Virus record (IMG/VR): IMGVR_UViG_3300018080_008436 | Location: 246,998 to 310,997 of that record | Direction: 5' to 3' (one strand) | DNA length: 64,000 nucleotides | Origin: a virus | Shown: in pieces, positions 1 to 64,000 of the stretch | Layout of the letters: each line of letters opens with the position of its first letter | Numbering within the stretch: position 1 is the first letter of the stretch | The notes under the pieces: model-generated | What the model saw: the letters and a program-made list of their open reading frames with translations, nothing else | The model's database searches: none | What the model was told of the DNA's origin: nothing | Made by a program: the position numbers and the translations under genes

Positions 1-9
1 TTCATCAAC

Positions 10-564
10 TTAATCCTTATCTAAATCACTTACTTTGAAAAGCCAACTAGTATCAATGAATTTCTTATGTGGTATCCCTAAAACTTCATGAACAGCCTTC
101 CTAACAGAATCTCTCTTAATATCATGGCCAGTAATATATCCAGTTTTCTTGACTTTTGGCAACCACTTTATAATATCATTCTTAACGGCTTCATATTGAT
201 GGTTGCCGTCAATATATACCAAATCTAAGCTCTCATCTTCGAACTTATCAACTGCCTCATCTCCAGGCATTTTGTATTTTTTAAGTTTATCTTTGTGTGG
301 AGCCATTTTTTGATCGAACATCTTCTCTACAAGCTCCATTGGCCTGCTTTTAGAAGCGCCATCACTATCATCATAACCATTCTGCCAAGGGTCAATGGCA
401 TGAATCATTTTGATATTATTGTCAGATGCAAAAATTGACGTACTATCTCCTGAATAACAACCAATTTCTACCATAACAATATCTTTCATATCACTAACGT
501 ATTTAATCATATTCTTAAGGCCGTTTATGAGTTTGGCCTTTCTTCGCATTATATTCCTACTCAT
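10..564 (-). CDS. Class I SAM-dependent methyltransferase (Methyltransf_24-like)
   Basis: Probable SAM-dependent methyltransferase of the family associated with glycan and cell-surface gene clusters. The N-terminal motif EIGCYSGDST (about residues 33-42) is the SAM-binding glycine loop. HAIDPW follows strand 2, and DLVYIDGNHQYEAVKNDI near residue 115 is the D-x-DG-x-H-x-Y signature of this family. I prefer the ATG at 564: it has AGAGG at good spacing and gives a 4-bp ATGA overlap with the upstream glycosyltransferase. An upstream TTG at 570 would place the Shine-Dalgarno against the start codon. Last gene of the minus-strand glycan operon inside the window; substrate unknown. Confidence 0.75.
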   Translation of the reverse strand: MSRNIMRRKAKLINGLKNMIKYVSDMKDIVMVEIGCYSGDSTSIFASDNNIKMIHAIDPWQNGYDDSDGASKSRPMELVEKMFDQKMAPHKDKLKKYKMPGDEAVDKFEDESLDLVYIDGNHQYEAVKNDIIKWLPKVKKTGYITGHDIKRDSVRKAVHEVLGIPHKKFIDTSWLFKVSDLDKD

Positions 565-1292
565 TTCCAACCTCTCTTTAATCTACCAGCAACCTGCTTT
601 TGGTTTAGGTGCTTGAAACATCTGTTCTTTGTTTTATATTGCTCTCTTGAGAACAAAATACATTCATCTAGATAGAAGAAATCAGGCTCGAAGTTATCCC
701 AATAAACATCCATACCCTGCCAACCACCTAAAGCCTCATCCATGTATCGTGCCATAATTATTTCTTCAGACCATGGTCTACCTCTTTGCTCCCACATTTC
801 ACAAAGTCTTTCAGTAACAGCCTTATCTCTACAATAAACAAAGCTTGCGCAAGGAACTTTTCTCTGCTCATCTTTTCGCCATGTAGCTTTCTTTCTGTGG
901 TAAATACGTAAAATAGCCTGAAACGATCTTTTCTTGCCAAGAACTTCCCAAAAATCCTTTGGTAATGGTTTCGTTGGTAATGTATCCCAGTCAAGGAATA
1001 CCATCTCATCGAAATCATTCATCCCTTGATCGAATGCTTCAAGTTTATGTCTGAATTGCTCTTTTTCCATATCCCAGACAATTGGTTTCTTATCGACCAA
1101 TCTGGAATCAATCCCTTCGTCCAAAAGATACTTATGATTGTCCTCTCCAAAAGTATAACAAACATAAGGCTCGTTCCAGGGATTCATCTTAAGTAGTTTA
1201 ATGTCATTATCAATTTTAGAACGTCTTTTATAGAGGCGACGACCCTGATGATCATGAATCCCCCATAGACTTCTTACAAAACCTCTCTTCAT
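561..1292 (-). CDS. Glycosyltransferase-like protein, DWD motif
   Basis: Small GT-A-like glycosyltransferase candidate of 243 residues. The segment EMVFLDWDTLP (DWD at residues 101-103) looks like the DxD metal/nucleotide-sugar site, preceded by a KLEAFDQGMNDFDE helix. It is a clear paralog of the next gene upstream (1303-2049): both share the RSLWG/RGLWG N-terminus, FGxxNHKxL, xMWDxExExxRHKLE and the FLDWD block. GAGGT precedes the ATG. It sits among methyltransferases and sulfotransferases, which suggests glycan assembly, but donor and acceptor cannot be read from the sequence. Confidence 0.65.
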   Translation of the reverse strand: MKRGFVRSLWGIHDHQGRRLYKRRSKIDNDIKLLKMNPWNEPYVCYTFGEDNHKYLLDEGIDSRLVDKKPIVWDMEKEQFRHKLEAFDQGMNDFDEMVFLDWDTLPTKPLPKDFWEVLGKKRSFQAILRIYHRKKATWRKDEQRKVPCASFVYCRDKAVTERLCEMWEQRGRPWSEEIIMARYMDEALGGWQGMDVYWDNFEPDFFYLDECILFSREQYKTKNRCFKHLNQKQVAGRLKRGWK

Positions 1293-1302
1293 TATTTATA
1301 CC

Positions 1303-2049
1303 TCATAGTAAATGTAAAAAACATGATTTCTTTCCATCTAACATGGTTTGTGAATAGACGGATTTTCTTCTTAAATTGCAAACCTCTGGCTCAAACAAAT
1401 TCCAGTAGACTTCTGAACCACACCAACCACCACAGAAATCATCAATGTATTTAGACATTGCAGGTTCATCATCAAAAATCAAACTTTTTTCTCGGAACCG
1501 AAGTTCCAATCCTCTTTTCTGTCTTTCCGCCTGCTTTTCGTCAACCCATTTATGAAGGCCATCCCATATATCTATCATCTTTTCTGGGATAGAATCATCT
1601 CTAAAATAGGCGAATCCTCCATTACAAACTTTTCTAAGATCTGTTTCTCTCCAAAGGCACTTTTTAGTCCTATATTGGAATAGGTTAGCCTGGAAGGACT
1701 CTTTTTTACCCAATTCGTCCCAAACATAGTCGAATTTATCAGTTGGCACACAATCCCAATCGAGAAAAGCAATCTCATCAAAATAATTGAATGCGATATG
1801 AAAAATCTCTAGTTTATGACGGTACATCTCCGTTTCAAGATCCCACATGGTTGGGAATGTATTTACGCAGATGGAGTTAAAGCCATTATCTTCCAGCCAT
1901 TTGTGGTTCTCATGCCCAAACGTAAATATCGTAAACCAATCTCGTTCTTTGGTTTCAAGAATTTCCTTTTGGATTTTACCGTTACGATGTTTCCAAACAT
2001 CGCCCCACAAACCTCTTATGAATGCTCTCCTTACAGTGGACATTCCCAT
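1303..2049 (-). CDS. Glycosyltransferase-like protein, DWD motif (paralog)
   Basis: Tandem paralog of the preceding gene, 248 residues. EIAFLDWDCVPTD (DWD near residue 97) marks the likely metal site; the FTFGHENHKWLEDNG block matches FTFGEDNHKYLLDEG of its neighbour. The start at 2049 has GAGGAG 5 nt upstream and overlaps the upstream sulfotransferase-like gene by 19 bp. The pair probably arose by duplication and then diverged. The family assignment rests on the DxD context, not on a full fold match. Confidence 0.65.
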   Translation of the reverse strand: MGMSTVRRAFIRGLWGDVWKHRNGKIQKEILETKERDWFTIFTFGHENHKWLEDNGFNSICVNTFPTMWDLETEMYRHKLEIFHIAFNYFDEIAFLDWDCVPTDKFDYVWDELGKKESFQANLFQYRTKKCLWRETDLRKVCNGGFAYFRDDSIPEKMIDIWDGLHKWVDEKQAERQKRGLELRFREKSLIFDDEPAMSKYIDDFCGGWCGSEVYWNLFEPEVCNLRRKSVYSQTMLDGKKSCFLHLL

Positions 2050-2837
2050 CCAAGCTCCTCAGATAACTCTTTCAGTTCATCATTTTGAGTTAATTTGACG
2101 AAACGATTGTCGTCTTTGACAGTTTCCCATCTTTTGAGAACATTCATCGACTGGGCATCCTTCTTTTTCTTCATTCCGTCAAAACTACTTCCCCATGATC
2201 TCCCATGACCTATCTTCATGACTGTATTCAATCGACTATCATCTTCTTTGAGGTCAAGAATTGTTTCCAACAACCTTCTGTACTGTGGATCTGAAAACCA
2301 TTCATCATATTTAAGAACAACCTTATGTTCAAAATTCTGAGTCTTGTTCAGACATTCTTTGGCCATTTTTATCCACATTTTTGAGAAACTATTTGGATTT
2401 GACAAAAGTCTGTTCCTACCCCAGTTTAATACACTAGCATATTGGTTATATGGGTCTCGTATTACAAGGACATTATCTCTTCGTTTACTAAACTCATCCA
2501 GTCCATATTGTTGACAGAAATAATGTTTCTGCTCTCGAATCTCTGGGTTGAGTCCAATATCGAATACTGTAAACTCCGTTCCGAGAATGATCGCACTTGG
2601 CTTGGAATTTCCAACCTCATCATAATGAGTCAGTTCCTTATATCCCAACTCATCTTTAGTAAAAGCCCAAAAAGGGATTTCAAAACCAACCATCTTGCCT
2701 TTCTTTCTGCCAAGCTGAGACATACAGTTCTTATAAACAACTGAATCAAAATGACCTATAAGCCAAGATGTGATTGCATGCTGTCCAGTTCTCTGTACTC
2801 CCACTACATGAATTTCTCTATCAGTTGCGTAATTCAT
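2031..2837 (-). CDS. Sulfotransferase-like P-loop protein
   Basis: Probable PAPS-dependent sulfotransferase or related P-loop protein, 268 residues. The N-terminal HVVGVQRTGQHAITSWLIGH (residues 10-29) is a sulfotransferase-type 5'-phosphosulfate loop, with R-T-G-Q-H in place of the usual R-S-G-T-T/S. VLVIRDPYNQYASVLNW near residue 122 corresponds to the 3'-phosphate-binding RxP...S segment. It is paralogous to the gene at 61891-62763, which shares the C/R-GQH loop, the xxYKNxxS segment and YDQW/YDEW. ATGA overlap with the upstream glycosyltransferase shows translational coupling. Activity is inferred. Confidence 0.7.
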   Translation of the reverse strand: MNYATDREIHVVGVQRTGQHAITSWLIGHFDSVVYKNCMSQLGRKKGKMVGFEIPFWAFTKDELGYKELTHYDEVGNSKPSAIILGTEFTVFDIGLNPEIREQKHYFCQQYGLDEFSKRRDNVLVIRDPYNQYASVLNWGRNRLLSNPNSFSKMWIKMAKECLNKTQNFEHKVVLKYDEWFSDPQYRRLLETILDLKEDDSRLNTVMKIGHGRSWGSSFDGMKKKKDAQSMNVLKRWETVKDDNRFVKLTQNDELKELSEELGWECPL

Positions 2838-4684
2838 TTTACCTCACGAATTATGAATATAAAATCTTCCTCTTTGGGTTCAATAACCTCGCACTTAGGG
2901 CATTCAAAATCATTCTTCTTGTTTATTTTTTCACAAGTATCTGACCCACCATGTTCAAAACATAACATGGGATGAGGTTCTTCCTCAGGCATATTGGCGT
3001 TTTGTTCGACAATTTCTTGATCGATCTCAAACCCACCCTCATGTTCTTCAACATAGTCTTCCATTTGATCATCAGACCCAAAACACTCTTTCTCCTGATT
3101 AGCCGCTTCAACTTGCTTGATCTTCTCAGCAAGCTCACTAATTGGCCTTCTGCTATTGCCTTGAGTAAATCCATGATTTCTCTTAAAATTAGCGACTCCA
3201 CCAAGATGAGGATCAAAACGGTTGCAGACAAAAAACATGTAAGTATCCTGACTTGGTACAGGCAATTTTCTCTCTCTTAAAAGTGAAACACAAAAACGAG
3301 TAAATTTCGCCTTATGCAACTGAATAAAAGAAATAGTTCTTTTTGTGTTGTGATAAAATCTTCTGCCTTTTACTTCTCCCTCATCCATCATGGGTTTAGC
3401 GTTTTTAAGCTTTCGCCTCCAATGCCCAGTGGCCCATTTGTCAAGCTTTTTGATGTGTTCTGGTCTGCTATATGACCACTTATGGCCACAATAAGCGTAT
3501 TTCTTCATATCTTCGTTGAATAATGGTTTGTCATTGGTCGCATAACTATCTGCATCCAATTTCAACCAATAATCTGTTTTGACATGTTCTGCTGTTCCAA
3601 AAACAAACGCACTCAGCATTTCTTCTCTATGATCATCAGCTTCTGGGAAAGACCATGGAATTAATTTCACATTAGGAAGTTTAAGAAACTCTAACCTTTC
3701 GTCATTCAGTTCCATCCCATTAACAAAAACCATAACAGGATATTTATCGATGTTTTTGTACTTTCTCCAGTTAGGAAATGTCAACCTAAGAAATTCTACA
3801 TATTTCTCATCACAGGCAGTAACAATTGTTACATCATCAATAATCCCATCTCTGACTTTCAAATATTTTCTAAGTCTTTTATCAGCATATTGAAGGTAAT
3901 GGTTGATATTTGCTGTATTGTTTTCACACATCTCTTCGAATTCTTTCTTCCAATGATCGCAATTTGGAAAATCCAAACAATGCTTCTTACCATGGAAGTG
4001 GACAACTCTCTTGTCCTCTACCTTTTCTCCAAACTTTACGCTAACATTGTATTTAATTGGGGCGATGTGGACTTTCAAACCCCACTCGTCAGCAGAGGGA
4101 TATAGAATCTGGAAGGCAACTTCATCTGGAATAAATATCCTGGCTTTAGATCCCTTGTGGGCCAGATTTACCCAATCAGTTACGAATTTCGTCCACTTCT
4201 TAGACTTTCTGAACGAAAGGATGCCAGTGTTCACTGCTGGATTTTCCTCAAGAGCTTTCTTCATATGTCTTTCTTCAGCGATGCCGTCAAATTTCTTAAC
4301 TCTTTTTGCCATTGTTCGGCCATTTGACTTCCATCCACAAAAATGAGGTATTGAAACATCTGCATCGTCAAGATAATCAAACATTTCATCAATACTACCT
4401 TTAAGAACCATATCAGAATCAAGCCAAAGTGTTCTGTCATAAGGAGGGTTAGCAAACATATCTGTTTTTCTGACAAGAGTTTTTAGTTCATGCTTCTCGT
4501 CATTATGGATAATATCAACATTGTAATGCTTACAAACATCGTCAAATTCATGAGGGTAGGGATCTTCAAGATAAAACGTAATAGGGCCATCCCAGTGCCT
4601 TCTAATCGTTTCGAGAGCGACGATTGCTCGGACAATACATTGATCTCCCCTATTAAACATAATAATTCCGCGTGTTTCTTCCAT
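2834..4684 (-). CDS. Two-domain glycosyltransferase with C-terminal Cys cluster
   Basis: Large protein of 616 residues with two GT-A-like units. Domain 1 (about 1-240) has RTLWLDSDMVLKGSIDEMFD with DSD at 89-91, as in GT8-like enzymes. Domain 2 (about 283-540) opens with DDVTIVTACDEKYVEFLRLTFPNW-type sequence and has DYWLKLDADSYATND with DAD at 377-379. The acidic tail (about 540-616) ends in a Cys-rich segment including FECPKCEV that could bind zinc. The start has AAGGA about 10 nt upstream. Dual-domain design suggests sequential addition of two sugars. Donors are unknown. Confidence 0.7.
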   Translation of the reverse strand: MEETRGIIMFNRGDQCIVRAIVALETIRRHWDGPITFYLEDPYPHEFDDVCKHYNVDIIHNDEKHELKTLVRKTDMFANPPYDRTLWLDSDMVLKGSIDEMFDYLDDADVSIPHFCGWKSNGRTMAKRVKKFDGIAEERHMKKALEENPAVNTGILSFRKSKKWTKFVTDWVNLAHKGSKARIFIPDEVAFQILYPSADEWGLKVHIAPIKYNVSVKFGEKVEDKRVVHFHGKKHCLDFPNCDHWKKEFEEMCENNTANINHYLQYADKRLRKYLKVRDGIIDDVTIVTACDEKYVEFLRLTFPNWRKYKNIDKYPVMVFVNGMELNDERLEFLKLPNVKLIPWSFPEADDHREEMLSAFVFGTAEHVKTDYWLKLDADSYATNDKPLFNEDMKKYAYCGHKWSYSRPEHIKKLDKWATGHWRRKLKNAKPMMDEGEVKGRRFYHNTKRTISFIQLHKAKFTRFCVSLLRERKLPVPSQDTYMFFVCNRFDPHLGGVANFKRNHGFTQGNSRRPISELAEKIKQVEAANQEKECFGSDDQMEDYVEEHEGGFEIDQEIVEQNANMPEEEPHPMLCFEHGGSDTCEKINKKNDFECPKCEVIEPKEEDFIFIIREVK

Positions 4685-4741
4685 AAATGCAAATTCCTTG
4701 TGAGGGTTACTCGATTTTATTATACAGGGATAATTGTGGGA

Positions 4742-4996
4742 TTATATACTTCGGTGCTTATTATTTGCAATCCAAGTTATTCCTTGATAAATCCCAGGTT
4801 TATAGTAGTCAAATCGGTATTGTCTTTTGAGTTGGGCAAGTTCTTCATCTGTGAGATCTTCGAAAGTTTTTCCTTCTGGCAAAAACTGCTCTTCGGATCT
4901 CTGGAAAACATCCATATCCTTAGACACGTCATCGTAAGTATCTACAGCGTCCCTGGGTTTAGAAATAGCTGGTTGAAAACGTTCCATTTCGAACAT
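4742..4996 (-). CDS. Hypothetical acidic small protein
   Basis: Unrecognised 84-residue protein. It has no signal peptide or membrane segment. The central part FEDLTDEELAQLKRQYRFDY is likely helical, and the C-terminus is YQGITWIANNKH. GGAGGTG lies 6-7 nt before the ATG, so translation is well supported. It separates the large two-domain glycosyltransferase from the sulfotransferase gene. No function can be given. Confidence 0.55.
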   Translation of the reverse strand: MFEMERFQPAISKPRDAVDTYDDVSKDMDVFQRSEEQFLPEGKTFEDLTDEELAQLKRQYRFDYYKPGIYQGITWIANNKHRSI

Positions 4997-5026
4997 AATA
5001 ACACCTCCAAGTATTTATTCAATACT

Positions 5027-5968
5027 CTACTGGAGATACCCTAGTTCTTCCAAAAGTGCCATGGCCCTTTCATTCTTTGTGAATTCATCAATTCTATCTT
5101 GATGTTCTGACTTCTTCCATTTGCCAACTCTATTGGATGAGATCTTCTTTGCTTCCCCTGCCCAGGCATAATTAGTTTTTACATTAGTAGAATCCTGATA
5201 ATCAACCAATTCTTTCTCATATGGGATACCTATATGAGAACATACCCTCTGCAATGTCTCTTCTGGCTTTATTACAAGATCTTCATATTTGACTATCATA
5301 GAGATATCTTTAAATTCAAGACCCTTTGTAACATCATTAACCCATCGATCTATATCTACCCAATATTGCCCAGGATGATATGGATGAACCGATGTAGTAA
5401 CATCTCTTCCATCTCTTATCAAATGTATAAGCTTTACATCGCCCTTGAATATTTTATGAATTTCATCAAAAACTAAGATATTTTTAGGTGTCTTTTCACA
5501 CCAGATCTTCCCATCCATGTCATGTCCGTCAAGCTCTCTTATGATTCTAATAAGTCTTGTTGGATTTGGATAAAAGGCAAAAAGTTCTTCATCAATGGCA
5601 TGAATCTTCTCATGAGCACCAAGTATACTAAGCAAAAGAGTAGTCCCTGATCTACCACACCCTCCAACAATAACTGGAGAACCATATTTCTTGAGAGCCT
5701 CTACCTCTCGATACATCCAAGTGTTTATTGTACCAGATGAAACCATCTCTTTGAACAACTTGACAAACAACTCTGGATTATTCTCAGCAGGCTTTTCGTA
5801 AGAAACTCTCCATGAATCTCCCCAAAGCCATTTCCCTCCACTCTCAAAATGAACGAACTGCGAAGAAGCCCCTTCCTCTATCTTATATATTGACTCACCA
5901 GGATGAGTATAATATTTATACGGTTCTATTGTAAGTACTTTGTCTATAGAAGCTTTGGTTATTTTCAT
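5027..5968 (-). CDS. Sulfotransferase family protein
   Basis: PAPS-dependent sulfotransferase, 313 residues. VIVGGCGRSGTTLLLSILGA (about residues 99-118) is a classic 5'-phosphosulfate-binding loop. LIHLIRDGRDVTTSVHPYH near residue 180 is the 3'-phosphate-binding RDGRDVxxS motif of bacterial Sulfotransfer_1/3 enzymes. The first 95 residues (SGGKWLWGDSW etc.) are an unassigned N-terminal extension. ATGA overlap with the following NeuB-like gene suggests coupled expression, which would fit sulfation of the nonulosonate-containing glycan. The acceptor is not identifiable. Confidence 0.85.
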   Translation of the reverse strand: MKITKASIDKVLTIEPYKYYTHPGESIYKIEEGASSQFVHFESGGKWLWGDSWRVSYEKPAENNPELFVKLFKEMVSSGTINTWMYREVEALKKYGSPVIVGGCGRSGTTLLLSILGAHEKIHAIDEELFAFYPNPTRLIRIIRELDGHDMDGKIWCEKTPKNILVFDEIHKIFKGDVKLIHLIRDGRDVTTSVHPYHPGQYWVDIDRWVNDVTKGLEFKDISMIVKYEDLVIKPEETLQRVCSHIGIPYEKELVDYQDSTNVKTNYAWAGEAKKISSNRVGKWKKSEHQDRIDEFTKNERAMALLEELGYLQ

Positions 5969-6666
5969 TGCATCCTCACGAAACTGTCACAGAAGCCCCT
6001 TAATCTTCTAAGATCTTCACAATCCATAGATCCCAGATGCCCCTTCTCATAATTTGCTTGCAACGATTTATCAAGAGTAAAGTGTTTTTCTACAACCTTA
6101 GCTCCGCGAACAACAGAAGCAATTGCCGCAGTTAATCCAAAAGTATGATCACTAAAACCCATGTATCTTGAGTTTTTAAAATCGCAATTTGGAATATCTT
6201 CTAAACGTGCTGGATAATCTGAGATACATAAAAAATAATGGACGTTATCTCCATCATATCGAAAATCATTCTGGTTAAAACCGTTAGATACATAGACTGG
6301 CTTGTTAGTTGCCATCACTTTATGACATAATGCCATGTCTTCAAAAGTTCGACTTGCTATCTTGTAACTGGAGAAGCTCAACTGTTCGCACCAATAGAAT
6401 CTTTCCTCATCAAAAACGGAACAAAGAACCCCAAGGTCAATTGAATCGGCATATCTCTTGATTCTACTTAGCTCTGGTAATGTAATTTCAGCATACTTCT
6501 TTCTGTCATCACCAAATAGTCTTTGTGATGAATATAGTTGGAATTTCACCATATCTGCTCCAAATGTCTTGCATTGAAGCATCATACTAAATATCGCATC
6601 AATCGATCCGCCATGTTGAGGATGCAGTTCTGCTATGATCTCAATTCTTTCGTTTTTTGGTTCCAT
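5965..6666 (-). CDS. neuB: NeuB-family nonulosonate synthase, catalytic domain only
   Basis: N-acetylneuraminate synthase-type TIM barrel, which condenses PEP with an N-acetylhexosamine derivative. The N-terminus EIIAELHPQHGGSIDAIFSM and GADMVKFQLYSSQRLF match the IAEIG-x-NH-x-G and GADAVKFQ motifs of the family. KVVEKHFTLDKS near residue 200 is the late catalytic segment. At 233 residues it stops where bacterial NeuB continues into the C-terminal SAF (antifreeze-like) domain, so that domain is missing. It is followed by a NeuA-like gene with a 26-bp overlap. The exact product (Neu5Ac, legionaminate or pseudaminate) is not decidable. Confidence 0.85.
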   Translation of the reverse strand: MEPKNERIEIIAELHPQHGGSIDAIFSMMLQCKTFGADMVKFQLYSSQRLFGDDRKKYAEITLPELSRIKRYADSIDLGVLCSVFDEERFYWCEQLSFSSYKIASRTFEDMALCHKVMATNKPVYVSNGFNQNDFRYDGDNVHYFLCISDYPARLEDIPNCDFKNSRYMGFSDHTFGLTAAIASVVRGAKVVEKHFTLDKSLQANYEKGHLGSMDCEDLRRLRGFCDSFVRMQ

Positions 6667-7267
6667 TGAGTCTTTCCTCCACTTCTTTTACATTGTCAAT
6701 ATCATGCACATCTATATAATTTGTAACATAGACACCACTTCTCGTACTAAGAGACTTTTGATAAACATACTCCCTTCTCATTATTCTAAAAGCGGCATTC
6801 ATTATAAGATCCTCATTAACACTAAATATCTCACTTCGGTCGAACTTTATAAATTTCTCAAGTGCTCGATCTAAATCATCACTATTGATCTCTGGAGAAT
6901 TCGCCTGTACTGAAATTACGATGTCTGGAATACCAACTGTATCATAATTAGGGCTAACTATTGTACCTGCCTCTGGATTAACAAGAACATCCGTTGCATG
7001 TATAATTGCGTCCTGTTTAAATACATGATCTTCTGCCAACTCTTCTGGTCTAACAATAACTCCAGCCCTATGGCCCAAGGCTATGCCCCAAATTTCCTTA
7101 TCTTCAGTTGAAACATAAACCCTATCAATATATTCAGACTTTTGGCAGGCATTTATTGCCCAAGCCAACATCGGAACACCACAAACTGGGTAAATGTTCT
7201 TTCTAGGCAATCTTTTAGACCCACCTCTTGCAGGTATTACGGCAACAACTTTTTTCCCATCAATCAT
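6641..7267 (-). CDS. neuA: NeuA-family CMP-nonulosonate cytidylyltransferase
   Basis: Activates a nonulosonic acid by transfer to CMP. The N-terminal VVAVIPARGGSKRLPRKNIY is the diagnostic CTP-binding loop of CMP-sialate synthetases. VYVSTEDKEIWGIA and the VSVQANSPEINSDDLDRALE region match the conserved strands and the metal/sugar site. Length (208 residues) is close to the family minimum of about 220. It overlaps the NeuB-like gene by 26 bp and the upstream GT2 gene by ATGA. Together the pair gives the phage its own activated nonulosonate supply. Confidence 0.9.
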   Translation of the reverse strand: MIDGKKVVAVIPARGGSKRLPRKNIYPVCGVPMLAWAINACQKSEYIDRVYVSTEDKEIWGIALGHRAGVIVRPEELAEDHVFKQDAIIHATDVLVNPEAGTIVSPNYDTVGIPDIVISVQANSPEINSDDLDRALEKFIKFDRSEIFSVNEDLIMNAAFRIMRREYVYQKSLSTRSGVYVTNYIDVHDIDNVKEVEERLNGTKKRKN

Positions 7268-7884
7268 ACAATTGTCTCTTTGTACTCTTGGCTCTTCGTT
7301 TTGTTGCTCTTATGCATTCTATATCTATAGAAAGGGAACTTCAAATGATGGATTTTGTATTTCTCTCCGAGTCTCTTTCTCAATTCCTCTTCCTCTCTAT
7401 GTCTCATAGCAGGATTGTAACCACCTAATTCAAGGAGCAAATCTCTACGATACATAATCCCACAAGAAATTGGATCTGTTTCTGCGTACTTTCTTTCAAT
7501 CTCATGCTCGAAATTATCAACATGATAATAATCGCAAGAAACGCAGAATGCATCATGATTACTCATCAAATAAGTTCTCATGAAAAAGGCGAGATTCTTG
7601 TTAATGAAATCATCGGCATCAACTCGAACAGCAAATTGCCCTCTAGCGGCCCTTAAGCCAACGTTAGACGCTTCTGCGACTCCCAGGTTAGTTTCATTCC
7701 TAATGTAAATGATATCCTTAAGGAATGGCTTTACAACTTCGCTTGAGTTGTCTGTACTGTTATCATCAACCAGAATGATCTCAGGCTCAATATTAGCTTG
7801 GTCAAGACAACTTCTTAGGCATCTTGCCAAGTACCTTCCATAGTTATAGTTAGTGATGATTATTGAAACGTCACTTGTCTTCAT
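7264..7884 (-). CDS. Family 2 glycosyltransferase
   Basis: GT2 (GT-A fold) enzyme of 206 residues. VSIIITNYNYGRYLARCLRS and EIILVDDNSTDNSSEVV at the N-terminus are typical, and VRVDADDFINKN holds the DxD metal site. The chosen ATG at 7884 gives an ATGA overlap with the upstream methyltransferase and has GGAGG spaced 6 nt. A longer reading frame to 7914 has no such support. Next to NeuA/NeuB it is a candidate nonulosonyl or partner-sugar transferase, though GT2 enzymes usually use UDP- or GDP-sugars. Confidence 0.85.
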   Translation of the reverse strand: MKTSDVSIIITNYNYGRYLARCLRSCLDQANIEPEIILVDDNSTDNSSEVVKPFLKDIIYIRNETNLGVAEASNVGLRAARGQFAVRVDADDFINKNLAFFMRTYLMSNHDAFCVSCDYYHVDNFEHEIERKYAETDPISCGIMYRRDLLLELGGYNPAMRHREEEELRKRLGEKYKIHHLKFPFYRYRMHKSNKTKSQEYKETIV

Positions 7885-8477
7885 GATATTACCTCCAATT
7901 GAACACCCTCCCAATCAATAACTGTACCAGATCCGAGAGCATTCCAATCCTTTTCTTCTCCAATATATTTTACAACTTTTAGGTCTTCAGATGACTTTAT
8001 AAAATCGATAACCTTATCTCCTTTCTTCGTCACTAACCCATAATCATGTATTACGATGATCGGATTCTGATTGATAGAAACCCCAATGGCATTCTGGATG
8101 TCCATTCTCAGGTTCTTCTCAGTGTGAATACAATCTATTAAAACGAAACCTATATTTTCTAGGTCCCATTCTTCATTATAAACATCTTTTTCGATAATTT
8201 TATAATTATCCAACCCAAGTGAAGAACATAATTTGTCAGCATTGCGAACCTGCTCTACTGAATGATCAAAGCCATACACTTGTTTTCCCAATTGTTTCGC
8301 TACAGTTGCAAGAACAGCAGTTGTATTCCCAGATGAAGTACCCACTTCCAAAATATCTCCTTCAAAAGGACACTCCAACAAAATATCAATAACATCTTTT
8401 TTGAACTTGAGGGTTGTCGTCGCCTTCACTTTATCTTTATGCTGGATCTTACTCAATAACTCTTCAAAACTATCCAT
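7881..8477 (-). CDS. Class I SAM-dependent methyltransferase
   Basis: Methyltransf_24/CmcI-type methyltransferase, 198 residues. GDILEVGTSSGNTTAVLA (about residues 38-55) is the SAM loop, and VYGFDHSVEQVRNADKL follows strand 2. IGFVLIDCIHTEKNLRMDI near residue 107 is the family D-C-x-H signature. It lies between two GT2 genes, with ATGA and 8-bp overlaps. O- or N-methylation of a sugar is the likeliest role. Confidence 0.75.
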   Translation of the reverse strand: MDSFEELLSKIQHKDKVKATTTLKFKKDVIDILLECPFEGDILEVGTSSGNTTAVLATVAKQLGKQVYGFDHSVEQVRNADKLCSSLGLDNYKIIEKDVYNEEWDLENIGFVLIDCIHTEKNLRMDIQNAIGVSINQNPIIVIHDYGLVTKKGDKVIDFIKSSEDLKVVKYIGEEKDWNALGSGTVIDWEGVQLEVIS

Positions 8478-9144
8478 TAATATAACCCTCCAATACAGAA
8501 AACCACTTGCTCCTATCCCCTTTCAGCCCACCTCTTCCTTGATGTAAGAAAAATGGATCATCATTGATAAATGATTGTTCACAATAAACTTCAGGGAATA
8601 CGTGCTTCTCTTCCATCTCTTTATTGTTCCTTGAGTTGGGCAATATTAAGAATTCCAGACCATTGTCTTCACAAAATTTCGTAAGATTACCGCCAGTATC
8701 TTGATGTTCATGAGAAAAAACCAAATTGTTGTCCGTTAGGAAACTCCGACGCATAAACATGAACTGAGGTCTAGCAATACCCAGAGATTCTTCGTATCTT
8801 CCTGATACAAAAGCATATTTGTCTGCCAATTCTTTTAAATCCTTCACCCATTCTCTAACAAAAACCGTATCTGGATCAAGTATGCAAACGTATTCATTCT
8901 TGCAAAACTGAAAAGCTTGATTCACCCCATTCGAATGACTTTCTGAACCTAATGAACCTTTGTAATTACCTGGTTCTATGTGTATACCAGATTGATCCTT
9001 GAAAATTGCATTTAATTCAGATAAATCATTCGAATTGTCAACAATTACGACATTGTAATCACACAAAACGAACCTTTTTATGCTATTGGTCAACAATTTT
9101 ATAAACCTGACCGATTTGTAGTTTACTATAACGAAATCTATCAT
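8470..9144 (-). CDS. Family 2 glycosyltransferase
   Basis: GT2-like enzyme of 224 residues. IDFVIVNYKSVRFIKLLTNS and YNVVIVDNSNDLSELN form the nucleotide-binding start. YVCILDPDTVFVREWVKD carries the DxD-like DPD site near residue 98. Coupled by ATGA overlap to the upstream GT-B-like gene. The sugar specificity is unknown. Confidence 0.75.
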   Translation of the reverse strand: MIDFVIVNYKSVRFIKLLTNSIKRFVLCDYNVVIVDNSNDLSELNAIFKDQSGIHIEPGNYKGSLGSESHSNGVNQAFQFCKNEYVCILDPDTVFVREWVKDLKELADKYAFVSGRYEESLGIARPQFMFMRRSFLTDNNLVFSHEHQDTGGNLTKFCEDNGLEFLILPNSRNNKEMEEKHVFPEVYCEQSFINDDPFFLHQGRGGLKGDRSKWFSVLEGYING

Positions 9145-10271
9145 GAAACATCCTTTATAACACTATCTAATATTTTCTTTGCGACTCCACCTGGCTTAAA
9201 CAGTTGTTTTTCCCTAACTTCATCAAATAGGTCTGAGAAATCTTTTGCCGTAACTCGATTAACAGCCTCTTCAAACTCTTCGAAGTTCACCTCATGATGT
9301 AAAAAGTCCTCAACAGAAGAACTCTTGGAACAAAGTGGACAATTATAAGGTTTGTCATATATCAAACTCGATAACTCTTTTCTTTTCTTATCCCTGATCT
9401 GTTTTTTGCAGAATGGGCAAACAATCCTATCCCCCAAATTAGCACAAAAATCATGATCATACAAAGGTCTAAAATTTCTCTCGTAAGGCTTGCAATTAAC
9501 ATTAACAATAGGTATACCCATCATAACGGCTTCTTTAATCGTTGAAGAACTGCTGTTAACCAACACATCACAAGCAGTCATTAACTCCATTGTCGGATGA
9601 GGAAACCACTTCTTATCTTCTATGTAGATATCCCCTCTCAGATCCTCTGTTGTCCTCTCTTTCGCTCTCGCTTTAACAACAACACAGTAATCCATCCTTC
9701 TTAGATAGTCAAAAACAACTCTGAAATCCACTATCCCGACATCTCTTAACCTGGGAACAATAACGAGAGCTTTTTTCTGGTCTTTGGGCAAGCCATATTC
9801 GCGGATAACCTCATCTCTATCAATTTTAAGATCATATTTAGGCAATCCACAATAGATATTCTTCTCAGACATAGTATTGTAGTACTTTGCAAAATATTCT
9901 CCTGGCATCACGATCTTATTGGCTCTGTTCTTATATAAATTGTGATATCCAGCATGTTTAAAATCACTCATATGGGTTAAAACTACGGTATATACATCTC
10001 CATTTAAGAAATTAAGCCCTCTATTCTCTGAAACGAATACAGGAGTCCTAACACCCAATAATGCTCGTCTAGCGTTTTTATTGATGATCTCAAATCCATA
10101 AATCTCACTCAATTGCCGTAAATTGTCAAGATTATCACATATGTTATTAAACCCTTTCTTACAGATTATATAAAAACGAGATTTTATCCCTAATTTATTG
10201 GCTTCTATTGCCATAGGGATAAAATATTTCAGCATATGAGTTTGTAGAACAACAAAGTTGATGAAATTCAT
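9141..10271 (-). CDS. GT-B-like glycosyl/glycerophosphotransferase with zinc-ribbon insertion
   Basis: Protein of 376 residues related to CDP-glycerol glycerophosphotransferase or surface-polysaccharide GT-B enzymes. The N-terminus has QTHMLKYFIPMAIEANKLG; the C-terminal half has ALVIVPRLRDVG, a FPHPTMELMTACDVLVNSSS core and KEAVMMGIPIVNVN, typical of the nucleotide-binding Rossmann half. A Cys pair CPFCKKQ and a second CPLCSK, 28 residues apart (about 286-317), form an inserted zinc ribbon not seen in its paralog at 11505-12491. The ATG at 10271 follows GAGGAG by 5 nt, directly after the upstream stop. Confidence 0.65.
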   Translation of the reverse strand: MNFINFVVLQTHMLKYFIPMAIEANKLGIKSRFYIICKKGFNNICDNLDNLRQLSEIYGFEIINKNARRALLGVRTPVFVSENRGLNFLNGDVYTVVLTHMSDFKHAGYHNLYKNRANKIVMPGEYFAKYYNTMSEKNIYCGLPKYDLKIDRDEVIREYGLPKDQKKALVIVPRLRDVGIVDFRVVFDYLRRMDYCVVVKARAKERTTEDLRGDIYIEDKKWFPHPTMELMTACDVLVNSSSSTIKEAVMMGIPIVNVNCKPYERNFRPLYDHDFCANLGDRIVCPFCKKQIRDKKRKELSSLIYDKPYNCPLCSKSSSVEDFLHHEVNFEEFEEAVNRVTAKDFSDLFDEVREKQLFKPGGVAKKILDSVIKDVS

Positions 10272-10272
10272 C

Positions 10273-11508
10273 TTACTCCTCAATGCCTGGAGATTTGTAA
10301 TAAAATAACTGCATGTCTTTTCTCTGACATGTCAGCGGAGTCAGTTGAATGTTTTCGTCATATCTTCGATAATCTTCTGGCTCTATGCAATAATCAAACT
10401 TCCCAGTGTTGGTTTTGGCCCCCAACATATCTGATAACTCATAAATCAATACGTGCTTACAAACCCTTAATAGACCCTTCACTAACCGTGCCTTTTCCTC
10501 TCCTTTCGGAAGGTGCATAAGAAATCCCATACTAACGCCAAGATCAAAATAGTTGTCTTCATAATTCTCTAAGCAATATTTCCTCATGTCTCGACAGAAA
10601 AAATGGGCGTTTCTATCTGAAAAAAGTTCCCTAGCTTGATTTAACGCTTCTTCACTGATGTCGAACCCTACAGCTTCACAATCATATCTATCAACAGCAT
10701 ACAATAAATTTCTACCTACATTACACCCAACTTCAACGATATTATTTACATCAGCTTCATTGGAAATCTGATCAAAATAATCATACATAGATTTAGTTCG
10801 ATCCTTTTTGACCTTAGAATTCAGATAGTTGCCCTTTATGGTCTCACCTTTGTATTTAACATACAAATTCTCTCCCCAATAATTCGCTTTTTTCTTTCTT
10901 AAAATATAATATTTGTAAGAGCCATCTACCTCATCAAAATACTCATAATTAGGATTGAATGATTTGAATGATTCATCCACTTTCTTAATATCAAAAAGAC
11001 TACAATCAGCTTCATTAACCTCATGAGTTCCTTTATCAAATCCAATAACAATAATCCCATCTTCTTTTAGTATAGAAAACCACTTTTCTAAAGTAATATT
11101 TGGATTTGGGGCGTGATCTAAAGAATTCGAAAAAATGATATCCCACTTCTCGTTCCAATCTTTTGGAAAATTCGAGAAATCCATTACGAAATCTGCATTA
11201 GATTCTGGAGAAATATCAAGAGAACTCACAGAAACATTTTTGTCTTTTAGCCCCTCTCTCCAAACATCTCGTTCATGGTTGTTTCTCGTCCCAAGGCAGA
11301 TCATCTCAGAACCGTCTTCAACCAAATCATATATTTTGTCACAGCATTCTAAGTAATGATTTTTATCTCTCTTCTTGTAGGCTTTGGCCTTATGTCTTTT
11401 AACCTGAGCATCAACATACTCATCTTGACTTACTCCCTCGTCGTAAAACCTTTTCTTAACAAAGTTAAAATCAAAAGTATTTTTAAATGCTCTTTTCTTC
11501 TTTCTCAT
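10273..11508 (-). CDS. Tandem SAM-methyltransferase-like protein
   Basis: 411 residues with two Rossmann-type units. The C-terminal unit (about 235-405) is a clear class I methyltransferase: NNIVEVGCNVGRNLLYAVD, EAVGFDISEEALNQARELF and YFDLGVSMGFLMHLP. The N-terminal unit (about 50-190) looks like a second one: SEMICLGTRNNHERDVWREG, VSSLDISPES, WDIIFSNSLDHAPNP and GIIVIGFDKGTHE. The first unit lacks a canonical GxGxG, so it may be a non-catalytic or divergent domain. Four-base overlap with the upstream gene. Confidence 0.7.
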   Translation of the reverse strand: MRKKKRAFKNTFDFNFVKKRFYDEGVSQDEYVDAQVKRHKAKAYKKRDKNHYLECCDKIYDLVEDGSEMICLGTRNNHERDVWREGLKDKNVSVSSLDISPESNADFVMDFSNFPKDWNEKWDIIFSNSLDHAPNPNITLEKWFSILKEDGIIVIGFDKGTHEVNEADCSLFDIKKVDESFKSFNPNYEYFDEVDGSYKYYILRKKKANYWGENLYVKYKGETIKGNYLNSKVKKDRTKSMYDYFDQISNEADVNNIVEVGCNVGRNLLYAVDRYDCEAVGFDISEEALNQARELFSDRNAHFFCRDMRKYCLENYEDNYFDLGVSMGFLMHLPKGEEKARLVKGLLRVCKHVLIYELSDMLGAKTNTGKFDYCIEPEDYRRYDENIQLTPLTCQRKDMQLFYYKSPGIEE

Positions 11509-12491
11509 AATAATTTCTCCAATATATTTTTAGAAACATCTCCTTTTTCGAATAGGTGTTTTTCACGCGACTCTTGAAAACTACCTTTCAAATCAGTAGA
11601 CATAATTTTTTCAATTGACCTTTTAATCTTCTCAACATCTGCCGAGACAGCAAGATTAATGACATAGTCGTAGTCATATAAAAAATCAAAACGTCTTGAC
11701 GATTTCACACAGAAGTTGATAAAAGGTACATCCATCATAACACATTCTTTTGATGCAGTTGAATCAAAATTAACTACAAAATCGCTAACAGACATAAGTT
11801 CCATTGTAGAATGAGGATACCAACTAAAATCTTCAACATATGTATCCCCTCTATATAATTCGTGATTCTTCATCCCTGATTGAATTGGATCTTTCCCTCT
11901 CGTTTTAACAATAATGCTATACCCCATCTGATGCAACGACTCATAAGCTCTTTGCAAAACTGTAAATAACTTTCCGTTAAGATATTTTACACGAGGAAAT
12001 ATGACAAGAGCATTCTTCTCTCCAACTCTATATCTCCTTCGCACAGAATCTGGATCAATGACTACGTCATACTTTGGACTACCAAAATACAAATTTTTGG
12101 GACTCTCCTTTTTAAAATACTGCGCAAAAAATTCACTTGGCATACATACATGATCAACATCGTCTATATAATGATCATAATGAACTGTAAAATCTCTCAT
12201 TGAAGTGATTGCCACACTCTTTTGGCAGGAAGAGATATTATCAATGTTCACTCCTTCAATAGAAAAAACAATCGAATCTTTGTCTTCAATCTTTCTACGA
12301 TAATTCACTACGAATCCATGATCAAAAGCCATTTCTTCAAGGAGATGCTTGTGTGAAGCTGGGTTGTGGTACTTTTGAGTTTTATAGACATGCAACTGAG
12401 ATTTAAGACCCAAACGATTCCCTTCTTTAATAAGGGGAATGTAATATCTTAATGCCGCCATTTGATCTAGTATGAATCTTAGATTGCTCAA
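11505..12491 (-). CDS. GT-B-like surface-glycan transferase (paralog)
   Basis: 328 residues, paralogous to the gene at 9141-10271: both share xxLRYYIPLIxExNRLGLKS-like N-termini, MPSEFFAQYF/MPGEYFAKYY, xSPKNLYFGSPKYDxxID, a PHSTMELMS/PHPTMELMT block and KExVMMxxPxxN. It lacks the zinc-ribbon insertion. The start is a TTG at 12491 with GAGGAA 5 nt upstream; it overlaps the upstream stop as TTGA. Likely transfers a sugar or glycerol phosphate in the same pathway. Confidence 0.65.
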   Translation of the reverse strand: MSNLRFILDQMAALRYYIPLIKEGNRLGLKSQLHVYKTQKYHNPASHKHLLEEMAFDHGFVVNYRRKIEDKDSIVFSIEGVNIDNISSCQKSVAITSMRDFTVHYDHYIDDVDHVCMPSEFFAQYFKKESPKNLYFGSPKYDVVIDPDSVRRRYRVGEKNALVIFPRVKYLNGKLFTVLQRAYESLHQMGYSIIVKTRGKDPIQSGMKNHELYRGDTYVEDFSWYPHSTMELMSVSDFVVNFDSTASKECVMMDVPFINFCVKSSRRFDFLYDYDYVINLAVSADVEKIKRSIEKIMSTDLKGSFQESREKHLFEKGDVSKNILEKLL

Positions 12492-13414
12492 ATTATTTCC
12501 TCATACTGTTTACACATATCTTCTTTCCCATAATCATAAAACGCCATACGATTCTGGCAAATTTTATAATGTATATAGTCACTCTGCAATACTCTTATTA
12601 TCTCAAATAACTCTTCTGCATCTTTAAACGTCCTTACAAAATCCTTTGCATACTCAATACAAGCGTCAGCTTCGCTATGAATGAGAGGAATTAACCCACA
12701 ACTCAGCCCTTCTGGTATATGGTTGGGGCCTGGTTCAAACAATGATGCTGATACATAAACATCATGCTCCCTTAGTAATTCTGGCAATGCATGATAAGGT
12801 TGAGCCGATATCTTTCGACAATACTGTAAACTACCTTTCATCGGCCTCCCTATAAAAGTGAATTGAGCAATCTGTGGATTTCTATTACAAAATCTATCCA
12901 ATTCTTTGTAAATAGGATAACCCTTATATATGTTATCTGAGAAATGGTGAGTTACGATCTTTAGTGGGGACATTGGCCTTCTTGATCTATCCTCTCTATA
13001 AAAAAGAGTTCTATCGCTACCATTTCTAATGACAACCGAATTAGAAACATTCATCCCCTTATCTATAAAATACCCTCTGAGCCATTCACTTACAAATACA
13101 GTCTTGTCAGCAACCCTTTTATTAGATTGAATAATGAGATCATCCAACCCCTTGCTGTTTGGTCTATGAGCATCATTTTCATTGATTCGATGAATGACCT
13201 TAGCCCCTTTCTTCCTTTGCTCTTCAACTTCCTCCAAACTAAATGTAACGCTTCTATCACGAACATCCATCAGAACAATTACGTCAACGTCATTCGACAG
13301 ATCAAAAACTACATCATGTCCTTTGCCAGAGAAATAGGCAGACAACATCCTAAGGACTTGATTCCCCCCTCCGTATGGACCATCTACTATTCTTCTGTTA
13401 AAAGCTATTTTCAT
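12488..13414 (-). CDS. Family 4 glycosyltransferase
   Basis: GT-B retaining glycosyltransferase of 308 residues. The N-terminus RRIVDGPYGGGNQVLRMLSA is the GT4 glycine-rich acceptor-side motif. KIVTHHFSDNIYKGYPIYKE and the IAQFTFIGRP strand begin the C-terminal half. HDVYVSASLFEPGPNHIPEG with GLSCGLIPLIHSE is the EX7E-type donor-binding region. It overlaps neighbours by 1 and 4 nt. Sugar unknown. Confidence 0.85.
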   Translation of the reverse strand: MKIAFNRRIVDGPYGGGNQVLRMLSAYFSGKGHDVVFDLSNDVDVIVLMDVRDRSVTFSLEEVEEQRKKGAKVIHRINENDAHRPNSKGLDDLIIQSNKRVADKTVFVSEWLRGYFIDKGMNVSNSVVIRNGSDRTLFYREDRSRRPMSPLKIVTHHFSDNIYKGYPIYKELDRFCNRNPQIAQFTFIGRPMKGSLQYCRKISAQPYHALPELLREHDVYVSASLFEPGPNHIPEGLSCGLIPLIHSEADACIEYAKDFVRTFKDAEELFEIIRVLQSDYIHYKICQNRMAFYDYGKEDMCKQYEEII

Positions 13415-14160
13415 TAATCTCTGAACCTACGAACTCTTATGCTACCTTTCTTCGCTAGTTTATAATGTTCATCTATAAGCTTCATAGTTTTCTTTCTTTC
13501 GATCTCAGCCTCTCTAAGATTAGGACCATGGCCACTATCATCTGGACTATGAACCCATGTCTCAACCATAATTGAACCCTTGTTAGAGTGATTTATGATA
13601 TTCTGAGTTACATCATAAGGATTTGGGAGATGCTCATATACATCCATAATACAGACGATATCAAAATTACATGAGAATTTAGGATTCGAATAATCCGCTG
13701 TTATCTCATGCACTTCGCATTCAACCCCTGCCTTGTTCAACCTCCACTTAGCAAACTCAAGATGTTCTCCAGCTACATCAACCAAAACAAACTTCATGTT
13801 CGACACATCTTTAGTTTGAGTGACCCAATGAGTAAATGGAGCGATTCCACATCCATATTCCAAAACAACACTGTTATCTTTTAGATATGGATTAAAAAAT
13901 CTTCCATAATTGAACCCTCTTCTATAAACCATCTGACGGAATACCTGCCATGCCCCAATATCTTTATAGAAATCCATTTTTGATTGTAAAGATTCTCTAG
14001 GCTTCATATCCCAAAGGTCTTCAAAAGTCATTCCACTTACAGCTTCACATGTATCGGACTCTGGCAAATCAGGCTTACGCCCCTTTGCTCTTGTCCCCAA
14101 TATCTCTGCCTCTTCTGGAGTTACTCCATAATACTCACATAAATCATCACACCAAACCAT
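13414..14160 (-). CDS. Class I SAM-dependent methyltransferase
   Basis: 248-residue methyltransferase. NSVVLEYGCGIAPFTHWVTQ (near residue 96) is the SAM loop, FVLVDVAGEHLEFAKWRL is strand 2, and FDIVCIMDVYEHLPNPYDVT is the post-III motif of Methyltransf_11/23 enzymes. The first 80 residues (EEAEILGTRAKGRKPDLPES) are an extra N-terminal segment. AGAGGAA precedes the ATG. Probably methylates a sugar or lipid-linked intermediate. Confidence 0.8.
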   Translation of the reverse strand: MVWCDDLCEYYGVTPEEAEILGTRAKGRKPDLPESDTCEAVSGMTFEDLWDMKPRESLQSKMDFYKDIGAWQVFRQMVYRRGFNYGRFFNPYLKDNSVVLEYGCGIAPFTHWVTQTKDVSNMKFVLVDVAGEHLEFAKWRLNKAGVECEVHEITADYSNPKFSCNFDIVCIMDVYEHLPNPYDVTQNIINHSNKGSIMVETWVHSPDDSGHGPNLREAEIERKKTMKLIDEHYKLAKKGSIRVRRFRD

Positions 14161-14171
14161 GTTAATTCCTC

Positions 14172-14798
14172 TTATTTGTTATAAAGTATGCATAGACCAA
14201 ATTTGTCTCTTATAAACTCTATTCTTACATCGTCATCTTCATAAACGTCTTCTGTAACAACTTCAGATCCAAATATCTCTTCAAGAACATAAAGTTCCCA
14301 TGCGGCATATACCTTCTTGTTCTGAAAATTGTTTGAAGCTCTCTTAAGAGCCTCATAGACATTCATAGAGATATCATGGGTCATGAAGTTAACCTCATTC
14401 TCCAAAGCTAATTTTACTAAATTCCTGGTCAGTATATATGGATGGGCATCAAGGAAAAGAAGGTCTGGGTTATATTTCTCAAAAAGTCCTTCCTCTTTCC
14501 CAGTTACATCCTCAACATGCAAAGTAAAGTCTTTCTTGTCCATGAACTTCACTTTGTCTTCAATATCCCAAGAGTGAATCTCAAGATCTATTTCCAGGTA
14601 TTTTGCAATATCATAAAAAACTCTGGTTGAACATCCATACTGCACTCCAAACTCCAAAAGAACTTTGGGTCTATTCTCTTGGAAATATTCAAAAATACCT
14701 CTCACTTCTTCTTTAGAAACTGTTTTGGCTTTTTTCAGTATCCTTGGCAATTGACTATTATCAAAAAAATCATCGAAATTCTTCATATTCTTCTCCAT
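14172..14798 (-). CDS. Class I SAM-methyltransferase-like protein
   Basis: Methyltransf_24-like protein of 208 residues. VLLEFGVQYGCSTRVFYDIA (about residue 50) is the SAM loop, and PDLLFLDAHPYILTRNLVKL replaces the D-x-DG-H signature with D-A-H. FMTHDISMNVYEALKRA follows. Two in-frame ATGs are possible, 14798 and 14786; the second has GGAGAAG close upstream, the first has only a weak Shine-Dalgarno. Role in the glycan pathway is inferred from context. Confidence 0.65.
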   Translation of the reverse strand: MEKNMKNFDDFFDNSQLPRILKKAKTVSKEEVRGIFEYFQENRPKVLLEFGVQYGCSTRVFYDIAKYLEIDLEIHSWDIEDKVKFMDKKDFTLHVEDVTGKEEGLFEKYNPDLLFLDAHPYILTRNLVKLALENEVNFMTHDISMNVYEALKRASNNFQNKKVYAAWELYVLEEIFGSEVVTEDVYEDDDVRIEFIRDKFGLCILYNK

Positions 14799-14800
14799 CT

Positions 14801-15679
14801 TTAAACAAACTCCTGAAATAACTGGTCAAATCTTGGTACAATTACTTCATGTAAAAAATTCTGCACATTTTGATAATTATACATGACATAATCCTTACTC
14901 TTAAATATCTTTTTGGCGATCTCATCAGGCTCACATAAACAATTGGGGTGAATAACCTCAGAAACAATCCCGACATCAGTAGCAACAACAGGTACTTTCC
15001 TATAAGTAGCTTCTAAAACTGCTTGTGGACCGCCCTCTGTTCTAGATGAAATAATATAAGCATCCAACTTGTCATAAAGAGGATTTAAATTATCAACTTT
15101 ATGATGATATTCATATCGTATACCTCGTTTCTCAAGTTCACCAATGACATACTCTCTACAAAAACCTGCCAAAACTACATTGACCTCGACCGATTTGTTA
15201 ATTTCTTCAATAGCGTCGATTAGAATATCTGGTCCTTTCACTAACTTTGCTTTTCTTGTCCTCGTTTCTCCATCCTTTTGAAAAGAACCGATGTTGAAAA
15301 ACTTGTTTGGCTCAACTTCATACTTTGGTTCCCTGGCTTTTGATAACACCCAGTAAGGAATCTGCCTAATATTGTCATTTACGCCGAGATCCTGCATCTC
15401 TTTAAAAGTGAATCTGTTGTTGGTTACGCAAGCAACTGCTTTCTTCAACAGATCCAATTTATACATCTTAATCTGTGGCTTATTAATGTGATGTAAATGC
15501 GCTACTACTGGTCTTCCAAAATTTAATGCTCTACCAAGTGACCAAAAATCAACAGACCAGATTATATCAGGTTGTTTTCTCGGTCCAACAACCTCAAGGC
15601 TTGTATATTTTTGGAAATCTTTCTTGATATTGTCAAGAACCCAATTCGCACCATCAGAAACAACTGCTATCTTTGTCAT
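14801..15679 (-). CDS. Family 4-like glycosyltransferase
   Basis: GT-B glycosyltransferase of 292 residues. The N-terminal half (IAVVSDGANWVLDNIKKDF) ends near residue 115. FNIGSFQKDGETRTRKAKLV and VKGPDILIDAIEEINKSVEV open the donor half. YDKLDAYIISSRTEGGPQAV plus EATYRKVPVVATDVGIVSEV is the EX7E-type motif. ATGA overlap with the upstream glycosyltransferase. Confidence 0.85.
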   Translation of the reverse strand: MTKIAVVSDGANWVLDNIKKDFQKYTSLEVVGPRKQPDIIWSVDFWSLGRALNFGRPVVAHLHHINKPQIKMYKLDLLKKAVACVTNNRFTFKEMQDLGVNDNIRQIPYWVLSKAREPKYEVEPNKFFNIGSFQKDGETRTRKAKLVKGPDILIDAIEEINKSVEVNVVLAGFCREYVIGELEKRGIRYEYHHKVDNLNPLYDKLDAYIISSRTEGGPQAVLEATYRKVPVVATDVGIVSEVIHPNCLCEPDEIAKKIFKSKDYVMYNYQNVQNFLHEVIVPRFDQLFQEFV

Positions 15680-16710
15680 TCTCCAAGGACTCCCTCTATC
15701 AGTTTAACGAATTCTTTAGCCCTTGCATCGATAGTATGATGATTCTTGAAAGTGTCCTTCGCGTTAGCAACAATTCGTTCTCTTTCCTGATCGTTATCAA
15801 CATAATACTTGATTCTCTCAAGAAAATTGTCTTGAGTTACCGACACATAGTTAAACCCATCTTCCAAATGAAGTTCCTTTTCTCCATATGGCTTCTCACC
15901 AACGTATAATGTCCCACAACCCATAGACTCGAAGATTTTATTGAAAGCTAAGTGATATCTCCCTCCACAACTTACCAAAATCTTCGATTTACTAATAACT
16001 TTCGCGTACTCATCTCTAACCATAGGAGTATGTTTGAAGTTGAAACCGCAATGTGGATAGTTTTTGTATACAATCCCTATCTTATCTGAAATTCCAGATA
16101 ATGCTTTATGCATACCTCTTCTAAACCTGTAAAAATTACCCATGGCACCAAGAGTAATGACATCATGTTCTTTAGGCAGTCCATAATCCTTGAAACATGT
16201 CTCCTCAACACACCTCGGATGAGCTACGAATTTCATATGATCTCGTATTCTCTTGTCAAAAAACGAGTTAAAATCTTTTGGATTTGAATATGGTGGGGTA
16301 AAACAGCAGAACATATGACTGAATTGCAACCCTCCGAGATCGTTCGAAAATTTCCTCGGTTTTCTTGCCCAAAAATCACTAAGAGCAAAAACCTTCTTTA
16401 CTCCCTTTACCTTCCCAAACCCAGTTGGGAAATTCCATAGGTTTTCAGGTATATTGTAGTGATTTATATAAATGTCACCAACTTTCTCATTTGGAGTGAA
16501 GTAACTGTAAACAATATCAGGTTTGTCATCTCCATATACTTGAGAAATAATCTCTCCCAGGTCGGTATGCTTATAATTTGGCCATCCTGGTCCATACATC
16601 TGAGTATCACATGCCCTATTGACACATTCCATGTCGTAGATCATGTTCCCAGAATGCCATCCCTCCCGATTAACATTCAAAAGCAATACTTTATACTTAC
16701 TCAGAGACAT
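15676..16710 (-). CDS. Glycosyltransferase, GT-B-like
   Basis: 344 residues. YKVLLLNVNREGWHSGNMIY begins the protein; KILVSCGGRYHLAFNKIFES with MGCGTLYVGEKPYGEKELHL matches the donor-domain region of the Glyco_trans_1_2/CgeB-like group. The ATG at 16710 has GGAGGG 3-5 nt upstream and gives a 14-bp overlap with the next gene; a longer frame to 16767 lacks a ribosome site. Conserved position within the operon points to the same polysaccharide. Confidence 0.75.
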   Translation of the reverse strand: MSLSKYKVLLLNVNREGWHSGNMIYDMECVNRACDTQMYGPGWPNYKHTDLGEIISQVYGDDKPDIVYSYFTPNEKVGDIYINHYNIPENLWNFPTGFGKVKGVKKVFALSDFWARKPRKFSNDLGGLQFSHMFCCFTPPYSNPKDFNSFFDKRIRDHMKFVAHPRCVEETCFKDYGLPKEHDVITLGAMGNFYRFRRGMHKALSGISDKIGIVYKNYPHCGFNFKHTPMVRDEYAKVISKSKILVSCGGRYHLAFNKIFESMGCGTLYVGEKPYGEKELHLEDGFNYVSVTQDNFLERIKYYVDNDQERERIVANAKDTFKNHHTIDARAKEFVKLIEGVLGE

Positions 16711-17632
16711 ATTCCCTCCTTTCGAAATACAATGCGAACATAGCCTTAAAACCATAAATCGCCACATCCCAAGACCATCTACTAACTATTTCTGCCTGAA
16801 AATTCTTCGCCTGTTCAATTCTAAACTCATCATCTTTCATTTTTTCTATTGCTTCACAAAGACTATCAACATTCCTATCAATTAGCAGTCCTTTTTCTCC
16901 ATCTTTTATCATATCTGTAGCGGCCCCACTTCTTGTTGAAATAGGAGCCAAACCCATTGCTCCAGCTTCCATGAGGGGGTTATTCAAACCTTCAGTTTTG
17001 GACATACAGACATGGATATTGGCTTTTGAGTAGAAATATGGCATTTCTTCAAGTGTCAATTTTCTATTGTATTCAGCGGTTATGATTTCTGCATTAACCT
17101 TTTTACAAGCTTGTTTAACCAGATCAAAACCCTTGTTGGCAGATCCACGACCAGAAACACTTACCTTTATCGGACCTTCCAAAGGTTGGAATGCATTCTC
17201 ATTCTTCTTTATGTCAAATACATCTAAATTCACTCCATGTCCAACATTCAAAAGTGGCTTGTCATCCACTATACCACTAAAAACGTCAAACATTCTTGAA
17301 TTTACTACATGGAATATAGAGCATTTATCTTTGATCGAAGCACATCTTCCTGGGAACCCATGTTCATACAATCCTTTGGGACCTTCTGGATGCTCTCTAT
17401 GTAGAAATTCACATCTCAACCCCATTATCGTTTTCTCTTTGGGTGGATATCCACCCCTCAAAGGAATTGGATCAAGAACATACACTAAATCGTAGTCTTT
17501 AGACATATTCTTGATACCCTGCTTTCTATAAGCGATATCTATATCATATTCTGTAATGCGTTTCTGGATCTCATGACAATGTCTGTCAAAAATCCACCCT
17601 TTCTGATCTGCGACTAATAAAATCTTCTTCAT
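16697..17632 (-). CDS. Family 4 glycosyltransferase
   Basis: 311-residue GT-B enzyme. ILLVADQKGWIFDRHCHEIQ starts the acceptor half, IKVSVSGRGSANKGFDLVKQ starts the donor half. YFYSKANIHVCMSKTEGLNN and PLMEAGAMGLAPISTRSGAA form the EX7E motif. GEKGLLIDRNVDSLCEAIEK is the usual C-terminal segment. ATGA overlap with the upstream GT32-like gene. Confidence 0.85.
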   Translation of the reverse strand: MKKILLVADQKGWIFDRHCHEIQKRITEYDIDIAYRKQGIKNMSKDYDLVYVLDPIPLRGGYPPKEKTIMGLRCEFLHREHPEGPKGLYEHGFPGRCASIKDKCSIFHVVNSRMFDVFSGIVDDKPLLNVGHGVNLDVFDIKKNENAFQPLEGPIKVSVSGRGSANKGFDLVKQACKKVNAEIITAEYNRKLTLEEMPYFYSKANIHVCMSKTEGLNNPLMEAGAMGLAPISTRSGAATDMIKDGEKGLLIDRNVDSLCEAIEKMKDDEFRIEQAKNFQAEIVSRWSWDVAIYGFKAMFALYFERREYVSE

Positions 17633-18444
17633 AAACTACTCCAGTATCTTTGCAGTGGAAGTGTTAGTATGTCAATTGTATTTCTCCCTGCCTTACATGA
17701 ATTACAATCGTAAAATTCGTTAAATCTCTGACTTTGGGGATGACCTCCATACCAATGCAGAGCATAAGATTCCTGAGTGATATGAATAACGTCCTCATAT
17801 ACCTTATTTATCAGGTAAGACTCAGGAATTGGATAGAAATAATTTGGAGGAGCATTAAAAAGAACATTCTCACTTTCCCACTCTTCTCGATGCTTAGAAA
17901 ACAAATCCCGAAACATGAATGGCCCCAAACTATTGTAATCCTTAGGATCATAACAGTCCATCATCTCATTCATAATTTGTTTTACGACAGGACAATACTT
18001 CTTTGCCCCTATAACGCCAACAGGAGCATAAATACCACAAGATTGCGCCCTATATATGCTGTAGATAAAATCAACGTCAGGAAGGCTGTAAAATGGTCTT
18101 AGTATTATCTGATCTGTATCAAGATAATACCCACCATTATTGTAAAGCCACCACCATCTAAAAAGATCGGATTGATAATTTGGGGCATAAGTGGGGAAAA
18201 GGTTTGATTCGACTACTTTTACACCGAGTTTAGACAAGGCTGGGATGTAGTCAGTAAACAAACGGCCCTCTCGCTGGAAATCCTGCTTCTCTACTCCCCA
18301 TTTAATGTCTTTGGCAGACTGCTTGGAGAGATAGAGTTCGATCTCAGCGTCAGGATGGTGTTTCCTTAAAGAAACAAAAGTCAGGAACCGAAGATATGAC
18401 AACTCAGTTCCTGACCAAAAAAGTCCAAATTTTAACGGAATCAT
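17629..18444 (-). CDS. Glycosyltransferase with DXD sugar-binding motif (GT32-like)
   Basis: 271 residues. YQSDLFRWWWLYNNGGYYLD-TDQ is the hallmark of Gly_transf_sug/GT32 capsular enzymes, with DTD as metal site near residue 108. The N-terminus has FGLFWSGTELSYLRFLTFVS and HPDAEIELYLS. First gene of the minus-strand glycan operon in transcription order. An inverted repeat at 18444-18474 holds its AAGG ribosome site in the loop and ends at the start codon. Confidence 0.85.
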   Translation of the reverse strand: MIPLKFGLFWSGTELSYLRFLTFVSLRKHHPDAEIELYLSKQSAKDIKWGVEKQDFQREGRLFTDYIPALSKLGVKVVESNLFPTYAPNYQSDLFRWWWLYNNGGYYLDTDQIILRPFYSLPDVDFIYSIYRAQSCGIYAPVGVIGAKKYCPVVKQIMNEMMDCYDPKDYNSLGPFMFRDLFSKHREEWESENVLFNAPPNYFYPIPESYLINKVYEDVIHITQESYALHWYGGHPQSQRFNEFYDCNSCKAGRNTIDILTLPLQRYWSSL

Positions 18445-18474
18445 TGGGTTGCCTTATAGTTGTCAACAACCCAA
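18444..18474 (-). promoter_or_regulatory. Inverted repeat over the start of the glycan operon
   Basis: TTGGGTTG and CAACCCAA form an 8-bp stem separated by 15 nt. On the minus strand the 3' arm abuts the ATG of the GT32-like gene, and AAGG sits in the loop. It has no following T-run, so it is more likely a translation-controlling hairpin than a terminator. A TTGACA in the loop has no well-spaced -10 box. Confidence 0.4.
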
Positions 18475-18485
18475 ATATTATACAG

Positions 18486-19913
18486 TTAATCTTCCCACCA
18501 TTGATCAACTTGCTCTAGTCCAAGACCTTTTAATTCTTGAATAGTTTCTTCTACAGATTTACTGCCATAAATTCCGTATGTGTTCTCCATTTCTTCGCAA
18601 AAACCCCCAACCATTTTAAAAACTTGACACAAATACTGCCTTTCACTACTTCCAGCATCATAATAAGAGTCTGCTAATTCTCCACTTTCCCTTCTAAAAG
18701 CAAAAGAGAAACAATCTTGGCTGAATTCTGGATCATATGGATCAAGCTTTGAAATACAGAAAACACATGGATCTACTTCATCCGTTTTTAATTCCTGAAG
18801 GAGTCTCGCATTTTCTTCTGCCTTCACCAATACGTTGAGATCAAAAAACATCTTCTTGACCTCTTCCAGGTTATATGTCCCACCTTTGATCGTAACGGTT
18901 CTATCAGGCTCAATCGTGTAAAATGACTCATCCTCTTCAGGTTCATCTGGAACAACTGGCGTTTTGGCGAAAAACGAATCTGGATACATAAACTGCATCC
19001 CAAGACGCTTCGCAAAAGTCTTATCAGTTGTTTGATCTCCAACCATAATGCATTCACTCACATTCAGCTTGTATTTGTAAATATAAGGAATGGCCATCCC
19101 TGATTGAGGCTTACGGCAATAGCAACTTACTGGCGGAACCTTATGAGGACAATAAGAGACCTCAACATCATTACAAATTGCTAAAGTTGCATTCGTAACT
19201 TCGAAACACAACTCGGCACCTTTTTCAGTCAACTCGCCTTTTGCAATACCAGATTGGTTTGATACCCCAATAAGGTAATATCCAAGCTTTTTATAGGCCC
19301 GTAAGACCTCTCCCGCCCCTTTCCTTACTTTGATCTCTGTTGGCTTTGTAGGGTACTTCCCATTGCCTCCAACAGTCTCCCTCAAAGTACCATCATAATC
19401 AAGGAAAATTGCTTTGTTTGTAAAACCCTCCCTTGGTTCCCTTCTGAACACTCTTTTCTCCACATTTTCAAAACCTTCGTCTTTCGTCGGTTTTTCAAAT
19501 TCTTTCTTCATTTTGAAAAAGACAGAAATAGGGAACATGTTCGGATCTTTCTTAACTTCTTTCAGATCCTCTTTGTCATAAAACACCTTGCCATATCGTT
19601 CCATCATCCTCTGCAAAGCATTAATCTGACAATCTTCCACAGAAGTTGACATCCAAAGACAACTGATCGGAACATCATGCTTCTTACACATCTCAATAAA
19701 AGGCTTGCGCTTATCTGCTTGCATAAAAGTGCAATCAAGAACAACAGAGTTCCCATTTTTGAGAGAAGCCTCAAGTTTCGGCAACAAATCGAGTGTTCTC
19801 CCACCCTCTTTATCTCGGCTTAAATACGCATATGTATGCTTCTTCATGATTTCCTTTACTGCCGAGCTTTTCCCACTTGCAGGGAATCCAACCGTCATGA
19901 TTGCTTTTTGCAT
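18486..19913 (-). CDS. pnkp: Polynucleotide 5'-kinase/3'-phosphatase (Pnkp-like) with extra C-terminal domain
   Basis: T4 Pnkp-like end-healing enzyme of 475 residues. GFPASGKSS (residues 9-17) is the kinase P-loop, and YLSRDKEGG and VVLDCTFMQADKRKPF follow. The HAD phosphatase has AIFLDYDGTLRET (about 168-180), IGVSNQSGIAKGEL and a Cys/His cluster PHKVPPVSCYCRKPQ as in HisB-N/GmhB-type phosphatases. The last 130 residues (from about 345) are an unassigned domain. Enzymes of this type repair cut tRNAs in T4, which fits a genome with so many tRNAs; no RNA ligase is seen in the window. AAGGAG supports the start. Confidence 0.85.
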   Translation of the reverse strand: MQKAIMTVGFPASGKSSAVKEIMKKHTYAYLSRDKEGGRTLDLLPKLEASLKNGNSVVLDCTFMQADKRKPFIEMCKKHDVPISCLWMSTSVEDCQINALQRMMERYGKVFYDKEDLKEVKKDPNMFPISVFFKMKKEFEKPTKDEGFENVEKRVFRREPREGFTNKAIFLDYDGTLRETVGGNGKYPTKPTEIKVRKGAGEVLRAYKKLGYYLIGVSNQSGIAKGELTEKGAELCFEVTNATLAICNDVEVSYCPHKVPPVSCYCRKPQSGMAIPYIYKYKLNVSECIMVGDQTTDKTFAKRLGMQFMYPDSFFAKTPVVPDEPEEDESFYTIEPDRTVTIKGGTYNLEEVKKMFFDLNVLVKAEENARLLQELKTDEVDPCVFCISKLDPYDPEFSQDCFSFAFRRESGELADSYYDAGSSERQYLCQVFKMVGGFCEEMENTYGIYGSKSVEETIQELKGLGLEQVDQWWED

Positions 19914-19931
19914 TGATTTACTCCTTTAATT

Positions 19932-20357
19932 TTAACACAACATTCCATAATCCCATTCTCCCGCTACAGCACCACACTCTTTGCAGTTAATCTGTCCTTT
20001 ATTCTCTAGACCAAAACCGAATCTAATTATCGTAGTATAACTTTCTTCAAGGTCTGCACTTCCGCAACTCCAACATCGTATCGGACTTCCCTGGCTGTCC
20101 CAAAAACCAAGCAGTTCTGCTAATAACTTGAATTCTTGGCTCCCAACCTCGTTATTAATAACAAGAAGTCTTCTATAAAGAAGATATTGCTCTTTGTCAC
20201 TAAATCTACAGTAGTTTTCCTGAATATAACAAGACAGATATTCACGTCTCATCAAATCAATTTTGGAAGATGATGTGAACTCCCCATGGAACCCTAGAAC
20301 AGAGATAACACAAGGCATTCCTTTCTGGAAACTCGTATAGTAACAGACCTTTGACAT
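19932..20357 (-). CDS. Hypothetical zinc-ribbon protein
   Basis: 141 residues, unrecognised. The C-terminal third has IRCWSCGSADLEES and INCKECGAVAGEWDYGMLC, two CxxC pairs 25 residues apart, consistent with a zinc ribbon. The N-terminal two thirds (HGEFTSSSKIDLMRREYLSC) is likely helical. GAGGAA precedes the ATG, one base after the upstream stop. Downstream comes the Pnkp-like gene. Confidence 0.6.
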   Translation of the reverse strand: MSKVCYYTSFQKGMPCVISVLGFHGEFTSSSKIDLMRREYLSCYIQENYCRFSDKEQYLLYRRLLVINNEVGSQEFKLLAELLGFWDSQGSPIRCWSCGSADLEESYTTIIRFGFGLENKGQINCKECGAVAGEWDYGMLC

Positions 20358-20630
20358 TTATTCCTCGAAAACATCCAACTTATCATCGGACCCTTCAAAT
20401 TGTTCCATACGAACTTGAATATATGGAGCCTTGTCAAAAGTGGAGAACGTCTTCGCAGTTGCAAGAATCATAAAAACAAACAGGAAAATGCCTGTCATGA
20501 AATTATTGTAGTTAAGCGCAAGCATCTGACCCAACGTAAACATAAAAAGCATCATAAAGATGATGCAACAAGGGACTATGAATCCCCAGGTAAGATAAAT
20601 CGCGGTATAAACTTCCATGAACTCTTGCAT
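20358..20630 (-). CDS. Small membrane protein, two predicted TM helices
   Basis: 90 residues. Two hydrophobic stretches are visible: AIYLTWGFIVPCCIIFMMLF and MTGIFLFVFMILATAKTF, with a short polar loop and an acidic tail. The ATG at 20630 has GGAGT 7 nt upstream; a longer frame to 20666 has no ribosome site. Function unknown; topology suggests an inner-membrane protein. Confidence 0.6.
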   Translation of the reverse strand: MQEFMEVYTAIYLTWGFIVPCCIIFMMLFMFTLGQMLALNYNNFMTGIFLFVFMILATAKTFSTFDKAPYIQVRMEQFEGSDDKLDVFEE

Positions 20631-20668
20631 TTTCGGGACTCCTTTTCTTAGTTTATACCAATACAATA

Positions 20669-20699
20669 AACCCCCTTAACTAAAAGTCAAGGGGGTTTT
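20669..20699. terminator. Bidirectional-type intrinsic terminator
   Basis: AACCCCCTT and AAGGGGGTT form a 9-bp stem with a 12-nt loop, followed by TTTATTG on the minus strand and TTTT on the plus strand. It ends the NUDIX transcript before the small membrane-protein gene. Confidence 0.75.
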
Positions 20700-20718
20700 C
20701 AAAATATTTCCGATTTTC

Positions 20719-21216
20719 TTAAAGGTTGACTTTTCGAAGATGTTCAACCAGACCTCTCTGTGATGGAAATACTAGTTTCTCCATCTCATCAAGATCGCAC
20801 CATTTATACTCACAGATCTCTGGAATCTTATTTGGACCCCAGTACGAAGCACATCTCATTTCATGATTTTTCAGCACTCCATTAGTATCGTTGAGTAAAT
20901 ACAGAATCACATCTTTGTCCTTCATTGAGAAAGTATAGAATGGACTAGTTGATTGGCTCAACTGTAATTCAACACTTCTAAGAATATCGATGCCCGATTC
21001 TTCTTTAAGTTCTCTAGTTGCGGTTGCAATCAAACTTTCCCCATATTCCTGCTGTCCTTTAAAAACTGTCCAGCACTGATCTTTGGGGTATTTGGTTGTT
21101 CTGCCAATTAAATACTTTCCGTCCTGTGAGCGAACAATAAACCCAGCAGAAACCACTCGTTTTGGTCTTCTTTCGTTTCTACTACCCTTTTCGCTATCCC
21201 TACGAACCTCTGACAT
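20719..21216 (-). CDS. NUDIX hydrolase
   Basis: 165 residues. The NUDIX box GQQEYGESLIATATRELKEE-SGID (starting near residue 54) fits GX5EX7REUXEEXGU. The preceding VVSAGFIVRSQDGKYLIGRT is the usual first strand pair. A basic N-terminus (RRDSEKGSRNERRPKR) extends about 20 residues. GGAGAAGG supports the ATG. Candidate substrates include damaged NTPs, NAD-derived or nucleotide-sugar pyrophosphates; the sequence does not decide. Confidence 0.9.
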   Translation of the reverse strand: MSEVRRDSEKGSRNERRPKRVVSAGFIVRSQDGKYLIGRTTKYPKDQCWTVFKGQQEYGESLIATATRELKEESGIDILRSVELQLSQSTSPFYTFSMKDKDVILYLLNDTNGVLKNHEMRCASYWGPNKIPEICEYKWCDLDEMEKLVFPSQRGLVEHLRKVNL

Positions 21217-21225
21217 ACCCTTCTC

Positions 21226-22056
21226 CTACATTAACATTGCGTCTACTGATAAAGATTCCCCAACATCTTTATTATACCCACCTTTTTGTAACAGACACGC
21301 CATTTTACCAATATATCTGTCACGAATAGGCTCAAAATACATACTTTTTATGAAATTCCCCTGAATCCTGGCATAAATTGTAAACTTTCTCTCTTTATGC
21401 TCATAATTCACAAAAATATACATGTCTGAAACTGATTCCTTCGGATCGACAAGATAAGTGTGTTGTACAGGAACCTCCCTCATCTCTTCCTCAGTCTGAA
21501 ACGGTCTCGTCCTCCCTTTAAATTTCATTCCAGATGTCAAAACCTTGACAGTTCTTGTTCTAAAGCTCTTCTCATCTCTCACTATAAGAATATTGTCATT
21601 GTTTCGAACCGCTTCTTGTAGATTAGTTGAACACTGGTGGTTTTTAATCCATTTATCAACTACATACATCGCCCCCTTGTCTACAAAATCAAAAATCCTT
21701 TTCTTTGCATCTTTGGAGCACCAGTTATCTATCTTCGCGTTATCCTCTTTTGTTAACTCATAAGTAAAATTAATTCTCTTCCCACTCTTAACTTTCTTAG
21801 GCTCTGGCTTAGGCTCTGGCTTAGGCTCTGGCTTAGGCTCTGGCTTAGGATTAGACTCCAGAATCTTTTCCTCGAAACTTTCGATGAACTTAACTTCAAC
21901 CTCTGAACACTCTATTGAATGTTCAGCAACTTTTATCGCTCTTGCCACACAATGAGGATTACCTTCTTCCAGAATAAAACAACAGTTTTCAATATCATTA
22001 TGAAGATCAGCGAGTTCTTTCTTATACATCAAAGCTATGTCTTTCCAATCGTACAT
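21226..22056 (-). CDS. Hypothetical protein with PKPE linker
   Basis: 276 residues in two parts joined by a Pro-Glu-Lys linker (four PKPE units near residues 74-90, from a 12-bp tandem repeat). The N-terminal part (MYDWKDIALMYKKELADLHN) is helical. The C-terminal part has TYELTKEDNAKIDNWCSKDA and a beta-rich QHTYLVDPKESVSDMYIFVN. No family recognised. The ATG at 22056 shares a base with the helicase stop codon (TGATG), so it is translationally coupled. Confidence 0.6.
   Translation of the reverse strand: MYDWKDIALMYKKELADLHNDIENCCFILEEGNPHCVARAIKVAEHSIECSEVEVKFIESFEEKILESNPKPEPKPEPKPEPKPEPKKVKSGKRINFTYELTKEDNAKIDNWCSKDAKKRIFDFVDKGAMYVVDKWIKNHQCSTNLQEAVRNNDNILIVRDEKSFRTRTVKVLTSGMKFKGRTRPFQTEEEMREVPVQHTYLVDPKESVSDMYIFVNYEHKERKFTIYARIQGNFIKSMYFEPIRDRYIGKMACLLQKGGYNKDVGESLSVDAMLM
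21797..21848 (-). repeat. 12-bp tandem repeat encoding PKPE
   Basis: Four successive copies of TTAGGCTCTGGC on the plus strand encode the Pro-Lys-Pro-Glu linker on the minus strand. Repeat number is likely to vary by slippage. Confidence 0.9.
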
Positions 22057-24353
22057 CAAACAACCTGCAATATCTTCTTTCCCGTAGATAACTCTTTGAT
22101 GATATTATTGAGGTTTGTGAATCGCCTCTTAATTGAGCTACGACTTGGAGCTAATCTATACATATGATCATTCCCATATATGTATAAATGTTTCTCGGCC
22201 CTAGTAAACCCTGTATAAACCAATTCTTTGTTCATCATGATAGATGCCTCAGATGACATCAGCATAATGATATGCTTTGACTGAGATCCCTGGAATTTAT
22301 GAACAGTAATCACCCAAGCGACCATGATCTCATCCATCTCCTGTCCATAGTAATATATGATATCATTATCAAACTTGACAAGTATGAACTTCTCTTTTTT
22401 GTCGCTTTTCTTTGGATCTCGAATCCTTTCCCCAAGATCAGTAATTACTCCCATATCCCCATTAAACACACTCTTGTCATAATTATTCTTAATTTGGATA
22501 ACTCTATCCCCAATATAGAATTTTTTGAACTCTCGCTCTAAGAATTTAGTGGTCATGTTGTTTTTGGAAGCCATCTTCTGCTGAACAATTTCATTCAACC
22601 TATGAACTCCACAAGTTCCCTTCTTCATAGGAGAGATAATCTGAAGATCCTCGATATCCTCTTTTTCAGTGTATTTGTCAATAAACTTGATTAATTCATC
22701 CTCAATAGTATTGGAATTCAACTCTTTCCATGTGATATCTGTAGCAGTTTCTGGTATCGCAGTAACAACACCATTCGAAACACTATTAGCTATCAAACTA
22801 ATATAGCTGTTTTCATCCTGCCTATGAATTTTATCAAGAGTCACAACATTTGCACAACCCGATTTGACAATGTCTGCCAGAAAATTACCAGGAGAAACAG
22901 ATGGCAACTGGTTCTTATCACCAACAAAAACAATATTGGTTCTAGGGTTACTGTCAACAGCAACCATCAACGCATACATTGTATCAATACCTGCCATACT
23001 GATCTCATCTACCAGTAAAATCTCTTGTTCAATCCCTTTTCGAGGAAGAACATCATCTGGGCCGATATCCAAGCCTCTATGAATAGTAGTAGCGGCTCCA
23101 CCAGTCCTTTCAGACAACACTTTGGCCGCTTTTCCAGTTGGGGACATCATATTCATAGAAAGTTTCTTCTTTCTTGCCAAATAATAGATACATCTACAAA
23201 TTGTTGATTTTCCAGTACCACCACCACCAGTTATTACAGAGACCCTGTTATCAAAAACACTTTTGATTGCCTGTTTCTGAGTTTCATCCAGTTTAATATC
23301 TCGCCCCAGGAAAAAAGATATATTTTTCTCGGCATCTTCTATATCTTTGTCACTGCACTCATATCTGGATGGTTTCTGATTTCTTTTATGTAGAACTTCA
23401 GCAACAAACTGCTCTCTTTCCCAAATATGGGTTAAATATACGAATGACAGACCCTCTCCATGATCTTTTACAGCCGTAAATGGACTGCTGGGATCTTTGA
23501 CAATATGCGGAATCAACTTGGCATAATTGCTATTAAATTGATTACCCAGAGCTTCATCACATTCAGCCAATGTTTTAATTACTGACTTTTTCAAAGTGGT
23601 ATAAGGTATACATAAATTCCCATTGGAAGAGGAGTCGTCTTTAATACAATATTCCATACAAGCTGAGATCCGAAACTCAACCTTAACGTTTCTATTGATC
23701 TTATGAGCGATAACGTCAGCACTCAAAAACCCAATACCTCTCAAATTAGTCAACAGATATGGATTCTCTTGAAGCTTTTCTTTGGTCTTATGTTCCCAAA
23801 TTTCATATGCTTTATCAGCAAGTTTAACTGGGATATTGCATTTTATAAACCACTCATATAGATTTCTCTTATGTTGTTTCTTTTGCCACTCTTCCTCAAT
23901 AGCCTCAAGTCTGTTCTCTGTAATCCCGTTAATACATAACAACCTTTTCGGGTGATTATCAAGGATATCAATTATCTCATCAACTTCAAAAGTTTTGAGT
24001 ATTTCTGTCGCCCTTGACTCTTTGATGTTTGGCAGTTGCATCAGGAAACTTTTCATGGCCTTCTGATTTGTTGGCACATCCTGATAATAACCAGAAGCTT
24101 TGTACTGTTTCCCTCTTTTCGGATCATCAACAAAATCGCCAACAAAAATATAACTATGCCCTTCTGGCCTATCCCCTTCGGCCATCGTTTCTACAACAAT
24201 AGTAAAAGACTTCCACCTTTCATTCATGTATGGTCGGACTAACTTCTGCAAACCTTTATTATATCTTTCACTATATGGATCTAGATTACAGGCAAGAATT
24301 GCAAAATTATCACGACGAAAAGTAACCTTCTCAACAATGCAGGGAAGTTCCAT
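22056..24353 (-). CDS. RecD/TraA-like superfamily 1B helicase
   Basis: 765-residue SF1B helicase. Walker A SVITGGGGTGKSTICR is near residue 374, motif II ILLVDEISMAGIDTMYALM near 445, and motif III IVFVGDKNQLPSVSPGNFLA near 480. WVITVHKFQGSQSKHIIMLM near 700 is motif V and YTGFTRAEKHLYIYG motif VI. The N-terminal 340 residues include helix-hairpin-helix-like ILDNHPKRLLCINGITENRL and NLRGIGFLSADVIAHK, as in RecD2. Acts in phage DNA replication or recombination. Confidence 0.9.
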   Translation of the reverse strand: MELPCIVEKVTFRRDNFAILACNLDPYSERYNKGLQKLVRPYMNERWKSFTIVVETMAEGDRPEGHSYIFVGDFVDDPKRGKQYKASGYYQDVPTNQKAMKSFLMQLPNIKESRATEILKTFEVDEIIDILDNHPKRLLCINGITENRLEAIEEEWQKKQHKRNLYEWFIKCNIPVKLADKAYEIWEHKTKEKLQENPYLLTNLRGIGFLSADVIAHKINRNVKVEFRISACMEYCIKDDSSSNGNLCIPYTTLKKSVIKTLAECDEALGNQFNSNYAKLIPHIVKDPSSPFTAVKDHGEGLSFVYLTHIWEREQFVAEVLHKRNQKPSRYECSDKDIEDAEKNISFFLGRDIKLDETQKQAIKSVFDNRVSVITGGGGTGKSTICRCIYYLARKKKLSMNMMSPTGKAAKVLSERTGGAATTIHRGLDIGPDDVLPRKGIEQEILLVDEISMAGIDTMYALMVAVDSNPRTNIVFVGDKNQLPSVSPGNFLADIVKSGCANVVTLDKIHRQDENSYISLIANSVSNGVVTAIPETATDITWKELNSNTIEDELIKFIDKYTEKEDIEDLQIISPMKKGTCGVHRLNEIVQQKMASKNNMTTKFLEREFKKFYIGDRVIQIKNNYDKSVFNGDMGVITDLGERIRDPKKSDKKEKFILVKFDNDIIYYYGQEMDEIMVAWVITVHKFQGSQSKHIIMLMSSEASIMMNKELVYTGFTRAEKHLYIYGNDHMYRLAPSRSSIKRRFTNLNNIIKELSTGKKILQVV

Positions 24354-24376
24354 GAGATATCTCTTTCTTTGGGGGA

Positions 24377-25435
24377 TTAAATGGAGATCGTTACATATTC
24401 AATTTTTGATCTTCCATAAGTATAAACGAGGTGTAGGTTTCCGTCATTTTCTATCATGTAAGGATAGCTCAACTCTTCGGAAACGCATTTGTCCTGATCT
24501 TCACTATCAATAGATTCTCTGACAACTAATTCATTAGCAACTTCAATATTCATAACATAATCAGGGTCTTCTTCATATGGATTATGTTTATCGTCTAATT
24601 TTATTTCTTGAATAACTAGTGGTTTTCTATAGAGTTCACTTGGATTGCTTACCAGGAATGCTCTTCCATCAACAGTAACAACATCAACCCCACTATTAGG
24701 ATTAGGGAGATTCGTTTTTATCGGAGATATCCAGCCACTACCCATACTATACTGAACACGTCTTGAGTAGTAGATACAATCTAATCCTCCAGAAGATCTG
24801 AAAAAAGCATGAGCATTATTATCTACATCTTTCCATATGGCAGGCTGAATAACCCCCATGCTGACACTTGGTCTTCCATTATATGGGTTCCTATATTGAA
24901 CTTTTCGTTCTACTGCCAACGGTTTGCTTCTATAGGCATAATCCCACTTGCCATCTGAGATAATATATCCTTCCATATAGCTTACCCAATCGCAAAAAGT
25001 TTCAACCGAACTCCCACAAACAACACTATGCTCTCCAGTTGGGATGGGTTTCGTCTTTACAGGCCCATTCAAACCAGCAGGCAACGTTTGACTGTCATTT
25101 CTTATGTCTCTTTCGCAAGTAGAAGAATCCCAATCTGTTACATTATGAATGAAAGTCTGCCACCTATCACAAAACTGACCTGCTTTTTCAAACATCCATA
25201 GTTTATCTTTATGAGCAAAAAGAATTGGATTCCATCTTGGTGTAGGGTCTTGAGCACCAAGAATAATATTTTCTCCTTCATCATTTAAATTGTGAAGAAA
25301 AATTGCTACATCAGGAGCGCCTTCTCTTGTGCCTCCGAACCAAGCAAAAACTGGATGATCTTCCCAGAATTCTATAGTTGCGGCATGTACGGATCTTGTG
25401 GGGGTGTCTAAAAATCTTCTGTCTGTTATTTGCAT
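24377..25435 (-). CDS. BNR/sialidase-like beta-propeller protein
   Basis: 352 residues. AWFGGTREGAPDVAIFLHNL near residue 35 and SEELSYPYMIENDGNLHLVY near the C-terminus resemble the WFxGxREG-xPDV and YPxxxExxDGxLxLxYT segments of BNR_2 sialidase-type propellers. NPILFAHKDKLWMFEKAGQF and QPAIWKDVDNNAHAFFRSSG are further blades. The usual catalytic Arg triad was not confirmed by alignment. The ATG at 25435 has GGAGAT 6 nt upstream. A glycosidase role would pair with the phage NeuA/NeuB genes; a lectin-like or structural role is also possible. Confidence 0.6.
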   Translation of the reverse strand: MQITDRRFLDTPTRSVHAATIEFWEDHPVFAWFGGTREGAPDVAIFLHNLNDEGENIILGAQDPTPRWNPILFAHKDKLWMFEKAGQFCDRWQTFIHNVTDWDSSTCERDIRNDSQTLPAGLNGPVKTKPIPTGEHSVVCGSSVETFCDWVSYMEGYIISDGKWDYAYRSKPLAVERKVQYRNPYNGRPSVSMGVIQPAIWKDVDNNAHAFFRSSGGLDCIYYSRRVQYSMGSGWISPIKTNLPNPNSGVDVVTVDGRAFLVSNPSELYRKPLVIQEIKLDDKHNPYEEDPDYVMNIEVANELVVRESIDSEDQDKCVSEELSYPYMIENDGNLHLVYTYGRSKIEYVTISI

Positions 25436-25452
25436 CGTTGATCTCCAATAAA

Positions 25453-25496
25453 AAACTCTGCTACCCAATAATTATACTATAAGATAGCAGAGTTTT
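25453..25496 (-). terminator. Intrinsic terminator with AT-rich loop
   Basis: AACTCTGCTA and TAGCAGAGTT form a 10-bp stem followed on the minus strand by a T6 run, just after the NHL-repeat gene. The 23-nt loop contains TATAAT, which could act as a -10 box for the sialidase-like gene, but no good -35 box lies 16-18 bp away. Confidence 0.75.
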
Positions 25497-25522
25497 TGAA
25501 ATTTTCAAGGAAAAAGACTAAA

Positions 25523-26530
25523 TTAGTCGTAAACTACAACGAACATCTTTCCAGCAGGGCTAAAAGCTACTGCTGTATTTTCATCGTTATAGGTAGTTCC
25601 ATTGAAATCGTTAATTACAGCAGGAATACCTTCTGTATTAACTTTAACCAATCTTGTGCCATTGGCCGCATTAGCATCAATAACGTAGAGGTTACCAGAT
25701 GCATCTACGGAGCAGTGACGAAGTTCGTTGTACTGACAGTTAAATGCAGTTGTTCCAAGAGCTTTCCCTGCAACTCCAGATCCAGAATGGAGATAAACCC
25801 ATCCACGAGGAGTAATTTTCTTGATTTTGTAGTTGGCAGTATCACAAACAAATACATTACCATTCGCATCACAAGCAACGCCAAGAGGATTGTCGAAAAG
25901 AGTCTTTGCAGTAGTTGCAACATTTTCGCCGTCTCCAGCAGTATCACCTGCATAGGTATAAACCGTACCATCCTTAATTCTACGAATTGAGTCGTTACCT
26001 GAATCGGCAACATAAACAGTACCACTTGGATCTACATCAACATCCCATGGAGTATCAAACTTAGCGGCTCCACCAACGCCATCAGTATGACCAGCTACGC
26101 CACCACCGTCTCCAGCGAGAACGCTTACATAACCATCTCTGATAACTCTAATCTGGTTGTTTCCAGAATCAGCAACATAAATGTTACCACTGTTGTCGCA
26201 GGCCAAACCAACTGGAGCATTAAATCTAGCATCCAAAGCTGGGACGTTAGCCAATGTTCCGTTATCTCCTGAGGTTCCATCTTCTCCAGCGTAAAGAGAA
26301 ACTCTTCCGCCTTCATCAATTTTGAGAATAGTATGTCTGTCTAAATCAGAGACATAGATATTACCACTATTGTCTACGCAAACACCAGATACAGAAACTG
26401 ATCCTTTTGCAGTAAGCTGATTAGGGCCAGCTTCCAACTTAGCGGCAATCTCAGCATCTGTTAAGTTAACACCAAGAGCCGCAGTCGTTGCAAGATCGCT
26501 CTGAGTTATTCTAATTACACTATTAGCCAT
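25523..26530 (-). CDS. NHL-repeat beta-propeller protein
   Basis: 335 residues made of about five to six NHL repeats. Typical units are SGVCVDNSGNIYVSDLDRHT, GLACDNSGNIYVADSGNNQI, DVDPSGTVYVADSGNDSIRR and GVACDANGNVFVCDTANYKI. The N-terminus ANSVIRITQSDLATTAALGV may be a phage-specific attachment segment. No signal peptide, so it may be virion-associated or cytoplasmic. Its GC content looks higher than its neighbours, which hints at transfer. GGAGG lies before the ATG. Confidence 0.85.
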   Translation of the reverse strand: MANSVIRITQSDLATTAALGVNLTDAEIAAKLEAGPNQLTAKGSVSVSGVCVDNSGNIYVSDLDRHTILKIDEGGRVSLYAGEDGTSGDNGTLANVPALDARFNAPVGLACDNSGNIYVADSGNNQIRVIRDGYVSVLAGDGGGVAGHTDGVGGAAKFDTPWDVDVDPSGTVYVADSGNDSIRRIKDGTVYTYAGDTAGDGENVATTAKTLFDNPLGVACDANGNVFVCDTANYKIKKITPRGWVYLHSGSGVAGKALGTTAFNCQYNELRHCSVDASGNLYVIDANAANGTRLVKVNTEGIPAVINDFNGTTYNDENTAVAFSPAGKMFVVVYD

Positions 26531-26621
26531 TTTTATTCCTCCTAAAAACCATTTAAGGATTCATTCGTTTTCTTATTCTAGAAAACTTTTTGTTCTTCCT
26601 TTCTCACTTTACATTTTTTAT

Positions 26622-27956
26622 TTAGAGTCTGTTAGCCGCCTCTTCAGACAGCAATGATCTTACTCCATCTCTAAGAATAACATGGGCAGAGTTACTTGAA
26701 TCTTTGAACGCATCCAATACAACTGAAAGACCATTTGTCCTACGATCCAAATATGGGTTATCTATCTGTTCAATATCACCAGTTAGAATAACCTTTGTAT
26801 TCTCTCCCGCTCTTGTTATGATCGTTTTTATCTCAAGTGGAGTAAGATTTTGAGCTTCATCGATAATGATATATTGATTATGAATACTCCTACCTCTTAT
26901 ATAAGTTAGAGGCTCAATAAAGATTTTATCACTAAGCTCAGCTATCTTTTTCCCACTCATCTTCTTCTGACCCTTTTTCTCAGGTGATTTTGCTTTATTA
27001 CTATGAACAATCTCCAAAGCATCATAAATGGGTTGCATCCATGGGTCTAACTTCTCATTCACATCTCCTGGTAAAAAACCAATATCTCGACCCATTGGTT
27101 GAACAGGTCTACTAATGAGCATTTTTTCATACCTTTCTTCCTGCTCTACCATATATTCACCAGCGGCTGTTGCAAGCAAGGTCTTCCCAGTCCCTGCCAT
27201 TCCTACCAAACATACCAAATGGATATCATCATCTAACAATGCATCCAAAGCAAAAGCTTGCTCTCTATTTTTTGATTTAATCTTTAATGATGGAGGTAAA
27301 AAATCTAATCTCTCTACCATAGATCTGTCCTTACTGACTCTGGCAAGCATATTTTTGCTTTCATCTGGACTTTGGACCATTAGGTAGTAATTGCCCCAAG
27401 GAATGTCATCATCATCAAATACCCACTCTACAGGACATTCATCCTTTAGTTTAATTTCAGCATATGTTTTTCTATTAACCTCAACAGTACGGAATCCTTC
27501 ATCAAGAATAACACTTTCGCATACTCTGGTTGCTTCATAGCATTCAGCCCTGATCCCAAGAGCATTCGCTTTCAGTCTAACGTTAATATCTCTTGAAATA
27601 ACTATACACTCATTCTCTGGCTCTTGAGCCTTCATAATATCTGCAATATGAAGTACATGAAAATCGACATCCTTCTCCTTTCTATAGGTTCCTAAGTTGC
27701 CATTATAAATAACTCTTATTTGACCTTCCCTATCATCTCCTAATCTAACCCCTTTTCTTAAATCCCCCAATTCTCTGAATTTGTCGAGTGATCTAGAAAC
27801 TTGACGGGAGTTTCGCCCTAACGCCCCATTGTCTCTTTTGAATGTGTCTAGCTCTTCAATCACTCCGATTGGAATAATCACAGTATGTTCCTCAAAACTG
27901 AATATCGCTTCAGGATCTTGCAACAGAACATTTGTGTCAATAACGAAATTTTTCAT
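26622..27956 (-). CDS. phoH: PIN-PhoH fusion ATPase
   Basis: 444 residues, the usual length for PhoH2/YlaK-type proteins. The PIN domain (about 1-140) begins NFVIDTNVLLQDPEAIFSFE with conserved acidic residues and PIGVIEELDTFKRDNGALG. The PhoH ATPase has LVCLVGMAGTGKTLLATAAG (Walker A near residue 254) and QYIIIDEAQNLTPLEIKTII (Walker B), then VILTGDIEQIDNPYLD. Known family members couple PIN RNase and helicase activities; the phage role is unsettled. GGAGGA supports the start. Confidence 0.9.
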   Translation of the reverse strand: MKNFVIDTNVLLQDPEAIFSFEEHTVIIPIGVIEELDTFKRDNGALGRNSRQVSRSLDKFRELGDLRKGVRLGDDREGQIRVIYNGNLGTYRKEKDVDFHVLHIADIMKAQEPENECIVISRDINVRLKANALGIRAECYEATRVCESVILDEGFRTVEVNRKTYAEIKLKDECPVEWVFDDDDIPWGNYYLMVQSPDESKNMLARVSKDRSMVERLDFLPPSLKIKSKNREQAFALDALLDDDIHLVCLVGMAGTGKTLLATAAGEYMVEQEERYEKMLISRPVQPMGRDIGFLPGDVNEKLDPWMQPIYDALEIVHSNKAKSPEKKGQKKMSGKKIAELSDKIFIEPLTYIRGRSIHNQYIIIDEAQNLTPLEIKTIITRAGENTKVILTGDIEQIDNPYLDRRTNGLSVVLDAFKDSSNSAHVILRDGVRSLLSEEAANRL

Positions 27957-27974
27957 TATTCCTCCTTTATGGAT

Positions 27975-28337
27975 TTATTTTGGCGTGTTCTTCTTTTTCT
28001 CTTCTTTCTGGGAAGCCTTCACTTCATCCATAGAAGAGTAAACTTTTGTGACTTTGCCAAAAACTTTTTTGGTCCAACCATTGATTCGACCATGATTGTT
28101 TCCAATTAAACAACCACGTTTATCGTTTTTAGCTTTAACTAGGTGAGTATATAGGTTCCCTCGAACCTTGCAGTATACCATATCCCCGACTTCGGTATCC
28201 TGCCATGTGGTGGGTACAAGCTTTACTGGTTGCTTGCTTTTGATGAGTGGAGTCATGCTGTTTCCAGGTTCTCGACTGATGATCGACTCCCCTTCCAACA
28301 ACTTATTGACTTTCCAATTATGCATCCATTCTTCCAT
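27975..28337 (-). CDS. S24/S26-like peptidase domain protein
   Basis: 120 residues. SREPGNSMTPLIKSKQPVKL carries the GxSM serine motif, DTEVGDMVYCKVRGNLYTHL is the following strand, and RGCLIGNNHGRINGWTKKVF-GKV the closing one. Where bacterial signal peptidases have a catalytic Lys, the aligned position appears to be the His of YTHLVKA, as in Ser-His ER/archaeal-type enzymes; this is by eye. No transmembrane anchor is present, so it may be a self-cleaving or regulatory peptidase. An internal ATG (Met5) has GGAAG upstream and is an alternative start. Confidence 0.6.
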   Translation of the reverse strand: MEEWMHNWKVNKLLEGESIISREPGNSMTPLIKSKQPVKLVPTTWQDTEVGDMVYCKVRGNLYTHLVKAKNDKRGCLIGNNHGRINGWTKKVFGKVTKVYSSMDEVKASQKEEKKKNTPK

Positions 28338-28448
28338 TCAGTGACTTTTGTTGGTCATTAATTCAATAATGATCCGACCTTTTCCTACCGACACTATTTT
28401 AGGAAAATAAAATCAACATTTAAATCACTGTTCTACAACAAAATAGAA

Positions 28449-28652
28449 CTAAGAATCCTTCTTCTCCTGTTCCCTTTGTTTCTTTGCATATGCTAAACGT
28501 TTATTCCAAGCCTTTCTTCTTCTTTCGCAAGCTTCACAAGGCTTTATGCCAAACGTCTTTGTAATTTTGGCGAATGTATCTCCGAAACCTTCAGAAGGTT
28601 GAGACCAAATCTTTTTTGTCCTATTCCAAAACCATTTTATCCACTTAATCAT
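28449..28652 (-). CDS. Small basic Trp-rich protein
   Basis: 67 residues, MIKWIKWFWNRTKKIW at the start, then GFGDTFAKITKTFGIKPCEA and CERRRKAWNKRLAYAKKQR. The GDTxAKxTKxxGIKPC-x2-C pattern occurs in small phage proteins of unknown function. One CxxC pair could help bind metal. Four-base overlap with the upstream phosphatase gene. Confidence 0.55.
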   Translation of the reverse strand: MIKWIKWFWNRTKKIWSQPSEGFGDTFAKITKTFGIKPCEACERRRKAWNKRLAYAKKQREQEKKDS

Positions 28653-29119
28653 AACTTCAAAAACCTCGAAAATAATTCCCTTGCCTTAGGGTCTTTTACA
28701 ATCTCCAAACCGTGATCTATTATCATCCCATTCGGTCTATGTTTATTTCTGTCAAGTAAGTGAATAGCCCTTTCTGGACCCAAGAATTTGCAACCAACGA
28801 TATAAGCAGTAGCAGAGCTTCTGGAAATGCCAGCCCAACAATGAACCATAAGATTTTTTGGGTTAACTTCTTTTACCCACTGAATAATCTCCTCAACATC
28901 CTCTTTCTTTGGAGAATGGTATCCCCAATCGTCATATCTCTTATATGGAACATCATCCATATATTTGATCAGGATGTCTTTAGCATGCTTTTCTAAACCA
29001 TTCAGTGGATGGTTATCCATTCTGTACTTACAATCCCTTAAAGAAATTACATGCCATCTTTTAGAGTGTTGCTTCAACTCTTTTGCGGCTTCTTCTGCAC
29101 TGAAAATTTGAATGTTCAT
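28649..29119 (-). CDS. Dual-specificity/tyrosine phosphatase-like protein
   Basis: 156 residues. LMVHCWAGISRSSATAYIVG carries the HCxAGxxRS catalytic loop of Cys-based phosphatases, with a DDW-G-YHSPKKEDVEEIIQWV stretch upstream that includes a candidate general-acid Asp. Length suits a minimal DSP domain. Targets could be protein phosphotyrosine, RNA 5'-triphosphate or other phosphoesters. Confidence 0.8.
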   Translation of the reverse strand: MNIQIFSAEEAAKELKQHSKRWHVISLRDCKYRMDNHPLNGLEKHAKDILIKYMDDVPYKRYDDWGYHSPKKEDVEEIIQWVKEVNPKNLMVHCWAGISRSSATAYIVGCKFLGPERAIHLLDRNKHRPNGMIIDHGLEIVKDPKARELFSRFLKL

Positions 29120-29197
29120 AATTACTTCCCTTATACTTAATTATACAAAGGCTTTTTGCCACTTTTACTTGAACAAAAACAAAAACGGCTTACTAAT

Positions 29198-30067
29198 ATG
29201 GATCTAATAGACTTCGGTTCTGGACACCCAAAACATTCAAAGTTTTTTGAATACTTTATCTCACAAACAGAGAATATTAAAATCAAACGATATCTAAGTA
29301 TCGGTTCTTATAACCCAAAGAAACTCATTGATAAAAAAGTAGGATACTTTCAATTCAGAATCAATGAAGTGCTATGCTCCATGGATAATGGAGATTTCAT
29401 AAACATAGATCTCGACACCCTTAGAGAACTTAATACCGAAATACTTTTTATCTCTCAAATAAGAAAAGATCAGAAAGAACAGCTATATGAGCTTAACAGA
29501 AATTATGGGTATCGAATATATCCATTCATCCTGATACCGAGATATCACAAAACGATATATCCCATTTTTGCAAAATATGCTAAAGAATACACATACATGC
29601 TATCCAAAAACAAAAAATATGTAGCCCATATGAGATATGGACTCAGACATAGGTGGCATAGAACTCCTTGGGTTCGATTTACTAATCAACATAACACCCA
29701 TTTTCCTCGCGAAAAACTAATAGGAGAACCTTTCTTCCAAAGATTATGTGACTGCGATTGGGGAGTCAGTCTAAAAGGCTCTGGTGATGATTACAAATGT
29801 ATGAGAGAAACTGAGTTTGCAAACTTTGGCATACCAATGGCCCTAAACTTCGAACCATATTATCCTTTCAAATTTGAAAAAAACGTTCACTATAAATTGC
29901 TACATAAGCCAGAAGACCTCCAGGACTTAATTTACTCAGAATACTCTGAGCTTTATAAATTCTCACAAGCGTCTAAAAAACTTGGAGAAAAATACTTCTC
30001 CCCACAAGGTTGTCTTGGATTAATGAAGTCTCTTTTGAATCAAAAGAAGTACAACATAGAATTTTAA
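29198..30067 (+). CDS. Hypothetical glycosyltransferase-like protein
   Basis: About 290 residues on the plus strand, isolated among minus-strand genes. CDCDWGVSLKGSGDDYKCMR-ETEFANFGIPMALN and the downstream HYKLLHKPEDLQDLIYSEYS resemble the donor-domain end of exostosin/GT-B-like proteins. The N-terminal MDLIDFGSGHPKHSKFFEYF is unassigned. The ATG at 29198 has no clear Shine-Dalgarno; a TTG at 29156 (AAGG upstream) is an alternative giving 303 residues. It converges with the Phe tRNA operon, ending 2 bp before it. Confidence 0.5.
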   Translation: MDLIDFGSGHPKHSKFFEYFISQTENIKIKRYLSIGSYNPKKLIDKKVGYFQFRINEVLCSMDNGDFINIDLDTLRELNTEILFISQIRKDQKEQLYELNRNYGYRIYPFILIPRYHKTIYPIFAKYAKEYTYMLSKNKKYVAHMRYGLRHRWHRTPWVRFTNQHNTHFPREKLIGEPFFQRLCDCDWGVSLKGSGDDYKCMRETEFANFGIPMALNFEPYYPFKFEKNVHYKLLHKPEDLQDLIYSEYSELYKFSQASKKLGEKYFSPQGCLGLMKSLLNQKKYNIEF

Positions 30068-30068
30068 T

Positions 30069-30145
30069 TGGTGGCAACGAGAGGAGTCGAACCTCCGACG
30101 CTCTGCTCTTCAGGCAGACGCTCTTCCACACTGAGCTACGTTGCC
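30069..30145 (-). tRNA. tRNA-Phe(GAA) 1
   Basis: Complete cloverleaf with acceptor GGCAACG/CGTTGCC, anticodon stem TCTGC/GCAGA and loop CTGAAGA, T-arm with TTCGACT and encoded CCA. Second tRNA of the Phe operon. Confidence 0.95.
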
Positions 30146-30148
30146 ATT

Positions 30149-30224
30149 TGGTGGGATGCCTCGGTATCGAACCGAGTTCTCTGGTTTTTCAGACCAGCGC
30201 AATGACCTCACCTGCTCACATCCC
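30149..30224 (-). tRNA. tRNA-Phe(GAA) 2
   Basis: Acceptor GGGATGT/GCATCCC, anticodon stem CTGGT/ACCAG with loop CTGAAAA, T-arm loop TTCGATA and encoded CCA. The D-arm (GCAG with an eight-base loop) is unusual compared with the first tRNA-Phe. Same anticodon as its neighbour but only distantly similar, so not a recent duplicate. Confidence 0.9.
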
Positions 30225-30227
30225 AAT

Positions 30228-30252
30228 AAAAAACCCCGACCAGAAGTCGGGG
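30228..30252 (-). terminator. Intrinsic terminator in Phe operon leader (second)
   Basis: CCCCGAC and GTCGGGG pair in a 7-bp stem with a T6 run on the minus strand, immediately before the first tRNA-Phe. Second of two tandem terminators. Confidence 0.8.
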
Positions 30253-30264
30253 CCAAAATACACG

Positions 30265-30289
30265 AAAAAAACCCCGACGAATGTCGAGG
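30265..30289 (-). terminator. Attenuator terminator of the Phe tRNA operon
   Basis: CCTCGAC and GTCGGGG form the stem, followed by T7 on the minus strand. The 5' arm at 30283-30289 is also perfectly complementary to GTCGAGG at 30324-30330, which overlaps the stop codon of the leader peptide, so an alternative antiterminator can form. Confidence 0.75.
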
Positions 30290-30329
30290 TTAAAAAGATC
30301 TAAACAACACTTTGATCTAACTACCTCGA

Positions 30330-30374
30330 CTAGAGGTGGCTAAAAAATCGAAAGATGTTGTTTAAGTTGTTCAT
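30330..30374 (-). CDS. Phe-rich leader peptide of the tRNA-Phe operon
   Basis: A 14-codon open frame encodes MNNLNNIFRFFSHL. AAAAGGA lies about 8 nt before the ATG and a TTGAAA/TATAAT promoter just upstream. Three Phe codons (TTT) fall in IFRFF, and the two tRNAs downstream are both tRNA-Phe. The peptide closely resembles the enterobacterial PheM leader of pheST ([14 protein letters not shown]). Likely a sensor for Phe-tRNA charging, not a functional product. Confidence 0.7.
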   Translation of the reverse strand: MNNLNNIFRFFSHL

Positions 30375-30399
30375 AATGTAAAATCCTTTTGTTGCCCCT

Positions 30400-30427
30400 A
30401 TTATAGGGTATCATCCATGCTTTTCAA
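30400..30427 (-). promoter_or_regulatory. Sigma70-type promoter of the Phe tRNA operon
   Basis: TTGAAA at 30422-30427 and TATAAT at 30400-30405 on the minus strand, 16-bp spacer, preceded by GAC. Same layout as promoters at 36060, 57170 and 61834. Confidence 0.8.
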
Positions 30428-30442
30428 GTCAGAACTGCAAAA

Positions 30443-30694
30443 TTAATCCAATTCAAGCATATCAATAAGATCAGCCTTACTTCTATATCCTGCAAACTTC
30501 AACTGAGGATCATCCACAAAAGACATAGGAACGGCCATAATGCCGAGTCTTTGAGCTTCTTTGAGGTTATCTGGATCTTCAGTCGGCTTAAGCTCTACTT
30601 TTACTTCTGGGTACTCTTCTACCAGTTTGTCAAGCTCTTTCTTGAGTCTCTTACATGGGATACAGTGCTCTCCTGTAAAAACTGTTACTTTCAT
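30443..30694 (-). CDS. Glutaredoxin/thioredoxin-like protein
   Basis: 83 residues with the redox motif TGEHCIPCKRLKKEL (CxxC at about 11-14), then VELKPTEDPDNLKEAQRLGI and a cis-Pro loop MAVPMSFVDD. Length fits NrdH/glutaredoxin-like phage proteins that donate electrons to ribonucleotide reductase. AAGGAG supports the start; it follows the ADP-ribosylglycohydrolase gene by 12 bp. Confidence 0.85.
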   Translation of the reverse strand: MKVTVFTGEHCIPCKRLKKELDKLVEEYPEVKVELKPTEDPDNLKEAQRLGIMAVPMSFVDDPQLKFAGYRSKADLIDMLELD

Positions 30695-30706
30695 TTTCTT
30701 TCTCCT

Positions 30707-31489
30707 TTAGGTTAAAAAATCTTTGTCAACGTAATGCACCATGAACTTACATACAGTATCGATAAGTTCATCAGGCATTCTTTTAAAACATTCGTTCACA
30801 AACTCATCTGGAACGTTTTTGTAATATGCATGAGCAATTGAGCCAGCCATAGCCGCAATGGTATCGCTGTCTCCACCCATCATTACTGCTTCTCTTATTG
30901 TACTCTCAAAATCCTCAGAATACAAGAAAGCGTATACAGCTTGCGGAACTGTCTCCTGGCAACTACAATTAAATCCTAGATGCTCAGAGGTCAAAATAAG
31001 GTCCGTTCTGTATCCAAACGACTCTACTGCTTCTCTAATTTCTTGCTTTGTCCCTCCATGCCAAGCTATGAATGTTGCCAAAGCAATTGCTTGAGCACCT
31101 TTAACTCCCTCTTCATGATTATGAGTCGCATCAGCACTCTTTTTGGCCTCTGCTAGAACATCCTTTTTAGATCTGCAATAGAAAGCAACAGGGCTAACTC
31201 TCATCGCAGACCCATTGCCATAACTATTATACCCTTCTTCTTGCTCACTTAAAGCCCACTCTTTGAAAGCACTACCATACCCTCTATCTTTGTAATTTCT
31301 ATAGTATTCACGAATAGATTGTGAATAGTTTCCTGAATTCATCAAAACATCTGCTACTGCGCAGGTTAGAACAGTATCGTCAGTAAAAATACACTTCTTG
31401 TTGAATAGAAGAAAATTTTTGGTTTTGGGGTGTCTTTTTGGGCCTTCCCAACGAGAGCCTATTATGTCTCCTAAAATCGCGCCTATCAC
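30707..31489 (-). CDS. ADP-ribosylglycohydrolase (DraG/ADPRH family)
   Basis: 260 residues. GAILGDIIGSRWEGPKRHPK near the N-terminus, IFTDDTVLTCAVADVLM with the TDDT Mg-binding motif, and MMGGDSDTIAAMAGSIAHAY with GGDSDT near residue 205 are the three family signatures. It removes ADP-ribose from proteins, nucleic acids or small molecules. The start is a GTG at 31489 with AAGGAGA about 7 nt upstream, overlapping the homing-endonuclease stop as GTGA. The original 5' end appears displaced (see 32535-32603). Confidence 0.9.
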   Translation of the reverse strand: MIGAILGDIIGSRWEGPKRHPKTKNFLLFNKKCIFTDDTVLTCAVADVLMNSGNYSQSIREYYRNYKDRGYGSAFKEWALSEQEEGYNSYGNGSAMRVSPVAFYCRSKKDVLAEAKKSADATHNHEEGVKGAQAIALATFIAWHGGTKQEIREAVESFGYRTDLILTSEHLGFNCSCQETVPQAVYAFLYSEDFESTIREAVMMGGDSDTIAAMAGSIAHAYYKNVPDEFVNECFKRMPDELIDTVCKFMVHYVDKDFLT

Positions 31490-32505
31490 AATCTTTCTCC
31501 TTTTACTCTTTCCTTTTCGTACCCTAACCAAACTTTCCAACTTTTCCAGCCTCTATCTTTATAAGTCCTATCTGGCACACTTGGTAAACAAACAGGTCTA
31601 GTATTTTCTTTCCAATATAAACACCATTCTGTTTTGCTTCTTATTCCCAATTTATGAACGAATTTTTCTGCTTCTTTATAAGGCATAAACCCACTTTTTG
31701 CAACTTTTATACTCCCCAAATCATAAAATTTGTTCTTTTTCCTTATTAAAAATAAATTCGAAGGAGTGTTATACATATATTCTCTTAAAAGTATCGAACT
31801 GTTCTTAGCCACCCTAACTCTATAATACTTCTCTTTTAAACTTCTAACATTCCCCCTAAAACCATTTATATTTTCTTTTAATTTTAATAACAAACCATAT
31901 GAGAACTTCTCACTTCCACTAGTAAGAGATGATTCTATGGAGTTCCTAGATATAGATACATTACCGTCTCCGTCCCATAGCCCTCGTATAAAATCTGGCA
32001 GAAATTCTTCTGGAACATTAGGCATTTCACATGTCAGGCTTTTTCTCTCAGTTCCACCTATTTTTTTAATTGATTCAACTAAATTTCTACAATAAATGTT
32101 CAAATGACAATATTTGCTTCTTGTCTCTTTAATGGGTCCATCAAAACCCATCGTTTTTGCGATTAACTCTAATAGATATTTATCTTTATTACTTTGCGTA
32201 ATTGAAAACAAACTTTCATAAATACACCCATCTGCCCACCAAAAACCCAAAATATACGCCATATCATGAGTCCATATCTCAAAGAAATCCTCATTTATCG
32301 AATATTTATCTCTTTTATAGGACATCTTTTTATACCCCATCCAATCCATGTACGAAACCCATTCCGACTTATATACTTGATGAGGACTGCGAGGAATGAA
32401 TGGAGGTCTGTTGTTTTTACACCAATCTTCCCATTCTGACTGCTTTTTAAGACCTAATTGACGTACATATTGTCTTGCTTCTTCAAATAACAGGAATTTA
32501 CTCAT
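31486..32505 (-). CDS. LAGLIDADG homing endonuclease flanked by integrase-type repeats
   Basis: 339 residues. Two LAGLIDADG helices are visible: YILGFWWADGCIY (near residue 84) and FIRGLWDGDGNVSI (near 185), giving a single-chain two-motif enzyme. Both ends carry a similar unit of about 55 residues: the N-terminal FEEARQYVRQLGLKKQSEWE ... YMDWMGYKK and the C-terminal YKEAEKFVHKLGIRSKTEWC ... WKVWLGYEK. These resemble the DNA-associated integrase repeat unit (INT_rpt). It sits at the 5' end of the ADP-ribosylglycohydrolase gene. AAGGAGAG supports the ATG. Confidence 0.85.
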   Translation of the reverse strand: MSKFLLFEEARQYVRQLGLKKQSEWEDWCKNNRPPFIPRSPHQVYKSEWVSYMDWMGYKKMSYKRDKYSINEDFFEIWTHDMAYILGFWWADGCIYESLFSITQSNKDKYLLELIAKTMGFDGPIKETRSKYCHLNIYCRNLVESIKKIGGTERKSLTCEMPNVPEEFLPDFIRGLWDGDGNVSISRNSIESSLTSGSEKFSYGLLLKLKENINGFRGNVRSLKEKYYRVRVAKNSSILLREYMYNTPSNLFLIRKKNKFYDLGSIKVAKSGFMPYKEAEKFVHKLGIRSKTEWCLYWKENTRPVCLPSVPDRTYKDRGWKSWKVWLGYEKERVKGERL

Positions 32506-32534
32506 TTCTTACTCTCCTTAAATGTTTTCGTCAT

Positions 32535-32603
32535 TTAATTCAAATAATTATGCACTTTATCCTGCGATTGACCCAACATTTTTCCGATGATTGCTCCGAT
32601 CAT
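32535..32603 (-). pseudogene. Displaced 5' fragment of the ADP-ribosylglycohydrolase gene
   Basis: A 22-codon frame encodes MIGAIIGKMLGQSQDKVHNY plus two residues, with AAGGAC 8 nt upstream. Its start matches the expected N-terminus of ADP-ribosylglycohydrolases (compare VIGAILGDIIG at the present GTG start, 1.1 kb downstream). It reads as the old 5' end left behind when the homing endonuclease gene entered. Confidence 0.6.
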
Positions 32604-32630
32604 AGTCTTTGTCCTTGTATTAAATCGATA

Positions 32631-32945
32631 TTACCAAGCGGCTTTTATTGTATGATTTCCCTCGGCATCATATGTGATTTGTTGCCAATAACCAGATGAG
32701 TCTGTATGGAGAATAATCCTACCCAAAACATCGTATGACCAATACTGCCATGCTCCATTATAGAAATCAATCCTTACGCATTGTTTCTTATCATTATATG
32801 ATCTTCTGTGCCATTCCCCTTTGGAATTATTGTAGGCTATCCAAAGCCCTGCTTTATCATACTCTTTGGTTTCCCAAACTCCATTATCATGGACATCTCG
32901 TATGATTTGCCCCCCATCTTTCGTTCTTGTTACAAATGAAGGCAT
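32631..32945 (-). CDS. YD-repeat-like small protein
   Basis: 104 residues made of short aromatic repeats: DNGVWETKEYDKAGLWIAYN, YNGAWQYWSYDVLGRIILHT, SSGYWQQITYDAEGN. The pattern resembles Rhs/YD-type or MORN-like repeats, and is shared with the protein at 39532-39957 (YDDLGRVIRYDDSDGYWAEW). GAGGT precedes the ATG at 32945. Function unknown; possibly a beta-rich binding module. Confidence 0.6.
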   Translation of the reverse strand: MPSFVTRTKDGGQIIRDVHDNGVWETKEYDKAGLWIAYNNSKGEWHRRSYNDKKQCVRIDFYNGAWQYWSYDVLGRIILHTDSSGYWQQITYDAEGNHTIKAAW

Positions 32946-33007
32946 GTTGTTACCTCTTTCGTAAAGGCGTTGCACATCATTATTCTAAAAGCCGAATAGG
33001 GAATCCT

Positions 33008-34111
33008 TTATCGGTGATCAGCCATCTCTTTCAGAATTCTTGAGAACCAAAGTTTTCTTGAAAATTCCCAAGCTTCATTTTGGGTTTCTTCGTTCTCATC
33101 TTTAACAGAAAAAGAACCCATTGGTATCCTTGCGGCTCCTGCACCCATTTTTCCGCCACCATGTTCTTTCCCAAAAATCTTTTTACAGATCTTATCAACA
33201 TCAATGGCCAGTCCGCTACTTCTAACACTGACTTCCAGGTTATCTCCGACAATAGCAACAATAAAAGAAGTGTCAATACCCTCGACTCTAGCTCTTTCTT
33301 CAGCTATACTTGGAAGGGCATCTCTTTTTGCAGGGGTTATGTAACCAATTCCTCCAAGAAACACTCCATTCTCTGAAATAGCATGTCCGTCATGGTCCAA
33401 TCTTTTTCTAAGATCAAAATGATATGGTGGAATTGGATAGTTGATGATTTTAGCAAGCATTTTTTGATCTGTAACAACAATCAAGCTCTTATACGCATCA
33501 AAATCGAGATCTGTAACGACATCTGTAACTAAATCGCACGTATCTGTCTTAATGCCAATTAACAATGCTGTTGCAACATTAGAATCTTCTTCTGACATTT
33601 TGTCGAACTCTATTTTAGCCTGCATCATGTATTCCCATACAATCGTGGAAGCAGAGCCGACACTTCTAATGTCTTTTAATTTTGCCTTCTTTGTATCACC
33701 TTTATGATGATCAATAACCAAAGTGTAGACTGCATTGGGTATTGCGCTCCTTTCTGGAATGGTATCTACACAAACATATATGTCGGCAAAATTCTCAACA
33801 TCTTCAGGAGTTTGAAGTTCCCCCTCAACCTCATCAACATGCGTTAACTGAAGATTAAGAACATTAATCATAGTTTTGTTTTGGGGATGGGAAATCTCTC
33901 CACTATAAATCAAAGAAACTCTAGCTTCTGGAAGCCAACTTCTGATAAGTCTTTTGAGTCCATATGCAGATCCGATACAGTCTGGGTCTGGACAGGAATG
34001 CATTGTTATTGCAATATGAAGTTGATGATTTGCCTCAAAAACCTCAAAAAGTTCATCTTTGAACTGATCTGCAATATGGTCAACATTCTTTACTTCTTCT
34101 TTTTCATCCAT
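33008..34111 (-). CDS. DHH-family phosphoesterase (NrnA-like)
   Basis: 367 residues. HIAITMHSCPDPDCIGSAYG (near residue 31) holds the D-x-D-x-x-G/S metal motif, YVCVDTIPERSAIP the next Asp, and YTLVIDHHKGDTKK the DHH triad near 135. The C-terminal DHHA1 part has HGGGKMGAGAARIPMGSF, with Lys where GGGH usually has His. Family members degrade nanoRNA or pAp/c-di-nucleotides; phage versions could recycle oligoribonucleotides or remove signalling dinucleotides. AAGGAG start. Confidence 0.85.
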   Translation of the reverse strand: MDEKEEVKNVDHIADQFKDELFEVFEANHQLHIAITMHSCPDPDCIGSAYGLKRLIRSWLPEARVSLIYSGEISHPQNKTMINVLNLQLTHVDEVEGELQTPEDVENFADIYVCVDTIPERSAIPNAVYTLVIDHHKGDTKKAKLKDIRSVGSASTIVWEYMMQAKIEFDKMSEEDSNVATALLIGIKTDTCDLVTDVVTDLDFDAYKSLIVVTDQKMLAKIINYPIPPYHFDLRKRLDHDGHAISENGVFLGGIGYITPAKRDALPSIAEERARVEGIDTSFIVAIVGDNLEVSVRSSGLAIDVDKICKKIFGKEHGGGKMGAGAARIPMGSFSVKDENEETQNEAWEFSRKLWFSRILKEMADHR

Positions 34112-34141
34112 CTTCTTCTCCTTAATAAATAGAAAACGACT

Positions 34142-34172
34142 CCTACATTGGTTAATATAGGAGTCGTTTAGG
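34142..34172 (-). terminator. Intrinsic terminator after the small zinc protein
   Basis: AAACGACTCCTA and TAGGAGTCGTTT form a 12-bp stem, with TTTTC after it on the minus strand. It ends the 34184-34381 transcript. Confidence 0.7.
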
Positions 34173-34183
34173 ATAAGTCAAGC

Positions 34184-34381
34184 TCAGGAAACAACTAAAT
34201 TTTCAGATTCTTCTGACTCGTTTTCAGCCAGTAAATTCTCTTTACACTCTTCGCAAATTCCATGCGACAGCATAATTAGTCGATCCTCTACATAATGATC
34301 CACTTCATGCGTAGAAATGCTGATAGTTTTTCTGCACCAAGCGCATCCAACTACAATCGTTTGTAAGTATATGTCTTTCAT
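34184..34381 (-). CDS. Small treble-clef-like zinc protein
   Basis: 65 residues with two CxxC pairs: VGCAWCRKTISISTHEVDHY and HGICEECKENLLAENE, spaced 29 residues apart, as in treble-clef or DksA-like zinc knuckles. The acidic tail ends in VVS. It has its own promoter (34428-34455), so it is probably a monocistronic, well expressed gene. Confidence 0.65.
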   Translation of the reverse strand: MKDIYLQTIVVGCAWCRKTISISTHEVDHYVEDRLIMLSHGICEECKENLLAENESEESENLVVS

Positions 34382-34427
34382 TTTTATTCCTACACATAGT
34401 GGGGTTAGTTTTCTTCCATTAGGGTAT

Positions 34428-34455
34428 ATTATACTACATATTCTGAGGAAGTCAA
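34428..34455 (-). promoter_or_regulatory. Sigma70-type promoter for the small zinc protein
   Basis: TTGACT at 34450-34455 and TATAAT at 34428-34433 on the minus strand with a 16-bp spacer. Divergent from the plus-strand promoter about 30 bp away. Confidence 0.7.
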
Positions 34456-34486
34456 GTTAAGAAACTTATTTTTTTATAAGTTCGGC

Positions 34487-34514
34487 TTGACTTTGGCCAG
34501 AAAAGCCTTATACT
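34487..34514 (+). promoter_or_regulatory. Sigma70-type promoter, plus strand
   Basis: TTGACT at 34487-34492 and TATACT at 34509-34514 with a 16-bp spacer, the same geometry as the minus-strand promoters. It leads into the small membrane peptide gene at 34579. Confidence 0.65.
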
Positions 34515-34578
34515 AAATATTAAGTAATTGTTAACTTGATTAACAATCAGTTTGGAAAATTTCTAAAGGATGTGAAAA

Positions 34579-34671
34579 ATGAAACGTTTAGAAGACATGT
34601 TCATGACCATGATGGAGAAGTCAACAGAGATCATTATCTTTGCTATCTTCTTGTTAATCATCTTGGCTTAA
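34579..34671 (+). CDS. 30-residue single-TM small protein
   Basis: ATG with AAAGGA 8 nt upstream encodes MKRLEDMFMTMMEKSTEIII and then FAIFLLIILA, i.e. a charged, Met-rich N-terminus and one hydrophobic helix of about 13-15 residues. It has its own promoter and is the only plus-strand gene in this area. Small phage membrane proteins of this type include holin regulators and superinfection-exclusion proteins; the sequence does not decide. Confidence 0.6.
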   Translation: MKRLEDMFMTMMEKSTEIIIFAIFLLIILA

Positions 34672-34687
34672 TACCACTCATCAGATT

Positions 34688-34765
34688 TGGTCGGGATAGC
34701 TGGATTCGAACCAGCGACTCCTTGACCCCCAGTCAAGTGCTCTAACCAGGCTGAGCTACATCCCG
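34688..34765 (-). tRNA. tRNA-Pro(GGG)
   Basis: Acceptor CGGGATG/TATCCCG, anticodon stem CTTGA/TCAAG with loop CTGGGGG, T-loop TTCGAAT, encoded CCA. Last tRNA of the Glu/Pro operon. Confidence 0.95.
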
Positions 34766-34814
34766 ACAATTATTCCGACACTTATCCCGACATTTTGTCG
34801 GGATTCAGAAAAAC

Positions 34815-34930
34815 GCCAGTGTATTGCTCATTTATACTACCTCACAAAGTTTAGAATGCTGAATAGAACCTTATTCAAGTTCACTTTTAATAGTACTGTA
34901 TGGGTGGGATTCGAACCCACATCTCTGGCT
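34815..34930 (-). tRNA. Candidate circularly permuted tRNA 1
   Basis: On the minus strand a 3' half comes first: GCCAG, AGAT, T-arm GTGGG/CCCAC with TTCGAAT, then CCATACA. After a 50-nt spacer the 5' half follows: TGTGAGG, TA, a perfect D-stem GTAT/ATAC, then CTGGC. CTGGC pairs fully with GCCAG (anticodon stem) and TGTGAGG pairs with CCATACA at six of seven positions (acceptor). No anticodon can be assigned. The 3' half begins one base after the CCA of tRNA-Glu(CUC). Could also be tRNA debris. Confidence 0.4.
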
Positions 34931-35006
34931 TGGTATCCCCAACGGGAATTGAACCCGTATCTGTTGGTTGAGAACCAACTATCCTAGACCGTTAGACGAT
35001 GGGGAC
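34931..35006 (-). tRNA. tRNA-Glu(CUC)
   Basis: Acceptor GTCCCCA/TGGGGAT, anticodon stem GTTGG/CCAAC with loop TTCTCAA, T-loop TTCAATT, encoded CCA. Confidence 0.95.
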
Positions 35007-35013
35007 ATTAAAA

Positions 35014-35141
35014 ATGAGTCGGAAGGAATCGAACCTTCATTCCCTGGTTGATTTATTAAACATCAAATAGTTGCTGGAACGAAACTTATACAGTTTCACT
35101 TGGTTTTATGTCCAGGAGTTCTACCATTAAACTACGACCCA
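35014..35141 (-). tRNA. tRNA-like gene with 64-nt anticodon-loop insertion
   Basis: Acceptor TGGGTCG/CGACTCA, D-stem GTTT/GAAC around AATGGTA, T-arm GAAGG/CCTTC with TTCGATT. The anticodon stem CCTGG/CCAGG encloses 64 nt (35048-35111) instead of 7. The insertion contains the hairpin GAAACT-GTATA-AGTTTC and a CAGCAA tail shared with two other places in this operon. The anticodon is therefore unknown; the gene is either intron-bearing or interrupted. Confidence 0.5.
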
Positions 35142-35161
35142 AGTTGTATCTCTAATGAGAT

Positions 35162-35238
35162 TGGTCGGGTATGCAGGATTCGAACCTGCGATCTCATCAT
35201 CCCAAATGATGCGCCTTACCAGACTAGGCTAATACCCG
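35162..35238 (-). tRNA. tRNA-Pro(UGG) 2
   Basis: Acceptor CGGGTAT/ATACCCG, anticodon stem CATCA/TGATG with loop TTTGGGA, T-loop TTCGAAT, encoded CCA. Confidence 0.95.
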
Positions 35239-35242
35239 ATAC

Positions 35243-35411
35243 AGAAGTGTTTTATCCTGTTAAACTATCCCCAACAAGATCGTACTTTAAGTCATCTGAC
35301 ACTAACTCATTTCTGACCCCAGAATATATTTTATTGTTTTGAATGTCAGTTCGTAACAACTACTTTACACTCTTAAGCCGAGGCTGGGACTCGAACCCAG
35401 ATCTCTCCTTT
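35243..35411 (-). tRNA. Candidate circularly permuted tRNA 2
   Basis: 3' half first: AGGAG, AGAT, T-arm CTGGG/CCCAG with TTCGAGT, then CCTCGGC. After 101 nt the 5' half: GTTGGGG, D-stem GTTT/AAAC, then CTTCT. CTTCT pairs with AGGAG and GTTGGGG with CCTCGGC at all seven positions allowing G-U pairs. One extra base lies between acceptor and D-arm. The 3' half starts right after the CCA of the upstream tRNA and the 5' half ends 4 nt before tRNA-Pro(UGG), so flanking tRNA processing would free both ends. Confidence 0.4.
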
Positions 35412-35502
35412 TGGTGACGCAGACGGGATTCGAACCCGCAAAGGAATCTCTTCCTACCAGATTGAAAGTCTGGTTACTTCAGGCCAATTTGTATACTGCG
35501 CC
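35412..35502 (-). tRNA. tRNA-Glu(UUC) with long variable arm
   Basis: Acceptor GGCGCAG/CTGCGTC, anticodon stem CCAGA/TCTGG with loop CTTTCAA, T-loop TTCGAAT, encoded CCA. The variable region is about 17 nt and folds as GGAA/TTCC, a type II arm that Glu tRNAs never normally carry. Discriminator A. Confidence 0.8.
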
Positions 35503-35511
35503 ATTTTTTAG

Positions 35512-35629
35512 TCAGGACGGCTGGATTCGAACCAACTCCTTTAGCTCCTCAAGCTAAAATAAATATTGCTGTAGCGAACCTTATTGTCAAGTTCATGTTT
35601 ATAACGTGCTACCATTACACTACGTCCTG
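35512..35629 (-). tRNA. tRNA-like gene with 47-nt insertion before the anticodon arm
   Basis: Acceptor CAGGACG/CGTCCTG, D-arm GTGT/GCAC around AATGGTA, T-arm GTTGG/CCAGC with TTCGAAT, no CCA. A hairpin TTAGC/GCTAA with loop TTGAGGA (anticodon would read GAG, Leu) lies at the anticodon position. Between D-arm and this hairpin are 47 extra nt (35558-35604) holding GAACTT/AGGTTC and CAGCAA. Leu identity is doubtful because the variable region is only 4 nt. Confidence 0.5.
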
Positions 35630-35674
35630 ATGGTCTGACCCTCAAAAATCATAAGTCTGATTCTCGAAAAGTCA

Positions 35675-35753
35675 TGGTCTGGATGGTAGGATTCGAACCT
35701 ACGCTACTCCTCAGTCCAAGTGAGGCGGGATGACCAGACTTCCCCACATCCAG
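35675..35753 (-). tRNA. tRNA-Pro(UGG) 1
   Basis: Acceptor CTGGATG/CATCCAG, anticodon stem CCTCA/TGAGG with loop CTTGGAC, T-loop TTCGAAT, encoded CCA. Confidence 0.95.
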
Positions 35754-35783
35754 ATTAAGTCTTCTAAATTTTCAAAGATCATT

Positions 35784-35859
35784 TGGTGACCCCAGTGGGA
35801 ATCGAACCCAACCTTCCCAGGATGAAAACCTGGTGTCCTAGCCGATAGACGATGGGGCC
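35784..35859 (-). tRNA. tRNA-Glu(UUC)
   Basis: Acceptor GGCCCCA/TGGGGTC, anticodon stem CCAGG/CCTGG with loop TTTTCAT, T-loop TTCGATT, encoded CCA. First tRNA of the Glu/Pro operon. Confidence 0.95.
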
Positions 35860-35868
35860 ATGGACAAT

Positions 35869-35900
35869 AAAAAAGCCCTCCTAACGCAAGCTAAGAGGGC
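35869..35900 (-). terminator. Second leader terminator of the Glu/Pro tRNA operon
   Basis: GCCCTC pairs with GAGGGC around a 14-nt inner loop, followed by T6 on the minus strand, 10 nt before tRNA-Glu. Confidence 0.75.
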
Positions 35901-35902
35901 AC

Positions 35903-35934
35903 AAAAAAAGCCCTCCCGCTCATGGCAGAAGGGC
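35903..35934 (-). terminator. Attenuator terminator of the Glu/Pro tRNA operon
   Basis: GCCCTTC and GGGAGGGC form the stem, with T7 on the minus strand. Its 5' arm CCTTCTGCC (35924-35932) can instead pair with GGCAGGAGG (35972-35980) inside the leader reading frame, nine consecutive pairs. Confidence 0.75.
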
Positions 35935-35956
35935 CAAAATCATAGTTATGATCTAA

Positions 35957-36034
35957 CTACAGATCGGCTGACCTCCTGCCAAAGGCTGGCGGTTCTTCTC
36001 GTTCTGGTTCTCGAATGTACATGTAGTTGTTCAT
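35957..36034 (-). CDS. Glu/Pro-rich leader peptide of the Glu/Pro tRNA operon
   Basis: 25 codons encoding MNNYMYIREPEREEPP and then AFGRRSADL. AAAGGA precedes the ATG and a TTGAAA/TATAAT promoter lies about 30 bp upstream. Four Glu (all GAA) and three Pro codons are packed in REPEREEPP, and the operon downstream encodes three Glu and three Pro tRNAs. Likely a charging sensor. Confidence 0.7.
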   Translation of the reverse strand: MNNYMYIREPEREEPPAFGRRSADL

Positions 36035-36059
36035 AACAAATTTTCCTTTCGTTACCCCC

Positions 36060-36087
36060 ATTATAAACCATCCTAGAGACTTTTCAA
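36060..36087 (-). promoter_or_regulatory. Sigma70-type promoter of the Glu/Pro tRNA operon
   Basis: TTGAAA at 36082-36087 and TATAAT at 36060-36065 on the minus strand, 16-bp spacer, GAC before the -35 box. The remaining 36088-36171 shows no further feature. Confidence 0.8.
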
Positions 36088-36171
36088 GTCGAATTTGAAA
36101 ATTTTTAGCAAAGTAATAAAAATAAAACGATTATGGCGACTTCCATATATACTGGATTACACCAGAAACAA

Positions 36172-36432
36172 CTAGTCTTGCTTAGAAATTGTCTCAACAT
36201 CTATATAATTCTTCCCCGTTAAAATCCAATTCTTCACTAACTTTTGCAAACATCTTGAGCAAAGAGCCGCTTCCTCATCTTTGACATCAAAATTATTCAA
36301 AGAGATCTGAATACAGACTTTCTTCCCCTTATTGTCCATCTCTATAGTAAACTCTTGGTCACCAAGTACCCCCGTTTCTGGAGTTACTTGGCAACCACAA
36401 GAGTCACATAGATATTCTATCTTAATCGCCAT
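36172..36432 (-). CDS. Small zinc-binding protein
   Basis: 86 residues. YLCDSCGCQVTPETG and AALCSRCLQKLVKNW give two CxxC pairs 42 residues apart; the stretch between them (FTIEMDNKGKKVCIQISLNN) is beta-like. The layout resembles small HNH-like or zinc-ribbon regulators. Its start overlaps the stop of the upstream lipoprotein gene (TAATG). Confidence 0.6.
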   Translation of the reverse strand: MAIKIEYLCDSCGCQVTPETGVLGDQEFTIEMDNKGKKVCIQISLNNFDVKDEEAALCSRCLQKLVKNWILTGKNYIDVETISKQD

Positions 36433-36950
36433 TACTTCTGAAAAACTCTTGCTCTTTTGGCATGAGATTGTCTAGCGGCAACCATTCGTGGATCATCATC
36501 AGCCAAACTCAATCCTTGTTCTGCTCCCAAAAGGAAAGAGTCAACGACTTCACGGGCCAATTTATGATTTTCTCCCCATTCTGGGTTTGTGGCAAATAGA
36601 AGGTCAATACCATTCAAAAGAGCCAAAGAGCCTGCTAAGGCCAAAGGGCGTTCGTTTGGCTTAATTTTACCCTCTGCAACGGCTTTATCGAGGTAATCCT
36701 CAACAACAGGGAAAAGAACCTGGGTATAGGTTGCTCCTTGAGAGGTATCAGCGGTTACACCTTTGATAACTCCAATAACTTCTTTTACAACTGCCATTTC
36801 TTCTGGAGTTGGGTCGTCATAAGCAACCCAGGTTACTGAGGCACCTAAACCTGCGTTCAGAGCTACTACTTTTGCTTGGCTTGGTGTACAACCAGTTAAT
36901 GGGATCATCAACATGGCTACGATTGCGGTGAAAAACATACTTCTTTTCAT
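36432..36950 (-). CDS. Predicted lipoprotein
   Basis: 172 residues. The N-terminus MKRSMFFTAIVAMLMIPLTG then Cys is a lipoprotein signal peptide with lipobox LTGC. The mature part is helical and acidic (PTPEEMAVVKEVIGVIKGVT; LAREVVDSFLLGAEQGLSLA). No family recognised. A phage lipoprotein may act in lysis or superinfection exclusion. Overlaps the IF3-like gene upstream by 4 bp. Confidence 0.7.
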   Translation of the reverse strand: MKRSMFFTAIVAMLMIPLTGCTPSQAKVVALNAGLGASVTWVAYDDPTPEEMAVVKEVIGVIKGVTADTSQGATYTQVLFPVVEDYLDKAVAEGKIKPNERPLALAGSLALLNGIDLLFATNPEWGENHKLAREVVDSFLLGAEQGLSLADDDPRMVAARQSHAKRARVFQK

Positions 36951-37468
36951 TTCAAGTTCTCCTTATTTTTGGTTAATTTTACTGAAATAAATCTTGGTTC
37001 ATCTTTTCTACTAGTGACAGTCGCAAAATCAGAGCATTTTTCTACAATTTCGTCCATTTTGCTCTTCGCAACATTAATATTTACTCTACGTCTGATCTTC
37101 ATGGTGAAATGAAGTTCATGGCCATGATCAATAAACTCTTGAGCGTGTTTCATTTTATGCTCAACATCATGATCGTCAATCGAAGGAGTAAAACGTATCT
37201 CCTTCATCTCATGTTTTTGATCTTTTTGTTGCTTCTTTTGTTTTTTACCTTTTTGATATTTCCACTTACCGTAATCAATCAACTTACATAATGGGTTGTT
37301 CTTCTCGGTTTCCCCAGAGAAACAAACTAGGTCTAAACCTTTGTCCTGAGCTATCTCAATAGCATCAAGTGTTTTGATTTCTCTGTGAAATTTGTTATTT
37401 TCATCAACCAAATCAAGAATGACGAAGCTTTTGCTGTCAACGACCAAGAACGGTTCCATGGACTTCAA
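36947..37468 (-). CDS. infC: Translation initiation factor IF-3-like protein
   Basis: 173 residues, same length as bacterial IF3. The N-terminal domain has DENNKFHREIKTLDAIEIAQ and LDLVCFSGETEKNNPLCKLI followed by DYGKWKYQKGKKQKKQQKDQ, matching the PPVCKIMDYGKFKYE linker of IF3. The C-terminal domain has MKEIRFTPSIDDHDVEHKMK and GHELHFTMKIRRR, the ribosome-binding half. The start is a TTG at 37468 with GGAGG 7 nt upstream; an ATG at 37459 is too far from it. It would bind 30S subunits and bias initiation towards phage mRNA. Confidence 0.9.
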   Translation of the reverse strand: MKSMEPFLVVDSKSFVILDLVDENNKFHREIKTLDAIEIAQDKGLDLVCFSGETEKNNPLCKLIDYGKWKYQKGKKQKKQQKDQKHEMKEIRFTPSIDDHDVEHKMKHAQEFIDHGHELHFTMKIRRRVNINVAKSKMDEIVEKCSDFATVTSRKDEPRFISVKLTKNKENLK

Positions 37469-37479
37469 TGGTGTCCCTC

Positions 37480-37737
37480 CTATTTTGTGTAGTAATCTTT
37501 CATTTCTTTGATTAAGACTTCCAATTTCTCCTGATAAGCCTTCATTTCGACTATGTTGTTCCTCAGAAGAACGGCGTTGCCTTTATCTAAATACAACCTA
37601 TCACCCTCTTTTTCAAACGCTGGTTGCGTTAAAACAGGTTTCTCAGGCATAACCCATGCTTTACCAACTGGATTCGTATGATGACATCCAGTGAAGACAA
37701 ACAAACTAAAACATGCTATTAAGATCGTCTTGTACAT
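37480..37737 (-). CDS. o-spanin-like lipoprotein
   Basis: 85 residues with signal peptide MYKTILIACFSLFVFTGC and HHT after the Cys, then a Pro-containing stretch WVMPEKPVLTQPAF and a helical C-terminus. Paralog of the lipoprotein at 59379-59636 (both GCHHT, PxxPVL). Overlaps the upstream acidic helical protein by 32 bp, the arrangement expected of Rz/Rz1-type pairs. Role in outer-membrane disruption at lysis is inferred. Confidence 0.55.
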   Translation of the reverse strand: MYKTILIACFSLFVFTGCHHTNPVGKAWVMPEKPVLTQPAFEKEGDRLYLDKGNAVLLRNNIVEMKAYQEKLEVLIKEMKDYYTK

Positions 37738-37924
37738 CGTCTAAATCCTCACTCTCTTTCTGCTCTTCCTTCTCTTCATCAATTTTATCATATTCTTCTT
37801 TCAGTGTCTCTTGAATTTCCTGGGCCTGAGCTTCTTGCTCTTCTTTCTCTTCCTTCTTCTTAGTAAAGAAGTAATCGAGAATAGTTTTGATAAGATCCCA
37901 TAAACTCGTTCCTTTTTTACCCAT
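37706..37924 (-). CDS. Acidic coiled-coil protein paired with spanin-like lipoprotein
   Basis: 72 residues. SLWDLIKTILDYFFTKKKEE begins with a short hydrophobic helix; the rest (EEQEAQAQEIQETLKEEYDK) is a strongly charged coiled coil. It precedes and overlaps the lipoprotein gene, as inner-membrane spanin genes do, but the hydrophobic stretch is short for a TM anchor. GGAGGG supports the ATG. Confidence 0.45.
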   Translation of the reverse strand: MGKKGTSLWDLIKTILDYFFTKKKEEKEEQEAQAQEIQETLKEEYDKIDEEKEEQKESEDLDDVQDDLNSMF

Positions 37925-37974
37925 GATATAGTCCCTCCAAATAGTTCTACCAGACTCTTTCTGAAAAATTGTTT

Positions 37975-38286
37975 TTAATCCTCTGCATTTTCCGACAATT
38001 TATTCACCTGAAGAACTACAGTATGTCTAGGTCTCCACCCAACAGTTTTTGCCGCCAGAATAGCTGATTTAGCTTTCACTTCAACTATTTGATCAGTTCT
38101 TTTATTTCTAATAACATAAGAGGTATCTATTTCATCCTTCTTATTATCGTATTTGCTTTTCTTCATGGCTTTGAATTCTTTGGCCCCTACGTGGACTTCA
38201 GGTTCCTTATCGACCTTTTTCGTAGCGTCAAGCAAATCGTTTTTTCTGAGAGAGTCAACAAGTTTTTTCGATACATTCTTATCCAT
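37975..38286 (-). CDS. Hypothetical protein
   Basis: 103 residues, unrecognised. MDKNVSKKLVDSLRKNDLLD is basic and helical; the C-terminal half TSYVIRNKRTDQIVEVKAKS AILAAKTVG looks like a small alpha/beta fold. The ATG at 38286 has GAGG 9 nt upstream and overlaps the preceding stop by 8 bp; a longer frame to 38340 lies inside the upstream gene. Confidence 0.5.
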   Translation of the reverse strand: MDKNVSKKLVDSLRKNDLLDATKKVDKEPEVHVGAKEFKAMKKSKYDNKKDEIDTSYVIRNKRTDQIVEVKAKSAILAAKTVGWRPRHTVVLQVNKLSENAED

Positions 38287-38704
38287 CGGTATAAGCCTCA
38301 AAATTAAGATCTTCAAAGCAGAAGCCAAGAAGGGGTTCAATTAGCTCATCCAGAGGAACATTATTTTTTCTAGCTTTTTCTCTGATGTTATGAGCAAACA
38401 TATTAGCGGACTCAACGAAGTTTTTTAATTCTTCGATATTATTGGATTCCAAAGTGCCAATCCATGTTGCTATTGGCTGATTGCAGGAACATTTGATTAC
38501 ACAACTTCCATGAACATGATCTACTTCCAATTCAAGGAACTCAAACTCAGTGCAATCTTCTAAATGTTGTTTAATATCTTCTTCGAAACTCATGAGAATT
38601 GAACTTTTTTCTTTGAAATAATAGACTTTGTGCAAAAATGTATTTATATCGATAATCCCTTCTGCACGTAATTTAATAAGACGATCTAATTCTTTAGAGT
38701 CCAT
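38279..38704 (-). CDS. Hypothetical protein
   Basis: 141 residues, unrecognised. Largely helical and acidic with a central segment HVHGSCVIKCSCNQPIATWI that carries three Cys and may bind metal. The Shine-Dalgarno is weak. Lies in a run of small unknown genes between the spanin-like pair and the 39-kb structured stretch. Confidence 0.5.
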   Translation of the reverse strand: MDSKELDRLIKLRAEGIIDINTFLHKVYYFKEKSSILMSFEEDIKQHLEDCTEFEFLELEVDHVHGSCVIKCSCNQPIATWIGTLESNNIEELKNFVESANMFAHNIREKARKNNVPLDELIEPLLGFCFEDLNFEAYTDG

Positions 38705-38726
38705 TATAGCTGTTTTGAAAATGTTT

Positions 38727-39047
38727 TCAAGTTTCGTTGCTTCTTACCCATTCAGGCACTTCGCCTTCTTCCCAACGGATAGCTCTGTCCAAATCTTCTT
38801 GAGTGGGCATCAGAATATTGTTTGATATCATATAATTCTGCCAATCTTCCCCAAACTGTTCTCGGCATAAAGCTTGACCCCAATCAAACAACTCTCCTGA
38901 AATTGAGTAAACGGTATTCCCATGTTTCTCATTCATTCTCTTGACCCATTCAAAAACACCTAATACTACTTGTTTTTGCTGTTCTTCGAGACTCATTTGA
39001 TCTACTGCTTCTTCTACTACCTCATTTGATTCTTGAGTAATGTCCAT
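38727..39047 (-). CDS. Hypothetical acidic protein
   Basis: 106 residues, unrecognised. MDITQESNEVVEEAVDQMSL is acidic; VVLGVFEWVKRMNEKHGNTV and FDWGQALCREQFGEDWQNYM are helical. The ATG at 39047 has GAGG 5 nt upstream and is preferred over a TTG at 39068. First gene downstream of the structured 39.1-39.5 kb stretch. Confidence 0.55.
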   Translation of the reverse strand: MDITQESNEVVEEAVDQMSLEEQQKQVVLGVFEWVKRMNEKHGNTVYSISGELFDWGQALCREQFGEDWQNYMISNNILMPTQEDLDRAIRWEEGEVPEWVRSNET

Positions 39048-39079
39048 TTTTTCCTCAATGGTTTTCAAATCAATTTGTT

Positions 39080-39530
39080 TTTTATTATACAGTCGATTTT
39101 CTCCAAAACAGTTTTTAAACGGTTTTAAACTGTTTATAAATGCAATTTCAGGTCGGTTGGTAAGTGTACACTCCCCCTATAGCAGGAAGGAGGAGTAATA
39201 CACTTACCAGAGGCAGTTTATAACTGCAATTTCCAGTATAGGCAGTTTCATGTCACGATAGTGTTGAGGACTGGATTACCTCGGGTAGGTTAGCGGTCAC
39301 CACTACACTATACTCCCAGAATAAAATTCTCTAACGGTCGGCTTAAAGCTCGGTCACTTTTCGTTTTAGCGCCATATTCATTGCTTCCTGGGCTTTACCC
39401 GTCTCGGAACCCAGCCCCTAGCCAACTAACCTAGAATAGTCAATCTGACTGGGGTACAGCGCCCTACCGTATCAATCCATTTCGGTAGGATTTTGAATAT
39501 TTCTGCTGATTTTAGTCTGGTAGTATTTTA
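39080..39530 (-). ncRNA. Gene-free structured stretch, candidate large RNA
   Basis: About 450 bp with no convincing reading frame but many inverted repeats. A strong hairpin at 39159-39208 pairs GGTAAGTGTA with TACACTTACC and CTCC with GGAG. CCTACCG/CGGTAGG pairs near 39464-39490, and GGGCT/AGCCC-type pairing near 39390-39415. A segment TAGTGTAGTGGTGACCGC on the minus strand resembles a tRNA D-arm but no T-arm follows. It does not match tmRNA, RNase P or group I intron cores by eye. Strand assumed from neighbours. Confidence 0.35.
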
Positions 39531-39531
39531 G

Positions 39532-39957
39532 TTATTCAGTTTCTTTGAATAAAAATTTATGTTCAGAAAAGTATTCGTTAATACAACAACATGTTTTTGG
39601 ATGTTTGTTGTTCCCATTTCCATGATGAGTCATGATTTTTTTATCATCAAGTAAATATATCCATTCGGCCCAGTACCCATCACTATCGTCATATCTTATT
39701 ACTCTTCCTAAATCATCATACTTGTACTCTTCCCAAAGCTGATCCCCATTTTTGTCAATATCGCTGTTCCATCTGGTTAATAAGCCTTTTGTGTAATGCT
39801 TTTCATCCCATGAACCATCGTCATAATCAGTCCTGACAACGCATGCATGAGTTGTCATCTCGGCCCCTTGGAAGTTTACTCGGATCTCTTTGCCGCACCT
39901 CTTGCAAATTTTGGCATAATAGCTCTGGACCTTTCCATTGGGCAGTATTTCACCCAT
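39532..39957 (-). CDS. Zinc-knuckle plus YD-repeat-like protein
   Basis: 141 residues. The N-terminus has YAKICKRCGKEIRVNFQGAE and HACVV (CxxC...H..C), a zinc site. The middle (DDGSWDEKHYTKGLLTRWNS; YKYDDLGRVIRYDDSDGYWA) repeats the aromatic YD-like units seen in the protein at 32631-32945. GAGGT supports the ATG. Function unknown. Confidence 0.6.
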   Translation of the reverse strand: MGEILPNGKVQSYYAKICKRCGKEIRVNFQGAEMTTHACVVRTDYDDGSWDEKHYTKGLLTRWNSDIDKNGDQLWEEYKYDDLGRVIRYDDSDGYWAEWIYLLDDKKIMTHHGNGNNKHPKTCCCINEYFSEHKFLFKETE

Positions 39958-39965
39958 AATTTACC

Positions 39966-40901
39966 TCACTCAAACAGTGGATCTTTAAATTCACAAACTC
40001 TTCCATCATGATAGAAAACTCTGTCATATGGATGGACTTCTTGTCCCCAGAGATGTCTCAGTACTTCTAATGTATAGCTTCCCTGACAGCATTTCAAGTC
40101 AAAATTTCCGTCAGGGTATCTTTTTACAAAAGCACAGGATGATTTCATCTTAATTGGCTCAATCACAAAGTCTTGAACTCTTGTCTTTATCTCGTAACCA
40201 TTTACGTTACAATTTTCCAGTATTTTTCGCATATCTTGTACTGGCATCGGAATAAGATGGTCTGATTGACGTAAAATAAGCTCATCGGAAGAGATCATAC
40301 TAAGATCATAGTTGGCGTTATGGACTGTCAGATGACCCCAAACAGCCCACATGATCTTTTTAGTGATGGTTTGTTGCTTTTTTGGGGACAAATTGCCGAA
40401 AATTATCTGTCGAATCTTTTTTGATTTCTTGAAGTATTCTAAATCTGTAAAATTCGAGACGAATTCGTCATAACTATCACAATTTTGAACTAACTCAGGG
40501 AAAGTCATCCGAAAAGTTTGAAAATTTGCCGAAACCAGGTCTACAGAGACCATTTGCTTCCCTACATTGTCATGTTTATAGACACATTTATCTGGAACTT
40601 TGCGGTTCAAACTAGTTTGGTGGATCGCATGGTCCTCATCTGTAACAAAATCCTGATATTTACTGTGATCTTTGACTGAATCAATGATACTTTCGCGAGT
40701 GGCCTTCATATATGCCAAGAAATCGCCCTCATTTCCAAATCGAGCCAATGCCTCACCAAGCATATCAACTTTACATAAAGTTTCATACTGCCTATTCAGG
40801 GCAAGTATCTGGTGTTCGAAATAGGGGTCTTGCACCACAGAAATAGGAAGACTGTAGTCTTTGACGAAACTGCGTCTTAGTGAATGAGACCAGTTTTTCA
40901 T
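39966..40901 (-). CDS. Hypothetical protein, possible polymerase-like core
   Basis: 311 residues. Three blocks stand out: KQMVSVDLVSANFQTFRMTF (near 118), KKIRQIIFGNLSPKKQQTIT (near 160) and NYDLSMISSDELILRQSDHL (near 200). Their spacing and the Asp residues recall motifs A, B and C of palm-type polymerases, but this is an impression, not a family match. The C-terminal PDGNFDLKCCQGSYTLEVLR is unassigned. GGAG start. Treat as unknown. Confidence 0.5.
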   Translation of the reverse strand: MKNWSHSLRRSFVKDYSLPISVVQDPYFEHQILALNRQYETLCKVDMLGEALARFGNEGDFLAYMKATRESIIDSVKDHSKYQDFVTDEDHAIHQTSLNRKVPDKCVYKHDNVGKQMVSVDLVSANFQTFRMTFPELVQNCDSYDEFVSNFTDLEYFKKSKKIRQIIFGNLSPKKQQTITKKIMWAVWGHLTVHNANYDLSMISSDELILRQSDHLIPMPVQDMRKILENCNVNGYEIKTRVQDFVIEPIKMKSSCAFVKRYPDGNFDLKCCQGSYTLEVLRHLWGQEVHPYDRVFYHDGRVCEFKDPLFE

Positions 40902-40927
40902 TGTGTTGCTCCGATAAAATCAGATGA

Positions 40928-41314
40928 TTAGTCGAACAGATCTTGTAAAAAGCCTTTCTCAGGTATATCTTCAGGGTTCTTCTTGGCCCTGGTCATACCG
41001 TTGTTTATTACTGTACTGTTTAATCTAACGACCTTTTCTCGTTTGTCAAGGTCTTTTATCTTAACAAAGTAACTTTTTGCATTTCCAAGTCTGTAGAGCT
41101 TACCTAAATCCATTACATCTTCAAAATCACAGTATTTGACTTCTTGAATCTTGTTTAGATCACTTTGGGAGAAGAGGAAACATCTTTCATTCTCATCATA
41201 TTTGTTCTCAACCCAAAGTGCATAGTAGAATTCGCTTTCTACAGCTTTTTTGTTTTTATTAGGCAGTTTCACCATTTTTCCGTGAACTGCATTGGCATTT
41301 CTAAAGAGTCCCAT
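40928..41314 (-). CDS. Hypothetical protein
   Basis: 128 residues, unrecognised. MGLFRNANAVHGKMVKLPNK is basic, FYYALWVENKYDENERCFLF is beta-like and VVRLNSTVINNGMTRAKKNP follows. The ATG at 41314 has GGAGG 5 nt upstream; longer frames begin inside an AGAATAA-containing leader. Function unknown. Confidence 0.55.
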   Translation of the reverse strand: MGLFRNANAVHGKMVKLPNKNKKAVESEFYYALWVENKYDENERCFLFSQSDLNKIQEVKYCDFEDVMDLGKLYRLGNAKSYFVKIKDLDKREKVVRLNSTVINNGMTRAKKNPEDIPEKGFLQDLFD

Positions 41315-41374
41315 AATAGCCTCCATTGTTTTAATCAATGGATTTATTCTGGAAAACTTTTTCAACTACCTTTA

Positions 41375-41704
41375 TTAGTCAGCCAAAACAACCAGCATGT
41401 GGTCATCATCAAAAATCTCAACATTATCTATGACAATATAGTGAGTATCTTGTTTGATAAACTCTTCTAATAATTGAGAAGCGATGTGATGTAGTCCATC
41501 GTCAGTAATGAAATAGGAAAATTCCTGTATTGATCTCACTACATCAATTTCATCTGAGAATTGGATGAGAATTTGGAATAATTTCGGGACATCTTCATGA
41601 GAGATGTCGAATTCTTGAGTGAGATTTTTCGTTCTGACCCATTTTAGGAACTCAACTTTGAAATTTTCGTCCCTTTTGTGTTTAAGTATGGTGACATGAG
41701 GCAT
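41375..41704 (-). CDS. Hypothetical protein
   Basis: 109 residues, unrecognised. MPHVTILKHKRDENFKVEFL and YIVIDNVEIFDDDHMLVVLA suggest a small alpha/beta fold. The ATG at 41704 lies just after the FkbM gene's stop and has only a weak ribosome site. Confidence 0.5.
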   Translation of the reverse strand: MPHVTILKHKRDENFKVEFLKWVRTKNLTQEFDISHEDVPKLFQILIQFSDEIDVVRSIQEFSYFITDDGLHHIASQLLEEFIKQDTHYIVIDNVEIFDDDHMLVVLAD

Positions 41705-41705
41705 T

Positions 41706-42254
41706 TTACCACTCAATCGCTTTCGTAAACTTAACGTTGGTCTCTGATTTCAGTCTTTTCCGTAGTTTTGAAAAATCTTCTCTGCCAGTCCCAGGTCTTC
41801 TTTCATAATGATATTCCACAAACATCAAATCGACATAATGAATTGATCCTTCGTTTAGCATATGGTAGAGGATATCGTATTCAGCACCCTCTATATCCAT
41901 TTTTACGACAATGTAGTCATCTGGAGAGAAATTATCTTTAATCCATTTGTCAAAATCGATACACTCAATAGTTCGTTTCTTCTCTCTTCTTGGTTTACTT
42001 GGGTTAGGAAAGACACTATTGGCCTGACCATATACCCTTCCGCTTGCATAAAAAGAAATTTCGCCATCAAAAGTCCATAGTGCTTTATTAAAGAAGGTAA
42101 TATTCTTCTTTTTCATCTCTTCATCGTGATTATCTGGCATTTTATTTGGGTCAAATGCAAAGAATTCAAAAGAGTCATCGTATTCTGGCCTTTTTTTAAA
42201 AAGCCTAATACCTTTACCTCTATAATATCCACAATCTATAAAAATTTTTCTCAT
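41706..42254 (-). CDS. FkbM-family methyltransferase
   Basis: 182 residues. IFIDCGYYRGKGIRLFKKRP is the SAM loop of FkbM-type enzymes, FFAFDPNKMP follows strand 2, RTIECIDFDKWIKDNF and YIVVKMDIEGAEYDILYHML (D-I-E-G-A-E) are family hallmarks. Short for the family (usually 220-280). It is coupled by ATGA overlap to the glycosyltransferase upstream and probably methylates a sugar. Confidence 0.9.
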   Translation of the reverse strand: MRKIFIDCGYYRGKGIRLFKKRPEYDDSFEFFAFDPNKMPDNHDEEMKKKNITFFNKALWTFDGEISFYASGRVYGQANSVFPNPSKPRREKKRTIECIDFDKWIKDNFSPDDYIVVKMDIEGAEYDILYHMLNEGSIHYVDLMFVEYHYERRPGTGREDFSKLRKRLKSETNVKFTKAIEW

Positions 42255-43660
42255 TGTTTCACCTCTACCTCATTATACAAAAGGTCTTTATATGCCCTCA
42301 AAAGCTTCAGTTTATTTTCTTTGCCTATTGTCCAGTTTGCATGAAACGTTTTTATTGGGTAATCGGGCAAAGGTATTTTACCTCCATCATAATGAACTTC
42401 ATTTGTGACTCTCCATACGGAAAAATACTCTTTGGGAAGCTGACAGATTTTAAATTTAGTCTTCATTTTTTTTCGAAAAGTTCTCAAAGCATTATCCATG
42501 TTATCTTGGTCATCTCTACTGGAATCATAAACCTGTTCATAGTAATCAAAGAAACTCCGAACTCTATCGGTAACTCTTGCGGCGAACAAACCAGTACAAT
42601 GTATGTAGTTAGAATCCATTTGAAACACCATATCACTACCCGTTAAATGTTTTTCAATATCTTTGCGAATACTATTGAGAAATAGTACATCTACGTCTGA
42701 AAACAATACATAATCATTTTTTGATGACCTGAACTCTTCTATTATTTTTGAAGCTTTTAGCCGAGTAACATCAAACCACCCAGATTTATAATAGTCACCA
42801 CATGAACCTTTTTGATCTATTTCAACAAATTTTAAGTCATATTCATTCGCCAGGAATTTATCGAACGATGGTTTGAAGAAATTTTTATAATAATCTAAAT
42901 GTGATTTTGATGCAACGGCGAATAATATAGGTTTTATTATCTCTCCATCTGAGGTCCTCCTAAAAACGATCCTATGACGGTCCAAGATGCCCTGAGTTCT
43001 ATACTTTTTGCCACAAATATCCTCTTTAATCAATGCCGCTGGCCCTTTATACGAATCGCTCAGCCCTCTATAGTTTCTTATATTGGAAGCATGATGGTGT
43101 ATGGCTTTAATATGTGGGTAACCGTTTTTCATTTCTAAACCAGCGAACTGCGCCTCATATGCAAAGGAACTTTCGCAGTTTCCTTTACCAAGAAGAAAGT
43201 CACAATCGAATTTTATCATGGGAGTCTTAAAAGCCCATGCGTCATGAGAATATCTAGGGTCAACTCGGAAAAGTGAACCTTCTGGAGTTCGATAGTTTTT
43301 GGGGCTGGAAATTTTACCGTTTTTTAACATGTCATGTCTAGTGATAACAACAATCAGATTATTCCAATCCATTTTTTCAAGAAAGTTTAGTGATTGATCA
43401 AAGAAGATGTCATTATTTGCTAACAGGAAGATGTCATTTGTACCCATTTCGTTAGCGAACTTGATAGCATCAGAATATTGCAACCTTTGGCCTATAATTA
43501 TTTGACATATCTTGTCTGAGCTAAAGGAATATTTTGTTTCATTTAGCAAATATATCTTTGATATAAATGGATTATCAACATTTCGTTGCAATGTCTCGTC
43601 AATTTCTTTTTGACGATCAGGATCTTTATCCACATAGTATTGGCAAATGAGATTAATCAT
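42251..43660 (-). CDS. Two-domain glycosyltransferase
   Basis: 469 residues. The N-terminal half has ICQYYVDKDPDRQKEIDETL, GTNDIFLLANNDIFFDQSLN and DARxx-like YSHDAWAFKTPMIKFDCDFL, resembling GT2-like or lipopolysaccharide-type transferases. The C-terminal half has NDYVLFSDVDVLFLNSIRKD with SDVDV as DxD site and YIHCTGLFAARVTDRVRSFF, a GT77-like nucleotide-diphospho-sugar transferase. No Shine-Dalgarno is evident before the ATG. It diverges from the fibre block. Confidence 0.75.
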   Translation of the reverse strand: MINLICQYYVDKDPDRQKEIDETLQRNVDNPFISKIYLLNETKYSFSSDKICQIIIGQRLQYSDAIKFANEMGTNDIFLLANNDIFFDQSLNFLEKMDWNNLIVVITRHDMLKNGKISSPKNYRTPEGSLFRVDPRYSHDAWAFKTPMIKFDCDFLLGKGNCESSFAYEAQFAGLEMKNGYPHIKAIHHHASNIRNYRGLSDSYKGPAALIKEDICGKKYRTQGILDRHRIVFRRTSDGEIIKPILFAVASKSHLDYYKNFFKPSFDKFLANEYDLKFVEIDQKGSCGDYYKSGWFDVTRLKASKIIEEFRSSKNDYVLFSDVDVLFLNSIRKDIEKHLTGSDMVFQMDSNYIHCTGLFAARVTDRVRSFFDYYEQVYDSSRDDQDNMDNALRTFRKKMKTKFKICQLPKEYFSVWRVTNEVHYDGGKIPLPDYPIKTFHANWTIGKENKLKLLRAYKDLLYNEVEVKQ

Positions 43661-43762
43661 ACGTTTTTATTCAAAACTGGATGCAGTTCTTCCTATTGTG
43701 TTTGGTAGGGTTTCCGGTTTTGGGAAGAGAATTATTTGTGAGGATTAAATAGAGTTTGAATT

Positions 43763-44722
43763 ATGGCAGATAAAATATTTGATGATTATCATGGACCATC
43801 TATTAAAATAAATGGAGTTTGCTATAAGTGGATAGGCGAAACAACTGCTTCAAAGAATGCAGAACCATCTGATATTGGTGGTTTTTATGATTCCTGTTTA
43901 GAATGTAATTTAGAATCAAGTTCTTCAAGTTCTGAGGGTCCACCTGCGCAACGGTCAGTAAGGCTTGGACCGTCGCAAACTGGCTGGGGTGGTTATCTGG
44001 GATACTCAGGAGGGATTATTTCCCCATATGACGAGCCAGACGATTTGAGCGGCCAGCAGGTTGCATATTCTATTTGGCTTAAGGTTGATGGAGGGGTTGG
44101 GTATGTAATGAGTGAGTTCGACAGTAGCTCTAATTTTGTCAATGGGATATACGGTGCTGGTAACGGTTGGGGGCCGAGATGGGCATGGCCAGGAAATCTT
44201 GATAGCGGTATTGGCGGAATCGCTGATAATCTGCCAGGGAACTGGAAACACGTTTTCTGTGGGTTTTTGCCAGACCAACCCCCAGATGTAGACAACAACG
44301 CACGAAAAGTCTATCTATGGGAAGATGGTGTCCGAAAAACCCGACCTGCACATCAGTATTTTGGGGATGACCAACCTGAAGCCGCCAACTCCTACTTGGG
44401 AAATTGGGGAGGAAAAGTGATAGCGTGTTGTTTTGGTGTTTGGAAGTTCGCCACTCAATTGACACTGTCTGAGATGGATGACATGGCGAGTTATCTCCGA
44501 AACAGTGGTGACGCTTTCTTATATGAGGACATGGTTTCAGATGGCGGTTCAGATTTACATCTAACTGATTTAGTCCACTTTTACAATCTGAATGAGTATA
44601 GTGATGGAAGTACTGCGGTAACAAGAGAAGATAAGGTTGGAAACAAAGATTATATTGCATATGAGGGAGGTGGGTCTATAGAAGGCTATCCAGTATCTTC
44701 AACCGACTTCCCATCATCTTAA
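43763..44722 (+). CDS. Fibre/adhesin family A, LamG-like C-terminus (1)
   Basis: 319 residues. The N-terminal 50 residues (KIFDDYHGPSIKINGVCYKW; YDSCLECNLESS) define family A, shared with 44733, 46057, 47430, 51590 and 53073. A Ser-rich linker follows, then a beta-rich domain with HVFCGFLPDQPP and LTDLVHFYNLNEYSDGSTAV, similar to concanavalin/LamG-like domains. The N-terminus is likely a docking module on the virion. First gene of the plus-strand block. Confidence 0.7.
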   Translation: MADKIFDDYHGPSIKINGVCYKWIGETTASKNAEPSDIGGFYDSCLECNLESSSSSSEGPPAQRSVRLGPSQTGWGGYLGYSGGIISPYDEPDDLSGQQVAYSIWLKVDGGVGYVMSEFDSSSNFVNGIYGAGNGWGPRWAWPGNLDSGIGGIADNLPGNWKHVFCGFLPDQPPDVDNNARKVYLWEDGVRKTRPAHQYFGDDQPEAANSYLGNWGGKVIACCFGVWKFATQLTLSEMDDMASYLRNSGDAFLYEDMVSDGGSDLHLTDLVHFYNLNEYSDGSTAVTREDKVGNKDYIAYEGGGSIEGYPVSSTDFPSS

Positions 44723-44732
44723 GGAGTAAATC

Positions 44733-46046
44733 ATGGCAAACAGAATATTTGACGATTATCAGGGACCATCTGTAAAAGTAAATGGTGTCTGTTATAAATT
44801 TATAGGAGAAACAACTTCTTCTGTAAATTCATACCCAACTCAAATCCAAGGAACTTTTGACTCTTGCCTAGAGTGTGCTTTAGAAAGTTCATCTTCTGAA
44901 AGTACTGTATCTTCGTCTTCAGAATCATTTGATAATGTAAGTACATCTTCAGAATCAATCAACAATAATTCATCTTCAAGTTCATATATTTGTGAGAACG
45001 CAGAAGTTAATCAAGTTGTTCCAGCTTTTAATCAAATAACAATTACACCTCCAACTTTATGGAGTTCTCAGTTCCCAACAGGTAAAGTTTGTGTTGATGA
45101 AACTCATGAAGGAAATTATGAAAACCATGGTGCAGTTGATTTAATCACTTTTGATAATGAGGGAGCGGCAAGTACTTTTTCTTCTGGACAATCCATTCAA
45201 GTGTGTGAGGGACCATGCCCTCCTGTTTCCAGTAGTTCAAGTTCTGAAGGATATTCTGAATCAAGTTCTTCAAGTTATGTTCCACCTGATTTAACAGGAA
45301 GGTCGATATATGTGGGCAACGGCAACTCTCTTACCCAATTAGATCCAGTTGTTGGAGATCTTTTGGAAGATCCAGCTACTCAAGGAAATCAAATCGTCTG
45401 GGGTGGATGGTTCCAAGGGTTACAGGGTTCAAGTGGAGCATATTGGTTTTGGATAGAGAATGAATGGAGATTAGGAAAAGATGTCGCTGGAAACTCTCAA
45501 TCATATGTTCGTTTAAATGGAGAGTGGCAATGGTCAAGACCTGCAAGTGGCCCCGCAAGAGGTGGTTGGCAACACTTAATGTGGTCATGGACCCCTTATT
45601 CCAATGAAGATGGTGGAATAGCTCAATATGCTTCTTATTGGAATGGGCTTGCATGGACCCCATATAGAACTTTTAATGGAACTTTCTCATTCACGAATCC
45701 TGGTGGAGGAACAATATTCTATGATACAGAACCCAATTTTGGGATAAGGGCTACTGGTGTAGGAGTTTGGTCATTTCCTTATGAAAGTCAAATGACCAGA
45801 GCACAGATAGCCTCTTGGTGTACTAGTATGAAAAACGATTATACAACTATAAATTACTATAATATGAATGAAGCAACTTACAAGAAAAGCAATATTATTC
45901 ATTTTTGGAATTTTAACGAACCTAGTGATGGAAGTTCTCCAGTAACAAGATATGATGTTGTAGGAGAAAAACATTGGACAGATAATGACAATGGTAGTGG
46001 ATATGTAACTAGTGCTACAGTAATCCCAACAGAAGTTCCATCTTAA
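44733..46046 (+). CDS. Fibre/adhesin family A, LamG-like C-terminus (2)
   Basis: 437 residues: family-A docking module (about 1-50), Ser-rich linkers, a middle module of about 80 residues (NQITITPPTLWSSQFPTGKV; VCEGPCPPVSSSS) and a LamG-like C-terminal domain (WWQHLMWSWTPYSNEDGG-type; KSNIIHFWNFNEPSDGSSPV). AAGGAG 7 nt upstream. The middle module recurs in the proteins at 46057, 51590 and 53073. Confidence 0.7.
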   Translation: MANRIFDDYQGPSVKVNGVCYKFIGETTSSVNSYPTQIQGTFDSCLECALESSSSESTVSSSSESFDNVSTSSESINNNSSSSSYICENAEVNQVVPAFNQITITPPTLWSSQFPTGKVCVDETHEGNYENHGAVDLITFDNEGAASTFSSGQSIQVCEGPCPPVSSSSSSEGYSESSSSSYVPPDLTGRSIYVGNGNSLTQLDPVVGDLLEDPATQGNQIVWGGWFQGLQGSSGAYWFWIENEWRLGKDVAGNSQSYVRLNGEWQWSRPASGPARGGWQHLMWSWTPYSNEDGGIAQYASYWNGLAWTPYRTFNGTFSFTNPGGGTIFYDTEPNFGIRATGVGVWSFPYESQMTRAQIASWCTSMKNDYTTINYYNMNEATYKKSNIIHFWNFNEPSDGSSPVTRYDVVGEKHWTDNDNGSGYVTSATVIPTEVPS

Positions 46047-46056
46047 GGGGTAAATT

Positions 46057-47400
46057 ATGGCTAACAGAATATTTGATGACTATCAAGGAGCATCCGTTAA
46101 AATAAACGGCATTTGCTACAAATTTATAGGGGAAACTACACGTTCTGTAAATTCTCAACCTCAAGAAATTGAAGAAACTTATGATAGTTGTTTAGCTTGT
46201 GCTATTGAGTCAAGTTCATCAGAAAGTACTCAGTCTTCCAGTTCAGAATCAATTGGAAATACTAGTTCATCTTCTGAATCATTTGGTAATGAGTCATCTT
46301 CAAGCTCTCAACCATGTGTTGATTGCGAGATATCTATTATTTCAATTGCGGGGAATAAATTGTGGATTTCTCCTCCAACAATTTTTATCTCTGGAACGAT
46401 CCCCTCACCTAGCCCAGTTTGTGTTGATGATATTTATGAAGCAAATTATAGAAACATGGGAAATGAAGATGAGATTGAATTTGTAGGTGCTGGAGTGGCG
46501 AGTAAATTTTCTGTTGGACAAATTATTGAAGTTTGCGAAGGTAATTGTGTTGGAACTAGTTCTTCAAGCTCTGAAGGATATTCTGAATCAAGTTCTTCAA
46601 GTTATGAGCCACCTGCACAACGTAGCGTCAATGTTGTAAGAACGGATGGCTCTACAGTCAATCGTGGCAGGATTATATATGATGGTGGACCACTCGCATC
46701 ACCGACAGAACATTGGACACAGCAAGGAACGCAGAAGATCTATTCAATATGGTCTCGCTGGACTTACGTATCCAATGTTTGGAACTACACAGAAAGCGGC
46801 TCAGCCCCTTTAGTCAATTTTGGGACTGGAAACTTCTCAGCCCGTCAGATGCGCGTTGGCTTAGCCAACCTTACGATGTATAACTCAGTAAGGATAAGTG
46901 GTGATAATAGTTTCCAGTGGTATCATGCTCTTTATGCATGGACACCAATAGGCGTTTGGCATGATGACTACATGTTGGCCTACCGTGATGGCAATGTAGG
47001 CTTCAAGTTCCCAGACAGCAGAAATACAGAACTTACATCTCCTGCCGCTACTACGTGTATATTGGGGGCAGGAGGAGGACCTAGTCACTACTGTTGTATG
47101 GGCATGTGGGACTTTCCATATGGTGATCACCTTTCTAAGGCAGAAGTTCAGGCTTTAGCTGTTTACCTTTATAATGGCGGCACTGCATTACAATATGAGA
47201 ATCTGAGTGATGTTCCAGCGTATTTAGACAACATGACACATTTCTGGAATTTAAATGAGTATTCTGATGGCACATCGCCTGTGACTTACGAAGATAAAGT
47301 TGGAAATGCCGACTTCATAGGTGACCTATCGCCAGCATCCCCTGAGTATGGCCCCTTTAGCACCTACCCGATATCAACAACAGACTTCCCATCATCTTAA
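46057..47400 (+). CDS. Fibre/adhesin family A, LamG-like C-terminus (3)
   Basis: 447 residues with the same four-part layout as its neighbour: docking module, Ser linker, middle module (GNKLWISPPTIFISGTIPSP; VCEGNCVGTSSSS) and LamG-like C-terminus (YHALYAWTPIGVWHDDYMLA; LDNMTHFWNLNEYSDGTSPV). Base composition of the last third is more GC-rich than the N-terminal part, which suggests recombinational exchange of the receptor-binding end. Confidence 0.7.
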   Translation: MANRIFDDYQGASVKINGICYKFIGETTRSVNSQPQEIEETYDSCLACAIESSSSESTQSSSSESIGNTSSSSESFGNESSSSSQPCVDCEISIISIAGNKLWISPPTIFISGTIPSPSPVCVDDIYEANYRNMGNEDEIEFVGAGVASKFSVGQIIEVCEGNCVGTSSSSSEGYSESSSSSYEPPAQRSVNVVRTDGSTVNRGRIIYDGGPLASPTEHWTQQGTQKIYSIWSRWTYVSNVWNYTESGSAPLVNFGTGNFSARQMRVGLANLTMYNSVRISGDNSFQWYHALYAWTPIGVWHDDYMLAYRDGNVGFKFPDSRNTELTSPAATTCILGAGGGPSHYCCMGMWDFPYGDHLSKAEVQALAVYLYNGGTALQYENLSDVPAYLDNMTHFWNLNEYSDGTSPVTYEDKVGNADFIGDLSPASPEYGPFSTYPISTTDFPSS

Positions 47401-47429
47401 GGAATAAATTATGACAAAAGGAATAAATT

Positions 47430-48122
47430 ATGGCTAACAAAATATTTGATGATTACCAAGGGCCATCTATTAAAATAAATGGAGTGTGCTACAAGTTTAT
47501 AGGTGAAACTACAGAACCCTTCGACTCTAACCCAAGTGAAATTGAAGGAGAATTTGACTCATGCCTTGCTTGTGCTTTAGAATCTAGTTCTTCAAATTCA
47601 TCTGAAAGTATAGGTAACTTTTCAACATCAAGTTCAAGTAGCTCAAGCGAAGTGCCTGTTGTTCTTGGAAATGGAGAAACAGTAGATGTTGATGAAGTCC
47701 TTGGTGCAGGACATTATGGAAGGGTTCAAATCACTTATACTGGAGATCCTACTCCACCCAACGCCGCTGGTGTTGTGACAGTAAACAATGTCAGCTACAA
47801 CATAGCCAATGAAGATCCTGATTTTGCTTGGGATTACGACGATGCACAAAATGGTAGGCATGTGTTCACAGTTATTGGAGAGACTATCCACAGAACGGCT
47901 GATGGTAAAGAGTTTTCGGTAACTTGGGATGGTACTGGTAGTATAATCTTTACGGTAGATGTTGAAGACATTAACAAGTCAAGCAGTAGCTCAAGTTCTT
48001 CAAGTTTTGATGATTTTAAAGCGTGGAATGATTTCGCTACTGATGGGCCAAAACCTAAGACTTGGGCAGACATGAGTAATAGTGGTGACTATCCAAGAAC
48101 CTGGTCTGAACTACAAAGTTAA
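47430..48122 (+). CDS. Fibre/adhesin family A, short form
   Basis: 230 residues: docking module, Ser linker, one beta-rich domain (ETVDVDEVLGAGHYGRVQIT; IIFTVDVEDINKSSSSSSSS) and a C-terminal tail with KAWNDFATDGPKPKTWADMS. The region just before the start repeats GGAATAAATTATG twice, creating an 8-codon overlapping frame. Unlike its neighbours it lacks the LamG-like domain. Confidence 0.65.
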   Translation: MANKIFDDYQGPSIKINGVCYKFIGETTEPFDSNPSEIEGEFDSCLACALESSSSNSSESIGNFSTSSSSSSSEVPVVLGNGETVDVDEVLGAGHYGRVQITYTGDPTPPNAAGVVTVNNVSYNIANEDPDFAWDYDDAQNGRHVFTVIGETIHRTADGKEFSVTWDGTGSIIFTVDVEDINKSSSSSSSSSFDDFKAWNDFATDGPKPKTWADMSNSGDYPRTWSELQS

Positions 48123-48131
48123 GGAGTAAAA

Positions 48132-48836
48132 ATGGCACAAATATTAGATACAGATTATGTTGGTGATAGTTTAGATAAACTATTATTGAATTCAAATACA
48201 ACAGTAAATTTAACAAGTTCTCAAACTGCTACTCAAATACAAGCTGAGATTAATGCACAACCTAAGAATTTGAATGGTTACGACCTGACATTTCAGTTTG
48301 CAGATGGGACTTATGCGCTGGATGCGGCATTGACGTTTAAGGGATTCCATGGTGGGACATTTAAAATATATGGTAATGCTTCTGATAATAGTCTATCAAC
48401 TTCGAAATCGGTTGATTTAACTTTCAACAACAACACTAGCGGGATAATTGTGGACTCATGTTCGCGAGTAGAAATCTACTACTGTGATATCAGTCATAAC
48501 ACAGATGTTAATACAACATATGGTGTGCATGCTACAGATATCCCAGATATATATGTCAGGTATTGTTACATTCATGGGAACAGCAATGTTCGTGGCTCAA
48601 ATGCTCAGTTTTTACGATCACTCGGCGTATTTCGTGATAACTATGTCAGCAACGTTCAGTATGCCTTATTTGTAGCAAATTCAGCAACAATATACTGTCA
48701 AAATTGTGACGATACTGGAACTCAGCCTGCGTATGGTTTGTATTCAGTCGGAGCTTCAACAATTGGAAAAAACGGTACTCAACCATCTGGAAGCACCGCC
48801 AATGAAAGTTCTGCATCTGGCGGCGTAATCCGATAA
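48132..48836 (+). CDS. Fibre family B, beta-helix protein (1)
   Basis: 234 residues. The N-terminus ILDTDYVGDSLDKLLLNSNT defines family B. LTFQFADGTYALDAALTFKG-FHGG and repeated short strands (VEIYYCDISHNTDVNTTYGV) look like a right-handed beta-helix of the pectate-lyase type. The C-terminal YGLYSVGASTIGKNGTQPSG is shared by all members and may be a trimerisation or capping tail. Confidence 0.7.
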   Translation: MAQILDTDYVGDSLDKLLLNSNTTVNLTSSQTATQIQAEINAQPKNLNGYDLTFQFADGTYALDAALTFKGFHGGTFKIYGNASDNSLSTSKSVDLTFNNNTSGIIVDSCSRVEIYYCDISHNTDVNTTYGVHATDIPDIYVRYCYIHGNSNVRGSNAQFLRSLGVFRDNYVSNVQYALFVANSATIYCQNCDDTGTQPAYGLYSVGASTIGKNGTQPSGSTANESSASGGVIR

Positions 48837-48854
48837 ATAAGGAGATTTTTTCAA

Positions 48855-49556
48855 ATGGCAGTTATACAAGATAGTGATTATGTTGGAGATTCATTGGGGA
48901 AGTTGTTGTTAAATGAGAATACTACAGTAAATCTCAATTCTTCAATGAGTGCTAGTGAAATTCAGGGGTTAATTGATGGTCAGCCTAAGAATTTGAATGG
49001 ATTTAATTTAAATTTTCAATTTGGTGATGGAACATATACGTTGGATAGTCAGCTTTTATTTACTGGATTTTTTGGAGGAACTGTTCGTGCATATGGTAAC
49101 TCATCTGACAATTCTTTGAGTACCAGTAAGAATGTAGTGCTTAACTTCAACAGCAATTCAGAAGGTGTTATTGCAAGTAAATGTATGGATTTTGATGTTC
49201 GATATATGGAAATCTCAGTACAATCAAGTTCCAATTTTCGCAGATGCACTTATGGGATTGCTTGTCCTAGATTCAATGTTTTGTATTGTTATTTGCGAGG
49301 GAATTCTACATCTTTAGGTGCCTCAATATATGTAAGTCATGGCACATCATATACTTCAGGCAACTATGTGTCGAATATCCAGAATGGTATTTATGCGGGT
49401 TGGTGTTCGAAAATTGGCAGTGATGGGAATGATGATACAGGTACTCAACCAGCATATGGGTTGTATGCTCTTGGTGGTGGTGTTATAGCAAAAAATGGGA
49501 CACAGCCTTCAGGTAGCACAAATGAAGGAACAGCAACTGGTGGGGAGATTCGATAA
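48855..49556 (+). CDS. Fibre family B, beta-helix protein (2)
   Basis: 233 residues, same layout as the preceding gene: N-terminus IQDSDYVGDSLGKLLLNENT, beta-helix core with LNFQFGDGTYTLDSQLLFTG, tail YGLYALGGGVIAKNGTQPSG. The middle third is the most divergent part among the paralogs. GGAG precedes the ATG; its stop overlaps the next start (TAATG). Confidence 0.7.
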   Translation: MAVIQDSDYVGDSLGKLLLNENTTVNLNSSMSASEIQGLIDGQPKNLNGFNLNFQFGDGTYTLDSQLLFTGFFGGTVRAYGNSSDNSLSTSKNVVLNFNSNSEGVIASKCMDFDVRYMEISVQSSSNFRRCTYGIACPRFNVLYCYLRGNSTSLGASIYVSHGTSYTSGNYVSNIQNGIYAGWCSKIGSDGNDDTGTQPAYGLYALGGGVIAKNGTQPSGSTNEGTATGGEIR

Positions 49557-50254
49557 TGGCTACAATTTCAGAAAGTGATTATGTAGGGGATTCGTTAAGT
49601 AAGTTGCTCTTAAATGAGAATACAACAGTAAATTTAAATAGTTCGATGAGTGCTACTCAAATACAAGCAGAGATAGATGCTCAACCTAAGAATTTGAATG
49701 GTTTTGATTTAACGTTCAAGTTTGCGGATGGTACATACACGCTGGCTTCTGGTTTGACTTTTAGCGGATTTCATGGGGGGCAAACACTCATCAACGGAAA
49801 TGCTTCTGACAATACCCTGTCTACCACCAAATCTGTATTTTTGGATGCAGATGGTGCTACTGGGGAGAATGCTATTACAGTTGAAGAGTGTGACCTCGTT
49901 TACATCCAGTACTTAAAAATAGAATTTGATAGTGCTACTGGTAGGGGCGTTAGGCTAAGGTCTTCGAATTTCTATGTTGATGCGTGTTACATTTTAGGAG
50001 ATAGCACATCAAATGGTGAATGCATACAGGCTGATTATGGCGCAGGAGCGGTAAGGCGTTGCTATTTAAGTAACGCGGAAAATGGAATCAGGGCAACTTA
50101 TGGATCTTGTGGATCAATTGACAACGATGATACAGGTACGGCTCCAGCATACGGTTTATATGCCTTGTATGGAGCAACGATTGGGAAAAGTGGTACGCAA
50201 CCCTCTGGATCGACTGCAAACGAGCAAGCTTTCGGTGGCGGCGCAATCCGATAA
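49556..50254 (+). CDS. Fibre family B, beta-helix protein (3)
   Basis: 232 residues. N-terminus ISESDYVGDSLSKLLLNENT, core LTFKFADGTYTLASGLTFSG, tail YGLYALYGATIGKSGTQPSG. Cys residues in the core (VEECDLVYIQYLKI; VRRCYLSNAE) recur at equivalent places in the paralogs. Translationally coupled to the previous copy. Confidence 0.7.
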   Translation: MATISESDYVGDSLSKLLLNENTTVNLNSSMSATQIQAEIDAQPKNLNGFDLTFKFADGTYTLASGLTFSGFHGGQTLINGNASDNTLSTTKSVFLDADGATGENAITVEECDLVYIQYLKIEFDSATGRGVRLRSSNFYVDACYILGDSTSNGECIQADYGAGAVRRCYLSNAENGIRATYGSCGSIDNDDTGTAPAYGLYALYGATIGKSGTQPSGSTANEQAFGGGAIR

Positions 50255-50272
50255 ATTTAAGGAGATTTTCAA

Positions 50273-50380
50273 ATGGCACAAATATTAGATACAGATTATG
50301 TAGGTGATAGTTTAGACAAATTGTTATTGAATCCGAATACAACAGTAAAAGGAACAGCAACTGGAGGAGTAATAAGATAA
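50273..50380 (+). pseudogene. Internal-deletion mini-copy of fibre family B
   Basis: A 35-codon frame joins the family-B N-terminus (MAQILDTDYVGDSLDKLLLN) directly to the last residues GTATGGVIR, skipping about 200 codons. GGAG lies upstream and the stop overlaps the next gene (TAATG). It is a precise in-frame remnant of a fifth copy, or a small product in its own right. Confidence 0.75.
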
Positions 50381-51102
50381 TGGGTGGACCAAATATTCAA
50401 ACAAGCGATTATGTAGGTGATAGTCTTGATAAGTTGATCCTTTCAAATAACAAGACTGTCAATCTCGACAACTCAATGAGTACAAGTGAGATTCTGGCGT
50501 TAGTGAATGATCAACCTCGCAATCTTAATGGCTACACTCTGACGTTTCAGTTTGCAGATGGCACCTACAATTTGAGCAATACATTGGACTTCCGAGGGTT
50601 TCATGGCGGAACTTTGTATATCCATGGGAATACAAGTGAAACTGATGCAACCGTTAAGCATACTACTCAGCAAGTCCATCTTAATGGCGCTTCAGTTGAT
50701 GGGAATGTCATATTTGTATTTAGTTGTCAAAGTTACATCCAGATAAGGAATTTGAAGGTAACAGTTAAGGATTACAACAATGCAGGTGGGATCGTTGTAC
50801 AAGGCTGTTGTCAAATTTTCATCCAATACAATTATGTTGTTGGTAGTGGGAAGTCAAATGCGAGGGCGGCAATTAGAGTTGATACATCGATTGGTGGAGT
50901 TTATTCGAATTATGTGAGCAATATTCCTTATGGGATTGATTGTAATTTCGGAAAAATTTATTCTTATGACAATGATGACACTGGGACTCAACCTAACTAT
51001 GGGCTGTTAGCTGGCTCTGGTGCAACAATTGGAAAAGGAAGTACTCAACCAACTGGTTCAATATCCAATGAAACAACAGGAAATGGAGCAGTGATAAGAT
51101 AA
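50380..51102 (+). CDS. Fibre family B, beta-helix protein (4)
   Basis: 240 residues. N-terminus IQTSDYVGDSLDKLILSNNK, core LTFQFADGTYNLSNTLDFRG, tail YGLLAGSGATIGKGSTQPTG. The core is the most diverged of the four. Its stop overlaps the start of the truncated copy that follows. Confidence 0.7.
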   Translation: MGGPNIQTSDYVGDSLDKLILSNNKTVNLDNSMSTSEILALVNDQPRNLNGYTLTFQFADGTYNLSNTLDFRGFHGGTLYIHGNTSETDATVKHTTQQVHLNGASVDGNVIFVFSCQSYIQIRNLKVTVKDYNNAGGIVVQGCCQIFIQYNYVVGSGKSNARAAIRVDTSIGGVYSNYVSNIPYGIDCNFGKIYSYDNDDTGTQPNYGLLAGSGATIGKGSTQPTGSISNETTGNGAVIR

Positions 51103-51212
51103 TGACACAGATATTAGATACAGATTACGTTGGTGATAGTTTAGATAAGTTGTTATTGAATTCAAATACAACAGTCAATTTAACATTAAAAGCAAAAAGG
51201 GAAAAGACATGA
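51102..51212 (+). pseudogene. Truncated N-terminal copy of fibre family B
   Basis: 36 codons: the family-B N-terminus (MTQILDTDYVGDSLDKLLLN, SNTTVNLT) runs into an unrelated basic tail LKAKREKT. The tail supplies the AAAAGGG ribosome site for the next gene, which starts inside its stop codon (ATGA). Confidence 0.75.
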
Positions 51213-51397
51213 ATACATTTATAGCACGAAAGGATAACGGTGATAAAATTTCCTTCTTAGAAGGAAATTTTAAACTTGGTGGATTAAATCCAGAATATGA
51301 AGCAAAGTATTGTGATTGTGATGAGAACACAACCAATACTTCGGAAATCGCAGATTGGGACACCGCTTTGGATGTGTCATATGTAATTGATGAATAA
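51209..51397 (+). CDS. Small acidic hypothetical protein
   Basis: 62 residues, MNTFIARKDNGDKISFLEGN then YCDCDENTTNTSEIADWDTA. AAAAGGG lies upstream within the truncated fibre copy. A C-D-C motif is present but no known family. Lies between fibre families B and A. Confidence 0.55.
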   Translation: MNTFIARKDNGDKISFLEGNFKLGGLNPEYEAKYCDCDENTTNTSEIADWDTALDVSYVIDE

Positions 51398-51414
51398 GAA
51401 GGAGAGACAATAAA

Positions 51415-51576
51415 ATGGGCGCTTTTATTATTTGTTTATTGTTAATTGGTCTCCTAATACTAATTTGTAATTTATTAACACCAAAACTCATTGTTGTTAC
51501 AAAAGCGGCAAAACTAGAAAGACGTTTTAATAATTATAGGCAAATTATTTTTCTTTTAGAGATAGAAGATAATTAA
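51415..51576 (+). CDS. 53-residue single-TM protein
   Basis: MGAFIICLLLIGLLILICNL is a strong N-terminal hydrophobic helix, followed by a basic tail (TKAAKLERRFNNYRQIIFLL). AAGGAGAG lies 9 nt before the ATG. Small size and topology would fit a holin/antiholin-like or signal-anchor protein; there is no firm evidence. Confidence 0.6.
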   Translation: MGAFIICLLLIGLLILICNLLTPKLIVVTKAAKLERRFNNYRQIIFLLEIEDN

Positions 51577-51589
51577 TTAGGAATAAATT

Positions 51590-53062
51590 ATGGTAAACAG
51601 AATATTTGACGATTATCAAGGACCATCCATTAAAATAAATGGAGTCTGTTATAAATGGGCTGGGGAAACAACTGAACCCTTTAATTCTCACCCCAGTGAA
51701 ATTGAAGGAACTTTTGATACTTGCTTGGAATGTGCAATAGAAAGTTCTTCAAGTTTGTCTTCTGAATCTGAGTCCTCTGAATCAATTAATAACTTTAGCT
51801 CTTCTTCTGAATCAATTGAAAATACTTCATCAAGTGAATCAATTGCATGTCAAGAAGGAGATATCCAATTTGTGCTAAGTCAAGCAAACGCATTACAATT
51901 CTCTCCCCCAGTATTTCAAGGAGCCATTGACGAAGGAATTGTTTGTATTGATGGAATTCGAGAGGGAACTTACACAAACTATGGGCAGGAAGATCTTATT
52001 GTTTTGAGTGACCCAGGAGCTTATGTGAATTATACTGCTGGACAAACTGTTGAAGTTTGTGAAGGGCAATGTCCTCAAGTTTCAAGTTCTTCAAGTTCTG
52101 AAGCATATAGTTCAGAGAGTTCAAGTAGTTCGTTCCCTGAAGGTATATTCTTAAAAATGGAATACGATGCAAGTACGAGTCTTACAACACAGCTTCGATT
52201 CGATAATGTAATTGATTACGGAGATGCTATTATATATTGGGGAGATGGAGATACTACTGATATTAGTGGTACTGGGAACGGTACAGAAAACCATGTTTAT
52301 GATTCTAGTGGAACCTATGAGGTTAAAATAAGTGCTACTGGCAATTTTTGGTTAGGACAATCTACCACTACTTCATATCGAACAGGGTATAAAAAAATTA
52401 CCCAATGGGGAGATGTAAAATGGTCCAGATGTGATTTCTCCTTTGCCAACCTTCCAGACCTAGAGGTGACAGCAACAGATTATCCTGATTTATCAAATGT
52501 AACAGATGTTAGATATATGCTTGCTGGTTGTACGAATATGGTTGGAGACCAGCATGACTGGGCATGGGATATGACAGGAGTAACTGATTTAAGCCACATG
52601 TTTCAGAATTCTCTTGCTTTTAACGGCACTGTTCAAAACTTTAGCAACATGGGAGATGCAGAGAACCTGTCGTTCATGTTTGTGGGGAATGGCAGAAGTA
52701 ATCCTGGTTCGTTCAATCAACCGATTGGAGTTTGGGATACATCTAGTGTAACAGATATAACTCAAATGTTACAATATCAGCCTGATTTTGATCAGGATTT
52801 ATCAAACTGGGATGTTAGTAACGTGACAGATACTGCTCAATTTATGGAGAATTTTGGTGTTGAAGAGTTATCAAATGCAAACTATAACGCACTTCTGATT
52901 TCATGGGGTGGACAATCATTAATCTCTCATGGCGATACTATTTCTTTTGGAAAAAGTAAGTATACAGATGACAGCGGAGATTGCCCAAGTTGTCCTATTA
53001 CAACAGGCAGAAGTGCTATAGCGGCGGCATGGGGTACATTACGAGATGGTGGGTCTGTTTAA
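51590..53062 (+). CDS. Fibre/adhesin family A with PKD-like and BspA-type repeats
   Basis: 490 residues: docking module, Ser linker, middle module (NALQFSPPVFQGAIDEGIVC), second Ser linker, then a PKD-like strand set (DAIIYWGDGDTTDISGTGNG; VYDSSGTYEVKISATG) and BspA/DUF285-type leucine-rich repeats (NVTDVRYMLAGCTNMVGDQH; GVTDLSHMFQNSLAFNGTVQ; FNQPIGVWDTSSVTDITQML). These repeats occur on bacterial surface adhesins, so the C-terminus is a likely receptor-binding domain acquired from bacteria. Confidence 0.75.
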   Translation: MVNRIFDDYQGPSIKINGVCYKWAGETTEPFNSHPSEIEGTFDTCLECAIESSSSLSSESESSESINNFSSSSESIENTSSSESIACQEGDIQFVLSQANALQFSPPVFQGAIDEGIVCIDGIREGTYTNYGQEDLIVLSDPGAYVNYTAGQTVEVCEGQCPQVSSSSSSEAYSSESSSSSFPEGIFLKMEYDASTSLTTQLRFDNVIDYGDAIIYWGDGDTTDISGTGNGTENHVYDSSGTYEVKISATGNFWLGQSTTTSYRTGYKKITQWGDVKWSRCDFSFANLPDLEVTATDYPDLSNVTDVRYMLAGCTNMVGDQHDWAWDMTGVTDLSHMFQNSLAFNGTVQNFSNMGDAENLSFMFVGNGRSNPGSFNQPIGVWDTSSVTDITQMLQYQPDFDQDLSNWDVSNVTDTAQFMENFGVEELSNANYNALLISWGGQSLISHGDTISFGKSKYTDDSGDCPSCPITTGRSAIAAAWGTLRDGGSV

Positions 53063-53072
53063 GGAGTAAATT

Positions 53073-53663
53073 ATGGCTAACAGAATATTTGATGATTATC
53101 AAGGAGCATCCGTTAAAATAAACGGTATTTGCTATAAATTTATTGGAGAAACAACAAGACCATTTGATTCTCATCCAAGTGAAATTGAAGGAACTTTTGA
53201 TACTTGTTTGGCATGTGCTGTTGAAAGTTCATCTTCAGAAAGTACCCAGTCTTCCAGTTCTGAATCAATTAATAACTTTAGCTCTTCTTCTGAATCAATT
53301 GAAAATACTTCATCAAGTGAATCAATTGCATGTCAAGAAGGAGATATCCAATTTGTGCTAAGTCAAGCAAACGCTTTGCAATTTTCTCCCCCAGTATTTT
53401 TCGGAGTTATTCCAGAAGGAACCGTTTGTGTTGATGGGGTACATGAAGGAACTTATACAAATTATGGTGGAGAAGATTTAATTGTTTTTAGTGATTCAGG
53501 AGCTTATCAAAGCTATACTGATGGACAAACCATTGAAGTTTGTGAAGGGGTTTGTTTGCCACAAGCAGTTTATAAGTATAGCAATCTACAACTGAATGTA
53601 TCACCAAACACATATAGATATACTCCAGTTATAATTGAGTCAAGTTCATCAAGTTCAGGATAA
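53073..53663 (+). CDS. Fibre/adhesin family A, short form without C-terminal domain
   Basis: 196 residues: docking module, Ser linker and the middle module, which is nearly identical in its first half to the one in the preceding gene (GDIQFVLSQANALQFSPPVF in both). It ends in a short strand (QLNVSPNTYRYTPVIIESSS). The DNA identity between 51780-51960 and 53270-53450 points to recent duplication or gene conversion. Confidence 0.7.
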   Translation: MANRIFDDYQGASVKINGICYKFIGETTRPFDSHPSEIEGTFDTCLACAVESSSSESTQSSSSESINNFSSSSESIENTSSSESIACQEGDIQFVLSQANALQFSPPVFFGVIPEGTVCVDGVHEGTYTNYGGEDLIVFSDSGAYQSYTDGQTIEVCEGVCLPQAVYKYSNLQLNVSPNTYRYTPVIIESSSSSSG

Positions 53664-53678
53664 ATTTTAGGAGGATTT

Positions 53679-54161
53679 ATGGATTTATATTTTTTACAAG
53701 ACCAAGGAGACGCTTTGGTTTATAATGACGGAATTGCATATGAGTTTGTTGAGCAAACAGTTCAAGTCCCAAATGCAAGTGGAGCGCAAGTTATTGAAGG
53801 AAACATCTCTTCATTTAATTTCAGCATTGCTGACGCACAATTAAAAACAGCTTACACTGCTGGTGAACATGCTTTGGCTTTTTATGTTGATGAAAATAAA
53901 ATTGAAGTTGACATGCCCCTTGCCAACACTTGGTATACTTTCCCCGATGTTCCAGTTGCAGGAGTTATTCGGGTTTGGCAAACGGGAGCATTTTACCCAA
54001 ACATAAAAATTAATGGTATTGATCAGGCCGTTAACGCAGGAACAAGCAAAGCTAGTGCAATGCCATACAATGTTGCTGTTGGAGATGTAATCGAAATACG
54101 AGAACCAACTACTAGTGGAAACACTGGGTACGGATATATATTGCCATTTGTTTATCCATAA
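53679..54161 (+). CDS. Putative fibre-associated beta protein
   Basis: 160 residues, unrecognised, beta-rich: GDALVYNDGIAYEFVEQTVQ, GEHALAFYVDENKIEVDMPL and GVIRVWQTGAFYPNIKINGI. AGGAGG supports the ATG. As the last gene of the fibre block, ahead of a shared terminator, it may be a tip, chaperone or carbohydrate-binding protein. Confidence 0.5.
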   Translation: MDLYFLQDQGDALVYNDGIAYEFVEQTVQVPNASGAQVIEGNISSFNFSIADAQLKTAYTAGEHALAFYVDENKIEVDMPLANTWYTFPDVPVAGVIRVWQTGAFYPNIKINGIDQAVNAGTSKASAMPYNVAVGDVIEIREPTTSGNTGYGYILPFVYP

Positions 54162-54185
54162 ATTGGGCGCAAGGATTGAATTAAA

Positions 54186-54211
54186 AAAGGGTGGACTAAG
54201 TCCACCCTTTA
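54186..54211. terminator. Bidirectional terminator between fibre block and Hsp20
   Basis: AAAGGGTGGACT and AGTCCACCCTTT form a near-perfect 12-bp palindrome with an A-run on one side and T-run on the other, between convergent genes. Confidence 0.85.
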
Positions 54212-54220
54212 ACATTTACT

Positions 54221-54550
54221 TCATTCAGTTAGTACAGGGATCTTCTTCGGTTTGCCCCTACTAGACTTCGGCAAACTAATTTTAAGAACTCCATTGTCTA
54301 AAGCACTTTTTATCTTACTTACCGCAACATCATTTGGAAGTCTGAAGGATAAATCTTTTTTGCCATAAGCTCTCTTCCTATATCCACCTTCTTTATCTCG
54401 TTCCCAAGAAATGTCCAAATAATTGTCCTTTGCATAAACCTCTACTTTGTCCTTCTCGACACCTGGCATATCAACTCTTACTTCATAGCTTTCATCATTT
54501 GTCCAAGTGTCATACTCAACGTCTCTGTTAAAAAAGAAATCAGAATACAT
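54221..54550 (-). CDS. Small heat-shock protein (Hsp20/alpha-crystallin)
   Basis: 109 residues. YEVRVDMPGVEKDKVEVYAK, LDISWERDKEGGYRKRAYGK and KDLSFRLPNDVAVSKIKSAL-DNGVLKISLPK make up a complete alpha-crystallin domain, with a very short N-terminal arm and the C-terminal IPVL-type I-x-V anchor (KKIPVLTE). A holdase chaperone, also found in T4-like and cyanophages. GGAGGA upstream. Confidence 0.95.
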   Translation of the reverse strand: MYSDFFFNRDVEYDTWTNDESYEVRVDMPGVEKDKVEVYAKDNYLDISWERDKEGGYRKRAYGKKDLSFRLPNDVAVSKIKSALDNGVLKISLPKSSRGKPKKIPVLTE

Positions 54551-54681
54551 AACTTGTTCCTCCTTTAGTTAGTTTGTTATGCAATTTTACTAAAAAGCAA
54601 AACACATGCCAACTCTATTTAAGCAGGAATCTAGGTAAGAAAAGGGACAGTTTGACACATATAAGTGAGACAAATGGGCGC

Positions 54682-54708
54682 AAAAAAGCGCCATCCTAAA
54701 ATGGCGCT
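54682..54708 (-). terminator. Terminator of the 13-tRNA operon
   Basis: AGCGCCAT and ATGGCGCT pair in an 8-bp stem with T6 on the minus strand, just after the last tRNA. The sequence 54551-54681 shows only the Hsp20 ribosome site. Confidence 0.85.
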
Positions 54709-54714
54709 TGAGTT

Positions 54715-54806
54715 TGGGCGCAAGGACGGAATTCGAATCCGTAGGGGAGATTACCTCCAACAGGGTCACAACCTGTCACGCTAAGCCAATTACGTTCTAC
54801 CTTGCG
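54715..54806 (-). tRNA. tRNA-His(GUG) with long variable arm
   Basis: Acceptor CGCAAGG/CCTTGCG, discriminator C, encoded CCA, anticodon stem ACAGG/CCTGT with loop TTGTGAC, T-loop TTCGAAT. The variable region folds as GGAG/CTCC (about 17 nt), a type II arm not expected for His. The D-arm is also irregular. Confidence 0.75.
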
Positions 54807-54809
54807 ATG

Positions 54810-54883
54810 GGCTACTCGACGGATCTTGAAACCGCAACCTCCAGGGCCACAACCTAGCGCTCTGCCTTTGAGCTACGAGTAGC
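54810..54883 (-). tRNA. tRNA-His(GUG)
   Basis: Acceptor GCTACTC/GAGTAGC, discriminator C as in His tRNAs, anticodon stem CTAGG/CCTGG with loop TTGTGGC. CCA is not encoded in full. Confidence 0.9.
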
Positions 54884-54894
54884 ATCAAATTGGT

Positions 54895-55566
54895 CTATCC
54901 CAACCATTTGTCTCTTTTAAATCCACCTATTTCTTGAATGCCTCCCATAATTTTTTGTTTTATTTCAACGCTGTGTAATCTTACTGTGCAAATTCCGTAT
55001 TTTAGTTTACCCTGAAATTCGCTAGATTTAAAATAACATTTTCTCAAATTTTCTTTCGTCAAACTAAGTGCATTAAGCCAAAATTCAACAATCTCTTGTT
55101 CAGAAACTCCATTGTTTGTATAGGCATTTATAGAAAGAGCAAATCTTTTTTCTTCAAACTCAAAGTGTTCTCTAAGGAACTTCATAAAAAGAATCATCAT
55201 GTCAATATCGCTATTGCAGAATGTCACTCCTTTATTGGATTCTTTTGTTCCTTCTGCCCAATAAAGAATACAGCCAACCCGAAAACTTTCAGATATTTTA
55301 GCAAGTGCTCTTCCATCAGTTTGCCACTTCCTTCTTTTTCTTCTGAATTTTTCCGAATATTTCTCCTGTTTACCAAAATAACCACCTTTTCTTGTTTTTG
55401 TCCTGTGCCGCAATTTTAGGTTTTCTATTTGTTCTTTCGTTAGTTGAATATCTCGAACCCATAAACTAACAGACGATTGAGACACATCTAGAATCTTGGC
55501 TATTTTCTTTATAGATTGTCCACTTTTTCTTAGTTCTCTTGCTTTGTTTCTTTCGACTTTTTTCAT
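54895..55566 (-). CDS. HTH plus LAGLIDADG-like protein within the tRNA operon
   Basis: 223 residues. ELRKSGQSIKKIAKILDVSQ-SSVSLWVRDIQ is a helix-turn-helix at residues 10-45. FRVGCILYWAEGTKESNKGV and the FCNSDIDMMILFMKFLREHF segment match a LAGLIDADG/WhiA-like fold widespread in bacterial and archaeal genomes. The start at 55566 follows GGGGG; the long frame to 55659 has no ribosome site and enters tRNA-Met. Its place inside a tRNA array suggests a selfish or regulatory element. Confidence 0.65.
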   Translation of the reverse strand: MKKVERNKARELRKSGQSIKKIAKILDVSQSSVSLWVRDIQLTKEQIENLKLRHRTKTRKGGYFGKQEKYSEKFRRKRRKWQTDGRALAKISESFRVGCILYWAEGTKESNKGVTFCNSDIDMMILFMKFLREHFEFEEKRFALSINAYTNNGVSEQEIVEFWLNALSLTKENLRKCYFKSSEFQGKLKYGICTVRLHSVEIKQKIMGGIQEIGGFKRDKWLG

Positions 55567-55624
55567 TTTCGAACCCCCATAGTTATATGTGATATAACAT
55601 ATTATACAGCAAGTTCGAACTTTT

Positions 55625-55699
55625 TGGTAGCAGTATCGGGACTTGAACCCGAACGGCACTCCTTATGAAAGAGTCGCACTACCATTATGCTATACTGCT
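55625..55699 (-). tRNA. tRNA-Met(CAU)
   Basis: Acceptor AGCAGTA/TACTGCT, anticodon stem ACTCT/GGAGT with loop TTCATAA, T-loop TTCAAGT, encoded CCA. Paired 1-72, so not a standard bacterial initiator; elongator Met or lysidine-modified Ile cannot be separated here. Confidence 0.9.
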
Positions 55700-55753
55700 A
55701 TGAAAGTCTTGGGCTAACCATTGCCCAACCTAGCGTCATTTATCGTATCCAAT

Positions 55754-55828
55754 TGGCGGTGATAAGGGGAATCGAACCCCTGTCCTCTGGGCGACAACCA
55801 GAAATCCTAGCCATTAAACGATATCACC
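55754..55828 (-). tRNA. tRNA-Asp(GUC) 1
   Basis: Acceptor GGTGATA/TATCACC, discriminator G, encoded CCA, anticodon stem TCTGG/CCAGA with loop TTGTCGC, T-loop TTCGATT. Confidence 0.95.
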
Positions 55829-55834
55829 GATAAG

Positions 55835-55908
55835 CGGAACCGAAGGGACTCGAACCCTCAATCTCCTGATCGACAGTCAGGGGCACTAACCAATTGCGCT
55901 ACGGCTCC
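55835..55908 (-). tRNA. tRNA-Asp(GUC) 2
   Basis: Acceptor GGAGCCG/CGGTTCC, discriminator G, anticodon stem CCTGA/TCAGG with loop CTGTCGA, T-loop TTCGAGT. CCA not encoded. Confidence 0.9.
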
Positions 55909-56026
55909 ATAAAACTGAAAGCTCTAAAGTTTTCGTTAGTCTTTTTGCTTTCGCTCATACTCCTATACTCTTTATTGTCCAATCCAGTTGTCAATTGGCT
56001 CTAAGGAACGATACGAACTTTCAGTT

Positions 56027-56103
56027 TGGTGACGACAGTTGGACTTGAACCAACGCTCTCCAGTGTGTCGAACTGGCGATTTATCCATCTAATCTATGCC
56101 GTC
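56027..56103 (-). tRNA. tRNA, probably Val(GAC), atypical anticodon loop
   Basis: Acceptor GACGGCA/TGTCGTC, anticodon stem CCAGT/ACTGG, T-loop TTCAAGT, encoded CCA. The 7-nt loop reads TCGACAC, so position 33 is C rather than U and the anticodon would be GAC. A 9-nt loop reading is also possible. Confidence 0.65.
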
Positions 56104-56107
56104 AATT

Positions 56108-56185
56108 TGGTTCTGCGAGAGGGACTTGAACCCCCGACCTCCTCCTTATCAGGGAGGCGCTACTTACCATCTGAGCTACCGCAGA
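56108..56185 (-). tRNA. tRNA-Ile(GAU)
   Basis: Acceptor TCTGCGG/TCGCAGA, anticodon stem CCTCC/GGAGG with loop CTGATAA, T-loop TTCAAGT, encoded CCA. Confidence 0.95.
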
Positions 56186-56190
56186 ATCAT

Positions 56191-56281
56191 TGGTGGGAGT
56201 AGCAGGACTTGAACCTGCGTTTACCTTTCGGCCTCCTGTGTATCAGACAGGCGCTCTAACCAAATACTGAGCTATACTCCC
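56191..56281 (-). tRNA. tRNA-Ile(GAU) with long variable arm
   Basis: Acceptor GGGAGTA/TACTCCC, anticodon stem CCTGT/ACAGG with loop CTGATAC, T-loop TTCAAGT, encoded CCA. About 16 nt between anticodon and T stems, with GCC-GAAA-GGT pairing, forms a type II-like arm. Confidence 0.8.
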
Positions 56282-56341
56282 ATAACATTCTTTTTGCATT
56301 GTAACATCATCAATGTTATCGTGCAAATTTGATGTTACAAT

Positions 56342-56416
56342 TGGCAGGGACGAAAGGATTTGAACCCTTACCGCATGGTTTTGGAGACCAGCAGGCTACC
56401 ATTACAACACGCCCCT
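56342..56416 (-). tRNA. tRNA-Trp(CCA)
   Basis: Acceptor AGGGGCG/CGTCCCT, discriminator G, anticodon stem TGGT/ACCA with loop CTCCAAA, T-loop TTCAAAT, encoded CCA. Confidence 0.95.
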
Positions 56417-56421
56417 GTTAG

Positions 56422-56497
56422 TGGTACTCCTACCAGAACTCGAACCTGGATCTTCGACTTCGAAGGCCGTTATTCTAATCCATTGAACTATAGGAGC
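56422..56497 (-). tRNA. tRNA-Arg(UCG)
   Basis: Acceptor GCTCCTA/TAGGAGT, T-loop TTCGAGT, encoded CCA. Anticodon stem CGGC/GTCG with loop CTTCGAA and an A-A mismatch at 27-43. Confidence 0.85.
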
Positions 56498-56531
56498 ATC
56501 TACATATAAATTTTCAAAGAACTCTAATTCT

Positions 56532-56608
56532 TGGTACACCCAGCAGGATTTGAACCTGCAACCTCCTGGTTCGTAGCCAGACGCTCTATCCAATTGAGCT
56601 ATGAGTGC
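56532..56608 (-). tRNA. tRNA-Arg(ACG)
   Basis: Acceptor GCACTCA/TGGGTGT, anticodon stem CTGG/CCAG with loop CTACGAA, T-loop TTCAAAT, encoded CCA. Decoding needs host TadA inosine formation. Confidence 0.95.
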
Positions 56609-56613
56609 AACTT

Positions 56614-56690
56614 TGGTACTCCTGGCGGGACTCGAACCCACATAGACCTGTTTAGAAGACAGGTGCCTGATCCAGTTAGACTACAGGAGC
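56614..56690 (-). tRNA. tRNA-Arg(UCU)
   Basis: Acceptor GCTCCTG/CAGGAGT, anticodon stem CCTGT/ACAGG with loop CTTCTAA, T-loop TTCGAGT, encoded CCA. Reads AGA, the commonest Arg codon in AT-rich phage genes. Confidence 0.95.
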
Positions 56691-56698
56691 ATCTAAAA

Positions 56699-56854
56699 TT
56701 ATTTCAACTTTTCTTTCGCTTTTTTCAAATCCTCAATTAACTGTTTCTTTGAGTAGTTTCTGCCTACCCAAACTAATTCATACATTTTCTCGTCTTTTTG
56801 ATTCTGAACACTGTTCAGAACTCGTTCTAAAATCTCTTGTGCTGTTTCTTTCAT
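56699..56854 (-). CDS. 51-residue helical protein between tRNA genes
   Basis: MKETAQEILERVLNSVQNQK, then MYELVWVGRNYSKKQLIEDL and KKAKEKLK. Helical and charged, no known family. Its Shine-Dalgarno AGGAG lies in the 3' acceptor strand of tRNA-Arg(CCU), so tRNA processing would cut off the ribosome site and limit translation to unprocessed transcripts. Confidence 0.65.
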   Translation of the reverse strand: MKETAQEILERVLNSVQNQKDEKMYELVWVGRNYSKKQLIEDLKKAKEKLK

Positions 56855-56857
56855 TTT

Positions 56858-56932
56858 TGGCCTCTCCTATAGGACTCGAACCTATATCTGCGGTTTAGGA
56901 AACCGATATTCTATCCCTTGAACTAAGGAGAG
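56858..56932 (-). tRNA. tRNA-Arg(CCU)
   Basis: Acceptor CTCTCCT/AGGAGAG, discriminator G, encoded CCA, anticodon stem CGGT/ACCG with loop TTCCTAA, T-loop TTCGAGT. First tRNA of the 13-tRNA operon. Confidence 0.9.
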
Positions 56933-56940
56933 TCAGGCAC

Positions 56941-56972
56941 AAAAAAAGCCCAAGCTCCTTAGAGCCTGGGCT
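56941..56972 (-). terminator. Attenuator terminator of the 13-tRNA operon
   Basis: AGCCCAGGCTC and GAGCTTGGGCT pair over 11 bp with a 4-nt loop and T7 on the minus strand, 9 nt before tRNA-Arg(CCU). Its 5' arm can instead pair with leader sequence at 57017-57031. Confidence 0.8.
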
Positions 56973-56991
56973 TCGTAAATCTGCTTATCTA

Positions 56992-57072
56992 TCAGAACAT
57001 GCGATAGCGCAGATCAGAAGCCCTGTGGCTCCAATCGCGTCTAATAATATGCATGTCTCTAACAACGTTCAT
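56992..57072 (-). CDS. Leader peptide of the 13-tRNA operon
   Basis: 26 codons: MNVVRDMHIIRRDW, then SHRASDLRYRMF. AAGGA lies about 10 nt before the ATG. Six Arg codons; the VVRDMHIIRRDW core consists only of amino acids served by the downstream tRNAs (Val-like, Arg, Asp, Met, His, Ile, Trp). The promoter lies about 100 bp upstream. Confidence 0.7.
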   Translation of the reverse strand: MNVVRDMHIIRRDWSHRASDLRYRMF

Positions 57073-57117
57073 TTTTCTTAAATCCTTATTCGATTTAGTT
57101 TTTCAACTTACCCTCAT

Positions 57118-57154
57118 TAGTCACATTTGATTTGAGTTTTTCTCAGATCTGTAC
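57118..57154. repeat. 37-bp direct repeat, copy 1
   Basis: Matches 57733-57769 at 31 of 37 positions, in the same orientation: TAGTCACATTTGAT, then a variable four bases, TTTTTC and AGATCTGTAC. Lies in the untranslated leader of the 13-tRNA operon. Confidence 0.8.
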
Positions 57155-57169
57155 CAAGAAGTTATTATC

Positions 57170-57197
57170 ATTATAAGCCTTATTCAGAGTATTTCAA
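57170..57197 (-). promoter_or_regulatory. Sigma70-type promoter of the 13-tRNA operon
   Basis: TTGAAA at 57192-57197 and TATAAT at 57170-57175 on the minus strand with a 16-bp spacer and GAC before the -35 box. Confidence 0.8.
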
Positions 57198-57223
57198 GTC
57201 GTCTTTGAAGATTTTCTTGAATT

Positions 57224-57739
57224 TTATCTGAGGGTATCGTACAAGTCCTCATACCTAGCTCTCCACCAGTAAGCTTTAGGTACATTGCCAATGCAGAAAT
57301 AATCCCCTGCATCCTTGGCCTTTAAATAAAAATTATGTGCTTCCTCATATAAGCCAAAGATCCTGGCAGAACGAATAATCCTGGTAATTCTAAGTAAGTT
57401 ATGGTTGAACTCTTTACACCAAACCCTTTGTTTATCTTTGTCATCAACATCCAGGCCATAGAAATCGAGCATACGTTCAACAGCATTGGTCATATTCTCT
57501 GTGATTTCTGGGATATCTCTGCATTCTTCCACTATCATTGGGTTAATAACTGGATATGTCATTGCCCAATTAGATGTTTCGTGCAAAGGGAAGATCCATT
57601 GAACCTGATCATGACACTTTTCCATTTCTTCATCACTACAATAAAGAATGTCCTCATAAATCCTTCCTTTGTAATCAGCGTGATTGCCTGACAAGAATTT
57701 TACAATCCAATCTTTATCTGTAATGATCATTTTAGTCAC
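57224..57739 (-). CDS. Opioid growth factor receptor (OGFr) N-terminal-like protein
   Basis: 171 residues. FLSGNHADYKGRIYEDILYC, EEMEKCHDQVQWIFPLHETS and NWAMTYPVINPMIVEECRDI follow the OGFr conserved region: ledIL, then LExxHdyIQWLFPLxxxS and aPvL. NAVERMLDFYGLDV matches its continuation. The domain occurs in bacteria and phages with unknown function. The start is a GTG at 57739, or an ATG at 57730. The gene is bracketed by 37-bp direct repeats. Confidence 0.75.
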   Translation of the reverse strand: MTKMIITDKDWIVKFLSGNHADYKGRIYEDILYCSDEEMEKCHDQVQWIFPLHETSNWAMTYPVINPMIVEECRDIPEITENMTNAVERMLDFYGLDVDDKDKQRVWCKEFNHNLLRITRIIRSARIFGLYEEAHNFYLKAKDAGDYFCIGNVPKAYWWRARYEDLYDTLR

Positions 57740-57769
57740 ATTTGATCCAGGTTTTTCCTAGATCTGTAC
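57733..57769. repeat. 37-bp direct repeat, copy 2
   Basis: Second copy, immediately upstream of the OGFr-like gene and overlapping its first codons. See 57118-57154. Confidence 0.8.
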
Positions 57770-57771
57770 TG

Positions 57772-58518
57772 TTAGAAAAGACCCAAGGCTCTCCCCTGAT
57801 CCCTGAAAGCAATTTCGATAACAAGTGAGAACCCTTCTGGAACCAAATATTGCTTGATTACTTGTTTCTCACATTCTTCGCTCATATCCTGTTCTATTCC
57901 CATTTGACCTTCAAGAACTTTTACAGCCACATTGAATGCTTCATATTCAAATTCCACAATATCAACTTCTCCTTCAAGATCTCGAAGAAGCGCCTGACCT
58001 TCATTCAAACCAATCATCTCATAGAAATAGATCATAGCTTTATAAAGTTCATGTAATTTATCTGACTCACGCATCTGATCGTGAATCTCAAATGATATAT
58101 TGTCCAAAGCCTCTCTACATTCTACAAGTTTCTTGAAGTCTTCGTCTTCAAAAGCATCGTTAAGATTTCCACTTGCCATGATCTCTGCGATCTTATCTCC
58201 AGAAACATATTCGTCGTCGTCAGGAATAGCTCGATACAAATCTTGTAGAAGTTTGATGTTTTCCATTTTTTCTCCACTATTTTCATCAATAACAAGCTCA
58301 ATTCTGAATTCGCGCTCTTTATTGTCGATAAAGTGAGATACATTTTCGATCAACCAAGTTAAAACTTCTTCTGCGGCTTTATCAGCATCTACATTTTTAC
58401 TTAGTTCATGGATTTCTTGAAGGGTCTTTTTCTCGAATGTCATTTTGACTTCTTCAAATTCGAATTTACCTTCAGCAAGGTTTTGGAATGCTTCAATAAT
58501 TTTCTCTTCATCACTCAT
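57772..58518 (-). CDS. Hypothetical acidic helical protein
   Basis: 248 residues, unrecognised, strongly acidic and mostly helical: MSDEEKIIEAFQNLAEGKFE, LLQDLYRAIPDDDEYVSGDK, FEIHDQMRESDKLHELYKAM. AAGGAGA supports the ATG at 58518, one base after the upstream stop. Confidence 0.6.
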   Translation of the reverse strand: MSDEEKIIEAFQNLAEGKFEFEEVKMTFEKKTLQEIHELSKNVDADKAAEEVLTWLIENVSHFIDNKEREFRIELVIDENSGEKMENIKLLQDLYRAIPDDDEYVSGDKIAEIMASGNLNDAFEDEDFKKLVECREALDNISFEIHDQMRESDKLHELYKAMIYFYEMIGLNEGQALLRDLEGEVDIVEFEYEAFNVAVKVLEGQMGIEQDMSEECEKQVIKQYLVPEGFSLVIEIAFRDQGRALGLF

Positions 58519-58519
58519 T

Positions 58520-58978
58520 TTATTTCTCCTTAGTAAACCATCTACATTGGTGTAATTTTTCACTACATTTGGGACATTGGATTCCTTTTTGGATAGCTTC
58601 TTGGAAATTTAGCATACTGGAACCAGTAGTTGGGCATTTTTTTGGAAGTCCAGCCTTTTTGATTGCTTCATCTAAAGAATCTAAATCGTCTAAGAACACA
58701 TCATATTGCCATAGACATTCTGCACCAATACTCCAGAGATTTACTCTATAGCATTTGGTTTTGATTCCTTCCTTGTTCGGGAAAGTAATTAGGGCGTATT
58801 CTCTGCCAGTGTTTTTGAGTTCCTGGATTTGTTGTTTTAGCTCAGGAAGTTCTTTAATACGTTCAGAGTTAATAATATCATCAATATCCCCCATAGGCCA
58901 GGGGGCAGTAATAGTGAAACCAGTCCCACAGTATTCGCAGTCGTCGTTTCTACAGGTAAAATCGCATCCAGCAGGCAT
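58520..58978 (-). CDS. Hypothetical protein with terminal zinc sites
   Basis: 152 residues. The N-terminus CDFTCRNDDCEYCGTGFTIT and C-terminus CPKCSEKLHQCRWF each offer a Cys-rich site, possibly one joint zinc ribbon. PPxxx-like APWPMGDIDDIINSERIKEL and YALITFPNKEGIKTKCYRVN lie between. No family recognised. Confidence 0.6.
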   Translation of the reverse strand: MPAGCDFTCRNDDCEYCGTGFTITAPWPMGDIDDIINSERIKELPELKQQIQELKNTGREYALITFPNKEGIKTKCYRVNLWSIGAECLWQYDVFLDDLDSLDEAIKKAGLPKKCPTTGSSMLNFQEAIQKGIQCPKCSEKLHQCRWFTKEK

Positions 58979-59011
58979 AATATAACCTCTTTTGTTTTTA
59001 GAGATTATACA

Positions 59012-59299
59012 TTATTTTTTCTTGTTATTCTTCCTTTGCTCTTTCTTCTGTGCTTCAAGGGCCTTGCGATCCCTTTCGTACATCTCTTGCCTGTTCTGAA
59101 TTCTTTTATTTCTTGCTTCAATTCGTTTCTTGCGTTGCTGAACTCTTTCTTGTCTTAGACGAATACGTTTTTGTCGAGGAGTCATCCCTTCAAGCTCTTT
59201 CTCAAGCCTCTCTTTTTCACGTTTCTCAATAATACGTCTACGTCTTTCAGCGACTTCTTGTTTGAATTTTGCTTTACTTCTTTTACATTTACATCCCAT
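59012..59299 (-). CDS. Highly basic coiled-coil protein
   Basis: 95 residues, about 45 percent Lys/Arg. MGCKCKRSKAKFKQEVAERR begins with CxC; then EGMTPRQKRIRLRQERVQQR-KKR and further long helix. Likely binds nucleic acid or acidic protein. No family recognised. Confidence 0.6.
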   Translation of the reverse strand: MGCKCKRSKAKFKQEVAERRRRIIEKREKERLEKELEGMTPRQKRIRLRQERVQQRKKRIEARNKRIQNRQEMYERDRKALEAQKKEQRKNNKKK

Positions 59300-59378
59300 T
59301 TCTCAGTCTTCCAAGTTAGAACCGATATATATTTCTTCTTGAAATTATACCTGATTTCCTTGCAAATTTGTAGTGGGA

Positions 59379-59636
59379 TTACCGATTTTCAAAATGTTCT
59401 TCAATTTTTTTATTCTGTTCGGTAGCGTACTCATTATAAGCCTTTATTCCAATCTCAAGCTTGGTAGCATACTTGACCATGGACTCAAAGTCTTTCTTGT
59501 CCAGAGCAGGGCTTAAAACGGGCCTATCAGGCATCGGGATTATTGGATACCTCTGATTTATCATCGTCGTGTGATGACACCCCGTTAGAACCGTCAATCC
59601 AATCGTCAAGATTAACATCATCTTTATCCACTGCAT
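59379..59636 (-). CDS. o-spanin-like lipoprotein (second copy)
   Basis: 85 residues. MQWIKMMLILTIGLTVLTGC is a lipoprotein signal with lipobox LTGC, followed by HHT and a Pro-rich PIIPMPDRPVLSPALD. Paralog of 37480-37737. GGAGG lies 6 nt before the ATG. It is embedded for 110 bp within the end of the upstream gene, as Rz1 genes are within Rz. Confidence 0.55.
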   Translation of the reverse strand: MQWIKMMLILTIGLTVLTGCHHTTMINQRYPIIPMPDRPVLSPALDKKDFESMVKYATKLEIGIKAYNEYATEQNKKIEEHFENR

Positions 59637-59826
59637 TTTGGGCCTCCTGGATTCTTCTTTCTAGTTCGATTGCTTTTTTCATGCTCTGTAACACTTCTTC
59701 CATTGCTTCAATGTCAGAGCCTTCGGCATGGTCAAGTTTATTGGCAATCATCTTCAGAAGAGATTTGATGATCTCAAGTGCAGTAGTTGCCAATAGCATT
59801 TCTGTTCCTGTAAAACGTGCAGACAT
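59527..59826 (-). CDS. Helical protein overlapping the spanin-like lipoprotein gene
   Basis: 99 residues. MSARFTGTEMLLATTALEII then KSLLKMIANKLDHAEG suggests an amphipathic or membrane-associated N-terminal helix; the rest is a charged coil (MEEVLQSMKKAIELERRIQE) and an acidic tail. GGAG precedes the ATG at 59826. Partner of the embedded lipoprotein by position. Confidence 0.5.
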   Translation of the reverse strand: MSARFTGTEMLLATTALEIIKSLLKMIANKLDHAEGSDIEAMEEVLQSMKKAIELERRIQEAQNAVDKDDVNLDDWIDGSNGVSSHDDDKSEVSNNPDA

Positions 59827-59869
59827 AATTGATCTCCTTCGTTGCAGAAACATTATTCTATATAGAAAA

Positions 59870-59901
59870 AGAAAAACCCTAGAGCGGGGAACTCTAGGGC
59901 T
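59870..59901 (-). terminator. Terminator of the Ro60-like gene
   Basis: CCCTAGAG and CTCTAGGG form an 8-bp stem with a 7-nt loop and T5 on the minus strand, 19 bp after the stop codon. Confidence 0.85.
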
Positions 59902-59919
59902 TTTCAGGTGGGCCGAATC

Positions 59920-61353
59920 TTAGACGGTGACCCCTTCTGGGACTACGATTTCATACTTCTCGATTGCTCGATCAAGTACTGCCATTGGCGAGAAATCAGT
60001 GCCTCCGAGAACTGCGCCTAAGATTGAAGGACTGAAGCCACTTACAAGAGCAACATTCTCATGCGTACCTCTTGCAGGACTTCCTGCATATCCAGCAGTA
60101 TTCCAATATACAATCTTTGGACGACTGTATCCATTTGCTTCCCACTCTTCCATGCATCTTTCAATAGTGGTCTTATCGCAGTTACTAGCGCCAGAGCACC
60201 AGCCTCCACCATTATCGAACTGCATGTCTGAAATGATCAACAGACAGTTTGGAATCTGTTCATCAGTTACGTTGAACATCTTTGCAGAGTTCAGGATCTG
60301 ATCAAGAGCCGCCTTGACGTTCGTTGATCCACAATATCCTTCTCTTCTGCAACGCTGAATTCCCTGAACAAAAGTCTTTCCCTTCCAATCGACAAGGTGA
60401 CTGTCGTTTGAGAATGGAATGAACTTCCTGTAGAAAGGGTTATCCTTTCCAACCCTGTCAGAGCAGTACAATCCCAAACTGGTTGAGATATCAATAGCTC
60501 TGATAGAACCAGAGACAGTAACTCCCATAGATCCAGAGAAGTCACAAATTGGCATGATTCTCATGTTGCAGTCTTCCATGAAGTTTGGAAGAGCTTCAAA
60601 CTGAGCATTTGCCAACTTACCATCCTTGTTAGCAGTACGAAGAACGTCATGTGGGAACAAAGCACTTGCGTTAACCTTGTTGTCAGAGTCCTCGTCAGTC
60701 AAAGACTCTCTCCACTGATCGTATCTTGCAGGATCATGCTTCAAGAATGCGTTAGCAGATCTTGCCATTGCGACAGAAGGAACAGTGTTGTAGTCAATGT
60801 CATGCCAGTCGCCTGAGCACATTGCAGTCTCTACAACATTAGTGTACTCAGCCAAGTGCTTTCTGAATACCTTTGGAGACATTCCGAGAGCCTTTCTAAG
60901 CTTTGCGAAAACAACCTTGTTCTTCTTCTCTCTTGGTGCCCACTTGCAAGCAAGACCATGCTTATCAGCAATAGCTCTTGCCCAGTACTGGATTGCAGTA
61001 TCTTCGCAAGGAGTATCGATACATGCAGTCAAGTCATCCCAACGTCCAGTCTCTGGAATAAGATGAATATTGACAGTAATCCACTCAGGATGCTTCTCAG
61101 CCATCCACTTCAATACAGAACGGAATCCGCTTCTGTTACCTGCTCCACCTCTAGCATCACGAAGCCAGAAAGCAAGCTTTGCGGCACGAAGTTGATCGGA
61201 CTTGAACGCAGGCTTAAACAAGTTCAGAGCACCTGCCTCCGAACCGTAGTAGCTACCACGCTTCTCGAAAAGTGATCCTGCCTTGGAGAAGAACTCCAAA
61301 AGTGCGTTTCCAGTTGAGTCATACAGAAAGTCGTTGTTGTGTCCTCTTGCCAT
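59920..61353 (-). CDS. Ro60/TROVE-like RNA-binding protein (DUF2828-like) with vWA domain
   Basis: 477 residues. The N-terminal two thirds is a HEAT-like ring: FKPAFKSDQLRAAKLAFWLR-DARGGAGNRSGFRSVLKWMA, HPEWITVNIHLIPETGRWDD and LRKALGMSPKVFRKHLAEYT. The C-terminal vWA domain has MPICDFSGSMGVTVSG (MIDAS DxSxS), IPNCLLIISDMQFDNGGGWC and VYWNTAGYAGSP. Ro60 orthologs bind misfolded RNA and Y RNAs and cooperate with exoribonucleases. GGAGG start. A 0.44-kb structured leader with its own promoter lies directly upstream. Confidence 0.85.
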   Translation of the reverse strand: MARGHNNDFLYDSTGNALLEFFSKAGSLFEKRGSYYGSEAGALNLFKPAFKSDQLRAAKLAFWLRDARGGAGNRSGFRSVLKWMAEKHPEWITVNIHLIPETGRWDDLTACIDTPCEDTAIQYWARAIADKHGLACKWAPREKKNKVVFAKLRKALGMSPKVFRKHLAEYTNVVETAMCSGDWHDIDYNTVPSVAMARSANAFLKHDPARYDQWRESLTDEDSDNKVNASALFPHDVLRTANKDGKLANAQFEALPNFMEDCNMRIMPICDFSGSMGVTVSGSIRAIDISTSLGLYCSDRVGKDNPFYRKFIPFSNDSHLVDWKGKTFVQGIQRCRREGYCGSTNVKAALDQILNSAKMFNVTDEQIPNCLLIISDMQFDNGGGWCSGASNCDKTTIERCMEEWEANGYSRPKIVYWNTAGYAGSPARGTHENVALVSGFSPSILGAVLGGTDFSPMAVLDRAIEKYEIVVPEGVTV

Positions 61354-61384
61354 CGTACCATCCTCCTATTGTTGGTTTTGTGTC

Positions 61385-61450
61385 AAAAAAAAGACCAGTC
61401 AAACTTGGTTCCGAGTCCCATCTCGCGTATGGAACAAAGTCTAACTGGTC
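61385..61450 (-). terminator. Long hairpin terminator of the candidate Y RNA
   Basis: GACCAGTTAGACTTTGTTCC pairs with GGAACCAAGTTTGACTGGTC over 20 positions with one mismatch, loop 18 nt, then T8 on the minus strand. Situated 32 bp before the Ro60-like ATG. Confidence 0.85.
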
Positions 61451-61827
61451 AAAGTTAAAAATCGGAACAGGTTAGCAATTTTGGTTTTCATTTCAAGTGA
61501 AAGTTTTGGTTGCTGTAACTAACCTTCTATCCTAAATTAAAAATTTGAACAGACTGACTTGTTTTTTTTAGCATAAAAAATTTTGAGTTGCTGAATGCAG
61601 TCTTATATCAAATTGTTTTTCTAAATTTTCCTTTTTCTTGTTTTCAAAGAAACAAGTGAAACAGCTTGGGTTTTCCATCCTTTATTTCAGACCTCGATGA
61701 ATTTGGGTCCTCAAATTTATTTTTAAAACCCTCTCGACTGGGTTCTCGTTTTATTTCTGTCAGGGCGACTCTGACGCTCGTTTTATCGTGTTTTTTGGTT
61801 GCAGTAACCAAGCTTTATTCAGTTGTT
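61385..61827 (-). ncRNA. Candidate Y-like RNA upstream of the Ro60-like gene
   Basis: No reading frame, a promoter at its 5' end and a 20-bp terminator-type hairpin with T8 at its 3' end. Domain 1: AGCTTGG near 61808 pairs with CCAAGCT near 61663, enclosing three arms GTCAG/CTGAC, AACCC/GGGTT and GACC/GGTC, a cloverleaf-like shape. Domain 2: GGTTAG/CTAACC encloses TTTCA/TGAAA. GGTT...GCAACCAAAA occurs in both domains. Y RNAs are often encoded next to bacterial Ro genes and carry a tRNA-like module. Confidence 0.5.
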
Positions 61828-61833
61828 GGTTCC

Positions 61834-61861
61834 ATTATAAGGATTACGAAAAACTTTTCAA
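61834..61861 (-). promoter_or_regulatory. Sigma70-type promoter of the candidate Y RNA
   Basis: TTGAAA at 61856-61861 and TATAAT at 61834-61839 on the minus strand, 16-bp spacer, GAC before the -35 box, as in the three tRNA operons. Confidence 0.8.
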
Positions 61862-61890
61862 GTCGGTTTTGAATATTTTTTTTGAATTTT

Positions 61891-62763
61891 TTATTTTTCG
61901 ATTTCGAACGGTGGATCTCCGAATAGGATTCTGGAGTATTCAAGCATCCTTTTATCAAGTGTAAGAACTTTCATTAAATGCTTTTTTGCCTTTTCTTCCT
62001 TGAAACTCCTTTCCCATCTATCAAGTGTCTTTAGATTTTGGCCCCTTTTTTTGTTCTCAAAAGTGCTACCACCACCATATTGGGTAATAACATTGAGTCT
62101 CCTGTCAGTGAACTCAACATCTAATTGTTTACAGATATTTTTCCTGTAATCAATGTCAACAAACCATTGGTCATATATAATAGGAATGAAGTTTTCAGGG
62201 ATATGATTTGTGATCCCTAGAAACTCTTCCGCATAACCTATCCAAAGAGATGAAAACGTTTTGGGGCCATTTATGCGGTGCCTCAGACTTCTCCAGAAGA
62301 ATGCGCTTGTTATATGATTCCAAGGAGATCTTAGGATAAAGATAAAGAAGCTTTTAGGGCTAATTGAGCGTAAGTTCTCATATTCAGGGTTAGTTTGCTT
62401 CAATCTTTCTAAAAGACCCTTTTCTTCATCTTTGTAAAACTTATCGTAGATCCTGGCAAAGGATTCTGGAGATGAATTTTCTGATCCAAGAACGATAGCC
62501 TGTCTTTTATCCCTGTAATGATAGTCAAGAACTTCGATATCGCTCTTCTTTTTTTCACCTTTAGCAAAGTGTTGGTATCTCCACTTTCTTCCTGGAGGGT
62601 TATGGTTAATTTTAAATGACGAGTTCGATGGCTTACAACAACTCAAATTATTTTTGTAGATAGCATGATCAAAAGTTCCTAAAAGCCAAGAGCTAATTCC
62701 ATGTTGTCCACATCTATTCATGCCACAAACATGAATGGTTTTTTCAGTCAGATATTCTGTCAT
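61891..62763 (-). CDS. Sulfotransferase-like P-loop protein (paralog)
   Basis: 290 residues, homolog of the gene at 2031-2837. HVCGMNRCGQHGISSWLLGT corresponds to HVVGVQRTGQHAITSWLIGH; FFIFILRSPWNHITSAFFW is the 3'-phosphate motif with RSPWNH; FIPIIYDQWFVDIDYRKNI and GGGSTFENKKRGQNLKTLDR-WE match the paralog's C-terminal half. The shared R-x-GQH loop is unusual for sulfotransferases, so the true substrate may differ. GAGGG start. Confidence 0.65.
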   Translation of the reverse strand: MTEYLTEKTIHVCGMNRCGQHGISSWLLGTFDHAIYKNNLSCCKPSNSSFKINHNPPGRKWRYQHFAKGEKKKSDIEVLDYHYRDKRQAIVLGSENSSPESFARIYDKFYKDEEKGLLERLKQTNPEYENLRSISPKSFFIFILRSPWNHITSAFFWRSLRHRINGPKTFSSLWIGYAEEFLGITNHIPENFIPIIYDQWFVDIDYRKNICKQLDVEFTDRRLNVITQYGGGSTFENKKRGQNLKTLDRWERSFKEEKAKKHLMKVLTLDKRMLEYSRILFGDPPFEIEK

Positions 62764-62765
62764 TC

Positions 62766-63353
62766 TTAGCCCTCTACTATAGATATCTTTGCTACTCTGT
62801 CAGGCTGTGTTAACGCCATTCCAATCTTACCCCTGGAATCATAAATGATTCCAATGTACTCAGCATCTTCTAATGCGTAGATCTCTTTCTGTGGAATTTT
62901 ATCACTCCAAAAAATCCTAGCACCCTCAAATGATCCTACCGAAGTCACTCCATCAATGATCTCCAGATCCCAGCTAAAGAACTTTCCTGAGGGATCTACT
63001 TCTTTTTTAATGAACATACCCATCATTGGGTTCATGATGATAGCTTTCGGGTCTTCTAAAAGCTTACAAAGCTCATACACACCTTGTATAGTAAAGCCTC
63101 CGACAGATAAAGCATGTTTCTTTGGTAAAATACTTGCTTCTAGTAAAAGAAAAAATAGTTCATCTTCTTTTTCTTGTCCGACTTGCTCTAAAGGAGGGAT
63201 CAAAGCGGAATCTCTGCCAGTTACATGATCAACAGTATGATCAGGCATCATTAGATATCCACCAAGCTCTCTGTTTATTTCATAAACTGGATGAAGTCCA
63301 CCTAAGTCATCATTAATTAATAGGATTCTTGCAAGGTTGTTTAATTTTTTCAT
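62766..63353 (-). CDS. Hypothetical protein, possible HK97-fold fragment
   Basis: 195 residues. GGFTIQGVYELCKLLEDPKA then IIMNPMMGMFIKKEVDP, VGSFEGARIFWSDKIPQKEI and YALEDAEYIGIIYDSRGKIG resemble the P- and A-domain strands of HK97-type capsid or encapsulin proteins (vMNP...G.pv..s..vP....l.......G). It is short and lacks an obvious N-arm and E-loop. Identification is tentative. GGAGG start. Confidence 0.45.
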   Translation of the reverse strand: MKKLNNLARILLINDDLGGLHPVYEINRELGGYLMMPDHTVDHVTGRDSALIPPLEQVGQEKEDELFFLLLEASILPKKHALSVGGFTIQGVYELCKLLEDPKAIIMNPMMGMFIKKEVDPSGKFFSWDLEIIDGVTSVGSFEGARIFWSDKIPQKEIYALEDAEYIGIIYDSRGKIGMALTQPDRVAKISIVEG

Positions 63354-63365
63354 TATTTTCCTCCA

Positions 63366-63401
63366 CTAAAAAAGCCCCCGAATTTAATCAGGGGCTTGAG
63401 T
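63366..63401 (-). terminator. Terminator of the DUF458-like gene
   Basis: AAGCCCCTGATT and AATTCGGGGGCTT form the stem (one bulge), followed by T6 on the minus strand. Confidence 0.8.
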
Positions 63402-63893
63402 TTAACATCTCTTGTCTGCGGCCCAGGTTGCGGCCCATGAGTGAGGCTTGTGTTCGCAGTGGAACCCTTGAGCGGCAACCATACCAACCAACTCTGGTAG
63501 GTATTTTGAGCTTTTGTACTTAAGATTTGGATTAACATCCAAGTGAATGGTGATGATCTTCGCAGGGTCAATCTTACCATTTAGGAACCATCCTACCTCA
63601 AGAGACCTAAAGGCTTCAATCATCAATCTCTGTCTCAAATTACTGATTCTCTCAGTTCTTTCTGAAGATAGGATTGCGCATCCACCTAATCCAAGGGTAT
63701 ATGCTACGAGGCAAGTAGTAAAGGTGCAGTACTTTTTGCCTTTTCTGGAATAGTTCTGGCTATCTGTACCAATGTAGAACTCCGCATTGGGATGTTCTCC
63801 CATAAAGTCTATCACTTCGATAGCTGTCCTATCCCCAAACCTTTTCCACTTCCAGTTAATAAAAGGCGTGTACTTCCCCTCGTAGAATCCCAT
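63402..63893 (-). CDS. RNase H-like DUF458 protein
   Basis: 163 residues. AEFYIGTDSQNYSRKGKKYC, GGCAILSSERTERISNLRQR, MIEAFRSLEVGWFLNGK, IHLDVNPNLKYKSSKYLPEL and VGMVAAQGFHCEHKPHSWAA-TWAADK follow the DUF458 pattern (VGTDSQ, HLDIG, EVVGMV, KPxSYAAsxVADK). The spaced Asp/Glu residues suit an RNase H-like metal site. Function in the family is not settled. GGAGAG precedes the ATG. Confidence 0.85.
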   Translation of the reverse strand: MGFYEGKYTPFINWKWKRFGDRTAIEVIDFMGEHPNAEFYIGTDSQNYSRKGKKYCTFTTCLVAYTLGLGGCAILSSERTERISNLRQRLMIEAFRSLEVGWFLNGKIDPAKIITIHLDVNPNLKYKSSKYLPELVGMVAAQGFHCEHKPHSWAATWAADKRC

Positions 63894-63910
63894 AATATGT
63901 CTCTCCTATT

Positions 63911-64000
63911 CTATGGTATGATGATCCCTCCTTTTCTTTTGTCGTTAGGAGTGACTATCGTACTCTGTTGTTCTTTCAATTTTTCGATAGCTTCTTGTTG
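63911..64000 (-). CDS. 3' end of a partial gene
   Basis: An open frame enters from the right edge and ends at the TAG at 63911-63913, encoding QQEAIEKLKEQQSTIVTPND then KRKGGIIIP. Coiled-coil-like start and basic end. Its start lies outside the window. Confidence 0.6.
   Translation of the reverse strand, partial: QQEAIEKLKEQQSTIVTPNDKRKGGIIIP

What the first reader, a model, noticed from the sequence alone, without database searches (positions are those of the whole stretch)
30228..57197. Leader-peptide attenuators appear to control all three phage tRNA operons
At 30.3, 36.0 and 57.1 kb the order is the same: TTGAAA-16-TATAAT promoter, short open frame with Shine-Dalgarno starting MN, one or two intrinsic terminators, then tRNAs. 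Each leader is rich in the amino acids carried by its own downstream tRNAs, and in each a leader segment can pair with the 5' arm of the first terminator. Known amino-acid attenuators control biosynthetic or synthetase genes (trp, his, pheA, pheST). Use on tRNA operons of a phage would be a new application: uncharged or nuclease-depleted tRNA would stall the leader ribosome and switch on replacement tRNAs.
Basis: partly seen in the sequence, partly recalled or inferred. Interest (0 to 1): 0.95.

Follow-up and report, generated by a model that had tools for sequence, protein, structure and literature searches.

The report
Phage tRNA operons with codon-sensing switches
A giant bacteriophage appears to put a small translated test message in front of most of its tRNA genes, so that ribosomes stalling for lack of exactly those tRNAs would switch on their production; I found no earlier report of such control of tRNA genes, and it would make the old question of why phages carry tRNAs directly testable.

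Summary
The window lies in a 476-kb phage record. Its three leaders exist as described, and four more tRNA operons elsewhere in the genome have the same layout. Each of the seven leader peptides is rich in the amino acids carried by its own tRNAs: of 5040 leader-operon pairings only the true one scores this high. TTKTTKTTKTTKK precedes Thr/Lys tRNAs; SLSLSLCSSYLSL precedes Cys/Tyr/Leu/Ser tRNAs. The match is frame-specific. In 7 of 7 a leader segment pairs with the terminator's 5' arm better than shuffles, and the control codons end about where a ribosome would begin to cover that segment. Non-homologous leaders matching other tRNA sets occur in distant phages (27 clusters, 0 of 100,000 permutations), though many clusters there show none. 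Best explanation: ribosome-mediated transcription attenuation that makes tRNAs when those tRNAs run short. Translation, termination, read-through and the natural signal are untested; isoacceptor-level sensing has modest, mixed support. Eight targeted full-text searches found no earlier report.

The parts
30400..30427 (-). Promoter of Phe-tRNA operon, TTGAAA-16-TATAAT, followed by AGGGGCAAC
   Evidence: same -35/-10 at six other leader operons
30330..30374 (-). Leader ORF 1 MNNLNNIFRFFSHL*, three Phe codons, all TTT
30322..30331 (-). Region 2 (antiterminator strand, AGTCGAGGTA) overlapping the leader stop codon; 8 bp with the terminator 5' arm
   Evidence: dG -13.6 vs shuffle mean -5.4, 0 of 500 as good
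30270..30291 (-). Intrinsic terminator 1 (regions 3:4)
30232..30254 (-). Intrinsic terminator 2; its 5' arm is complementary to the 3' arm of terminator 1 (dG -17.2), so both could be switched together
30069..30224 (-). Two tRNA-Phe(gaa) genes
36060..36087 (-). Promoter of Glu/Pro-tRNA operon
35957..36034 (-). Leader ORF 2 MNNYMYIREPEREEPPAFGRRSADL*
35963..35980 (-). Region 2 in the 3' part of leader 2 (GGCAGGAGGTCAGCCGAT)
   Evidence: dG -18.2 vs -10.7, P=0.002
35909..35935 (-). Intrinsic terminator 1 of Glu/Pro operon
35875..35900 (-). Intrinsic terminator 2 of Glu/Pro operon; 5' arm complementary to 3' arm of terminator 1 (dG -15.4)
34688..35859 (-). Glu/Pro tRNA genes (6 by ARAGORN; a further tRNA match at 35014-35141 by Rfam)
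57170..57197 (-). Promoter of Arg/Trp/Ile/Val/Asp/Met/His operon
56992..57072 (-). Leader ORF 3 MNVVRDMHIIRRDWSHRASDLRYRMF*, containing all seven amino acids of the operon
57016..57032 (-). Region 2 (GGAGCCACAGGGCTTCT) in leader 3
   Evidence: dG -21.6 vs -11.0, 0 of 500 as good
56945..56974 (-). Intrinsic terminator of operon 3
54808..56932 (-). Twelve tRNA genes Arg x4, Trp, Ile x2, Val, Asp x2, Met, His (His lies about 740 bases beyond Met; co-transcription not shown)

Best explanation
Each leader is a ribosome-mediated transcription attenuator that controls its own tRNA operon. RNA polymerase starts at the shared promoter type and a ribosome translates the short leader. If all the tRNAs needed for the leader's block of test codons are available, the ribosome runs on, covers region 2, the terminator hairpin (3:4) forms and transcription stops before the tRNAs. 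If any of those tRNAs is scarce or uncharged, the ribosome stalls inside the block, region 2 stays free and captures the terminator's 5' arm (2:3), and polymerase reads through into the tRNA genes. In the two operons with tandem terminators, the freed 3' arm of terminator 1 can capture the 5' arm of terminator 2. The result would be a set of negative feedback loops that make phage tRNAs when those tRNAs run short. Shown from sequence: layout, codon match, alternative pairings, geometry and recurrence in unrelated leaders. Inferred: translation, termination, stalling and the physiological signal.
For: Seven leaders in the genome: the own-set match is the best of 5040 pairings; Fisher over seven 4.5e-20. 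Reading-frame control: own-set fraction 0.23-0.72 in frame versus 0.00-0.30 in the other frames, in-frame highest in 7 of 7. Terminator 5' arm complementarity P<=0.004 in 7 of 7. Ribosome masking: with the A site at control codons the arm is sequestered with mean probability 0.62-0.89; at the stop codon 0.02-0.38. Control codons lie before the occlusion boundary: Fisher 2.8e-6 to 3.8e-11 over five assumed footprints; the Phe leader alone is uninformative, P=0.58 at +10. Permutation tests that score every ATG ORF upstream: genome 11 clusters 0/100,000; distant clade 27 clusters 0/100,000; LR745208.1 8 clusters 256/100,000; 81 clusters of seven further jumbo records (some counted twice) 100/50,000. 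Window leaders fold better than shuffles, z -6.4, -5.3, -5.0.
Against: No RNA or translation data. At thermodynamic equilibrium the full terminator still wins at every control-codon stall in four of seven leaders (ArgEtc, GlnAsn, ValAla, CysTyrLeuSer) and at some in the other three, so the switch needs co-transcriptional kinetics. Without a ribosome the Glu/Pro leader prefers 2:3 (P(term) 0.35), so its first terminator alone would leak; only the second would stop it. Glu(ctc), Pro(ggg) and Arg(tcg) have no cognate codon in their leaders. In the all-ORF test the Phe operon's own set ranks 2 of 11, and a leaderless Gly cluster scores rank 1 with a short ORF (MNYGGGFSPPQEPTG) that lies among tRNA-like sequences. 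Alternative pairing is not significant in five of nine relatives nor in phiCbK (P=0.126). In LR745208.1 my U-tract terminator scan found none. Five of 12 tRNA clusters of the genome have no leader. In the clade 19 of 27 clusters do not rank their own set first or second. Several tRNA-rich isolates show no significant signal singly.
Confidence: 0.86

Rival explanations
1. Same attenuators, but the natural signal is amino-acid starvation (charging level) rather than loss of tRNA molecules; the tRNA operons are simply part of a starvation response.
For: Stalling depends on charged tRNA, so starvation would trigger it too (established knowledge). Isoacceptor-level tuning is only modest: anticodon coverage 32/35 is not above the synonymous-codon null (P=0.25), and in relatives codon readability is not raised (129/148 vs 128.8).
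Against: More tRNA does not relieve starvation for its amino acid. In this genome the control codons are readable by the operon's own isoacceptors more than expected (74/76 vs 69.2, P=0.0025), e.g. Val GUA/Ile AUA before tRNA-Val(tac)/Ile(tat) but GUU/AUU before tRNA-Val(gac)/Ile(gat); in relatives anticodon coverage is 77/88 vs 70.6, P=0.016.
Confidence: 0.22
2. The leader acts with the opposite sign or by another route: completed translation, not stalling, promotes tRNA transcription (e.g. by excluding Rho or keeping the polymerase coupled).
For: No expression data exist. The Glu/Pro leader without ribosome prefers the antiterminator.
Against: Terminator-like hairpins precede the tRNAs in 7 of 7. 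The control-codon block ends about where region 2 becomes occluded, which is the geometry of stall-induced read-through.
Confidence: 0.06
3. The leaders encode small functional peptides and the resemblance to tRNA sets is incidental.
For: The phiCbK candidate leader is conserved and annotated as a hypothetical protein in the five phages compared.
Against: Compositions are extreme and differ per operon in step with the tRNAs; leaders of three phages for the same set (G000, G042, G051: Cys/Leu/Ser/Tyr) share composition.
Confidence: 0.03
4. Chance: short ORFs upstream of tRNAs picked for resemblance.
For: The relatives were partly chosen by composition.
Against: All-ORF permutations and the reading-frame control.
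Confidence: 0.01

Closest known systems
Leader-peptide transcription attenuators of enterobacterial trp, his, thr, leu, ilv, pheA and pheST operons (recalled); ilvL-type attenuation in Caulobacter and leader peptides of trpE, leuA, ilvB, aroF in Corynebacterium are mentioned in PMC4117421 and PMC3890552 (passages)
   Same: Short translated leader rich in control codons, mutually exclusive 2:3 and 3:4 hairpins, intrinsic terminator before the controlled genes.
   Different: Controlled genes are tRNA genes, not biosynthesis or aminoacyl-tRNA synthetase genes; leaders test up to seven amino acids at once; seven such units in one phage genome cover 19 amino acids (all but Gly); two have tandem terminators with cross-complementary arms.
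T-box riboswitches (recalled)
   Same: Sense tRNA state and control transcription termination.
   Different: Bind tRNA directly without translation; no Rfam T-box match at gathering score in the window.
Phage tRNAs that replace host tRNAs cut by anticodon nucleases or retron effectors (PMC11555353, passages; PMC10264068, search listing, start of abstract and term search of the 22,760 characters held)
   Same: Supplies a reason for a phage to make tRNAs when host tRNAs are depleted.
   Different: 'attenuat' and 'leader peptide' occur 0 times in the texts searched; a section heading of PMC11555353 speaks of a strong promoter driving the phage tRNA-Tyr.
phiCbK-like phages (Gill et al. 2012, PMC3556154, passages)
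   Same: tRNA array preceded by a 45-codon ORF rich in Ser/Thr/Ala/Leu/Pro/Lys and, in the phiCbK record, an annotated Rho-independent terminator.
   Different: The paper lists the tRNAs; 'attenuat' and 'leader peptide' occur 0 times.

Membership tests
Ribosome-mediated (leader-peptide) transcription attenuator | Short ORF with ribosome-binding site, enriched in codons for the regulated amino acids | tested here: met
   7 of 7 in the genome; (translation itself not tested)
Ribosome-mediated (leader-peptide) transcription attenuator | Intrinsic terminator between leader and controlled genes | tested here: met
   terminator-like hairpin plus T-run in 7 of 7; (activity not tested)
Ribosome-mediated (leader-peptide) transcription attenuator | Alternative antiterminator pairing of a leader segment with the terminator 5' arm | tested here: met
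   7 of 7 at P<=0.004; 4 of 9 relatives below 0.05
Ribosome-mediated (leader-peptide) transcription attenuator | 1:2 protector/pause hairpin in the absence of a stalled ribosome | tested here: inconclusive
   A local hairpin involving region 2 is in the MFE of the Phe and Arg-etc. leaders; the Glu/Pro leader folds 2:3 instead. The other four leaders were not folded this way.
Ribosome-mediated (leader-peptide) transcription attenuator | Read-through depends on stalling at control codons | not testable with these tools
   needs expression data; only modelled
Rfam amino-acid leader families and T-box | Match to a described RNA family | tested here: not met
   21 matches in the window, all RF00005 tRNA; no amino-acid leader or T-box among 11 matches at E<=10 around leader 3, the only leader searched that permissively; the four leaders outside the window were not searched against Rfam

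The most novel reading that the evidence does not exclude
Large phages carry a genome-wide tRNA-supply control system: most major tRNA operons are gated by their own translated codon checklist, so the phage senses, by ribosome stalling, which decoding capacity the cell has lost (for example to host tRNA-cutting defences) and switches on just the operon that restores it, in part at isoacceptor resolution. It would be a feedback loop in which tRNA shortage itself turns on tRNA genes, of which I know no other case (recall), and it appears with unrelated leaders across several huge-phage groups.
Probability: 0.5. Interest if true: 0.96.

Novelty: new variant of a known kind. Interest (0 to 1): 0.92.

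Why it matters
Why phages carry tRNA genes is debated (codon compensation versus replacing tRNAs cut by host defences). If each operon is gated by stalling at codons read by its own tRNAs, the phage itself tells us what the tRNAs are for: to be made when that decoding capacity is missing. It gives a direct test, a predictive signature for annotating phage tRNA operons, and modular RNA sensors of specific tRNA shortage. Eight full-text searches aimed at leader-peptide control of tRNA genes gave no report of it.

Tried and rejected
Tried: Rfam search: only tRNAs at gathering score; the permissive hits near leader 3 (Spot_42, NsiR1) are far below cut-off. Near-identity search of phage records: no match. 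Closer relatives with intact tRNA operons: scans with PhoH, DnaE (36, none), terminase (48, 63), ADP-ribosylglycohydrolase (125) and a 171-aa neighbour (126). These gave a near-identical strain (G001: 6 of 7 leader ORFs found, each identical; the seventh not found in the stretches searched) and contigs of 8-94 kb at 50-76% terminase identity, none of which had a convincing tRNA (one weak match in G006). So compensatory changes within one leader could not be studied.

First judged LR745208.1 negative because my reading demanded a U-rich terminator and a Shine-Dalgarno; the all-ORF test and inspection overturned that. Isoacceptor coverage as proof of tRNA-level sensing: not significant in this genome (P=0.25); readability not significant in relatives. 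XacN1 (MNKPYYKRYYAKA before Lys/Lys/Tyr) left as weak: no terminator seen and a tRNA-like sequence lies upstream. G015, G040 and G056 leaders fit in composition but I saw no clear terminator. T4-type RNA ligase search uninformative because no control genome rang.

Limits of the counts: the 12 relatives were partly chosen by composition, so one search is the fair test. One search was given 23 clade loci; left out were the strain G001, G049 (same leader as G045), G050, G006, a second stretch of G013, and loci with only CTA tRNAs or none; clusters with under 150 bases upstream were dropped, and several clusters come from one phage. One search used 20 loci of seven records chosen by size and tRNA number from the 13 (11 had tRNAs); overlapping stretches count a few clusters twice, and G063/G065 share homologous leaders. 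In one search terminator arms of relatives were chosen by eye; those of G013, G023 and G045 were not found by my hairpin finder. One search scanned the genome in pieces, so a site across a piece end could be missed. Listings were cut. Papers: most listed hits were not opened; opened by term search only.
Full report
WHAT THE WINDOW IS. The window is G000:C1:246998-310997 of a 476,248-base virus record, a jumbo phage with matches to terminase, portal, a DnaE-type polymerase, a RecD2-like helicase and a tRNA nucleotidyltransferase. ARAGORN finds 58 tRNA genes in the record. Its host is unknown. The nearest relative met is a near-identical 296-kb fragment. In the collection of deposited phage records the best terminase match is 25% identical over 91% of its length, in LR745208.1.

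CHECK OF THE OBSERVATION. At all three places the described order is present on the minus strand: TTGAAA-16-TATAAT, a short ORF with an AAGGA/AGGA site, one or two strong terminator-like hairpins, then tRNAs. The leaders are MNNLNNIFRFFSHL (before two tRNA-Phe), MNNYMYIREPEREEPPAFGRRSADL (before Glu/Pro tRNAs) and MNVVRDMHIIRRDWSHRASDLRYRMF (before Arg, Trp, Ile, Val, Asp, Met and His tRNAs). Against proteome background the first two are weakly enriched on their own (P=0.017 and 0.014), the third strongly (1.5e-5).

HELD-OUT TEST IN THE SAME GENOME. Four more operons outside the window have the same promoter type, leader ORF and terminator: MYATTKTTKTTKTTKKRVASGGLLS before Thr x3/Lys x2; MSVQVQQNNQNNQALEGFGRLFSA before Gln/Asn; MKKRVEIAIAVVAVAVVADGQGFSALSG before Val(tac)/Ala/Ile(tat); and MKSLSLSLCSSYLSLRWTGLCVQRT before Cys/Tyr/Leu/Ser. 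Of 16 TTGA[AC]A-15..18-TATAAT sites found in the genome, seven are these operons; one more precedes a CTA-anticodon tRNA directly and one (window 61861) precedes a long, apparently non-coding stretch. Assigning leaders to operons in all 5040 ways, only the true assignment reaches the observed match. For the four held-out leaders alone the true assignment is first of 24 and the combined P is 1.9e-15. The match is specific to the reading frame. By position the seven operons hold 49 of the 58 tRNAs (list; co-transcription not shown) and 19 of 20 amino acids; Gly tRNAs lie in an array at 78-80 kb that I read as starting directly after a promoter, without a leader. Clusters without a leader are at 20, 23-24, 78-80, 110 and 409.7 kb.

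STRUCTURE. In 7 of 7 leaders a segment in or at the end of the leader is complementary to the terminator's 5' arm, with duplex energies of -13.6 to -24.7 kcal/mol, at least as good as 99.6% of 500 dinucleotide shuffles. In both tandem-terminator operons the 3' arm of terminator 1 is complementary to the 5' arm of terminator 2 (-17.2 and -15.4 kcal/mol), so one switch could disarm both. I modelled a ribosome at every codon (A-site codon plus 10 nt masked). In a transcript that has just made the terminator's 5' arm, the arm is captured upstream when the ribosome sits on control codons (mean 0.62-0.89) and released at the stop codon (0.02-0.38). The control codons lie before the position where the ribosome starts to cover region 2: combined P between 2.8e-6 and 3.8e-11 for assumed footprints of +6 to +14 nt. 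Against this, at equilibrium on the full hairpin the terminator wins at every control-codon stall in four of seven leaders and at some in the other three; in known attenuators the outcome is decided during transcription (established knowledge), which is what I assume here.

CODONS OR AMINO ACIDS. Of 76 control codons (Met/Trp aside) 74 can be read by tRNAs of their own operon; the synonymous-codon null is 69.2 +/- 1.5 (P=0.0025). Coverage of distinct anticodons, 32 of 35, is not above the null (P=0.25). Examples are GUA/AUA before tRNA-Val(tac)/Ile(tat) and GUU/AUU before tRNA-Val(gac)/Ile(gat). In 12 leaders of relatives, coverage is 77/88 versus 70.6 (P=0.016) but readability is not raised (129/148 versus 128.8). 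So tuning to isoacceptors has modest, mixed support.

OTHER PHAGES. Terminase alignments led to distant relatives. For every tRNA cluster I scored all ATG ORFs of 10-45 codons in the 450 bases upstream against the cluster's own tRNA set and permuted sets between clusters: 27 clusters of the clade, observed 46.7, permuted mean 21.4, 0 of 100,000 as high; LR745208.1, 8 clusters, 256 of 100,000; the window phage, 11 clusters, 0 of 100,000, own set first in 7 (one of them the leaderless Gly cluster) and second for Phe. In the clade the own set ranked first or second in 8 of 27 clusters and lower in 19, so the signal is strong but not universal. Leaders with a terminator (those of G013 and G045 seen by eye only) are non-homologous and fit their own operon: G011 MSFKNDNNWRDADDNTSSRLVVRS (Asn, Asp, Trp) and MKNVSVSIMCGSVSCSSGAPDSFA (Ile, Cys, Ser, Met, Gly, Val); G013 MKTITIVKKMVMIKGGVPRLR (Val, Met, Ile, Lys); G042 MKQNLSSSLSCLYLSLSNRALTLQG and G051 MNRNLSLSSSCYYSLLLSYSNSWAGSVM (both Cys, Leu, Ser, Tyr); G045 MNNNIIFFDAPANAQPDPAQI (Pro, Ala, Asp, with Gln 3 kb on). 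In LR745208.1, a public record, examples are MNQHLHHHCY before Tyr/Cys/His and MFDRATNSIPSLKLELLLSCAGVDLCTRA before five Leu tRNAs, whose Leu codons cover all five anticodons. Seven of 13 further jumbo records searched were fetched: 81 clusters, some counted twice, 100 of 50,000; examples in G062, G063, G065 and G067, none convincing in G059, G066 or G069. Alternative pairing in nine leaders of relatives: combined P=2.1e-5, individually below 0.05 in four.

CULTURED PHAGES. Six isolates were tested: pooled over 51 clusters 124 of 20,000; taken singly none is significant (Bacillus phage G, Forrest, Grayson, KVP40, XacN1; phiCbK has only three clusters, its true pairing being among the best possible, 3338 of 20,000). 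phiCbK has one strong-looking candidate: MFALSHNSLSTKAASPASLSLAPLATATKPSTKPTTSASHSTDHL before Pro, Lys, Leu, Ala and Ser tRNAs by ARAGORN, with an annotated terminator between. CcrRogue, CcrBL10 and Ccr10 also have tRNA-Thr by ARAGORN, which the Thr codons of the leader would predict, but phiCbK and RBC57 show none in the stretch read. The 2012 genome paper, in contrast, reports no Thr tRNA in any of its six phages and Ala tRNA not in phiCbK (passage), so the tRNA sets depend on the finder. An 8-base complement to the terminator arm lies downstream of the leader stop codon and is not significant in this GC-rich sequence (P=0.126). I treat it as a candidate and as the easiest place for an experiment.

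MECHANISM. See Best explanation. Shown: anatomy, match, pairing potential, geometry, recurrence. Inferred: that the leaders are translated, that the terminators work in the host, that stalling opens them, and that shortage of the tRNAs is the natural signal. That cut host tRNAs are a trigger rests on published phage-tRNA rescue from retron-Eco7 and a PrrC nuclease (PMC11555353, passages). The phage also carries a tRNA nucleotidyltransferase-like and a polynucleotide kinase/phosphatase-like protein, consistent with, but not proof of, tRNA upkeep.

COMPARISON AND NOVELTY. It works like the trp/his/pheA type of attenuator and meets the testable sequence features in this genome. It differs in what is controlled (tRNA genes), in testing several amino acids per leader, and in being deployed as a genome-wide set. 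Literature: eight full-text searches aimed at leader-peptide control of tRNA genes and two on neighbouring topics gave no report of it. Term searches inside four papers on phage tRNAs or huge phages, the phiCbK genome paper and five others from the listings found leader peptides or attenuation only for amino-acid and synthetase genes, not for tRNA genes. Most listed hits were not opened and the library lacks most subscription papers. Hence: new variant of a known kind, with high interest.

Recounting corrected several figures (8, not 9, of 27 clusters; seven, not six, records; footprint P range down to 3.8e-11; CTA-tRNA promoter spacer 16) and added results against the reading; none required changing the odds.

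Noticed in passing
window 61354-61861 (-): The same promoter type (CTTGAAAAG..TTATAATGGAAC) precedes about 490 bases of apparently non-coding sequence with GGTTACTGCAACC-like motifs and a terminator-like end, then the gene of a 477-aa protein (phrog_850 RNA-binding protein; DUF2828/DUF7788). Possibly a Y-RNA-like RNA with a Ro-type partner (recalled idea).
   Followed up: partly
G000:C1:409748-409822 (locus L022, 9748-9822): A tRNA with CTA anticodon directly behind a TTGACA-16-TATAAT promoter; CTA tRNAs recur in relatives G011, G041, G042, G045, G049, G056 and G057. Leaders 1 and 2 of the window end in TAG, so amber suppression would extend them.
   Followed up: no
window 35014-35141 and about 35512-35630; G000:C1:78150-80020: tRNA-like sequences with long insertions; the 78-80 kb array seems to hold several that ARAGORN and Rfam miss, starting right behind a promoter without any leader.
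   Followed up: partly
L348 ~10246, W01 leaders (L145-L148): Some leaders start only a few to about twenty bases after the -10 element, so they may be leaderless mRNAs, unlike the Shine-Dalgarno leaders of the window phage.
   Followed up: no
L155, L160, L271-L280 (G005, G008, G014): Terminase or portal matches in relatives are lengthened or split within the contig, suggesting introns or inteins in the packaging genes.
   Followed up: no
leader promoters listed: A G-rich stretch (AGGGGCAAC/GGGGGTAAC and the like) directly after the -10 in four of the seven, reminiscent of stable-RNA promoter discriminators (recalled).
   Followed up: no
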